From positions 1,209,001-1,273,000 of the forward strand of contig OX345652.1 of assembly GCA_947044365.1 (NCBI GenBank): a DNA stretch of 64,000 bases, written 5' to 3'. The stretch is from Petrosia ficiformis (lineage: Eukaryota > Porifera > Demospongiae > Haplosclerida > Petrosiidae). This document shows positions 1 through 64,000 of the stretch, piece by piece (the stretch's first letter is position 1; each line of letters opens with the position of its first letter). The notes beneath the pieces were generated by a model that saw only the letters and a program-made list of their open reading frames with translations, was not told the DNA's origin and searched no databases. The translations under genes and the position numbers were made by a program.

Positions 1-61
1 TACCATGTACATGTACATGTATACTAATAGACAGGTACAATACATGTAATAAATGACTTAC

Positions 62-8945
<8,884 letters not shown>

Positions 8946-10780
8946 ATTTGAAACACAATAATAACAAAAACAATATTTTATAAGCCAATAATAGAAAAGT
9001 TCAATTCACAAAAGAAGAGAGAAGGGCTTGCAAAGAGACTAGTAAGCTATATGGTTTCTATTGGAATGTGTATAACACATGTAGTTAAATTAACAAAGGA
9101 AGTGCTATGAAATCATTATATATGCTATGAATATCATTAATAAGATGGCTGTAATCACAAGTGTAAAGATTTTGTGAGATGAACAGCTACTTTTTAAAAT
9201 TAAATCTTCCTGGTTTCATAGATGTAGTTTATGAACAGTTACTTTACTACTAATAATACTCTCTGCTATTTACAAAGCAACTCACAATACAAATATGAAT
9301 ATGATAGCTATATCATTACGATATGTATTGAGCACTCTCTTATTATATAATACATTGTACATATATAGGGAGTGTTCTGCCCAGGATATTTAGAATGGTG
9401 GATGGATTCTACATGCATTTAGTGCTGTTTAACAGTTTATACTTAATTCTGTCTCAGTAGCCTATATATGTATTATCTGAGAGGTGGTTAATTTATTTAA
9501 GAGGTGGTTAATTCATCTGAGAGGTGGTTATTCCCGACCAGTGCCGACCAGTGTGGGCAGAACACTGTATAGGGTTCATACAGGAGTTTTATGTTAGTAG
9601 AGAAAGGAAAAGTGCAATTGTTGTTCATAAAGCACCATCTTTATCTACTCTATTGGTCTTTACCGCTGACATTGACTGAGACAGTATGGTAACTCATTAC
9701 TGATATAAATAGATTGTACATGTACATGTGTAATTGTATATAGTCCAATCCATACAGTACATGTATACATGTATAATTCATACAGTACATGTATACATGT
9801 AATTGTACATGTATATATTCTGAATTCATACAGTACATGTACATGTTCATGTACTTGTATAATTGTATATATTCTGAATCCATATTGTACATGTACATGT
9901 ATTAGCACTATGCATACATTACTGCATCATAGCATACCATACATAACAGAAACATACCCACACAATCAAAATTAAATTAAGTAAGTGTGTATATGAATAA
10001 GACGGTCATGTGATACATCCTCATGTACATATTATAAGGCAATATTTAATAATTATGTAAACACTCAGTAAGGATGGGTCATTTGATATACATGTATGTA
10101 TATACCACATGACTTCATACTCAGTATGAACATGATAATTAAATACTGCTTTTATACATGTGATACACCAGAATGGGAAATAACAGTGCTCCAGTGCTCA
10201 TTTGAGCACCAAATTTTGATGTGACAATGCATCCTAGTTGTACTGTGGTAAGCACTGGTGACAGAATTGCTCACCAGATGTTGTAGGCTTATTTCCCACC
10301 CCTTAATAGTACACAGTGTTATTTATCATGTCACACTGAGTAAAAAGTCTTGTGATACATGTGTACACTGTATTATACACTATCTTAATTATGTAAACAG
10401 TGAGTAAGAAGTGGTTATTTGCTACACATGATGTGATGTATATAGGAAATAGACAGTCAAACTTGTACTATGGGTGTGTATATGAGACTGGGCTACACCT
10501 GTAATCTACTAGTTGTCATGGATACACATTTAGATACATGGTTGATCTCAGTTAAAAGGTTTCTAGGCAACAAATACCAAATCTATCTGGCTGAACATTA
10601 GTCTGATATGAACAATATATCACCTTTCTTTTCCACATGATTTTGAATATCACACAGGCTTCTTCTCACACAGTGGGTGGATACCAAACTCAAATATATA
10701 CAAGTGGATTCATTATACTCATGCATGTGATAATACAGATATGAATATATTAAGATCAGTTAAACAGAGGTCGTTCAATA
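8946..10780. other. Formin 5' flank and intergenic sequence
   Basis: AT-rich sequence without credible coding. It holds a small inverted-repeat element (9366-9565), an ACATGT/GAATTCATACAG minisatellite (about 9715-9905), and at 10170-10305 a segment starting GGGAAATAACAGTGCTC and ending CTTATTTCCC that may be another short inverted-repeat element. The formin promoter should lie near 8950-9100 but no clear TATA or initiator was recognised. Confidence 0.4.
9366..9565. mobile_element. Short inverted-repeat element with AGTGTTCTGCCCA ends
   Basis: Left end AGTGTTCTGCCCA and right end TGGGCAGAACACT are exact inverses, about 200 bp apart. Internal GAGGTGGTTAATT repeats. A related right end (GTGGTTATTCCAGACCAGTG, then CAGAACACTGTA) lies at about 24905-24950. 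No coding. Confidence 0.65.
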
Positions 10781-10788
10781 GTACATGT

Positions 10789-11745
10789 CAGGCATGGGGC
10801 CAAGTACTTTGGTACTTGTACTTAAGTACAGCTTCAAAAGTACTTGTACTTATACTTAAGTCTTTTTTTTATTAATGCACATGTACTTGTACTTGTACCT
10901 AAGTCCTAAGATTAGTACTTGCAAATACTTAAATACTTATAAGTATATTGAAGTACACTGAAGTACTTTGAAGTATTTTGAAGTATTTTGAAGTCCATTA
11001 TAGTGTTATTATCAAAGTATTAGTGCTAACATGTATGCATGACAGCAGGTGTAAAATTATGTCAAAGTGTAATCATGTGCACAAGCTAAGCGCAGCACAT
11101 GTACAACTTATGCAGCTGTCTTACTGTCAGTCTGTCATGGCTACTGCAAGAAAATCTCCAGCTGTATTGGAACACTTCATTGTTCCAGACATAATGCCAG
11201 ATGGAGACTTCAAAGCTCAATGCAAGTACTTAGAGCCTCCAGCAAAGAAGAGCAAAATGTTGTTTAGCTACATGCCTGAGCAAAACACTATTCCTCTCCA
11301 AAGTTCGAATGTTGATGACTATTTGGCAGCTCCTTGTGTGTCAATGAAGATAAATCCATCAAACTTTCGGAGAGAAAATGAGAGAAAGTGGCCATTTCTT
11401 GCTAAGCTAGCAAAAGAAGTCCTTGCAGTACCATCATCCTCTTCCCCGGTAGAAAGACTTTTTAGTATTGCGGGAAAGGTTTTCCGGCCGGAGAGATGCA
11501 AACTTAGTGACAGTCGATTTCAAATATTGATGTTCATAAGATGTAATAATAATTTAAAGAGTTAAAATACAGTGCTGTTTAAACAGATTAATGTGTACTT
11601 GCACTTGTACTTAAGTACTTTAAAAAGTACTTATACTTGCACTTAAGTACATCCTCGAAAGTAGAACATGTACTTGTAATTAAAAATTTGTTGAAGTACT
11701 TGTACTTTACTTAAGTCCTTACAAAAGTACTTGACCCCATGCCTG
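10789..11745 (+). mobile_element. Internally deleted hAT transposon with 8-bp target duplication
   Basis: Ends CAGGCATGGGGCCAAGTACT and (inverse) CAGGCATGGGGTCAAGTACT form the terminal inverted repeat. Exact 8-bp duplication GTACATGT flanks it (10781-10788, 11746-11753). Sub-terminal regions are packed with AAGTACTTGTACTTAAG-type repeats, typical transposase-binding arrays of hAT elements. It carries only the 3' end of a transposase gene, so it cannot move alone. Confidence 0.9.
10978..11565 (+). pseudogene. hAT transposase C-terminal fragment (dimerisation domain)
   Basis: A 195-codon frame inside the hAT element. Its last 70 residues carry the hAT C-terminal dimerisation signature: KWPFLAKLAKEVLAVPSSSS, PVERLFSIAGKVFRPERC and LSDSRFQILMFIRCN. 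Complete hAT transposases are usually 500-700 residues with a BED zinc finger and RNase H-like catalytic core; both are absent here, so this is the remnant of an internal deletion. The first roughly 60 codons do not resemble a transposase and the true start is unclear. The frame is intact over the dimerisation domain, so the copy is young or the domain is still expressed. Confidence 0.8.
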
Positions 11746-11808
11746 GTACATGTACATGTACATTGTATATATATATATACTCATGTGGTACTATAGATAT
11801 GACAGTAT

Positions 11809-12007
11809 ATGCCAATACAAAGTCACCATACAGTAACAGTAATTACCTTAGTTCTACTATCAGTATAGTATAGTAATTACTGTCTCACTACCGTGGTGTT
11901 GAATTGACATGTATAGTAATTAATGTTAAAACTACTGTTGAACTACTGTAGTGTGGAAATGAAACTACTCAGTAATTACTGTACTGTATGGTGACTTTTT
12001 ATTGACA
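11809..12007. mobile_element. MITE family M1, inverted copy
   Basis: Inverse orientation of the element at 4595-4787: right end GGTGACTTTTTATTGACATA, internal CAGTATAGTATAGTAATTAC and CTACTGTTGAACTACTGTAG. Left end decayed (GCCAATACAAAGTCACC). Confidence 0.75.
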
Positions 12008-12410
12008 TACATGTTGTAAGATCAAGGTGATACAATATGTACAGTACATGTTTCAGGCCCCAGTTTTCAAGTACACGGAAAGGTAGAGACACTATGATAG
12101 TGCCATCAGCAATAATTGATATGTAGTCATCGCAAAGCAATTATAGGGATACTCTTTTCTCAATATATCTTGTTTAAAAACATAAACTATGAATACTCAA
12201 CATAGCAAACAGTTAAGACAGTACTCACATTTGCATTTCTCAATAAAGAACAGAAAAAGATAAATGATGAAGGTATGGAAGCATGGGAACCATCACCTTA
12301 GAAATCTAATGATTGCTATGCATTTCCTCGTGGGGCACTTTGTCATAGAAATAAAATATTCGTACTGGTAATGATCAGCATTGTGCAACAGCATTTGATC
12401 ACTGCATGAC
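12008..12410. other. Unannotated AT-rich sequence
   Basis: No coding exon, repeat or RNA recognised between the MITE and the exon-like tandem array. Confidence 0.4.
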
Positions 12411-12416
12411 AAAAAT

Positions 12417-14545
12417 ATACATGCAGAGAAAGTTGAGGAAATTATAGGAAAATGTCGTGATGAGAGGTATGCTCTGGTAAGTGCTTGCATAGATTGAAAC
12501 ATTTGATAACGTTGCTTGTTATTATCATAAGGGAATGAAAATTTTGTGTGCAGTCTAGCAAATAATTATTAAATTAATGATTTTTACATGAGATTGACAA
12601 GATAAATCACATGTATATTGATATGAACTGCATGTCAAAGATATACAAGTAAATAAAGTTGAGGAAATTATAGGAAAATGTCAAGATGAGAGGTATGCCC
12701 TGATAAATCACATGTATATTGATATGAACTGCATGTCAAAGATATACATGCAGAGAAAGTCAAAGAAATTATTTTTAAATGTCCAGATGAGAGATATGGT
12801 CTGGTAAGTGTTTTAATACACCGAAAAACTTGATAATGTTGCTTGTTATTATCATAAGGGAATGAAAATTTTGTGTGCAGTCTAGCAAATAAATATTAAA
12901 TTAAATAATTTTTAAATAATTTTAAATGAGATTGAGAAGATAAATTGTTTGCCACTAAAGTGTATCGATTCTCCTAAAATCCAATACCACTAAAAAATAT
13001 CACATGTACAATGTCAAAGATGTACATGTGTACATGTAGAGAAAGTTGAGGAAATTATAGGAAAATGTCCAGATGGGAGGTATGCTCTGGTAAATCACAT
13101 ATACATTGATATGAACTGCAAGTCCAAGATATACATGCAGAGAAAGTCAAGGAAATTATCACAAAATGTCCAGGCAAGAGATATGGTCTAATAAGTGTTT
13201 ACATAGACTAAAACACCTGATAATGTTGCTTGTTATTATTTGTAGTCTAGCAAATAAATATTAAATTAATATTATAAATAATTTTTAGATAAGATTGCCA
13301 AGATAAATTGTTTGCCACTAAAGTGTACTAAAATCCAATACCACTAACTGTGTTTATACTTGATACACCACTGATAATTGCCTACAGGAGACCAAAAACA
13401 TGAATGACCTTCCGAAAGAACTCGGTACAAAACCTATCCATTACTGGTGCATTCGATTAAGATACCACTGAAAAGAGTATATGATGAGAAGTGCTACCAC
13501 CTGTAAACATCTAATGTCATCTACCTCATCTCATGCAAGAAGTGTAGACACCACTACATGGAAGAAACAGAGCAGCCCTTAAATGCATGTCAAAGATATA
13601 CATGCCGAGAAAGTCAAGGAAATTATAGGAAAATGTCCAGATGAGAGGTATGCTCTGATAAGTGTTTGCATACATGTAGATTAAAACATTTGATAATTTG
13701 CTTGTTATTATCATAAGGGAACGAAAATTTTGGGTGCAGTCTAGCAAATAAATATTAAATTAAATAATTTTTAAATAATTTTAAATGAGATTGAGAAGAT
13801 AAATTGTTTGTCACTAAAGTGTATCGATTCTCCTAAAATCCAATACCACTAAAAAATATCACATGTACAATGTCAAAGATGTACATGTGTACATGTAGAG
13901 AAAGTTGAGGAAATTATAGGAAAATGTGCTGATGAGAGGTATGCTCTGGTAAGTGCTTGCATAGATTGAAACACTTGATAATGTTGCTTGTTATTATCAT
14001 AAGGGAACGAAAATTTTGGGTGCAGTCTAGCAAATAAATATTAAATTAAATAATTTTTAAATAATTTTAAATGAGATTGAGAAGATAAATTGTTTGTCAC
14101 TAAAGTGTATCGATTCTCCTAAAATCCAATACCACTAAAAAATATCACATGTACAATGTCAAAGATGTACATGTGTACATGTAGAGAAAGTTGAGGAAAT
14201 TATAGGAAAATGTGCTGATGAGAGGTATGCTCTGGTAAGTGCTTGCATAGATTGAAACACTTGATAATGTTGCTTGTTATTATCATAAGGGAATGAATAT
14301 TTTGTGTCTAGCAAATAAATATTAATTTAAAATTATAAATAATTTTTAGATGAGATTGCCAAGATACATTGTATGCCACTAAAGTGTACTAAAATCCAAC
14401 ACCACTAACTGTGTCATGATATTTAATGAAGAAAATATCACATGTATATTGATATGAACTGCATTGCATGTCAAAGATATACGTGTAGAAACATTGTCCA
14501 GGACATCATATCTAAATGTCTAGATAAAAGATGTGCTATGAAAAG
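12417..14545 (+). repeat. Tandem array of exon-like units encoding VEEIIGKCPDERYAL
   Basis: At least nine degenerate copies of a block that reads AEKVEEIIGKCPDERYAL on the plus strand, several followed at once by GTAAGTG, a good splice donor. Block starts lie near 12430, 12655, 12755, 13038, 13140, 13605, 13897, 14183 and 14485. Between blocks a conserved intron-like stretch recurs (TTGCTTGTTATTATCATAAG; AAATTGTTTGCCACTAAAGT; TCCTAAAATCCAATACCACT). The two units at 13897 and 14183 are nearly identical, 286 bp apart. No unit is linked to an unbroken gene. Origin is unknown; association with a Penelope-like relic suggests fragments of a retroelement or of a captured gene. Function not claimed. 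Confidence 0.7.
13505..13590 (+). pseudogene. Short GIY-YIG (Penelope-like) fragment
   Basis: Reads TSNVIYLISCKKCRHHYMEE then TEQPLN, a short copy of the larger relic at 14750-15115, embedded in the exon-like array. Confidence 0.55.
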
Positions 14546-14619
14546 TGCTTATACTTGATACTCCACTGATAATTGCCTACAGGAGACCAAAAACATGAGT
14601 GACCTACTAGTGAGAGAGG

Positions 14620-15115
14620 AATTATCTTACCAACAAAAACAAAAGATCTCGAGAACCAACCTTGTGAAAAAACTCAGTACAAAACCTATCCAGTACTGGT
14701 GCATTCAATTAAGATACCACTGGGAAATAGTATATGATGAGAAGTGCTACCACCTGTAAACATCTAATGTCCTTTACCTCAACTAATGCAAGAAGTGTAG
14801 ACACCACTACATGGAAGAAACAGAGCAGCCCTTAAATAAGAGAATGAACAGCCACCATTTTACTAGCAACACCAGTAAGATAGAAGAGAAGCCTCACTTT
14901 AATTTACCTGATAACTCTGTTGGAGATATCCAGGTGATATAGATCACCTCTGGAAGAATGACACACCTCTTATTAAAACCAGAGAGTTAATAGATTGCCA
15001 CACTACCCACAACATGTGTCAGCCAAAAGGAATGAGCCTTAGGAAAGACAGTCTGTGATATCATTGAACCCCACACCACCTACACACGCTATCACACCTC
15101 TCCCAAAGGACACTT
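14620..15115 (+). pseudogene. Degenerate Penelope-like element, GIY-YIG endonuclease end
   Basis: Conceptual reading with frame changes and stops gives SNVLYLN-CKKCRHHYMEETEQ then PLNKRMNSHHFTSNTSKIEE and KPHFNLPDNSVGDIQVI. The CxxC, the xYxxETxxxLxxRMxxH spacing and the HFN block match the GIY-YIG endonuclease that ends Penelope-like retroelements, where Y-[VI]-G-E/Q-T is usual; here the glycine is replaced (YMEET). Internal stops after the HFN block. Non-functional relic. Confidence 0.55.
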
Positions 15116-15246
15116 AATTAATTTTATGACATATACATGTACATGTATTTATATGTAGTACATATGTGATTTTTGTTGTTACATACACCTAATGCCTTGT
15201 GTCAAGTTAGCCTGTTCATACAGGCATATGATATGTTGATTCGGAT

Positions 15247-15319
15247 GCCTTGGTAGCTCAGTTGGTAGAGCATCTGTCCGGAGTGCAGAGTGTCGTGGGT
15301 TCGAATCCCACCTGAGGCA
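15247..15319 (+). tRNA. tRNA-like gene, GGA at the anticodon position
   Basis: A 73-nt cloverleaf: acceptor GCCTTGG/CTGAGGC with G-U pairs, D arm GCTC-AGTTGGTA-GAGC, anticodon stem TCTGT/GCAGA, T arm GTGGG-TTCGAAT-CCCAC, discriminator A. Good internal A box (TAGCTCAGTTGG) and B box (GGTTCGAATCCC). A run of T lies a few bases downstream (15325-15330), suitable for Pol III termination. Loop CCGGAGT puts GGA at 34-36 (a serine codon), but the variable arm is short (serine tRNAs have a long one) and position 33 is C, not the near-universal U. Decoding identity is therefore doubtful; it may be a tRNA-derived SINE head or a tRNA-like Pol III gene. Confidence 0.6.
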
Positions 15320-15599
15320 ACTCTCATTTTTCATTTTTCCATTGCCTCAGGTGTCTTTCTTTCTTTCATCTCAGATAACATCATGTATATACATTTTAAA
15401 CTATAGATATATGTATATTTTTTGTATAAATAAGCCCATGTACATGTACATGTATGCATACATGTACATGTACATGTATGCATCCATGTACATGTACATA
15501 GATGCATACAAAGCTATGCATCAAAAGAAGGTTATAAAGTTGAAACATTGTGTGGAGCTGTTTTTCTTTAAATAAAACTTTTGGAATATGATCTACTCA

Positions 15600-15757
15600 A
15601 CCTAACAAAAGTAGTAGACACTTTTAGTTAGTTATAAAATTACAACTAAAACCCTTTTAGTGGGCTCATGTATTTAAACTAAAAGTTTGAGAGCCAGAAA
15701 AAAATTTAAATGTGGCCACTATCATCAAACTAAAACAACACTACATGTAGTTCCAAG
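15600..15757. repeat. Dispersed element, CTAAAACAACACTAC end
   Basis: Shares AAACTAAAACAACACTACAT and ACTAAAACCCTTTTAGTGGG with the copies at 190-250 and (inverse) 27300-27535. Non-coding. Confidence 0.55.
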
Positions 15758-15784
15758 AATACATGTACATGTTTGCCATTTAGT

Positions 15785-16110
15785 ATAGCCTGTTTTCATG
15801 GTTACAGGTTTGCCATTTGTTATAGCCTGTTTCCACGGTTACACGTATGTTTGCCGCCATTTGTATAGCCTGTTTCCATGGTTACAGGTTTGCCAGATAG
15901 TATATCCCATTTCCAATGTTACAGGTATGTTTGCCATTAGGTATAGCATGTTTCCATGGCTACATGTTTGCCAGTTTATTTCTATGGTTACAGGTTTGCC
16001 ATTTGATATAGCCTGTTTCCAAGGTTACACGCAAGTGTTTGTGATTTGGTATAGTCTGTTTCCATGGTTACCCTGTTTCTAAGGTTACATGTTTGCCATG
16101 TGGTATAGTT
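15785..16110. repeat. Minisatellite: TAGCCTGTTTCCATGGTTAC
   Basis: About nine degenerate copies of TATAGCCTGTTTCCATGGTTACAGGTTTGCCATTTG-type units, roughly 35-45 bp. The 94-codon frame through it is an artefact. Confidence 0.85.
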
Positions 16111-16139
16111 AACTATATTAGCTATTATAGGTATATGAT

Positions 16140-16570
16140 ATAATAATTTTTAACCCTCGCCCGTGCAGGCGTAGCAAACAGTTATTGCAATTGTTTTGTC
16201 TGTCTGTCTGTCTGTTTGTATGTCGGCAAAATTCCAGTGAACCTACAAACATTGGCACTTTGAAAATACTACCTGCAGACGTAAAATTATACAAGGATCA
16301 AAGGTAACAATAGGCTTTTGCTAAAACCTTTCTGTTTTAAAGTTATGACAATTTTATCACCATTTAACAACTTTCAAATGACGTCTGGTAGCAAAAGAGT
16401 TCACTGAAACACAGCTCATCTTGCTTGAAGCCTATCGCTGTTGAATCACAGCTTGAAATGAAGTACAATTGAAGTAGTTGCCGCTACAACTTCGAGCTGG
16501 CTCTAAGCTTTCTTATTATCTCCCTTTGTTTGTTATGACACATAGGACCATCCTGCTTTCCATGGGGTTG
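16140..16570. repeat. Dispersed repeat beginning TTAACCCTCGCCC
   Basis: Starts TTAACCCTCGCCCGTGCAGG and contains a short (TCTG)n. Similar sequence occurs inverted at about 1905-1935 (GGGCGAGGGTTAATAA) and in the same sense at 35795-35945 (TTAACCCTTACCCATAGG, then TTATGAAGTTATGGCAATTT). No coding. Confidence 0.5.
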
Positions 16571-16572
16571 GT

Positions 16573-16760
16573 TTAATGTATGTTTGTGTCCCTTACGCGA
16601 GTATGCATCGTATATGTAAATAAGGAAGTTGTGCAATTCTGGAGGGCTTGGTCAATTAGTGGGCGTGGCACGTAATAGAATGTGTGCTCCAGCTCCTTGT
16701 AGCTACATGCATACGTAGAAACTGGAACTAATAGCTGTTCTAGGTACAATATATTACTAA
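16573..16760 (-). repeat. Dispersed repeat R2 (copy 1)
   Basis: On the minus strand reads TAGTTCCAGTTTCTACGTA, CGCCCACTAATTGACCAAGC and ACTCGCGTAAGGGACACAAA. A close copy lies at 23115-23300 and a more decayed one at 28865-29000. The overlapping 89-codon minus-strand frame is not conserved between copies and is judged spurious. Confidence 0.65.
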
Positions 16761-16859
16761 AGTTCTCCAAGAAGAGTGGATAATCAAAGTAATAAGAATG
16801 TTGTGCTTCATAAATGAGAAAGTCAGTACTGATGTTGAACACAACAAAGCAATCATACA

Positions 16860-17420
16860 GATATATTTTTTCTCTTAGTTTATTCTTCCTCTATTTTCTC
16901 ATTTGTAAATTCTCAATCTCTTGTTAATCACCTCGTGTAAGTAAACTCCTTTTCCAATATTTCCCTATCCATTCTACTTCTCAGATGAACATAAAGAAGT
17001 CATTTTGACCCACGATTGTTTCATCTTGACACAGCCTATCTGTTTCTTTCACTGTCTGTCTGTCTTTAACAAACTACATGTACATGTTCTCCACATGAGC
17101 CTTTCAGATATGATGATAAACATAACAACGAATATCACAAACTCTTTTATAGTAATCAAACTCCTCCAACTTTCTGTGTGCATGTGATAAAACTTTTCAT
17201 TTGTGATAATTATAACGAATAAAATTTAAAACGCACAAAATCATTTTCAAGTGAATTCTAATCACAGTAATATTAAATATCACAATTTCTTTTCTGGAAA
17301 TGGAATTGTGTGCCATGTGGCCAGTTACATGTAGTTAAGTACAGAAGGGGGAAATGCATGTGCAACGTAAGGACGTTTATATAAACCACACCTTCTATAC
17401 CTCCACAAGCACTATATTAA
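16860..17420. other. Unannotated intergenic sequence
   Basis: AT-rich; no exon, RNA or repeat that I can support. A 60-codon open frame at 17005-17187 has no recognisable features. Confidence 0.4.
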
Positions 17421-18100
17421 TTAACTCTTTACAGGCGATAATTAAACTGGACTTTTTTCATAGATTCCGAAATTAATTATCTAGGAAAATGTGTGGGCGC
17501 TCCGGAGCGTATAGTGACTAAGATTTTCACCACTATAACTCTCCCGTATTATGAAACTAGAGTTTCTAACTTACTTTGCTGGAAAGAAGAGTTGTTAAGA
17601 AAGCTATAGATGTAAAATTTATGCTTCGCTATTAGCAGGAAGATAGCAAGGCGAGTGCTTGAATATTTAGTAGTCGAAAGGGCAACGCCCACGCCTTTAC
17701 TTACCTGTATAACTTCCACATTTTAAACAACACAGACTTATGACTTACTTACATAGACAGAGCTTCTAACAAAGTTGTGGATACCAAATACATGCTTTGT
17801 TAGTTGGAAGAAAGTAGCAAGACGAGTGTTTGAAAGTGCAGTGGTCAGTGCCAACACCCGCACTTGGCGTCTTTGGCAATTCGATCACTTATAACTTTGG
17901 ATTGGTTACTCGTATAGCTTCAAGTTTTGCACTGCTTAAAGTACATTTAGTGCACTGTCTTCTGTAAACATTTGGGTGAAAAATACTGAAGCAATTCAAA
18001 AATACGACCATTAGTACTCATGACGTCTTTAGACGTCATTCGCTTTTAACGGTTTAATGTTCATGAAGTCTGTAGACGTCATTGGCCGCTAAAGAGTTAA
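17421..18100. mobile_element. piggyBac-like element with TTAA ends
   Basis: Flanked by TTAA at 17421-17424 and 18097-18100. Terminal repeat CTCTTTACAGGC against the inverse right end CTCTTTAGCGGCCAATGACG. Near the right end are two copies of a GACGTC-containing block (ATGACGTCTTTAGACGTCAT and GTCTGTAGACGTCATTGG), common in sub-terminal piggyBac sequence. About 670 bp, no transposase. Internal half-repeats AGATAGCAAGGCGAGTGCTTGAA and AAGTAGCAAGACGAGTGTTTGAA are imperfect duplicates. Base composition is richer in GC and CpG than neighbours. Confidence 0.7.
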
Positions 18101-18980
18101 GCATATTCTGTGACATATGTATGCTAATCAATTAACAATCTCGTGTAATGATACACCCACAAAGCTCATGTTGGCTGAGTGATATGATCTCAACAGTGTA
18201 GGATGCAGCAGAAAAGACAATAGACATTTCGAATTACATGTACAAGAAGCAAAAAGGGAGTAATGTTTGGCTTTAATAAGGACACCCCCTTCAAAAGAAG
18301 CATAAAGACCACACTGACTGTGCCATAGTAGTATATACAATGTACTGTATTGTATTGCTATACTATTGTGTACATATGATACATAGTACAGTACAGTACA
18401 GTATATACAGTATATTATAATACATGTACATGTACAATACATTGTACTGCAATGTATGTATGTACATGTGCTGTACTATAAACTGTACTATATCACTATA
18501 CATTCACATTATATTTACATGAGACATGAAACAATATCTTCACCTCAAAGAAAAGGAAACTGTAATTATGAGGAAATTATCACGTAGATACATCAACACA
18601 TAATACATGCAATGATAGCTTATATAAAATATTTGTAGGAGTGAGTGTTTATATTACACTGAAACAAACAATATAACATGATATGATACTTCACTAACCA
18701 CAGTCATTTTTGAACTACTGTACAATGTAACCATGGTGATATATGTACATGTACCATGTACATGTACATGCATACTATATATACATGTACATGTATGTAC
18801 ATGTAAAACTGTCCCATGCAAATTAATATCACATCTCTTGCAGTATTGACTAGCGAATAGTTGTTGCAGGCATACATGTAACATGTACATGTACATGTAT
18901 ATCGCTTTGTTGTGACCAAGTGGCATTAATATTATAATATCTACATGTTACAATGTACATGTATGTATATAGTTAGTTTA
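18101..18980. other. Unannotated sequence with ACATGT blocks
   Basis: Two short ACATGT/TACAG runs (about 18350-18480 and 18735-18900). A minus-strand ATGACTGTG followed by GTTAGTG near 18700 looks like a tiny start exon with a donor, but nothing links it to a gene. Confidence 0.35.
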
Positions 18981-19290
18981 GAAAAACAAGAATAATAAAA
19001 AACATTTTCAATAAAAATGAAAGAATATGTAGGGATGACAAAACCCAAAAAGCATGCAAACAAGGTTGGGAAGCTAACATAGGACTCAAAATCACTTCCA
19101 TATAACCCAACAAAAGTACTTACACTGCTATAGAACAAAATACAAAGATCTGTACTTATGTAGGGTTATATGGAAGTGATTTTGGGTCCTATGTTAGCTT
19201 CCCAACCTTGTTTGCTGTGGGTTTTGACATCCCTACATATTCTTTCATTTTTATTGAAAAAGTTTTTATTATTCTTGTTTCCATTGCTTT
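18978..19290. repeat. Long inverted repeat (foldback element)
   Basis: Left arm about 18978-19110 and right arm about 19165-19290 are near-perfect inverse copies (arms over 110 bp, loop about 50 bp): AAAACAAGAATAATAAAAA, GAAAGAATATGTAGGGATG, AACAAGGTTGGGAAGCTAAC, AAAATCACTTCCATATAACC on the left and their complements on the right. The transcript would form a long hairpin. No coding capacity. Confidence 0.9.
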
Positions 19291-19429
19291 TTTTTCTGAA
19301 TGGTGTGAATATTTTTTTTGTAGATTGCAGAAATACTATAATCATTATGAAATAAAACAATCATAAATGCATTAAAATTTGTTATCAGTAAAAGTCAGTC
19401 TTTTAAAAATTATTCTCTATTTCACTTAC

Positions 19430-19444
19430 AGCACTGTCTGCCAT
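19430..19444 (-). other. Possible start exon (MADSA) with splice donor
   Basis: Minus-strand ATGGCAGACAGTGCT is followed directly by GTAAGTGAAA, a strong donor in phase 0. About 190 bp upstream in that sense lies TGCGCATGCGTA (19627-19638), close to the NRF-1 promoter consensus. The formin exon 7847-7984 also begins in phase 0, so this could be a distal alternative first exon of the formin. There is no direct evidence of linkage. Confidence 0.25.
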
Positions 19445-19449
19445 CCTAC

Positions 19450-21700
19450 AAGAAGTAGTGTCAGTCACTGTGTCAACCATTCAGTATTCCAATGATTATC
19501 ATAGTATACAATATTATTATACAATGGCTTTAATATCATATTCATTATTATAAGAACGTATTTGCTCACAAATGCTCCAATGCAAAAAGCACTTCCACCT
19601 TTTCAACTTCCATGTTCCGAGTCACAAATGCGCATGCGTAATTAAATTCCACTTAGGAAAATGGCGTCCAATTTGAGATCAAATCTTTGTAGTCGTTGAG
19701 ACTGTCTTCTTTCATACCATCTGAAGATATCATCTCGATACTTGTACACCAGAATTTTACAAAGAATGCGATTGGAATGGTGATAGAATCATTGTGATAG
19801 TTCAACAAACAAAAAAAATGATTTGTCTGGAAAATAATATGAAGATTTTGCCAGTTTTGCTACTTGTCGGTTCTCTACGTTAACGACGATCTTTGGCCAT
19901 CTGGAAGGTTTTGGTAGTCATAAACACACTAGATATGAAAAGGTATGTGTGTATTAAAGCTTATATGTATATATTACCAGAGATTTCAGCTCATCACTTG
20001 CAATTGAAATGTATGGGTGGCCATTTTTTTCCCGTGCCATCCCTACATAGAGAGTACTACCATACTCTCTGATATACATGTACACTCTATCAATAAACAT
20101 GATTGTAGTTTTATATATACAATAGTGGTCTCCATATACATGTAGTACAGTACTTGAGCTGTAATGTACATGTGTAACATGATTATACCGTGAGTTTCAA
20201 TATACATGTACATATACATACATTGTGTATACACACAATATCTAAAATAACAATTGATAACAATTACTATAATAGAGTACATGTACAAACATGTAACAGT
20301 ATTATCACCAGTACATTGAGTACAGTAACAGTTAGTACAACATGAATATACATGTACATGTAATATAGTATATACACGTGCATGTGAGATATGGCATGAG
20401 CTGCTTGTGCATTTTTGCAGTGCTTTAAGGTACTCTTAAGCATTTTTTATGGTTGGTGTTTGTGCTTGAGTAGCCTTATTAGAAGAAATTAAGTGCTTGT
20501 GAAGCAGATAGACCTCAAAATAGTTTTAGAAATAACCACATTGTTTGAACTATATATGAGACTGATAGCCGCTAATTTCCATGTCTGATGTCAGCATGGC
20601 AAGATGCCAAATGAAAGACAGCTCTTTTAAAAAGATAAGGTTACTAAAATGTAATAATAATCTCATTTTTGAGTTGCTTATTTAGAAATGCATTTTCAAG
20701 GTGCTTCAGCATGCGTGCAAAATACTTCTACCTGTTCAACTACATAAACAGTTTAGTCTCAAGTACTTTACTATGTACTTGACATTATGCTCAAGCACTT
20801 TCTAAAGTCTGTTCATATTCACGATGGCCTCAAAATTAGAATATGATAACTTAATTTATATGTAATATAGTGTATAGTTTAATGTCATAAGGTTAATATG
20901 ATTATACGTACTGTAACTCAATAATGAAGCAATGGATTGAAATTTAACATTAACAAAAAAGAACAGGAAGAATAACTATATGAAAATGATGGAGGTAAAA
21001 AGATTGCTGGTAATTTCAAACTAAAATTATGAACATTTTTGTAGTTATGGCAAATATGAATGACATTACAAGCGCTTCTCCCTATGTCTGGTACATGTAC
21101 AGTATGGTAAGGACCAGTTTTTGATAACTTTTGAAGTATCATCTTGATGCCATCGAAACCGATTCCCAAATGGAAATTACATACTATCATTAATTCATTA
21201 TTATTATTATTATTATTATTATTACAAGCCTAATTTCAGTGAATTCACTGTATTAGGCACTCAAAAATTGTAGCAAAAATTATAGGAAATTGAACAACAG
21301 TTGCAGACTTACTGGAGCTAAAGTCCTTTTATAGTCAGCTGTTAGTGACACTATTGTGGGTTTAATAACTACACAGTTTAATGATATTCATAACAAGTCT
21401 CTTCCTGTTATTTACACTGAACAGGTTTAAGCTTGAGGTTATTTTTAAAATGGGTCAGAGGATGATTTTTAATAAAACAGGGTCTGATATTATAATATAA
21501 TAATGTGTAATACACTACCAATAGATATCTTCAAGTCAAGTATCATAAATTTGATGCCAATTATTTGTTGTGAATAAGCTTACAATGCATATATCTATGA
21601 ATTTTCATAAATTTTTGTCAGTGTGATCTGTAAATCTTTGTTATAACAAAGGACAAAAGTTTTTTTTTTTGTTGAAATTTTAGTAACTATCTATATAATT
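19450..21700. other. Intergenic sequence, possible promoter near 19.6 kb
   Basis: Holds the NRF-1-like palindrome near 19630, an ACATGT-rich patch at about 20080-20370, and a low-complexity ATT run at 21195-21225. No exon could be supported on either strand. Confidence 0.35.
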
Positions 21701-21743
21701 ATAATTATATATATTAGCAAAAATAGTTTTACATGTAAATTGA

Positions 21744-21866
21744 TGTTGTTAGTGACAATATAATCATAATTAACTGCACCATCTGGCCCAAAGAGAGAAC
21801 TGTGCTGTACCAAATAAGAAGCTCTTTGGGCCAATAGTGCACCACATGAGCTTATCAAAAACACTG
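21744..21866. mobile_element. Small palindromic MITE (family M3, copy 1)
   Basis: GCACCATCTGGCCCAAAGAG and CTCTTTGGGCCAATAGTGC are internal inverse copies. The whole block recurs inverted at 40242-40356 (TTTTTGATAAGCTCATATGG, then TTTGGGCCAGATGGTGCAG), about 18 kb away. Non-coding. Confidence 0.7.
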
Positions 21867-22399
21867 ATAAAGACTATTGTACATGTATACATGTAAATTA
21901 TACAGGTACCTGTATAACAGTAGAGTACTACATGTGCTACAATATCTACATGTACATGTACAGTGTACATGTACATGTACATGTATGTGCCTATACTATA
22001 CAATGTAGACATACCATACTAAATCTCCTCTCTGTTGCCATTTTGAATCTTGCTTGGGAAATATATATATATACCTACATGTAAGTGTGAATAAACAATC
22101 ATTATCAATCTTTGTATTAAATAAACAGGTATTGGATACAGGATAAACAAGTTTATTGATGTATATATATATATATACAATATACCAAAGAATGTTCGGC
22201 TATTAATTCTTAAATTGATATACATATACAAGATTACAAGACAAATACATATGTATTAATAGAGTAAAACGTTTACAATATGCCAATCAAAATGTTGATT
22301 AAGTAAACTGCATATACGTTGTCCCATGGACAACCACTTCATGACATTCAGTAGTCCATGTACTTACATGTATTACATATTCGTTATTAAATTATTTAG

Positions 22400-22800
22400 T
22401 AGGATACATGTACTTAGTAGTTCATATGTGTACATGTACAGTACTACATACATGTACATGTACAGTACTTCATATGTGTACAGTAGTTCATATGTGTACA
22501 TGTACAGTACTGCATACATGTACATGTACAGTACTTCATATGTGTATATGTACAGTACTGCATACATGTACACGTACAGTACTGCATACATGTACAGTAG
22601 TTCATATGTGTACATGTACAGTACTGCATACATGTACATGTACAGTACTTCATATGTGTATATGTACAGTACTGCATACATGTACAGTAGTTCATACGTG
22701 TACATGTACAGTCCTGCATACATGTACAGTGTACATGTACAGTACTTCATATGTGTACATGTACAGTACTGCATACATGTACGTGTACATGTATGCAGTA
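22400..22800. repeat. Minisatellite: ACAGTACTGCATACATGTAC / TTCATATGTGTACATGTACA
   Basis: About ten alternating units of roughly 25-45 bp. The long open frames on both strands (MYSTAYMYMYST pattern) are repeat artefacts. Confidence 0.9.
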
Positions 22801-23114
22801 CTATATACATGGTGGCTGGAGAGAGTGGTTGTCCTGAGGACAAACTAACTAATTTTTTGCTAATCTCAAGCCCTATAAGTAATTGATTATATCACTGTTC
22901 TCAATACAAGATAGACAACGAGATAACAAACAAGTGTATATAGAGGAAAAAAAACATCCCTATGACTGCTTTGTGGTGTCCAGCATTCAGTAATCATGGC
23001 TGACTTTATCAAGCATGAAAGACAACAGCTTATTATAGTTATTATTTTGATTATCTACTCTCCTGACCTTTCAAAGGACCTTATAGAACTTCAGGAATAT
23101 ATTTCAGGCAGAAT

Positions 23115-23300
23115 AGCTAGCTATTAGTTCCAGTTTCTACGTAAGCTACACAGCTTTCTTTCTGCTGGTCTGTAGAGCTTGATCGCGCGTTCTTTTACGT
23201 GCCATGCCCACTAATTGACCAAGCCCCCGGGGATGATGTAACTTCCTTAACTACGTATACAACACATACTCGCGTAGATGACACAAACATATATATATAT
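23115..23300 (+). repeat. Dispersed repeat R2 (copy 2)
   Basis: TAGTTCCAGTTTCTACGTAA, GCCCACTAATTGACCAAGCC and ACTCGCGTAGATGACACAAA match the inverse of 16573-16760. A third decayed copy lies at 28865-29000 inside the TDRD3-like gene. Confidence 0.65.
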
Positions 23301-23439
23301 AAACATACATCGAACCCGTGGGGAAGCAATCATAGAGATGGCCCTACTGGCGATACAAATCATTAAATTAGTGTATTAAGTTGAACATATGTTGTAATAA
23401 CAAACAGCACTCAACTACCTCTACATGTACCTCATAGTG

Positions 23440-23648
23440 GGTAATTTTGGAGGGAGAAATATTTGGTAATTTACTTACTTTTCATTCAACAAAATATTTT
23501 CCTTTCAATTTTTATTTTGGTATTACAAGAGACATCTTTAATCCTACATTATCTCAACTTAAGCGTGAGTGTGGCTAAACGTGGCAATTCAGCAAATATA
23601 TTTCTATTTAATGCCAATTTGTCAACATTTTCTCCCTCCAAAATTACC
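23440..23648. mobile_element. MITE with GGTAATTTTGGAGGGAGAAA ends
   Basis: Left end GGTAATTTTGGAGGGAGAAA and right end TTTTCTCCCTCCAAAATTACC are inverse over about 20 bp, 209 bp overall. The 96-codon frame inside has no recognisable domain and is judged spurious. Confidence 0.75.
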
Positions 23649-23782
23649 AGCTATATGTATATGGCAAATCATTTGTTACTACAACTATACACAGACAATA
23701 ACAGGGTGTTAACAGGTGATAATATGTTAATAATTATAATTATAACTACATAAGGCTTGTTTGGTATTTTAATCATTAGTAC

Positions 23783-24400
23783 AGGCCTGAGTCACTTGAC
23801 CAAGGCCTGAGTCACTTGACCAAGGCCTGAGTCATTACACCAAGGCATGAGTTACTAGACCAAGGCATGAGTCACTAGACCAAGGCCTGAGTCACTAGAC
23901 CAAGGCATGAGTTACTAGACCAAAGCCTGAGTCATTACACCAAAGTCACTAGACCAAGGCTTGAGTCACTAGACCAAGGCATGAGTTACTAGACCAAGGC
24001 CTGAGTCACTAGACCAAGGCATGAGTTACTAGACCAAAGCCTGAGTCACTAGACCAAGGCATGAGTCACTAGACCAAGGCCTGAATCACTAGACCAAGGC
24101 CTGAGTCACTGGATCCAAGCCTGACTCACTTGACCCAGGCCTGAGTCACTTTACTCAGTAGACACAGTCCTGAGTCACTAGACCAGGACTGAATCAGTAG
24201 ACCCAGTCCTGAGTCACTAGACTAAGGCCTGAGTCACTTGACCAGGACTGAATCAGTAGACCCAGTCCTGAGTCACTAGACCAAGGCCTGAGTCACTAGA
24301 CCAGGACTGAATCAGTAGACTCAGTCCTGAATCAGTAGACCCACAGCTGAACCAGTACAACCAGGACCAAATCACTTGACTCAGGAATAAATCAGTTGAC
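23783..24400. repeat. 20-bp minisatellite rich in AP-1-type sites
   Basis: About 30 units of CTGAGTCACTAGACCAAGGC (20 bp), degrading to CAGTAGACCCAGTCCTGA-type units at the right end. I count 17 TGAGTCA and one TGACTCA, the canonical AP-1/bZIP heptamers. No coding. Confidence 0.9.
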
Positions 24401-26360
24401 CCAATGTACAAATGTATCTGGAGTACACTACAACAGTATTACATGTATTATTAGTAATATATTTGAGATATCATAGTGCCAGGAGTGGCTGATGAGTTTA
24501 CAATATCAACTAATGGTATTATTTACAGCAATACCATACACATGTATATGTGTATGGTATTGGTAGGTACACATGATGAGTTTACAATATCAAGTAAATC
24601 ATTATTTACAGAAGTACAAGGTACATGTACATGATGAGTTTACAAAACATGTGTACACTATACACTATGAATACAAGGGGGTGGCCTAGTGGGTAGTAAA
24701 CAATTCGTTGAAGAAATTTCATGTGTCTAGCATGCTAGCAATGTAATCCTATTGTATGATAATATACAATAATTGTGTACACATAATATTATGACAATGT
24801 ATATTGTACATGTACATGTGCACACACAGTCTAAATTTTAGAGTGCTAATTCAATCATAACTAGTACTGTTACCAGTATATACATGTATGTATTATCTCA
24901 GTAATTCATGCTGAGTGGTGGTTATTCCAGACCAGTGTGACAGAACACTGTACATGTACACGTATCTTTACAGATTGAGGTACATGTACATGTACATGTA
25001 CACAATGTACATTGTACATCATACAAGTACATGTACATGATGTACACATGTATATAGAGGGTGTAAATGAAGTGTTGTTTATAAACTAAATTTGTTTATC
25101 AATTAATTATCAAGTATGTATGTACATGTATGATCAACATGTTGACAAATAATTTAATTTAAAATCTATTTAATTAATTAAATGGGTTTCTATCCTGATG
25201 TCATTTCATTACACTATCCAGAGGAAATGAAGTAATTACTATAAGAATCTAATGCATGCACATTTTGTGATTGAATATATGTAGTTATGGACTATAGGCC
25301 ATCCCTGATTGCTTTCCATGTAGTTTAATGTATATACATGTACATGTATGCTTGTATCACATGCACACTGATAATGTGTAAGTGACACAAGCATACATGT
25401 ATATACATGCACAATGTGACAAAGTACATATACATGTACATGTATATGGAAATTGTCATTCCAAGTGGCTCAGTTAATTAATGGGCATGGTGTGTATTAA
25501 ACATTAGAACATTCAACTTATACTCTACATACCAACGGTAAGAAAGCTGTTGTAGTTGAAATGTATTTCTAAACTTTTACATGAATCTTTAGAAAGTAAA
25601 AAAATTAAATCTTTGCTTCATTAAATTATTGAAAACTGAAACTAAACCAGCTACTAAGCTAGCTCCAAAGTTGCCTAGTGGATGGTATGCTTTAGAAATT
25701 CATGAAAATTGCTATGAAAACAATTCTTTAGCATGTGTGTAGTGTGATTACTGAAGTGAAATTAAATGATTGAACACACACATTTACATGTGCATACTGG
25801 TGAATCTAAACCTATGAATTTATAATAAACTCAGTTTCCTATTATTCTACTTTCTAAAGCTACATAATTAATTTACACATAATAATTATATGTACATGTA
25901 TAATTATGGATCAAGCATAATATATGGATCAAGCATAATGTATGTCTCCAGCATTTATTAAACACACATTAAAGGGATGGACTACATGTATGTCTCTTTA
26001 TGTGTTTATGAGTATGTATGTCTGAGTATATGCCTGCTTGTCTCTGTATGTATCTACATGTATAAGCTGTGCTTAATGAAGCCATTGTGGCTGCTTGTTT
26101 GCTTGTTGTGTGTGTTTGTCTACGCCTATTGCTAGCATGAGAGGCACATGAATTTTCATGTATATGTGTCTATGAGTAAATGTACGTGTATATGCCTGAT
26201 TGTATCTGTGTGTGTCTACATAATGTACATGTGCATGTTTGCAAATACCATTGTTAAACGAAATGGTACACAAACACTAATTACAACAATTATAAAACAA
26301 ATTAACAATTGCGTGAACTAAAATGTGGTGTTTGTTGACATACCTGTATGTATTAAAGAC
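24401..26360. other. Intergenic sequence without genes
   Basis: Contains a short palindrome around CAATACCATACACATGTATATGTGTATGGTATTG (24530-24563), an AGTGTTCTG-type element end near 24905-24950, ACATGT patches (24800-25050, 25330-25450), and nothing coding that I can support. Confidence 0.4.
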
Positions 26361-26369
26361 AAAACTAAT

Positions 26370-26765
26370 TACCTCAGGATGACTAATATTCATTGGTATT
26401 TATTAATTACCTCAGGATGACTAATGTTCATTGGTATTTATTAATTACCTCAGGATGACTAATGTTCATTGGTACTTATTAATTACCTCAGGATGACTAA
26501 TGTTCATTGGTACTTATTAATTACCTCATGATGACTAATGTTCATTGGTACTTATTAATTACCTCATGATGACTAATGTTCATTGGTACTTATTAATTAC
26601 CTCAGGATGACTAATATTCATTGGTACTTATTAATTACCTCATGATGACTAATATTCATTGGTACTTATTAATTACATGTACCTCAGGATGACTAATATT
26701 CATTGGTATTTATTAATTACCTCAGGATGACTAATATTCATAATTACCTCAGGATGACTAAGGTG
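26370..26765. repeat. 38-bp tandem repeat: AATTACCTCAGGATGACTAA
   Basis: About ten copies of a 38-bp unit (AATTACCTCAGGATGACTAA then TGTTCATTGGTACTTATT), very similar to one another, the last copy shortened. No spacers, so not a CRISPR array. Non-coding. Confidence 0.92.
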
Positions 26766-27660
26766 CTAATCGAGATATAGCAGATAGAACATATTATATA
26801 TACATGTATTGTGATTCACATTAATGTTTGAGTACATTATCCCTGATTATCACTGATTATCACTGAGCTACATGTAAACCACCTAATCCAAATAGTAAAG
26901 TAAATATACTACATGTATATAAATATATACTATAATTTTACCCTCAGGCAATAATACCCAATATGTACATGTATATACATTGTACAATTATTACTCGATT
27001 ATACTAATTAATTATTATATTTATGGCAATGCTTTAACCAATAGTCTCTCATGTCAATGAATATAGTTCATTTTTGAAACAAGGCCTGGCATACATATCT
27101 ATATTTACCCGCTTTTGCTTGTTAGAAAGAAAGCAGTTAATCCTAAAGAAGTCTACACATGTATATATTTGTATACAGTTTGTGATGTAGATACATAATA
27201 TTTTACAACAGAAAGCCTATGACTACATCAATACTGCTGCACTATCATTAGTACAATATATACTCTACATTGAAATAGATGTTTCTATACTATATATAAT
27301 ATATATATAGTAGTTTGACAATGATGACCACTTTTAGTTATAATTATAGTATATTAGGCTTACTAAAAGGGTTTTAGTTTTAGTTAACTAACTAAAAGTG
27401 CTAATTATTGACCAACTTTCATTTTATTTAGTTATTAAAGTAGACTTCCAATTTATAGTTACAATTTAGTTAACTAAAAGTTATAATGCCTTACTAAATG
27501 GGCTTTAGTTATAGTTTACTAAAACAACACTAATATATATATATATGACTAACCACAAAACATGTGGACAAGATACAATGAATAATGTAAATAATAATAT
27601 TATATATAATAAATATTATATTTCTATATAATTATATATATATATATAATTATTCTCACC
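26766..27660. other. AT-rich flank with a dispersed element
   Basis: 27300-27535 is a copy of the element ending TAGTGTTGTTTTAGT, carrying repeated GTTTTAGTTTTAGTTAACTA and AACTAAAAGT blocks; a diverged copy sits at 31240-31455. The rest is AT-rich with (AT)n runs up to 27650. No genes seen. Confidence 0.5.
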
Positions 27661-27839
27661 TCGGTCTTCAAAGAAGCGTCTGCAAACAAATTCTGTTAAG
27701 GGTCCTCACTTCTTTTTAAAAATATACACCTCAAAAAGCTGCGCTTGAGTGTCAGTGAGTCACTACAACCGCTCCTCCGGCTCCGCGGACTGATGAGCCA
27801 CATGCAAAATCACCGTAAAAGTCCGTGTGGGCAAAACAA

Positions 27840-27903
27840 CTGTGGGCGGGAAATTGGGCGGGATATTTCCCGCCCAATTTTCCCGCCCATAGGCCATTGG
27901 AAC
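27840..27903 (+). promoter_or_regulatory. E2F-like palindromic promoter of the TDRD3-like gene
   Basis: GGGCGGGAAATTGGGCGGGA is followed by its near-exact inverse TCCCGCCCAATTTTCCCGCCC, giving four overlapping TTTCCCGCC/GGCGGGAAA-type sites (E2F/DP consensus TTTSSCGC) within 50 bp, just upstream of the ATG at 27904. A CCATTGG (CCAAT-box inverse) follows. This is the most GC-rich stretch of the window. Use as a promoter is inference from position and motif. Confidence 0.55.
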
Positions 27904-33410
<5,507 letters not shown>

Positions 33411-34100
33411 TTAATAATTTATGTTAGGATTTTAATAATTATATATGTGTTAAGATTTATAAATTACAAATTACAATTCATTGTAAATCAGCGTGTCATC
33501 ACACTTTTTTCAGAACTTTCTAAACATACAAAGTACTGGAAGTGCTTTACTAAACCTATTCATACGTTCAGTGGATACATGACCTTCAAGAGAATATCGA
33601 AGATATCTGAGGGTGTGGTTTTGCTCTTAATCAGGATCTGAGACATTGATACATGATTAAAGAGGTTACATTGATAGAAGTACGTATTATGTTCCACATA
33701 TCAGGACATGTGTGCCATTTCATGCTACAATTGATTGAAACATTGTTCGTGCATTACTTTGACTGTAATAATGTAAATGTTATAAATAAGTTCCTGAGGT
33801 TTGCACGTTTAATTTCATTTATCAAGAGCTAGATCCAAGAGGAATCTCTGATCTTTCCAGTTAATCCTGAAAGGGCTCTTGATAGGATTAGAGTCTTGCT
33901 TTCTGCGTACAATGAATACTAGGGATCTGTACAAGTGTAACTCCAGTTTTAATACACAGATTCTTGTTGAAACTGAAGTACTCTTTGAAGGTTCTCACCA
34001 TTAAATAAAGCAGTAATTATTTTCACAATAATTTTTAAGTAGTACAATAATATTAATTATAATATTAATTATATAATTGTATATATATATATATAGTAAT
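33411..34100. other. 3' flank of the TDRD3-like gene
   Basis: No coding exon seen. AATAAA at about 34004 could be its polyadenylation signal. A short (TA)n lies at 34080-34096 next to the convergent NHL gene. Confidence 0.45.
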
Positions 34101-34108
34101 ATGTGTAT

Positions 34109-35095
34109 CTAAAAAATGAATAGTTCATTATGTATACTATCACAAATATAAATGTGTTCAGAATCAATTGTAAGTCCTCTAGGTCGCTTGAAATTTTGAA
34201 CTATCTTACTATCCCCACCAAATCTACCAATGTATTGTCCATCATTGATATACATAGCTATTTCAGGATTGTAACTATAAGTAACATACACCACTCCATT
34301 TGAGTCTACTGCAACTCTAACTGGATGCCTGAGATGGTCACAGGAATACTCAGTAAGCAATCGTCCAAATTGCGAGAGCTTCAATACTCTGGAGGTATCT
34401 CTATCACACACGTACAGCATATTCTCAGAATCCACTGTAATGCCTAAGGGAGCTTTAAATTTGCTTGTGGTCTCACTTCCAAACTTGTGAGATAAAGATA
34501 ATTCCGGTGTTAAAACATTAATGCAATTACTAAATGGATCAGTAACATATATTAACCCTCTTTTATCAATGCACATATCGTACGGATATTTTAACTTGAG
34601 TTCATCAGAGCTAACCACTGCACCAACTGGAGTACCAGTAAATGTAAATAACTGCAACCTATGATTTTGACTATCTGCTACCAAGATGTGGTTATCCTCA
34701 GTGACTACAACCGATGTGGGTTCGTGTAGTTCGCCTACATTTGATCCATATAGCTGATCCTGGAGTTGTTGAGGATTACGCTGACAGAGTTCATATAGTT
34801 GTTTATATTTCAAGCTTTCTTCTGAAGGTTGACGATTTCCAAATCTATTTTCTATCTTTCCTCCTGGAGTTATTACTGATACTTGATGACCACGCCATTC
34901 ACTCACTACCATACACCTGTCTTTAGTTACAGCAACACTGCAAGGTCCATGGAGTCCTTTCACCCGAATTACTTGTTTCTCGTCATCTGTGATCGATTCG
35001 TCTTCATTTGTAGCTGCAATCCACATAAAAGGACTTGATATTGAAGAGTTTAAACTCATCTTGTTTATGAGCCCCACCCAAATTTCTAGCAACAT
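34109..35095 (-). CDS. NHL-repeat protein, intronless
   Basis: One frame of 328 codons. From about residue 45 on it is a series of NHL/beta-propeller repeats: LHGPCSVAVTKDRCMVVSEW, LHEPTSVVVTEDNHILVADS (then NHRLQLFTF), YPYDMCIDKRGLIYVTDPFS, FKAPLGITVDSENMLYVCDR, LRHPVRVAVDSNGVVYVTYS and FKRPRGLTIDSEHIYICDSI. That is six blades, the number in TRIM-NHL proteins. The RING, B-box and filamin domains of TRIM2/3/71 are absent, so it is an NHL-only protein, probably a protein or RNA-binding scaffold; the ligand is unknown. The start may be Met13 (MSLNSSISS) rather than Met1. It is divergent with the small gene at 35154, 58 bp between start codons, and convergent with the TDRD3-like gene. Confidence 0.85.
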   Translation of the reverse strand: MLLEIWVGLINKMSLNSSISSPFMWIAATNEDESITDDEKQVIRVKGLHGPCSVAVTKDRCMVVSEWRGHQVSVITPGGKIENRFGNRQPSEESLKYKQLYELCQRNPQQLQDQLYGSNVGELHEPTSVVVTEDNHILVADSQNHRLQLFTFTGTPVGAVVSSDELKLKYPYDMCIDKRGLIYVTDPFSNCINVLTPELSLSHKFGSETTSKFKAPLGITVDSENMLYVCDRDTSRVLKLSQFGRLLTEYSCDHLRHPVRVAVDSNGVVYVTYSYNPEIAMYINDGQYIGRFGGDSKIVQNFKRPRGLTIDSEHIYICDSIHNELFIF

Positions 35096-35153
35096 AAAGT
35101 TATTAATTTTAATAACTAATATTATTCAGGAGGTGTGGTCTCTTTGACTAGAC
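35096..35153. promoter_or_regulatory. Probable bidirectional promoter
   Basis: Only 58 bp separate the start codon of the minus-strand NHL gene from that of the plus-strand small gene. No TATA box was recognised. Position is the only evidence. Confidence 0.4.
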
Positions 35154-36247
35154 ATGCCAAAGGTATGTACATGTGCATGTAACAGTGATCAAATTGTATT
35201 TTGTTCTGTCTAATAACAGATGTATCATGAATTGAGCCTTAGTTCTAATATTCCAATGCTTACTTAGAAACCATTCATTTCAGTATTCCAGATAGCGTGT
35301 TAATTTCAAGTACTAAACTTTATAATTAAATCACCTAGTCATATGCAAGACATCATATGTATTTTTTTACCATGCCATGTCATGTGCCTGTTTTATCATG
35401 TCATGTTTAGGTCAAAATTCATTACACTTTGGAAGGTGAGACTCAAGTTATATCCACAATCAGTGCCAATATAGCAACTCTTGATTTCATTTTTAGAGAT
35501 TTACCTGGACAACCGAAAGGTGTGTAAATCTGTGTGATGAGCATTCGAATTATTTCAAAAAAGTAAATTAGATTCTCATTCTATTAAAATAGAATACTAT
35601 GATTTATAAGCATGTACCTTAACAACAGCTTGTAAACAAAGAGAGTAAGGAATTATGAGATTGGAACTGCCGTGCACCCACCCTCCCACAACTAATTTTA
35701 TATTTATAATACACAACCAAAATATATGGGTTTATAGTCCAACTTGTGCAGAACAGGACTATGTCGACTAAGAATCATGATAATTTTAATAATTAACCCT
35801 TACCCATAGGTGACTAAGCGGACCAGGTTACTGTAATTATATTGTCTGTCTACAAAACTATGAACATTGTTACTTCAAATAACATACCAGTACACTTTTC
35901 TAAAATCTTTCGGTTATGAAGTTATGGCAATTTCTATAACACATAGTCACTGTTTCCCAATCCTGAGAAGGTTTCTTGTAGTAAATGAATATACACAGGA
36001 GCTCATTTTAAAAAAGCTACGTAAGAGACTAAACTAATACTTTTAAAACTGCTTTACTGTCCTAATCATATTTTTGGAGTGAACAATAATAAAATCACAA
36101 TTAGTTTTTATTATTAAATTCTCTACTATAGGTTATAAACCAATTCGAATTGAGTCAACTGATGGAACAGAACTAACAGACTTGAAAAAGCCTCCACCAG
36201 ACACAGTATATGTTGTTTGTGTCACTAAAGATGTTGGGACATCTTGA
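35154..36247 (+). CDS. Small three-exon protein of ubiquitin-like appearance (77 aa)
   Basis: Exons 35154-35162, 35411-35519 and 36132-36247; donors GTATGT and GTGTGT, acceptors TTTAG and TATAG, phases 0 and 1 join cleanly. The protein begins MPKVKIHYTLEGETQVIS, continues ATLDFIFRDLPGQPKGYKPI and RIESTDGTELTD, and ends DTVYVVCVTKDVGTS. The order strand (VKIHY), strand (TQVIS), helix (TLDFIFRDL), strand (PIRIES-DGTEL), strand (TVYVVCV) resembles a ubiquitin-like beta-grasp fold, with a DGTEL hairpin like that of CIDE-N/PB1/Ubl domains. No diglycine tail, so not a conjugated modifier. I do not recognise the family; the fold call is inference. The 9-nt first exon is the weakest part of the model. 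Confidence 0.6.
35163..36131. other. Introns of the small gene, with a dispersed repeat
   Basis: Intron 2 contains 35795-35945, related to the repeat at 16140 (TTAACCCTTACCCATAGG; TTATGAAGTTATGGCAATTT). Otherwise AT-rich and unannotated. Confidence 0.4.
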
Positions 36248-37370
36248 ATATACAAAGACTTATCATGTACACAATATGTATTGTTTGATATACTAATTTT
36301 ATAATTATAAAGTTATCATTAATGACAATAATAGCAATAATACACTCAATATAATGTCAATGTAAAAATGAAATGTTTATTTTAACCACACAGTGGTTGC
36401 CTCAGTTGATTTAACCAATCAGAACATAATTATACATTATATCATAGATACAAGACCAATGGGACGAGTCTGAAATCTTGGTCTTATAAGACAATTTACA
36501 AAGAAGTCTAAGAGAAGCCATCCTTATTCATAATACTCCCAATATCATCAACACAGATCCTGGAGTATACTTAAAACCTACAGGTCTTCTTTCTTACAAG
36601 ACAATGCCACAGTCATGTAGCCACAACTTCCATGCCAAATGGTCTATGCCAATGTCTATGCTAAGGCTATAAATAATTTAGCTTTCTTTTTCATACTTAT
36701 GAAGACCTTCAGGTCAAAACGTCTATTATTATTTCAGTAATAAACTTCATAATACCATATTCTTTATGCTCAATAAACTTTCATCTCTTATGTGGTAGTA
36801 TTGGTATGCACGTTCCTGATTCCCTGATTAGTGATAACTTAGTTTTTAATACAAATCATTCCTGCATATAATTACATGTGTACATGTCATTTTTCATCTT
36901 TGCTACTGATAATATATAGCCTCTTCATGATGTATTCTGTTATGTGCATTCGTGACTTAGATCTATATTTGTAGTCATAACATTCCTTTGACCAAACAAA
37001 GTACATACTTAAATTTAATTATCAATTAATGATAGCATAGGGGTCGATAGGGAATGCAATGTGTGTTTCATGCAGGATGAGGCAGTCACTTGAGTGCTTG
37101 AGGTTGTATAAAAGTACACTACAGATCTTTCTGCTACACATACAAGCTACATACAGACAATCTCTGAGACGATTTGAACCATTTTAATACTGATGATAAA
37201 TTTAGACTACATATTATTATGGATATATATTTTATATATATTATATAATTATATATATACTTTTTTTTAAAACTTCAAAAATAATAGGTGTGGTGTCTTC
37301 TAATTCAATTTGGAACAGCCAAGGGAAGTTACTTCTGAAGTGAATTTTTAAGTCTCACATTTCATAAGAT
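36248..37370. other. Intergenic sequence before gene A
   Basis: No credible exon. An (AT)n patch lies at about 37215-37260. A segment near 36450-36700 has few stops in short stretches but no frame or motif I can support. Confidence 0.4.
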
Positions 37371-37371
37371 A

Positions 37372-37444
37372 GTAAGTGATACTTTGTATTAGTAATAACT
37401 TCACATAACATGTAATTATATATTTTATGTTCTCTTATTATCAG
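37372..37444 (+). other. 5'-UTR intron of gene A
   Basis: Donor GTAAGTGATA and acceptor TTATTATCAG, 73 nt, ending 10 nt before the start codon. The same short leader intron precedes B (48025-48088) and C (56019-56081). Confidence 0.6.
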
Positions 37445-37454
37445 TCAGTGAGTA

Positions 37455-40400
37455 ATGTCTAATGAAACAGTGGAAGAGATGTGCTTGAGGGCATTTGTGA
37501 ATGGGGAAAAAGAGGAAGCAATTAAATTTTTACCTTTTGTAGTCAATCCTCATGAACTAAAGGACTTTAATGAACAAACAATTCTTCATTTGGCATGTTA
37601 TCATGGATGGATCGAGATAGTAATGGAGCTCATTAATGACTATCAGTTTGATCCAATGTGTAAGGATTATGCTGGTTTTACTTTATTACATCAGGCATGT
37701 TCTCGAAAAGGAAATCTAAATATGGTACATTGCCTGATTAGTCAATTGCAGTGTAATCCAATGAGTAAGAACATTGATGGCAGCACGCCATTACATGTGG
37801 CTTGTAGAAATGGAGATATACAGATGGTTCAGTACCTTATTAGTCAATGTCGATGTAATCCAATGAGCAGGAGTTATGGAGGCAGTACTCCTCTACATAG
37901 TGCTTGTTGTTCTTCTCCACTGTGTCTTTCTGTCATTGAATATATTCTCTCTACTGGAAAGGTTGACCCTCTTGCTACAAATATACGTGGAATAACTCCA
38001 TTACAGATGGTGAATGAATCGAAAAGGAAAACTGTGAAGCAAATATTTGCTAAGTTTGGTAAAATCAAGATGTCTCATCCAGTTAATACCTATGTCAATG
38101 TAGTTCTATTGGGAAATCCTGGAGCAGGTAAGAGTACGTTAGCTCAGGTCATCATTCAGAGAGCTTGTGGTGTATTTGCTCCAATATGTGGTTTGTTTCA
38201 GTATGTAAAGGGAGTGGAGCTTTGTACAGCTGGCATAATTCCTAGTAAACTGGAACACAGAGAATTAGGAAATATTATCCTACACGATTCAGCAGGTGAA
38301 CCAGAATACTACTCCAGTCTCATTGCAGTCCTCGAGAATCTACTACATGGTTCTGCAGCTGTTTTCATTATTGTAGTTAGCTTATCCGATATGCAGGTAT
38401 GCAAACAGCTTCATCATTGGCTGACTATTGTTGAAAATGAATGTCACAAGGCATTAGATCAGTGTCATGTGATTACAGTAGCCAGTCATATTGATGAAGT
38501 CAACCAGAGGAATCTGCCAAATATCTACGGAGAGTTAGCAGAGATTTCATCATCACGACTTTCTCAACAGAGTATTGTCAATTGTGGTTTGGTACATCTT
38601 GATTGTCGTAAGCTTGTAGGTGGTGAGCTTTCATTCTTTACAACAACTTTATCCAGTGCATGTCAATCTATTCGTAGTACTAACACAAGAGAAATGAGTC
38701 TATATTGTCACATGTTGTACGCTTTACTTGAAGAGAAGAACAAGAGTGTCTACACACTAGACCAGTTAATGGCTATCTTGAGGGAATCAGATGAATATTG
38801 CCTACCCCAAGATATTGAGGAGATAACAGAGTTACTCTCCTCTCTTCATACAACTGGTCTGATTGTGTTTCTAAAGAATAACCACACACCTAGTAATTCA
38901 TGGGTAGTTGCTCGAAAGGAAATTCTTCTTACTGAAGTCAATGGAGTTCTGTTTGCTCCTGATAATTTTAAAGGACATCGTGACATAGCTAGTAATACAG
39001 GGATTATTAGTTTGTCCAGTCTATCTCAACTCTTCCCACAATATTCTTCAGATATGTTAGTTGTATTTCTTCAGTATATGGAACTGTGTCAGAAGATTAG
39101 TCAAGACTTCTTGACTTTCACTAATCTAATGATAAAAGAGGACGAATCATCAGATGAGATGAAGAGATTATTATTCTTCCCTGCTCTCATACGTGACACA
39201 GAGAGACCTCAAGAGATTCGTGAAACCTTTCAGTTCGGTTGGTGTCTTCAATGTTCTAATCCTCATCAGTTCTTTGTTCCTCGTTTCCTCCATGTTCTTC
39301 TTCTTCATCTAGCCTATTATTACGCTCTCCCAAAAAGTGAATCATCTATTCCAAATCTCCATCGTCTTTGTGATATATGGAAGAATGGAATCCATTGGTT
39401 AGACACAGAAGGAGTAGAGACTGTAGTGGAGTTAGTAGACAATAGTCAGTGTGTTGTACTCGTTATATCTTGTAAGCAAAGTTTGGAACACAACATGATA
39501 GAACATCGTAAGAATGTTGTTTCAGAGATCTTATCTCTTCAGAAACTTATATGCAGTAGTTTAGAAGTAGAGGAGTTTGTTATTGATCCTGATGACTTAG
39601 AGTATCCCATTATTAAACCATCAGAACGAACACTTTATAACATGAAGCTTATTAGCTCATGTATTATTCATCAGGAACCATGTGTTCTTGATAGTAAAGG
39701 ACATAAACATCGACTTGTACAAGAGCTACTACCATTTGAACCTTCTAATAACATATATTCTTCAGGAGGTAGGAGAGTGTCATTATTGGCAGGACGTGAC
39801 CCAGAGGTGAGCTACAATAGCAAGTTATATTGGCTATGATATGTTGATAATATTCATGTTATTATTCATATTTGTAGACACTAAGTGTATCAACTATTTC
39901 AGGAAGGTCCATAATGTCTCGGTTAGGTAAGTAGTATACTAACTTTTCCCTTACTCACTTAAGTGGAACATGTGACCAGATTGCTTAAACCAGGCTTATA
40001 GGATAAAATTGAGAATAAATTAAATTATGTTTTTGCAGGTTTCTAAACCCTCTAAGTGATAGACTTATTAAATTAGACAGCACCCTAAAATTATGGTGCT
40101 TCAACTAATTGACTGCAGAGTAGTTATTGCATGTATATATATATCCATAATAATCTGTACACCAACTGATGTTAAATCCATGTACTAACTAATAAATTCG
40201 ATATTTTAACTATTTTGTTGTATAATTATTTGTGTGTCTGTGTCAGAGTTTTTGATAAGCTCATATGGTGCACCATTGTTCCAAAGAGCTTTTTACACAG
40301 TTCTCTCTTTGGGCCAGATGGTGCAGTATTTATAATTATATTATCACTAACAGCATTAACTCATTGTTAATTGTCTCAAAATGAGTTGCCAATGGCGCAC

Positions 40401-43400
40401 ACACTAGCCATTGTTGAGCCAATTTGGCCCATGCTTCAAAACATATCAAAACCTCTGGTCTATGTATTCTGTGAAATTAATGGCGGTAGTTCAAACAAAT
40501 TATCAGTGGACCTCAAAGTATACATGGAAAAACAGTAGTAATTCTATAACTGTTGAGAAGACCTTAGTAATGGACTGCTTCTAACCAAAGACCTTAGTAG
40601 TGGACTGCTTCTAACCAAAGACCTTAGTAGTGGACTGCTTCTAACCAAAGACCTTAGTAGTGGGCTGCTTCTAACCAAATACAGTTAAGGTAGTGGCAGC
40701 TGTATGACCAACTGTGGCTCTAAGTATATTTCTGTCATGAAGGTTACTCGGGCAGAATAATAAATAAGGGGTAGGAAGATAATCCATCACAGGAAAAATG
40801 TGGAGAAACTCGTTGAAGTATTGATTATTATTATCTTGTTGCTAATAGTTATATTGCTTCCTCTCTTCTCACGTTTTAAATGTACTGTATATTGCTGTAA
40901 CATTTGTCTAGAATAGCTATTAATTAAAGTTTCTACAATTTGCTTTCTTCTGCTTCATTTTATCATGAATCTTTCATTTCGTTCATTGCACAGTGCAATT
41001 TAGATAATGCTGTGATTTCCTAGTTATTCCAATAGCTCTTCACAGTGTAAAAATCAAAGGTTTGATTAACCCAAACATAATTACTACAGTTATAATGATA
41101 TAGATGTTGTGGTCTACAGGGATATACATGCAAGACTTGTGGGCCAAAAACAGATGACATATAATTACTTCAAACATTAGTTAATCCACTCCCTAATGCC
41201 AACTTTTATATAATTATCTGCACCACAAAGTTTTCTGATGTGTGTCATGATAAATTTGTAAGGAAACATGACAGAAACTTAGTAGAATCCACTAGAAACA
41301 TGAAGACATCGCATGTTTCTCTAGAAAACATCTCATGTGTGTGTGTTTTCTTAAGTATCTACAGAGTTTCTGTCATGTTTTCTTACAGGTTTCTCTTGAC
41401 GTACATCAGGAAACCTCTTATTTTTGCAATGCTGGTTGCTATTTGAAATATTGGATAGTTGCTTGAAATTTAATTATGATATTAGGTATTGGAGGTTTGA
41501 AGGTCTACTTCTATTGTCCCACAAGTCATGTATGCAGTGGCGTAGCCAAGGGGGGCACACTGATACACATGCCCCTTCAACTGCTGACTGTGCCCTACCA
41601 ATCATGCCAAGTCAATTAGTCTCATGTTTGTGTTTTAACACCATACGTATTTCAGTAATGCGATAATTGTTTTAGCGCACCAGGGTATGCCCTACCATGC
41701 TTACTACTCTAGCTATGCTACTGCATGATGAATATATGTATAATATCTATGTAGATCACATGTTATTTATGATTTTAACTATGATAACCATTATTTTGTT
41801 AATTCTTTCACATTAACTTGCTATGGGAAATGTATATACCATAGTGTTCCCCGCAAAATTATTCAGATATCAATATGAAACATTGAGTATTTAGTGGTAT
41901 ATTCACTAAATGATAGAATACATAAGCCCAATACAATATAATTACATTAAATTATTGAGGGCATAATTTGAGTATAATAGGTCGAATAATGCAGTTATAC
42001 TCACTACATATATATGTGGAGCAACTAGGATAACATTTTTGGACTAAATGATAGTTTATTCTACAATAACCAATCAAATTGCAGATAACGTAATTAATGC
42101 ATATTTAACATGAGGATACCCCATCTAATAACAACAGATTTGGCGACAAAAGCTATCTCATTCATTTTCTTTTCAGAATCATCAGTGACATCACAACCTA
42201 ATTCTGTCACTCCTTCTCGACATGATATCACTCAATATGAAATATCTCATATCATGCCTCAAAGAAATGAGAAAGAACATGTGCCATCTCCTAAGAACAT
42301 ACTCACAAGACACTTGACTGATATAACTGATGTTGTGTTAGATCCAGAGAAATTAGCTAGTGATCTTCACTCTGCTGGTCTATTGAAATTTGATATAAAA
42401 GATAGAGTATTGTCTACATCAAGTTACCCTCGTTACGAGAAAGTCAGTATGTTACTGAATGATGTACGGAGGTTACTGAGAGGTGATAGCAATCATGAGA
42501 AATTAATAATATTTTGTGATGTACTGAAGAGACAGAATAATGAAACACTTACTGGAATTACACAAGATATGTTGAGAGAATTAGGTTAGTAAATTTATTA
42601 TACTATTTTATGTATTATACATTAACATGTATTAGAAGTTTAATTATATAGCTTTTTGTAATATATAGTTATTGTATTTAAGATTTCTGTGTGAGGATTC
42701 TGCATGTATCAATGATGTGGAGAAAAACAAAATGTTTAATTTTTAAATGAAGTAAAAGTATACCTCTGATGGCTTTATACTGAGATAGTGTTCTCATGTC
42801 TGAAACCCTTCAACCTATTATGAATGTAGTTACAATTTCCACTCTTCTTGCTACTTGTATGTCATTGGGTATTTCAGTTATAACAGTATTAGCTTTGATC
42901 AGCTTTCTTCCTTTATTATAAACACATTCCAGAGTATTAGTATATCCTTGTATAACAGGTTGTACCTAATTACTATGGGATTTACTATTATTATTAATAA
43001 TAGTATACCTTTAGCTGTTGTCTCTTCACACAGTGAGACTAGTCAGATCACTACAGGTATACTAATACAATCAACAATACTAATCTGTGTACTCACTAAC
43101 TCACTTTACTTTCAGGATCATCACACACATCAGAGTTAATTGTTCCTAATTCTCTTTTGAATATACTCACAAGACACTTGTCTGATATAACTGATGTTGT
43201 GTTAGATCCAGAGAAATTAGCTAATGATCTTCACTCTGCTGGTCTATTGAAATTTGATATAAAAGGTAGAGTATTGTCTACATCAAGTTACCCTCGTTAC
43301 GAGAAAGTCAGTATGTTACTGAATGATGTAAGAAGGTTACTGAGAGGTGATAGTGTTCGTGAGAAATTAATAATATTTTGTGATGTACTGAAGAGACAGA

Positions 43401-46048
43401 ATAATGAAACACTTACTGGAATTACACAAGATATGTTGAGAGATCTAGGTTAGTGAATTTATTATATTTATTTCATGTATTATGTATTGAAGATTGCTGT
43501 GTTAGGATTCTGCCCATATCAATAATGTGGAGAAAAACAAAATATATATAATATGTAAAATGAAGAAAAAGTATACTTCTGATAGTTTTGTAATGATCTT
43601 AGCATTCTCATGTCTGAACCCCTTCAATTTTCCACTCTCCTTCGTTTTTGTTTATCTTTGATTTTCAGTTATAACAGCATTAATTGTAGTTTCTATGATC
43701 AGCTTTCTCCCTTTGTACATGTGTAGCTTCAGCACATGTTCTATTTTGTGCCACATTGAACTGAGTCCATGGAATGATCTTTAACTATATAACTATGTAT
43801 GCAACGTGTATGTGACATAAACAGAGATATTTACAAATAATAGTTTCTTTTCATCTTGATCTATAATAATATTATTGACTAACATAATATGTACATACCA
43901 AATGACTAGTACATGTCATATCATCTGGTATATATAGTATATACTAAAACTTGATATAACCTTTATTATAACACCTGTTATTATAAGCACATTCCAGAGT
44001 ATTAGTATATCCTTGTATAACAGGTTGTACATAAGTACTATGGGATTTACTTATACTATGTTTAAAGCCTTATATATTCATTTTATGTCATGTGCTTTAC
44101 TAATAAATATACATTGTAGATCAAGATCAATATTGGTGTGGCAACAGCCAGTCATGCTGGACATTGTCTGATATATGTAGTGAATGTCTGGTAAATTGAA
44201 ACTAATCTGTACATGTATATGGGACAAGAGTGATGAAAATAGGTAGTCGGCTCAATGTTTCCACACCTCTGAAGATCAATTACCTAACAGGAAACAAATT
44301 GATATTGATTAATTATTGTTAATGTCACATTATAACCAAATGATGATTAAAATAGCTCATTAATAAATTTTAGTGAGATTAGTTCATATGTGGAAGAACC
44401 TACTTTTTAATAGTTATTAGTATATTCCTGTTATAATTTCTTTCAGTTAGAAGTATTATAGTAGTTATTATCTATACAATCCTTTCTCCTGTAGTCTAAA
44501 TTAACTGTACATTGTACTCATTAATAGCTGCTTCTATAATAATAGTATTTAAATATACTAATTATAAGATAATTGTTTTTTGTTGGATAGTGATAAAACT
44601 TACATATTTCTAATACAATCATCATCATGTTCATATTGACTACTTACCTTGAGGATCATTACTAGTGATAATTGACTAATTATTAGTTTTTATGTTGTGA
44701 TAGATTACATATATAGTTGTATACATAACATCATGCTACTATACACTACAGGATCATCAGATGTACACAGTAATAACAGTATACCTTTAGCTGTTGTCTC
44801 TTCACACAGTGAGACTAGTCAGATCACTACAGGTATACTAATACAATCAACAATACTAATCTGTGTACTCACTAACTCACTTTACTTTCAGGATCATCAC
44901 ACACATCAGAGTTAGCTGTTCCTAATTCTATCACTCCTACTCAACATGAATTACTGGACAGTACAGTACCATTACCTAATATCCAATCCATGACCTCTTC
45001 TACTTCACTTCATCGCACTACATCAAGTGTAGAAGATACTGAAAGAGACGAGAGAGAACATGAACGATCTCCTAAAAACATACCCACAAGATACTTGTCT
45101 GATATAACTGATGTTGTGTTAGATCCAGAGAAATTAGCTAATGATCTTCACTCTGCTGGTCTAATAACATTTCGTATTAAAGATAGAGTATTGACTACGT
45201 CAAGTTACCCTCGTTATGAGAAAGTCAGTATGTTACTGAATGATGTATGGAGGTTACTGAGAGGTGATAGTGATCGCGAGAAATTAATAATATTTTGTGA
45301 TGTACTGAAGAGACAGAATAATGAAACACTTACTGAAATTACACAAGATATATTGAGAGAATTAGGTTAGTGAAACGAAACTTTACTTGTACTCTCATGA
45401 TTTGATATCTTGACATCATTCAAAGGCTACATTGAAACTAATGTTTGTTAGTAACAAGTAATTATAATTTAAATGCAATAACTAATTGTTAACCAACTAG
45501 TGAACACAACTGTACTAACAATCTAACCTCAATTAAAGATATTATGTTATTGACCATATAAGGTTATCTCATCTTTTGTTCGGATTATCATAATAATAAT
45601 AGTAGGCTGTCTTTTCACACTAATGTCAGATCACTACAGGTATAGTTTAAGTAACATGTACATTTATGTTTGTATGTACATGTAAAGGTGTATGTAGTGT
45701 ACATGTATGCTGATATACACATACACCACACACACTGTTTAAAGAGAGGATACTACATTAAGCCCACTTGTAATTGTGCATACTAATTACTTACTAATCA
45801 CACATGCTAATGATTATACATAATTATCACACATGTCTCAGCTAAATCCAAGCATTCAAAAATCACTAAATTTAGTGGACTCAATTAATAGTATGCTTAA
45901 GGTACAAATGAAGCCAGTTACATTTATAAGCTAAAACTGATTATTAACCAACTAATTGTACCACAGCTGTACAATCTGACCTCAATTGAAGAGATTATGT
46001 TATTGACCATATATGGTTATCTCTTCTTTTGTTCTAGGATTATCATAA
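37455..46048 (+). CDS. Gene A: ankyrin-ROC-COR protein with up to three CARD/death-like modules
   Basis: Exons 37455-39806, 39878-39926, 42177-42584, 43116-43448, 44752-44832, 44892-45365 and 46038-46048 (GLS, stop); all junctions after the first are phase 1. Full chain would be 1235 residues. Exon 1 (784 codons): about five ankyrin repeats (residues 30-205; e.g. GSTPLHVACRNGDIQMVQYL), then a ROC GTPase with P-loop GNPGAGKS (220-227), switch-II motif HDSAGEPEYY (about 277-286) and a G4-like ASHID (about 342-346), then COR with SLYCHMLYALLEEK, TGIISLSSLSQLFPQYSSDM and FFPALIRDTERPQEI. ROC-COR proteins are GTP-dependent switches; ANK-ROC-COR-Death is the DAPK1 order without the kinase. Distal exons encode CARD-like bundles. 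Without splicing at 39807 the frame stops after 10 more codons. Paralogue of B and C. Number of modules used per transcript is unknown. Immune or death signalling is inference. Confidence 0.85.
39878..39926 (+). other. Gene A linker exon 2
   Basis: Acceptor TTTGTAG, donor GTAAGT; encodes TLSVSTISGRSIMSRL, phase 0 in, phase 1 out. Positional equivalent of ILSEPTVLGRLISHK in B and C. Confidence 0.7.
40242..40356. mobile_element. Small palindromic MITE (family M3, copy 2)
   Basis: Inverse of 21744-21866: TTTTTGATAAGCTCATATGG, TTTGGGCCAGATGGTGCAG, ending ATTATCACTAACAGC. Confidence 0.7.
40561..40680. repeat. 4 x 30-bp tandem repeat
   Basis: Four copies of ACCTTAGTAGTGGACTGCTT-CTAACCAAAG with two substitutions, in the large intron of gene A. 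Confidence 0.95.
41258..41392. repeat. Foldback: GTAAGGAAACATGACAGAAAC
   Basis: GTAAGGAAACATGACAGAAAC near 41261-41281 and the inverse GTTTCTGTCATGTTTTCTTAC near 41369-41389; GAAACATG/CATGTTTC pairs inside. Hairpin-capable intron sequence. Confidence 0.75.
41535..41723. mobile_element. Decayed hAT-like MITE, CAGTGGCGTAGCCAAG end
   Basis: Left end CAGTGGCGTAGCCAAGGGGG; inverse right end CAGTAGCATAGCTAGAG, 13 of 17 identical. CAGTGGCGTAGCC-type ends are common in hAT-derived repeats of invertebrates. Flanking 8-mers CATGTATG and CATGATGA match only in the first four bases, so the target duplication is decayed or absent. Confidence 0.5.
42177..42584 (+). other. CARD/death-like module A1 (exon)
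   Basis: Phase 1-1 exon, 408 nt. A disordered lead (TSQPNSVTPSRHD) is followed by a helical module: ILTRHLTDITDVVLDPEKLA, SDLHSAGLLKFDIKDRVLST, YEKVSMLLNDVRRLLRGD, LIIFCDVLKRQNNETLTGIT. The pattern (L-x-x-x-L-x-x-x-GL, K-x-x-x-LL-x-x-V, F-x-x-VL) is like CARD/death-fold six-helix bundles. Exon ends GAATTAG then GTTAGT: donor, or stop TAG if unspliced. Confidence 0.7.
42990..43058 (+). pseudogene. Decayed SHSETSQITT linker exon in gene A
   Basis: Keeps IPLAVVSSHSETSQITT coding and the donor GTATAC, but its 5' part with the GATCATCAGATG start is replaced by ATTATTAATAATAG. Using that AG would give phase 1 reading into a stop, so the exon is probably skipped. Confidence 0.6.
43116..43448 (+). 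other. CARD/death-like module A2 (exon)
   Basis: 333 nt, phase 1-1, short lead (SSHTSELIVPNS) then the same helical module as A1 with few changes (GRVLST; RGDSVREK; ends LRDLG). Same donor/stop overlap at the end. Confidence 0.7.
44752..44832 (+). other. Linker exon SSDVHSNNSIPLAVVSSHSE (gene A)
   Basis: 81 nt, phase 1-1; continues TSQITT. Identical in protein to the copy at 53869-53949 in B, and nearly so to 60259-60339 in C. Serine-rich and probably a flexible linker. Confidence 0.7.
44892..45365 (+). other. CARD/death-like module A3 (exon)
   Basis: 474 nt, phase 1-1. Longer lead with TTSSVEDTERDEREHERSP, then YLSDITDVVLDPEKLANDLH, SAGLITFRIKDRVLTTSSYP and the rest of the bundle. Closest in layout to B2 and C1. 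Donor/stop overlap at the end. Confidence 0.7.
45580..45640 (+). pseudogene. Decayed terminal exon copy
   Basis: GGATTATCATAATAATAATA followed by GTAGGCTGTCTTTTCACACT and GTCAGATCACTACAG: a decayed copy of the SHSETSQITT exon; the acceptor AG is lost (TTCGG). An intact-acceptor version lies at 46038. Confidence 0.5.
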
Positions 46049-47940
46049 TAATAACAGTAGGCTGTCTTTTCACACTAATGTCAGATCACTACAAGTATAT
46101 TGACCTCTGGATGTGTTGACTAGCCATTAAAGAGACACCATACCTGGTTCTCAAGGCCAGACATCTAGATAGTATTATAGAATTGAATGTTTATCAATTA
46201 ACTTCTTGTATATGTATGTTTTGATATATAATATTATAATCTTGTATATATCCATTATTTTGATACTTCTTTGTACTTCCCCTTCACTTCATCTTTTTAT
46301 CTGCTTTTTGAATTTTATCTTTTTAATGAAATTCCTTTAAATTAAAGATATTTTAGAGTTTTCTAATCTTGGGATCACCTTCAATCCATTTTAAAATTTC
46401 TAAATGTCACTTTAAAACATTTATTTCATATAGCATGTACCCAACATATATTTTATCAACAGATTCTGGTACATGATATAACCAGTCATTCATATCCAGA
46501 TATTTTGTCTGGTAGGCGCCTGAAAATATTTTGCTGGCAAATTAATTATTCATAAGGGATGTGGTCAAATCAGGAATGATGACCTTACTTTTAGTGAACA
46601 GTTTAATATAATTTATGATAAATATAAATTCATCTTGAGTAAAGCAGGGATGAATCTGTGAACTATATTTATGGAATAATTTAGTATAATCATGGGAGTT
46701 TTGTTCCTTCCTCTTCATACTTTTCAATCTCTCAGCACACTCCATTTTTATAATACTTACTTTTCTTGGAGATTATCCATTTCTCTTGTCTGCACATGAC
46801 AGTGATTAAATCACACACTATATATGTTGTAGCACTCACATGTGATCAAGAATGATCTCGTGTATAAGACACACTCACCAGTCTAGGGCTCAGACATTAT
46901 ATGAACTCTGCCTTTTGTACTCATACCCTAGTGTTACATTAATACACAGTAAAGGACGGTATAATGTATACTTATTTATTTATTAATTTAGTTCTTTATA
47001 ATATTCTTGTTTACTGGTAACTGAAGACCCACTATATATAGCTATACAAACAATCTGACCTCAATAATCTTGTTTTAGTAGTATCACTGATAATTGAATA
47101 ATAATGTGTTATGATAGATGTTATCTTATTGATTACCTCATCACACTAATAACAGTATACTGTTATAATATAGAGTACATTGAGCTACTTTGTATGACCA
47201 ATCAGATCACAGAAAGCTGTCATGTGATTAAAAATGAAGATGTTTCATAGGTGCAATAAATAAGAAACTTATTACACGTGTAATAAATGGAAGCAATGAT
47301 CTGATTGGCTGTTGGGATAATAATAAATTAATAAAACACTTGTATATAACATACATACTTTACTATGTATACATAGTTTTAATAGGGACTTGAGTATATA
47401 CAGTAAATAAAGGTCTCAAGTACATAATTGACTAGTATAATCTCAACCTTTATTAACCAGGGTCCACCCTTCTGTCACATACACTTTATACACTGCAAGA
47501 AATTCAGTTTGTAATAAGTTAGTTATTTCACATTTTCCTCACTTCTATTAGTGTAGTTACTAGTGTACAGTGGTAGTTAATAATTATGAATTTCATGTGA
47601 TCAGTAATAAATAGAACACACTTACATTAAGAGTTATCTTGGATGATGCAATAACTGTCTCAGTTTTGAAATGTACTTAGTTTAGTCAGGTGTACTACAT
47701 AACCTCAATCATTATTACATCATCCTCCTATACACATTTATATCCTCAGTAGTAAGTGTGTTATAACAATTACTATAATATTATGTATGTATATGTGTGT
47801 GTGATTGTGGTGTGTTAATGATTACTTCATTATATTGTTATAACTGTTCTGTCAATATTACTAACACACCTAATATTTGTATGACATTACTTTATGTTAT
47901 GATGTAAAATTATTATTCATTAGTATTATTAATAATTATT
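46049..47940. other. Intergenic region between genes A and B
   Basis: 3' part of gene A, then AT-rich sequence. A 67-codon minus-strand frame (46542-46745, begins MECAERLKSMKRKEQ) is unsupported by splice or family signals. At 47199-47308 GACCAATCAGATCA and TGATCTGATTGG form the ends of a small inverted-repeat element. No other genes recognised. Confidence 0.4.
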
Positions 47941-47947
47941 AATAATT

Positions 47948-48098
47948 ATTAATAACTGTTAGCTAAAGGTCATTAGTCAGACATTTGTCTCATTTTATAT
48001 TCTCTTCTAGTTCTATTATATACAGTAAGTGATATTTATTTCTTGTGATTATAATCATCTGTATTATTATTTATCTTTTCATTATCAGTTAGTGAATA
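47948..48098 (+). promoter_or_regulatory. Conserved promoter and leader intron of gene B
   Basis: GTTAGCTAAAGGTCATTAGT, CAGACATTTGTCTCATTT and TTCTATTATATACA precede a 64-nt leader intron (48025-48088; GTAAGTGATA ... TTATCAG). The same blocks stand before gene C (55935-56088), so promoter and leader were duplicated with the gene. Confidence 0.6.
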
Positions 48099-51000
48099 AT
48101 GTCTGATGATACAGTCAAACAGAAGTGTTTGAGGGCATTTGAGAATGGGGAAAAAGAGGAAGCTACTAGATTATTATTTGTTGTAGTTAGTCCTCGTACA
48201 CTGAAGTACTATGAACAAAGGACAATTTTATTTTACGCATGTTATTATGGATGGATTGATATAGTGATGGAGCTCATCAATGAATATCAATTAGACCCCA
48301 AGTGTAGAGATAGTAATGGCGACACTACACTACATACTGCATGTCGTCGAAAGGGAAATCTACATATTATTCAGTATCTGATTAATGAATGTCGATGTGA
48401 TCCAATGAGTAAGAACAACTATGGCAACACTCCACTACATAATGCTTGTGAAAGTGGAGATATAGAGGTGGTTCAGTTCCTGATTGTTGAATGTCGATGT
48501 GATCCGATGAATAAGAACAACTATGGCAACACTCCACTACATAGAGCTTGCGAAAGTGGAGATATAGAGATGGTTCGGTACATGATTGGTGAATGTCGAT
48601 GTGATCTGATGAGTGAGAACAATGACGGCAACACTCCACTACATAGTGCATGTTATCAAAAGGGAAATCTACATATTATTCAGTATCTGATTAATGAATG
48701 TCGATGTGATCCGATGAGTAAGAACAATGATGGTGACACTCCACTACATAGTGCTTGCGAAAGTGGAGATATAGAGATGGTTCGGTACATGATTGGTGAA
48801 TGTCGATGTGATCCGATGAGTAAGAACTACTATGGCAACACTCCACTACATAGAGCTTGCGAAAGTGGAGATATAGAGATGGTTCGGTACATGATTGGTG
48901 AATGTCGATGTGATCTGATGAGTGAGAACAATGACGGCAACACTCCACTACATAGTGCATGTTATCAAAAGGGAAATCTACATATTATTCAGTATCTGAT
49001 TAATGAATGTCGATGTGATCTGATGAGTAAGAACAATGATGGTGACACTCCACTACATAGTGCTTGCGAAAGTGGAGATATAGAGATGGTTCGGTACATG
49101 ATTGGTGAATGTCGATGTGATCCGATGAGTAAGAACAACTATGGCAACACTCCACTACATAGAGCTTGCGAAAGTGGAGATATAGAGATGGTTCGGTACA
49201 TGATTGGTGAATGTCGATGTGATCTGATGAGTGAGAACAATCGTGGCAACACTACACTACATAGTGCATGTTATCGAAAGGGAAATCTACACATTATTCA
49301 GTACCTGATTAATGAATGTCGATGTGATCTGATGAGTAAGAACAGATTTGACAACACTCCACTACATATAGCTTGTCAATATGGAGATATAGAGATGGTT
49401 CAGTTCCTGATTAGTGAATGTCGATGTGATCCCATGTGTAAGAACAAGGTTGGCAACACTCTACTACACAAGGCTTGTTATTTTCGTAATATTCCTGTTG
49501 TTGAATACATTCTCTCTACTGGCAAAATTGATCCACTAGTTAGAAATATACACGGAGAGACTCCATTAATGATCACAGATAGTCAGCAGAGGAAAGATTT
49601 AAAGAAAGTATTTGCTAAGTTTGGTAAAATCAAGATGTCTCATCCAGTTAATTCCTATGTCAATGTAGTTCTATTGGGAAACCCTGGAGCAGGTAAGAGT
49701 ACGTTAGCTCAGGTTATCATTCAGAGAGCTAGTGGTGTGTTTGCTTCAATACGTGGTTTGTTTCAATATGTAAAGGGAGTGGAGCTTTGTACAGCTGGCA
49801 TAATTCCTAGTAAACTGGAACATAGAGAATTAGGAAATGTTATCCTACATGATTTAGCAGGTCATCCAGAATATTACTCCAGCCACATAGCAGTCCTCGA
49901 GAATCTATTACATGGTTCTGCAGCTGTTTTCATTATCGTTGTTAGCTTATCCGATTTACAAGTATGCAAACACCTTCATCATTGGCTGAGTATTGTTGAG
50001 AATGAATGTCACAAGGCATTATGTCAGTGTCATGTGATTACGGTAGCCAGTCATATTGATGAAGTTAACCAGAGGAATCTACCAAATATCTACAGAGAGG
50101 TAGCAGAGATTTCATCATCACGGCTTTCTCAACAGAGTATTGTGAACTGTGGTTTGGTACATCTTGATTGTCGTAAGATTGTAGGTGGTGAGCTTTCATC
50201 ATTTACAACAACTTTATCCAGTGCATGTCAATCTATTCGTAGTACTAACACAAGAGAAATGAGTCTGTATTGTCACATGTTGTACGCTTTACTTGAAGAG
50301 AGGGAAGAGAGTGTCTACACACTAGATCAGTTAATGGCTATCTTGAGGGAATCAGAAGAATATTGCCTACCACAAGTCACGGAGGAGATAACAGAGTTAC
50401 TCTCCTCTCTTCACACAACTGGTCTTATTGTGTTTCTAAAGAACAACCGTGCACCTAGTAATTCATGGGTAGTTGCTCGAAAGGAAGTTCTTCTTACTAA
50501 AGTAAATGGAGTTGTATTTGCTCCTGATAATTTTAAAGAACATTGCGACATAGCTAGTAATACAGGGATAATTAGTTTGTCCAGTCTTTCTCAACTTTTC
50601 CCACAATATTCTTCAGATATGTTAGTTGTATTTCTTCAGTATATGGAACTGTGTCAGGAGATTAGTCAAGAATTCTTGGCTTTCACTAATCTGATGACAA
50701 AAGAGGAAGAATCATCAGATGAGATGAAGAGATTATTATTCTTTCCTGCTCTCATACGTGACACAGAAAGACCTCAAGAGATTCGTGAAACCTTTCAGTT
50801 CGGTTGGTGTCTTCAATGTTCTAATCCTCATCAGTACTTTGTTCCTCGTTTCCTCCATGTTCTTCTTCTTCATCTAGCCTATAATTATGCTCTCCCAAAA
50901 AGTGAATCTTCTATTCCAAATCTCCATCGTCTTTGTGATATATGGAAGAATGGAATCCATTGGTTAGACACAAGAGGAGTAGAGAGTGTAGTGGAGTTAG

Positions 51001-54000
51001 TAGACAATAGTCAGTGTGTTATACTCCTTATGTCTTGTAAACAAGGTTTGGAACACAATATGATAGAACGTCGTAAAGAGGTTATTTCAGAGATCCTATC
51101 TCTTCGAAAGCTAATATGTTGTAGATTAGAGGTAGAGGAGTTTGTGATTGATCCCGATGACTTAGAGTATCCCATTATTAAACCATCAGAACGAACACTT
51201 TATAATATGAAGCTTATTAGCTCATGTATTATTCATCAGGAACCATGTGTTCTTGATAGTAAAGGACATAAACATCGACTTGTACAAGAGCTACTACCAT
51301 TTGAACCTTCTGATAACATATATTCTTCAGGAGGCAGGAGAGTATCTGTATTTGCAGGACGTGATCCAGAGGTGAGCTACAGTAGTTCTATGTAAATCGT
51401 GGTTTATTCAGGCCTGTTGCATAATTAAGTGATTTTTTAATGTTCATATTATTAATCATTGTTATAGATACTGAGTGAACCAACTGTATTGGGAAGACTT
51501 ATATCTCATAAAGGTATACTATACACTGTGTATATAGTCACCTTGACCTCACTAGTGATAATTGATTAATTATCAGTTCTTATGTAGTGATAGATAATGT
51601 GTTTATATAATGTAATTATACACTGTATGACTTCCATACACTATAGGATCATCAGATGATAATATACCTTTAGCTGTTGTCTCTTCACACAGTGAGACTA
51701 GTCAGATCACTACAGGTATACTAATACAATTAACAATACATGTACTCACTTAACTCACTTTACTTTCAGGATCATTACACACATCAGAGTTAACTGTTCC
51801 TAATTTTCCTATAAACATACTCACAAGACACTTGTCTGATATAGCTGATGTTGTGTTAGATCCAGAGAAATTAGCTAATGATCTTCACTCTGCTGGTCTA
51901 ATAACATTTTATATTAAAGATAGAGTATTGACTACATCAAGTTACCCTCATTATGAGAAAGTCAGTATGTTACTGAATGATGTATGGAGGTTACTGAGAG
52001 GTGATAGTGATCGTAAGAAATTAATAATATTTTGTGATGTGCTGAAGAGACAGAATAAGGAAACAATTACTGGAATTACACAAGTTCTATTGAGGGAATT
52101 AGGTTAGTGAATTTATTATATTTATTTTATGCATTATACATTAACTTATTTTAGAGGTTTAATTATATATAGCTTTTTGTAATACATAGTTATTGTTATA
52201 CAAGTGTCAGGATTCTGCTTGTATCAATTATGTGCAAAATATTTAATATTTAATATTTAATTTTTAATTGAAGTAAAGGTATACCTCTGATGGCTTTCTA
52301 ATGATCTTTTCTAGATAGTGTTCTCATGTCTGAAGCCCTTCAGCCTATTATGAATGTAGTTACAATTCACTCTTCTTGCTATTTGTATATCATTGGGTTT
52401 TCAGTATTAGTTACAGTTTCTATGATTAGCATTCTTCCTTTGTACATGTGTAGCTCCAGCACATGTTGTTTTGTTTAACGTTTAACTGAGTCTCTGGAAT
52501 GACATTGCTTCTTTAAGTATGTATGCAACGTGTATATGACACAGACAGAGATATTTACAAGTAATTGTTTGTTTTGATCTTGATGTATAATTATTGAGTA
52601 ATATAATATGTACATGTCATATCATGTGGTATATATAGTATATACTAAAATAATGTAATTATAAGTTGATATAACCTTTATTATAACACATGTTATTATA
52701 AACACATTCCAGAGTATTAGTATATCCTTGTATAACAAGTTGTACCTAATTACTATAGGATTTACTTACTATGCCTTGTGTATTCATTTCATGTCATGTA
52801 CTTTACTAATAAATATACATTGTAGATCAAGATCAACAGTGGTGTGGAAACAGCCAGACATGCTGGACATTATCCTATAAATGCAGTGAACATGAAACTA
52901 ATCTGTAGGCAAAGTGTATGGGGAGCAGGACAAGAGTGATGTAAATAGGTCAAAATATCCTGTAGTTGGCTATATGTTTCCACACCCCTGAATATCAATT
53001 ACCTAACAGGAAACAAATTGATATAGATTTACTCTCAGGCAAATAATAATTGTTAATGTTACATTATAACCAAATGAAGATTTAAATAGCACATTAATTT
53101 AGTGAGATTAATTCATAAGTTGGAAGATCCTACTTTTTAAATAGTTCTTAGTATATTCCTGCTATACCGTATAGCCGGAAATATTGTCGGAGAAAAAACT
53201 TTGGCGGTTTGGCAGTGTAAACTTAAAATCGTCAATATTAAATCCGTAAAATTAAAAAATACGGCACAAAACCGCATGCGATCATCGGCATGTTGAAGAG
53301 TAGAGCGATACTGCTTGAAGTGTACTCTGCTATCTGCAAAGGAGCTCAAGGAAGTCAACAAGAAGGTCCAGCAGTGCCATAACGTATATATATGTACGTA
53401 CACATGTTCAATAAACCCCACCCACACATAAACTTTAATGATAATCCGTCAAAATTAACTCCGTAAAATTTTAATTTCCCCTATTTCAAGGCAAATTCCG
53501 CCAATATTTCCGGCTATACGGTAGTTTCTTTCAGTTAGAAGTACTATAGTAGTTATTATCTATACAATCCTTTCTCCTGTAGTCTAAATTAACTGTACAT
53601 TGTATTCATGTTCTATTTGATCAAAGCTCCCTGGAATGATACTTAATTAATAGCTGCTTCTATAATAAAATAATTAGTATTTTAATATACTAATTATATG
53701 ATAGTTGTTTTTTGTTTGATAGTGAAAAATTTCTAATACAATCATCATCATGTTCATTACTTACCTTGAGGATCATTACTAGTGATAATTGACTAATTAT
53801 TAGTTTTTATGTTGTGATAGATTACATATTTAGTTGTATACATAACATCATGCTACTATACACTACAGGATCATCAGATGTACACAGTAATAACAGTATA
53901 CCTTTAGCTGTTGTCTCTTCACACAGTGAGACTAGTCAGATCACTACAGGTATACTAATACAATCAACAATACTAATCTGTGTACTCACTAACTCACTTT

Positions 54001-54702
54001 ACTTTCAGGATCATCACACACATCAGAGTTAACTGTTCCTAATTCTATCACTACTACTCAACATGAATTACTGGACAGTACAGTAACATTACCTAATATC
54101 CAGTCCATGGCCTCTCACACTACAACAAGTGTAGAAGACTCTGAAAGAGACGAGAGAGAACATGTACCATCTCCTAAGAACATACTCACAAGACACTTGT
54201 CTGATATAGCTGATGTTGTATTAGATCCAGAGAAATTAGCTAATGATCTTCACTATGCTGGTCTAATAACATTACATATTAAAGATAGAGTATTGACTAC
54301 ATCAAGTTACCCTCGTTATGAGAAAGTCAGTATGTTACTGAATGATGTATGGAGGTTACTGAGAGGTGATAGCAATCGTGAAAAATTAATAATATTTTGT
54401 GATGTACTGAAGAGACAGAATAATGAAACACTTACTGGAATTACACAAGATATATTGAGAGAATTAGGTTAGTGAAAGAATACTTTACTAGTACTCTCGT
54501 GATTTGAAATCTTCACATCTTTCAAAGGCTACATTGAATCTAATGTTTGTTAGTAACAAGTAATTATAATTTAAGTCCAATAACTAATTGTTAACCAACT
54601 AGTGAACACAACTGTACTAACAATCTGACCTCAATTAAAGATATTATGTTATTGACCATATATGGTTATCTCATCTTTTGTTCTTTTATAGGATTATCAT
54701 AA
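48099..54702 (+). CDS. Gene B: ankyrin-ROC-COR protein with two CARD/death-like modules
   Basis: Exons 48099-51371, 51468-51513, 51647-51715, 51770-52102, 53869-53949, 54009-54467, 54692-54702 (GLS, stop); 1423 residues if all are used. Exon 1 (1091 codons): about 14 ankyrin repeats (residues 40-500), many in near-identical triplets (YGNTPLHRACESGDIEMVRY; DGNTPLHSACYQKGN; DGDTPLHSACESGD), then ROC with P-loop GNPGAGKS (527-534), HDLAGHPEYY (Ser of A and C replaced by Leu) and ASHID, then COR. C-terminal exons carry linkers and two CARD-like bundles. Spacing and sequence show a whole-gene duplicate of A and C. Like its paralogues it would act as a GTP-controlled cytoplasmic scaffold sensing something through the ankyrin array; ligand unknown. 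Confidence 0.87.
48510..49440 (+). repeat. 309-bp higher-order ankyrin repeats in gene B
   Basis: Three-ankyrin units recur at 309 bp: the block ACTCCACTACATAGAGCTTG starts at 48531, 48840 and 49149. Units differ by only a few bases. The 89-codon antisense frames over this region are shadows of the repeat. Confidence 0.9.
51468..51513 (+). other. Gene B linker exon 2
   Basis: Encodes ILSEPTVLGRLISHK, phase 0 in, phase 1 out; acceptor GTTATAG, donor GTATAC. Identical in C (60081-60126). Confidence 0.75.
51770..52102 (+). other. CARD/death-like module B1 (exon)
   Basis: 333 nt, phase 1-1. LSDIADVVLDPEKLANDLHS, AGLITFYIKDRVLTTSSYPH and YEKVSMLLNDVWRLLRGDSD; ends ITQVLLRELG. Same length as A2. 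Donor/stop overlap at the end. The preceding 51647-51715 exon is a shorter linker (SSDDNIPLAVVSSHSETSQ). Confidence 0.7.
53165..53523. mobile_element. TA-flanked inverted-repeat element inserted in a gene B intron
   Basis: Ends TACCGTATAGCCGGAAATAT and the inverse TACCGTATAGCCGGAAATAT agree over about 26 bp. The paralogous intron of gene A has the uninterrupted site (TATTCCTGTTATAATTTCTTTC at about 44422-44443), while B has CCTGC-TA[element]-GTTTCTTTC, so it inserted after the duplication. 359 bp, more CpG than the surroundings; the 96-codon minus frame is not recognisable. Confidence 0.88.
54009..54467 (+). other. CARD/death-like module B2 (exon)
   Basis: 459 nt, phase 1-1, with the acidic/basic lead TTSVEDSERDEREHVPSPKN, then LSDIADVVLDPEKLANDLHY, AGLITLHIKDRVLTTSSYPR, YEKVSMLLNDVWRLLRGDSN. 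Donor/stop overlap at the end; terminal exon GLS-stop at 54692. Confidence 0.7.
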
Positions 54703-55930
54703 TAATAACAGTAGGCTGTCTTTTCACACTAATGTCAGATCACTACAGGTATAGTTTAAGTAACATGTACATTTATGTTCCTATGTACATGTAAAGGTGT
54801 ATGAAGTGTACATGTATGTGTATATATATAGCTGATATACACACACACCACACACACTGTTTAAAGAGAGCACATTGACTCACTACCTTAAGCCTACTTG
54901 TAATTGTGCATACTAATTACTTACTAATCACACATGCTAAAAATATATTTTATGATTATACTTTATTAGGCATATCACACATGGCTCAGAAATTTGCTAA
55001 AATTAATGCATGCTAAATCCAACATTCAAAAATCACTAAATTTAGTGGACTCGATTAATAGTAGGCTTAAGATACAAATGAAACCAGTTACATTTATAAG
55101 CTCAAAGTACTAAAACTGATTGTTAACCAACTAGTGAACACAGCTGTACAATCTGACCTCAATTGAAGATATTATGTTATTGACCATATATGGTTATCTC
55201 ATCTTTTGCTCTTATACTATAGGATTATCATAATAATAACAGTAGGCTGTCTTTTCACACTAATGTCAGATCACTACAGGTTCTGGATGAGTTAGCTAGC
55301 CATTAAAGAGACACCACACCTGGTTATCAAGACCAGACATCCAGACAGTAACTATTATAGAATTATCTATTAATTACTTGTGTATGTATGTTTTGATATA
55401 TAATATTATAATCTTATATACATCCATTATTACTTCCCTTCACTTCAACTTTTTATATGCTTTTTGAATTTTGATCTTGAGTTTTTTTGATTTTGTTAAC
55501 TAATTGGTAATATCACCAACCAACACAGTAGTAGTACTACACCTTAAACTGGAAAATTGAAGTGTTGTACTATATACCCTACCACACTAGAGTTCTAAGA
55601 GTGTAAGTAACTTGTAACTGGATTTCTACATCTAAACGATCAATTATTTTCTATTTACCAATGTATTATTCAGTGACACTAAATATTGCAATAGAGCTGT
55701 TATTAAGTAAGTGTCACAAAACTCGTTTTCTTTATGATATGTACTAAAAAATAATAGTTTTTAGCATCGTACATAATTTGTTGCAAACGTTTTAGAAGTT
55801 GAAATGTTAAAACAATACAACAGCAACATGTTTACTAATAACAAAATACCTGTCCAGCTTCAGCAAACAGTATTTAAATAATCAATAATCTTAATTATTA
55901 TTCATTAGTATTATTATTTATTAAGAATTA
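54703..55930. other. Intergenic region between genes B and C
   Basis: 3' part of gene B; a second decayed GATTATCATAATAATAACAG terminal-exon copy at about 55222-55280; otherwise AT-rich without genes. Much of 54480-55290 aligns by eye with 45370-46090 after gene A. Confidence 0.5.
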
Positions 55931-55934
55931 TTAA

Positions 55935-56088
55935 TTAAATAACTGTTAGCTAAAGGTTGGTCATTAGTCAGACGTTTGTCTCATTTCATTGTGTTCTGTT
56001 CTACTTCTATTATATACAGTAAGTGATATATATATTTATTTCTTGTGATTATAATTATCTGTATTATGTTTTCATTATCAGTTAGTGA
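55935..56088 (+). promoter_or_regulatory. Conserved promoter and leader intron of gene C
   Basis: GTTAGCTAAAGGT, CATTAGTCAGACGTTTGTCT and TTCTATTATATACA, then a 63-nt leader intron (56019-56081), as before gene B. Confidence 0.6.
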
Positions 56089-59000
56089 ATGATGTCAGTC
56101 AAAGAGGTGAAATGTTGGAGGGCATTTGAGAATGGGGAAAAAAAGGAAGCGATTAGATTGTTACCTTTTGTAATTAATCCTCATAGACTGAAGGGCTATG
56201 ACCAAAGGACACTTCTTCATTGGGCATGTTATCATGGATGGATCGATATAGCGATGAAGCTCATTAATGAATATCAATTAGATCCAAAGTGTAGAGATAG
56301 TGATGACAAAACTCCACTACATTATGCATGTTCTCAAAATGGTAATTTACAAGTTATACGGTACCTGATTAATGAATGTCGATGTGATCCGATGAGTAAG
56401 AACAGGAATGAAAACACTCCACTACATGAAGCTTGTAGCTGTGGAGATATAGAGATGGTTCAGTACCTGATTGGTGAATGTCGATGTGATCTGATGAGTA
56501 AGAACAACAATGGCTACACTCCACTACATTTTGCATGTTCTCGAAAGGGAAATCTACGTATTATTCAGTACCTGATTAATGAATGTCGATGTGATCCAGT
56601 GAGTAAGAATGGATCAGACACAACTCCACTACACTTTGCTTGTAAATATAATAATCTAGAGATGGTTCGGTACTTAATTGGTGAATGTCGATGTGATCCG
56701 ATGAGAAAGAACAGATCGAACGACACTCCACTACACTTTGCTTGTAAATACAATAATCTAGAGATGGTTCGGTACTTGATTGGGGAATGCCAATGTGACC
56801 CGATGAGTAAGAACAGATCGAATGATACTCCACTACATTTTGCATGTTCTCAAAAGGGAAATTTATGTATTATTCAGTACCTGATTAATGAATGTCGATG
56901 TGATACGATGAGTAAGAACAGATTTGACGACACTCCACTCCATGTGGCTTGTAGAAGTGGAGATATAGAGATGGTTCGGTACCTGATTGGTGAATGCCGA
57001 TGTGATCCGATAAGAAAGAACAGATCAAACAACACTCCACTACACTTTGCTTGTAAATACAATAATCTAGAGATGGTTCGGTACTTGATTGGGGAATGTC
57101 GATGTGATCCGATGAGTAAGAACAGATCGAATGATACTCCACTACATTTTGCATGTTCTCAAAAGGAAAATTTACATATTATTCAGTACCTGATTAACGA
57201 ATGTCGATGTGATACGATGAGTAAAAATAATGATGGTGACACTCCACTGCATGTTGCTTGTAGAAATGGAGATATAGAGATAGTTCGGTACCTGATTGGT
57301 GAATGTCGATGTGATCCGATGAGTAAGAACAGATCAGACAACACTCCACTAAATTTAGCATGTTCTCAAAAGGGAAATTTATGTATTATTCAGTACCTGA
57401 TTAATGAATGTCGATGTGATCTGATGAGTAAGAATAATGATGGTGACACTCCACTGCATGTTGCTTGTAGAAATGGAGATATAGAGATAGTTCGGTACCT
57501 GATTGGTGAATGTCGATGTGATCCAATGAGTAAGAACAGATCAGACAACACTCCACTAAATTTAGCATGTTCTCAAAAGGGAAATTTATGTATTATTCAG
57601 TACCTGATTGATGAATGTCGATGTGATCCGATGAGTAAGAATAATGATGGTGACACTCCACTGCATGTTGCTTGTAGAAATGGAGATATAGAGATAGTTC
57701 GGTACCTGATTGATGAATGTCGATGTGATGCGATGAGTAAGAATAATGATGGTGACACTCCACTACATGTTGCTTGTAGAAATGGAGATATAGAGATGGT
57801 TCGGTACCTGATTGGTGAATGTCAATGTGATCCTATGAGTAAGAACATATTAGACAACACTCCACTACACGTTGCTTGTAGAAATGGAGATATCAATATG
57901 GTTCGGTACCTGATTAATGAATGTCAATGTGATCCGACGTGTAAGAACAGATTTGACAACACTCCACTACACTTCGCTTGTAAATATAATAATCTAGAGA
58001 TGGTTCGGTACTTGATTGGAAAATGTGAATGTAATCTGATGAGTAAGAACAATGATGGCAACACTCCTCTACATGTAGCTTGTATTGATATCCCTAATAT
58101 TCCTGTTGTTGAATACATTCTTTCTACTGGCAAAATTGAACCACTAGTTAGAAATATACACGGAGAGACTCCATTAATGATTGCAGCAGATAGTTGGTGG
58201 AGAGAAAATTTAAAAAAAGTATTTGCTAAGTTTGGTAAAATCAAGATGTCTCATCCAGTTAATTCCTATGTCAATGTAGTTCTATTGGGAAATCCTGGAG
58301 CAGGTAAGAGTACGTTAGCTCAGGTTATCATTCAGAGAGCTAGTGGTGTGTTTGCTTCAATACGTGGTTTGTTTCAATATGTAAAGGGAGTGGAGCTTTG
58401 TACAGCTGGCATAATTCCTAGTAAACTGGAACATAGAGAATTAGGAAATGTTATCCTACATGATTCAGCAGGTCATCCAGAATATTACTCCAGCCACATA
58501 GCAGTCCTCGAGAATCTACTACATGGTTCTGCAGCTGTTTTCATTATCGTAGTTAGCTTATCCGATATACAAGTATATAAACACCTTCATTATTGGCTGA
58601 CTATAGTTGAGAATGAATGTCACAAGGCATTAGATCAGTGTCATGTGATTACGGTAGCCAGTCATATTGATGAAGTTGACCAGAGGAATCTGCCAAATAT
58701 CTACAGAGAGTTAGCAGAGATTTCATCATCACGACTTTCTCAGCAAAGTATTGTGAACTGTGGTTTGGTACATCTTGATTGTCGTAAGCTTGTGGGTAGT
58801 GAGCTTTCATCATTTACAACAACTTTATCCAGTGCATGTCAATCTATTCGTAGTACTAACACAAGAGAAATGAGTCTATATTGTCACATGTTGTACGCTT
58901 TACTTGAAGAGAAGGAAGAGAGTGTCTACACACTAGACCAGCTAATGGGTATCTTGAGGAAATCAGATGAATATTGCCTACCACAATTCATTGACGAGAT

Positions 59001-61639
59001 AACAGAGTTACTCTCCTCTCTTCATACAACTGGTCTGATTGTGTTTCTAAAGAATAACCACACACCTGGTAACTCATGGGTAGTTACTCGAAAGGAAGTT
59101 CTCCTTACTGAAGTAAATGGAGTTCTGTTTGCTCCAGATAATTTTAAAGAACATCGTGACATAGCTAGTAATACAGGGATTATTAGTTTATCCAGTCTTT
59201 CTCAACTCTTCCCACAATATTCTTCAGATATGTTAGTTGTATTTCTTCAGTATATGGAACTGTGTCAGGAGATTAGTCAAGACTTCTTGACTTTCACTAA
59301 TGTGATGATAAAAGAGGAAGAGTCATCAGATGAGATGAAGAGGAGATTATTATTCTTTCCTGCTCTGATACATGACACAGAGAGACCTCGAGAGATTCGT
59401 GAAACCTTTCAGTTCGGTTGGTGTCTTCAATGTTCTAATCCTCATCAGTTCTTTGTTCCTCGTTTCCTCCATGTTCTTCTTCTTCATCTAGCCTATTATT
59501 ACGCTCTCCCAAAAAGTGAATCTTCTATTACAGATGTCAATCGTCTTTGTGATATATGGAAGAATGGAATCCATTGGTTAGACACAAGAGGAGTAGAAAC
59601 TGTGGTAGAGTTAGTAGACAATAGTCAGTGTGTTGTACTCCTTATGTCTTGTAAACAAGGTTTGGAACGTAACATGCTAGAACGTCGTAAGGAGGTTATT
59701 TCAGAGATCTTACCTCTTCAGAAACTTATATGTTGTAGATTAGAGGTAGAGGAGTTTGTTATTGATCCTGATGACTTAGAGTATCCCATTATTAAACCAT
59801 CAGAACGAACACTTTATAATATGAAGCTTATTAGCTCATGTATTATTCATCAGGAACCATGTGTTCTTGATAGTAAAGGACATAAACATCGACTTGTAGA
59901 AGAGCTACTACCATTTGAACCTTCTAATAACATATATTCTTCAGGAAGTAGGAGAGTGTCTGTATTTGCAGGACGTGATCCAGAGGTGAGCTACAGTAGT
60001 TTTATGTAAATCGTGGTTTATTTAGGCCTGTTGCATAATTAAGTGATTTTTTAATGTTCATATTATTAATCATTTTATAGATACTGAGTGAACCAACTGT
60101 ATTGGGAAGACTTATATCTCATAAAGGTATACTATACACTGTGTATATAGTCACCTTGACCTCACTAGTGATAATTGATTAATTATCAGTTCTTATGTTG
60201 TGATAGATAATGTGTTTATATAGTAATTATTATACACTGTGTGACTACTACACTACAGGATCATCAGATGTACACAGTAATAATAGTATACCTTTAGTTG
60301 TTGTCTCTTCACACAGTGAGACTAATCAGATCACTACAGGTATACTAATACAATCAACAATACTAATCTGTGTACTCACTAACTCACTTTACTTTCAGGG
60401 TCATCACACACATCAGGGGTAACTGTTCCTAATTCTATCATTACTACTCAACATGAATTACTGGACAGTACAGTACCATTACTTAATATCCAATCCATGA
60501 CCTCTTCTACTTCACTTCATCATGCTACAACAAGTGTAGAAGATACTGAAAGAGACGAGAGAGAACATGTACAGTCTCCTAAGAACATACTCACAAGACA
60601 CTTGTCTGATATAACTGATGTTGTGTTAGATCCAGAGAAATTAGCTAATGATCTTCACTCTGCTCGTCTAATAACATTTCATATGAAAGATAGAGTATTG
60701 ACTACATCAAGTTATTCTCGCTACGACAAAGTAAGTAAGTTAGTTAACGATGTACGGAGGTTACTTAGAGGTGATAGTGATCGTGAGAAATTAATAACAT
60801 TTTGTGATGTACTGAAGAGACAGAATAATGAAACACTTACTGGAATTACACAAGATATGTTGAGAGAATTAGGTTAGTAATACATGTAATGTGATGACTT
60901 GTTGGGTGGGAACTTTAGATTTAACAAACCACTTCTGTATAATCTCACACAAGTACAACCACATTATATCATAATTTGTGTTGCAACTGCTTAATATTAT
61001 AGTGTATTGTTGAAGTGGTTTATTTAATGTCATAATACCATCCTGACCTTTATATTTGTTTTGACATCACTGCATGTTACTTCATTTTATTAGTTCTTGT
61101 GTTCTGTTGAGTCATCTTATGATTGCTGGTCGAATGTATATATTATATTTATTTGCTTGTGTCACAAACATGTTATACTCAGTGTTGTTAAGGAAGTTTT
61201 GTCATTCCAGGGTTGTCTTAATTTTGGTGTGGCACATAAATAAATATGCACTCATAGACCACCAGGATGAAATCAGCTTGTGGAAACTAGTTATAGCTAT
61301 AATACTTATACAAGAACTACTAAAAGAATAGAATAACAATTAACTATAATTGGGCCTTCCTCATATATGTGTGTGTGTGTATCGTACATAATACTGCATG
61401 TAAAAAGTATCTGGACATGCTGCTAGCTGACCAGTGTCAGGCTCACTCCACAATCTCACAGCATTTTTCTAGTAATTATGTTGTTATGTTTCAGATATGA
61501 CAGTCATCGGGAATGGGATTATTTGTCTCCATTACCTATATAACAGCTTAGGTGCTTTAATACTATAGTAATACTGATAATTCACTTCCTGTTTGTTTAG
61601 CTTATCTTTTGTTCATACACTACAGGATTATCACAGTAA
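56089..61639 (+). CDS. Gene C: ankyrin-ROC-COR protein with one CARD/death-like module
   Basis: Exons 56089-59985, 60081-60126, 60259-60339, 60399-60872, 61626-61639 (GLSQ, stop); 1503 residues. Exon 1 (1299 codons): about 20 ankyrin repeats (residues 30-710; e.g. DTPLHVACRNGDIEMVRYLI, DNTPLNLACSQKGNL), ROC with P-loop GNPGAGKS (734-741), HDSAGHPEYY and ASHID, then COR. Start is MMSVKEV; Met2 is also possible and B and A begin with a single Met. Downstream a single CARD-like exon follows the linkers. Longest array and fewest effector exons of the three paralogues. Function as for A and B; no ligand can be named. Confidence 0.87.
56570..57960 (+). repeat. Higher-order ankyrin repeats in gene C
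   Basis: Two repeat types alternate: a 33-codon xGDIEMVRYLIGECRCDPMSK type and a 34-37-codon CSQKGNLCIIQYLINECRCD type. A three-repeat 309-bp unit recurs (compare 56576-56845 with 56885-57154), and a two-repeat unit of about 207 bp is repeated between 57220 and 57620. Confidence 0.85.
60399..60872 (+). other. CARD/death-like module C1 (exon)
   Basis: 474 nt, phase 1-1, lead TTSVEDTERDEREHVQSPKN, then LSDITDVVLDPEKLANDLHS, ARLITFHMKDRVLTTSSYSR, YDKVSKLVNDVRRLLRGDSD. The otherwise invariant AGL is ARL here, and YEKVSMLLND is YDKVSKLVND, so it is the most diverged module. Donor/stop overlap kept. Confidence 0.7.
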
Positions 61640-63883
61640 TAACAGCTGGTTGTCTCTTGACACAGTCAGATCACTACAGGTATACAGCTAATTTGTGTAT
61701 TATTATAATTATATATATGTGCGCTGTTAGTATAATACACTTCATGTCAGGTGACTTCTATATACAGTAAAATGTCACTATGGAGGGTGATTTAATTACA
61801 ACGAATGGTTCATTGTTTATAGTTAGGTGCCATACTGGTGATTATACCATGAGTATGTAGGGGCCAGTTCTAATCCCATTACCTATCAAGAAATGTTTTG
61901 AATATAATTATAGTTTTGTAATTATATTAATTAGCATGCCTACAATGTTTTGTAGATTGTTATCGGAGAATGTTTCTGGTGGTGATTCAGTTGTGTTCTT
62001 CATTGAGGAAGAAACAGTACATTCTTCAATGTGATTACTAAGTAAAGCTATAGTCAGCAAGCAGTTTTACAAGCTGAAATTCCTTATTTCATAGAACAAG
62101 AGTTGAGATTTTATCTTTCTGATTGGACCAGATTGCCCTCAATTGCAGGGGATTAATGGAGGATGCCCCCAGACCCCATAAACAGTATGCCATCGTTCAC
62201 TGTTCAATTGGCCAGTTAGTTGAATAGTGAGCGATGGCCTTCATGTGCTATTCAATTGCCCTTTCTCTTCATTCTGTTTTTTCCCTCTCCTTTTAATCTC
62301 TTCTCAAAAAAACCCTGATGTATTGCTACTAAAATCTATCCGATATAACTAATCATGAAATTGATGCCATAGTCTCTAGTCTAACTGTTTTAGATGTAGA
62401 AGAGAACTCTTTTGGCCCAGATACCAATATATAATCATGAGAACTGAACACAAGAATTATTTTATCTAGACGCACAAGAGATTTCACTGCATCTACCTAT
62501 AAACAACAATGTGTAAATAGCATTGCTAAGTAATAAATATGAATTTTAGTAAAAAAAACTGGAATGGGAAGATGAAATAAATGAGATTAGACAAATTGAA
62601 AGTATATATACATGTGTACCTCAATAATAATTTACATAGTAAACAATTTTATATCCTCTCAAACTGTACTTGAGTTCATATATAGGTTTTTGTCTGTTTA
62701 ATCATACAATTAATATTTGTATGACATTATGATATAATATTCACAGACATAAAAGAAAATATTATGAAGAAAAGACAAAATTAATTATTCATTAGTTATA
62801 ATTGATTATTATTCATTGGTTATAATTATAACAATTATTATTCATTAATTAATGTAATTGTAATTATTATTCATTAGTCATAATTTGTTAATAATTAGTT
62901 AATAACTGCTGGAGTAATCAGGGGAGGAGAAAACAGGAGGGCAGAGGGGCTGTAGTCCCACCCCCCCTCCAGACTTTGATATATAGCTAACAATAATAGT
63001 CTGCTATTACTATACTGACATTACAGATTTTAGTTCTCAGATTGAGAGTGTACAGGGCATCGAACAATGCTCGCACATCCTTGCATGCAACCTAGTCTCA
63101 TGTAGCCAAAAAATAATAGTAAAAGTCTGTATTTCTGCAAAAGTCCATTTAGGTCAGGAAATTCTGTTTTTTTGCAAATGAGATTTCAATGAAATCTCAT
63201 AAGAAAAACAGCCTATGTCCAACTCCTTGGTTATGAAGTCTATTAGTCCTTTGAGGGCAGTTTCTTGATGTAACCATTGCTAATGTAAATAGAAATGATC
63301 TCTTAATAAAATTGGAATTCACTGGATCTTGGATGTACCTCACTCCAAATTACTGCATATTATACCAATGTGGCGGTGGCATGTTGGCAACGCTTTGTTG
63401 GAAATAGTCAGGCATCACTTTCATTCAAGTGTCTGTCCTTTGATGTTACTTAGAAAGTTAGCTTAGGAGATTAGAATAGCATGTTGATGTAGCTATGTGT
63501 GATGTATAGACTTGCTTTATAGCTAGTTCTGGCAAAAAAAACAGTGTTCACTTGTATACTTTGGTGATGCTGTGTTTGCAATATTTGGTAAGCAAGGTTG
63601 AGGTGACTGTTAGATTAGTCCTGTATAGGTCATTATACCATGGTGCGTGGACGATTGCCATGGTAACCTTTGATGTACCAGCGGGAGATATATGCCGCAA
63701 CATGCCTGTAGACAGGGATATTTAGTGTCTAGCCACTAAATCATCTAATTGTATTTTCACAGTTTTTACAGTAAATGCTAATTGGGATAGTACTATGGTT
63801 TCTACTTGACAACAGTGATCAGTGGAGTAGGAAGATGAAAATGATTGGGGGGACTGCATAATTGAGTGTCACAGTGATCAGTT
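61640..63883. other. Unannotated right flank
   Basis: AT-rich with ATTATTCATTA-type repeats at 62780-62900 and purine/C-rich patches (62925-62975). I see no exon or RNA gene. The 85-codon hydrophobic frame at 61074-61331, inside the last intron of gene C, is also not supported. Confidence 0.4.
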
Positions 63884-64000
63884 ATGATTGAGGAAATACG
63901 AAAAATGGGTTCCATGAGTCCTCCCCCTGAAACAAAGTTTAGAAAATTAATAGGTGCTGTTAGATGGGTTTTGAGCAATACAGGGTTTAATAGGGAGACT
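63884..64000 (+). CDS. Possible 5' end of a gene running off the right edge
   Basis: ATG at 63884 is preceded in frame by TGA two codons upstream, and the frame stays open for 39 codons to the window edge: MIEEIRKMGSMSPPPETKF then RKLIGAVRWVLSNTGFNRET. Composition is protein-like, unlike most random AT-rich frames here. Family not recognised; too short to be sure. Confidence 0.35.
   Translation, partial: MIEEIRKMGSMSPPPETKFRKLIGAVRWVLSNTGFNRET

Follow-up and report, generated by a model that had tools for sequence, protein, structure and literature searches.

We begin with the question of whether three neighbouring genes of the sponge Petrosia ficiformis belong to a receptor family that works like the animal NOD-like receptors (NLRs) while being built on a different switch. 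Accounts of innate sensing in animals centre on receptors of the NACHT, Toll and RIG-I types. The window, a stretch of 64 kb, contains three paralogous giant ORFs in tandem on the + strand (gene A, 37455-39839, 795 aa; gene B, 48099-51395, 1099 aa; gene C, 56089-60009, 1306 aa), all with the motifs GNPGAGKS and ASHID, which bears out an earlier note on this DNA that had claimed three paralogues with a giant exon. Pfam recognises the ankyrin repeats of the three exon 1 proteins very strongly (E 5e-27 to 5e-155). Read from the sequence, the plan begins at the N-terminus with an ankyrin array whose length varies greatly, continues with a ROC GTPase and a COR-like region, and has its death-fold domain on a terminal exon of its own, in keeping with the NLR-like plan on a ROC-COR switch that had been proposed. 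We lean towards the answer that the genes belong to a large family of ROCO-type intracellular receptors working like NLRs.

The identity of the ROC-COR region has to be considered with some care. Of the Ank, Roc and COR profiles by which the earlier note had proposed to check the genes, only Ank gives a clear match, and for Roc and COR the check is ambiguous on the window proteins alone: Pfam Roc scores 20-21 bits (E 4e-4 to 9e-4), short of its cut-off of 27, and Pfam COR has no match in the three exon 1 proteins, so that the assignment leans on further tests. Aligned by hhalign with an LRRK-like ROC from the same genome, the ROC region reaches a probability of 95 (E 2.2e-8); from ROC into COR the probability is only 63 (E 7e-5). 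The best PDB matches found by Foldseek for the gene A exon 1 model are LRRK1 (E 1.5e-12) and LRRK2 (1e-10), both as long alignments with high rmsd, that of LRRK1 spanning 660 columns at an rmsd of 18. The GTPase carries the G1, G3 and G4 motifs, and Pfam Roc is annotated in 42 of the best 120 of 1284 database homologues. Searching PDB sequences directly with the ROC-COR region gives nothing significant, and a profile search of A1 gives only ankyrin-bearing chains among the 60 of 557 matches listed. The rows listed by VIA-align for exon 1 cover the ankyrin part alone, which makes that comparison uninformative on ROC-COR, pro or con. We regard the ROC GTPase domain as established, which places the proteins among the ROCO proteins as far as ROC is concerned, and the COR domain following it as likely. 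COR-B is above the Pfam cut-off in two of 74 homologous loci and just below it in a third, and the AlphaFold2 model is weak across much of the COR region (pLDDT 31-63 blocks, residues 551 to 650).

We turn our attention to the effector exons (Table 1). Six CARD-type ORFs lie in the window, all downstream of giant exons. In the AlphaFold2 model the gene C CARD exon has six helices at a pLDDT of 92, and its best PDB structure matches are the caspase-9/Apaf-1 and CARD8 CARDs; the predicted structure is a six-helix death fold closest to CARDs, as the earlier note had supposed. Pfam CARD is matched at E<=1 by 4 of 34 family members (best E 0.0074, 16.7 bits against 23.9), and a search of PDB sequences with the CARD profile gives five weak matches (best E 0.03), none of them a CARD. 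Because none of the 34 members tested passes the Pfam cut-off, Pfam-based CARD counts in sponges may overlook whole families. The CARD profile alone matches 429 database proteins, and no Pfam domain is found among the 120 of these that are listed. Death-type exons in the window were also considered, and the idea is unsupported: the Death-like C-terminal regions of three Amphimedon homologues, compared with the window by tblastn, give no convincing Death match.

Table 1. Positions of the exons and CARD-coding ORFs of genes A, B and C in the window.
Feature	Position	Strand	Source
Gene A exon 1, 4 recognised ankyrin repeats, ROC, COR-like	37455..39806	+	ORF, Pfam, AlphaFold2, Foldseek
Gene A region, CARD ORF 1 then stop; CARD 42311-42586	42098..42589	+	
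Gene A region, CARD exon 2, acceptor TTTCAG; CARD 43175-43450	43116..43453	+	
Gene A region, small linker exon 3, 81 nt, phase 1 to 1	44752..44832	+	
Gene A region, CARD exon 3; CARD 45092-45367	44892..45370	+	
Gene B exon 1, 13 recognised ankyrin repeats, ROC, COR-like	48099..51371	+	ORF, Pfam
Gene B exon 2, 46 nt, phase 0 to 1	51468..51513	+	
Gene B exon 3, 69 nt, phase 1 to 1	51647..51715	+	
Gene B proximal CARD exon incl. stop; CARD 51829-52104	51770..52107	+	
Gene B distal exon 3 copy, phase 1 to 1	53869..53949	+	
Gene B distal CARD exon incl. stop; CARD 54194-54469	54009..54472	+	
Gene C exon 1, 19 recognised ankyrin repeats, ROC, COR-like	56089..59985	+	ORF, Pfam
Gene C exon 2, 46 nt, identical to gene B exon 2	60081..60126	+	
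Gene C exon 3, 81 nt, phase 1 to 1	60259..60339	+	
Gene C CARD exon incl. stop; CARD 60599-60874	60399..60877	+	

The spliced models of genes B and C stay open, with AG/GT borders, matching phases and a CARD as the final exon. In gene A, exon 1 ends between GAG and GTGAGC in phase 0, and the linker exon 2 is not found in the sequence; the exon phases claimed before hold for genes B and C. The domain order ankyrin, ROC, likely COR and CARD agrees with what had been read earlier (Pfam for ankyrin, hhalign and Foldseek for ROC, the CARD-fold exons in the models of B and C). So does the modularity of the effector exons. The distal CARD exon of gene B is a frame-compatible alternative end and gives this gene two interchangeable ends.

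The next question is how far the family extends. The ROC-COR family is far larger than the window, with at least 74 loci of the window-type ROC-COR and at least 222 loci with ROC-COR signatures in the genome. All genome counts, these included, are minimum figures, since scoring covered only some of the candidates (ROC-COR 74/136, COR-A 150/357, CARD 150/374 and 150/371, NACHT 103/249, Death 150/380). The COR-B search gave only 9 matches out of 25 candidates, and the 136 raw Roc matches (150/472 candidates scored) are not used as a ROCO count because Rab-like GTPases are among them. Of the 74 loci, 35 are followed within 4 kb on the same strand by a CARD, 10 by a Death domain and none by both, and for 29 neither was detected; the terminal death-fold exon codes for a CARD at the window genes and for Death at other loci. 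On the opposite strand there is no CARD within 3 kb and no Death in the 4 kb window. A same-strand CARD lies within 3 kb upstream of ROC in 5 of the 74 loci and an opposite-strand CARD within 10 kb downstream in 2; in tandem clusters such strays may belong to neighbours. Close pairs of COR-A/B and CARD (<=12 kb) number only 9 among 150 CARD matches; in all 9 the CARD follows on the same strand.

All named homologues among the best 120 of 1284 database matches, five in number, come from the sponge Amphimedon queenslandica. Two of these models, P0059 and P0093, provide an independent source in which ANK-ROC-COR and a Death-like region share one chain; their UniRef name is 'Death domain-containing', with Pfam Death at E 0.04, below the cut-off. 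For the CARD part of the spliced gene C fragment, no protein of ~275-875 aa bearing the CARD was found (145 candidates, none with E<=0.001), perhaps because many database records resemble single-exon ORFs. It may be asked whether the repertoire is largely turnover debris, the exon 1 proteins acting alone and the CARD cassettes being separate or decaying, as the missing exon 2 of gene A, the stops present in some of the 74 loci and the 29 loci with no effector match could suggest. This is improbable, since junctions and phases are conserved in genes B and C, the effector exons lie downstream on the same strand with none opposite within the 3 and 4 kb windows, and the Amphimedon models hold both parts.

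Genes with ROC-COR about 90% identical have from 3 to 19 recognised ankyrin repeats, and the nearest listed relative of gene C, 96% identical in ROC-COR, yet has 9 against 19. The arrays of genes B and C are near-identical internally: 363 of 506 and 396 of 713 array residues, respectively, fall in self-matches above 85% per 100 aa, and gene B repeats a 309-nt unit in 3.7 copies with 93% matches. DAPK1 has ankyrin repeats, ROC, COR and a C-terminal death fold, and the present genes share this plan minus the kinase; they could then be DAPK-like housekeeping regulators of apoptosis, autophagy or the cytoskeleton, expanded in tandem without a recognition role. We consider this quite unlikely. Here we have a large variable family of at least 74 loci, two kinds of terminal exon and arrays that change at nearly constant ROC-COR, all unlike housekeeping genes, and a kinase match at E<=1 is absent by Pfam from the three exon 1 proteins and four of the six CARD ORFs, which would leave the ORFs scanned outside the DAPK family as defined by its protein kinase domain.

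If the arrays recognise ligands, variation may be looked for at the contact positions, which we take to be the six positions randomised in DARPins and presume to apply to these arrays. With repeats not spaced exactly 34 residues dropped, pN at contact positions is 0.37 against 0.12 elsewhere for genes B and C together and 0.40 against 0.12 for L041, a distant paralogue (pN/pS 0.78 at contacts). Gene B alone, with 6 repeats, gives 0.108 against 0.057, equalled by 15% of random sets, and a pN/pS of 0.41 at contacts against 1.19. An earlier version of the test that included capping repeats gave a pN/pS of 1.16 at contacts against 0.59 for 34-aa repeats, positions 4, 10 and 15 also excluded, and 0.81 against 0.45 for 35-aa repeats. 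Variation concentrates on the presumed contact positions in gene C and L041, and not significantly in gene B alone; the gene B result counts against the recognition reading, and structural constraint by itself can leave contact positions the variable ones.

High internal repeat conservation has been reported for fungal NLRs and as rare in metazoan repeats (PMC4986451, in the text available), and the present arrays, with their length differences between paralogues, match this fungal pattern. Recognition could then serve self-nonself discrimination rather than defence against microbes, with arrays differing between individuals and incompatible contact leading to CARD- or Death-driven death, as in fungal NLR incompatibility. 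Allorecognition of this kind is unlikely in our judgement, as nothing in the window links the genes to cell-contact recognition.

Returning to ROCO-type receptors that work like NLRs, we infer a ligand, GTP switching, transcripts and an immune or cell-death function. The ankyrin groove would bind a microbial, viral or self ligand, the binding would alter the GTP or dimer state of ROC-COR, and this change would expose or cluster the C-terminal CARD. The CARD would nucleate homotypic assembly of CARDs; its partner would probably be an adaptor or caspase also used by the CARD-NACHT receptors of the genome, and the outcome would be defence signalling or cell death. New specificities would arise by repeat duplication and homogenisation, and new outputs by swapping the final exon.

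The literature already contains ROCO candidate immune receptors as well as ROCO proteins that bear CARD or death domains. Trichoplax is reported to have at least 17 such genes, with ROC-COR joined to CARD or death domains in an early animal (cited in PMC11378527); the available text mentions no CARD shared with NACHT receptors. Brown algae, in the part of the 2024 survey available (PMC11378527), have 9-47 ROCO genes per species, called more than in other species, with LRR-ROC-COR the sole ROCO architecture found; these expanded genes with diversifying repeats and exon shuffling are proposed immune receptors. There the repeats are LRRs shuffled as exons, whereas here they are ankyrin repeats within one exon and it is the effector exon that is exchanged. 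Bacterial AP-GTPase-COR conflict systems likewise combine fast-evolving repeats, ROC-COR and a variable C-terminal domain, but their repeats are LRRs and their C-terminal domains fall into at least 24 types, where the present family has ankyrin and death folds (PMC8195603, available text). The Death/TRADD-N expansion of Amphimedon (357 proteins, often with ankyrin repeats) is another large sponge death-fold repertoire; it is TRADD-N based with the death fold N-terminal, and ROC-COR is not described in the text available (PMC8195603).

We finally compare the family with the NLRs of the same genome. Both unite a repeat sensor, an NTP switch and a death fold; here, however, ROC-COR stands for NACHT and ankyrin for LRR, and the CARD is C-terminal rather than N-terminal. 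NACHT in the window proteins reaches at best E 0.026 and 14.8 bits against a cut-off of 26.7, over the P-loop only, so that the proteins, NLR-like in their predicted workings, would not be NLRs. The earlier note saw ROC-COR used instead of NACHT, and this has to be corrected to alongside NACHT: the genome has at least 103 NACHT matches, and the CARD family of the window, found at no fewer than 224 loci by two genome searches, immediately precedes NACHT on the N-terminal side in 28 pairs, with no CARD downstream of NACHT or reversed in the windows counted. NLRs and ROCO genes thus have one CARD family in common, at opposite protein ends. The scale of the family, the effector exchange and this common CARD appear to be new.

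One CARD family at opposite ends of both systems would therefore mean convergence on one hub. We put forward tentatively, at somewhat less than even confidence, that two parallel NLR-like systems (CARD-NACHT and ankyrin-ROC-COR-CARD/Death) use one cryptic CARD family and one signalling hub, the ROCO arm being a diversifying repertoire of hundreds of loci with homogenising arrays and exchangeable effector exons, and ROC-COR a general innate recognition switch in animals. If true, hundreds of ROC-COR loci, part of them with an NLR-type CARD, would form a second switch class, the GTPase module would tie the repertoire to human LRRK2, DAPK1 and MFHAS1, and there would be a direct route to asking by what means animals attach different receptors to a single death-fold hub. 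Free jumping of CARDs between NLR and ROCO genes is unsupported. In an unrooted CARD tree of 37 hand-picked rows labelled by their neighbours, the NLR CARDs, of which 10 were sampled, group in a single clade with support of 100/100, so that one exchange suffices.

Genes A, B and C lie in tandem on the forward strand and, as had been claimed for three paralogues sharing a giant exon, the first exon of each is an open reading frame that encodes an ankyrin array and, after it, a P-loop GTPase bearing the motifs GNPGAGKS, DxAG and ASHID. The arrays hold 4 (A), 13 (B) and 19 (C) repeats by a count of TxLHxAC-type motifs, which leaves out more degenerate repeats. Exon 1 ends with GAG/GTGAGC at phase 0 in all three genes. 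The models of B and C, predicted from sequence, continue with three exons, one of 46 nt (phase 0 to 1), one of 69 or 81 nt (1 to 1) and the CARD exon (1 to stop); their introns have AG/GT borders and the spliced proteins are open over 1241 and 1500 aa. Gene B carries two CARD cassettes, either of which gives an in-frame end under predicted splicing. The small effector exons with matching phases that the earlier note described are thus borne out in the predicted B and C models, while exon 2 of gene A was looked for and not found. Partial or degenerate copies of linker exon 3 near gene A suggest decayed cassettes.

Amphimedon queenslandica, the sponge to which all named homologues belong (5 of 120 among the matches listed), provides protein models of another source. 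In four of them (P0059, P0062, P0093 and P0104) a single chain holds ankyrin repeats, the GTPase and COR region and, at its C-terminus, a Death-like part; Pfam Death reaches E 0.04, below the cut-off, in two of these four.

Is the GTPase region truly ROC-COR? The Pfam Roc profile gives 20-21 bits on the window proteins against a cut-off of 27, COR has no match in them, and Pfam by itself does not settle the identity. An AlphaFold2 model of gene A exon 1 (71-row alignment, mean pLDDT 71, pTM 0.47) has a G domain of alternating strands and helices, and its two top PDB matches are LRRK1 (E 1.5e-12) and LRRK2 (E 1e-10), although each alignment is long and its rmsd high (18 and 12). In hhalign the window ROC matches LRRK-like ROC domains found elsewhere in this genome (probability 95, E 2.2e-8), with SHIDEV paired with THLDEV; when the target is a second class of ROC-COR, the alignment extends from ROC into COR, at a probability of 63 only. 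Pfam Roc is annotated in 42 of the 120 homologues among the matches listed, and COR-B exceeds the Pfam cut-off within two homologous loci. The Pfam profiles are thus ambiguous for the window proteins alone; on all these lines together we regard ROC as established and COR as likely.

We turn to the genome, where the ROC-COR of gene A as query finds 84 pieces, which make up 74 loci, a lower bound. Over the 4 kb that follow on the same strand, 35 loci have a CARD match, 10 a Death match (the query, a C-terminal region from Amphimedon, gave 107 matches in all), none both and 29 neither. Of the 34 loci whose CARD lies at most 3 kb away, 16 have two CARD matches. The opposite strand shows neither a CARD (up to 3 kb) nor a Death exon (up to 4 kb) at any of the 74 loci, and an opposite-strand CARD at two loci when the range is 10 kb. 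At five loci a same-strand CARD precedes ROC by at most 3 kb; where genes stand in tandem, it may be that of a neighbour. Loci with CARD and loci with Death are interleaved in one cluster on contig C10, and this alternation suggests exchange of the terminal exon within one gene family. The COR-A matches above cut-off (150 scored out of 357 candidates; 149 loci once merged) and the 74 loci together give at least 222 distinct ROC-COR loci, among which there may be pseudogenes and haplotypes that were not collapsed. Contig C3 is crowded with a second, larger ROC-COR class (68 of the 150 COR-A matches).

Two CARD searches combined give at least 224 CARD loci. A NACHT match stands directly downstream on the same strand for 28 of the 150 CARD matches of one search, with a gap of 349-386 bases in 20 of the 28 pairs, and in the windows counted no CARD follows NACHT or points the other way. 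One CARD family thus takes the C-terminal end of ROCO genes and the N-terminal end of NACHT genes. Ten NLR CARDs sampled form a single supported clade in a 37-row tree. NACHT genes form large clusters on C10 and C2. In L044 a Death-like ORF, a CARD of this family and, just past the end of the locus, NACHT come in succession; the CARD ORF has no Pfam match at E<=0.1. ORFs in L039 and L044 that end in GDVESNPGPVG, which we take to resemble the 2A ribosome-skipping motif, lie just upstream of the Death-like and CARD ORFs of NACHT genes.

The ankyrin arrays are tandem repeats inside the exon (in B a unit of 309 nt, 3.7 copies, 93% matches). Array residues in self-matches above 85% per 100 aa number 363 of 506 in B, 396 of 713 in C and 0 of 199 in A. 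Twelve relatives among the matches listed (P0002-P0013), which could be alleles, paralogues or genes from other species, share 89-96% ROC-COR identity with a window gene, and the repeats recognised in them number 3 to 11; the one closest to C (96%) has 9 repeats against 19. At repeat positions 2, 3, 5, 13, 14 and 33, the contact positions of DARPins, pN in B and C together is 0.370 against 0.120 elsewhere (pN/pS 1.11 against 0.55), a contact value reached by 0.26% of random six-position sets. The corresponding pN is 0.374 against 0.116 in gene C, and 0.397 against 0.120 in the distant paralogue L041 (pN/pS 0.78 against 0.44); in gene B alone the excess is not significant (pN 0.108 against 0.057, pN/pS 0.41 against 1.19). 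This variation is consistent with a binding groove that has diversified, although a comparison of pN does not formally test for positive selection.

The anatomy of the receptor genes, COR detail and gene A excepted, is solid. The most likely mechanism that we infer is NLR-like, in which a ligand would act on the ROC-COR switch and the CARD would become exposed. The finding gains weight from its genome context: the scale, a terminal exon that is CARD at some loci and Death at others, and a CARD family common with NACHT receptors.

Published work offers several comparisons. Brown algae have 9-47 ROCO genes per species, reported as exceeding other species, and these are proposed to be immune receptors whose LRR exons are shuffled; in Trichoplax there are 17 or more, and CARD and death domains occur in some of them (PMC11378527). 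In bacteria, AP-GTPase-COR proteins join repeats that evolve fast to C-terminal domains of at least 24 kinds, and in Amphimedon most of the 357 TRADD-N proteins bear death folds (PMC8195603). Some sea anemone genes combine Roc/COR with TIR, and others with TIR plus kinase and death domains (PMC5094078). High internal repeat conservation is found in many fungal NLRs and is rare (0.8%) among metazoan repeats (PMC4986451). A 2026 study that used Pfam on Dysidea avara counts 39 genes with CARD and 230 with NACHT (PMC12909245). We found no description of a sponge ROCO expansion among the open-licence papers searched, which is weak evidence of absence.

Among other features in the window, the hAT transposon piece lies upstream of the receptor cluster, and the tRNA-Ser gene is overlapped by an ORF at 15240 reading GSSVGRA.

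Coordinates of the receptor genes and other features (contigs and loci of genome G000, 191.2 Mb in 29 contigs)
Feature	Sequence	Position	Strand	Evidence
Window	G000:C17	1209001-1273000
Diaphanous-type formin exons	window	3076-5180	-	Drf_FH3, Drf_GBD
hAT transposase C-terminal dimerisation region	window	10972-11562	+	Pfam E 3e-14
tRNA-Ser (GGA) gene	window	15246-15321	+
NHL-repeat protein, just upstream of receptor cluster	window	34112-35125	-	E 3e-25
Gene A exon 1	window	37455-39806	+
Linker exon 3 copy, partial	window	about 42995-43056	+
Linker exon 3 copies, short, degenerate	window	about 45619, about 46074	+
Gene B exon 1	window	48099-51371	+
Gene C exon 1	window	56089-59985	+
Interleaved CARD and Death loci	G000:C10	6.33-6.74 Mb
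NACHT cluster	G000:C10	4.8-6.6 Mb
NACHT cluster	G000:C2	2.35-2.99 Mb
ORF ending in GDVESNPGPVG	L039	1404-1751	-
ORF ending in GDVESNPGPVG	L044	5000-5368	+
Death-like ORF	L044	5427-5771
CARD ORF	L044	5989-6201
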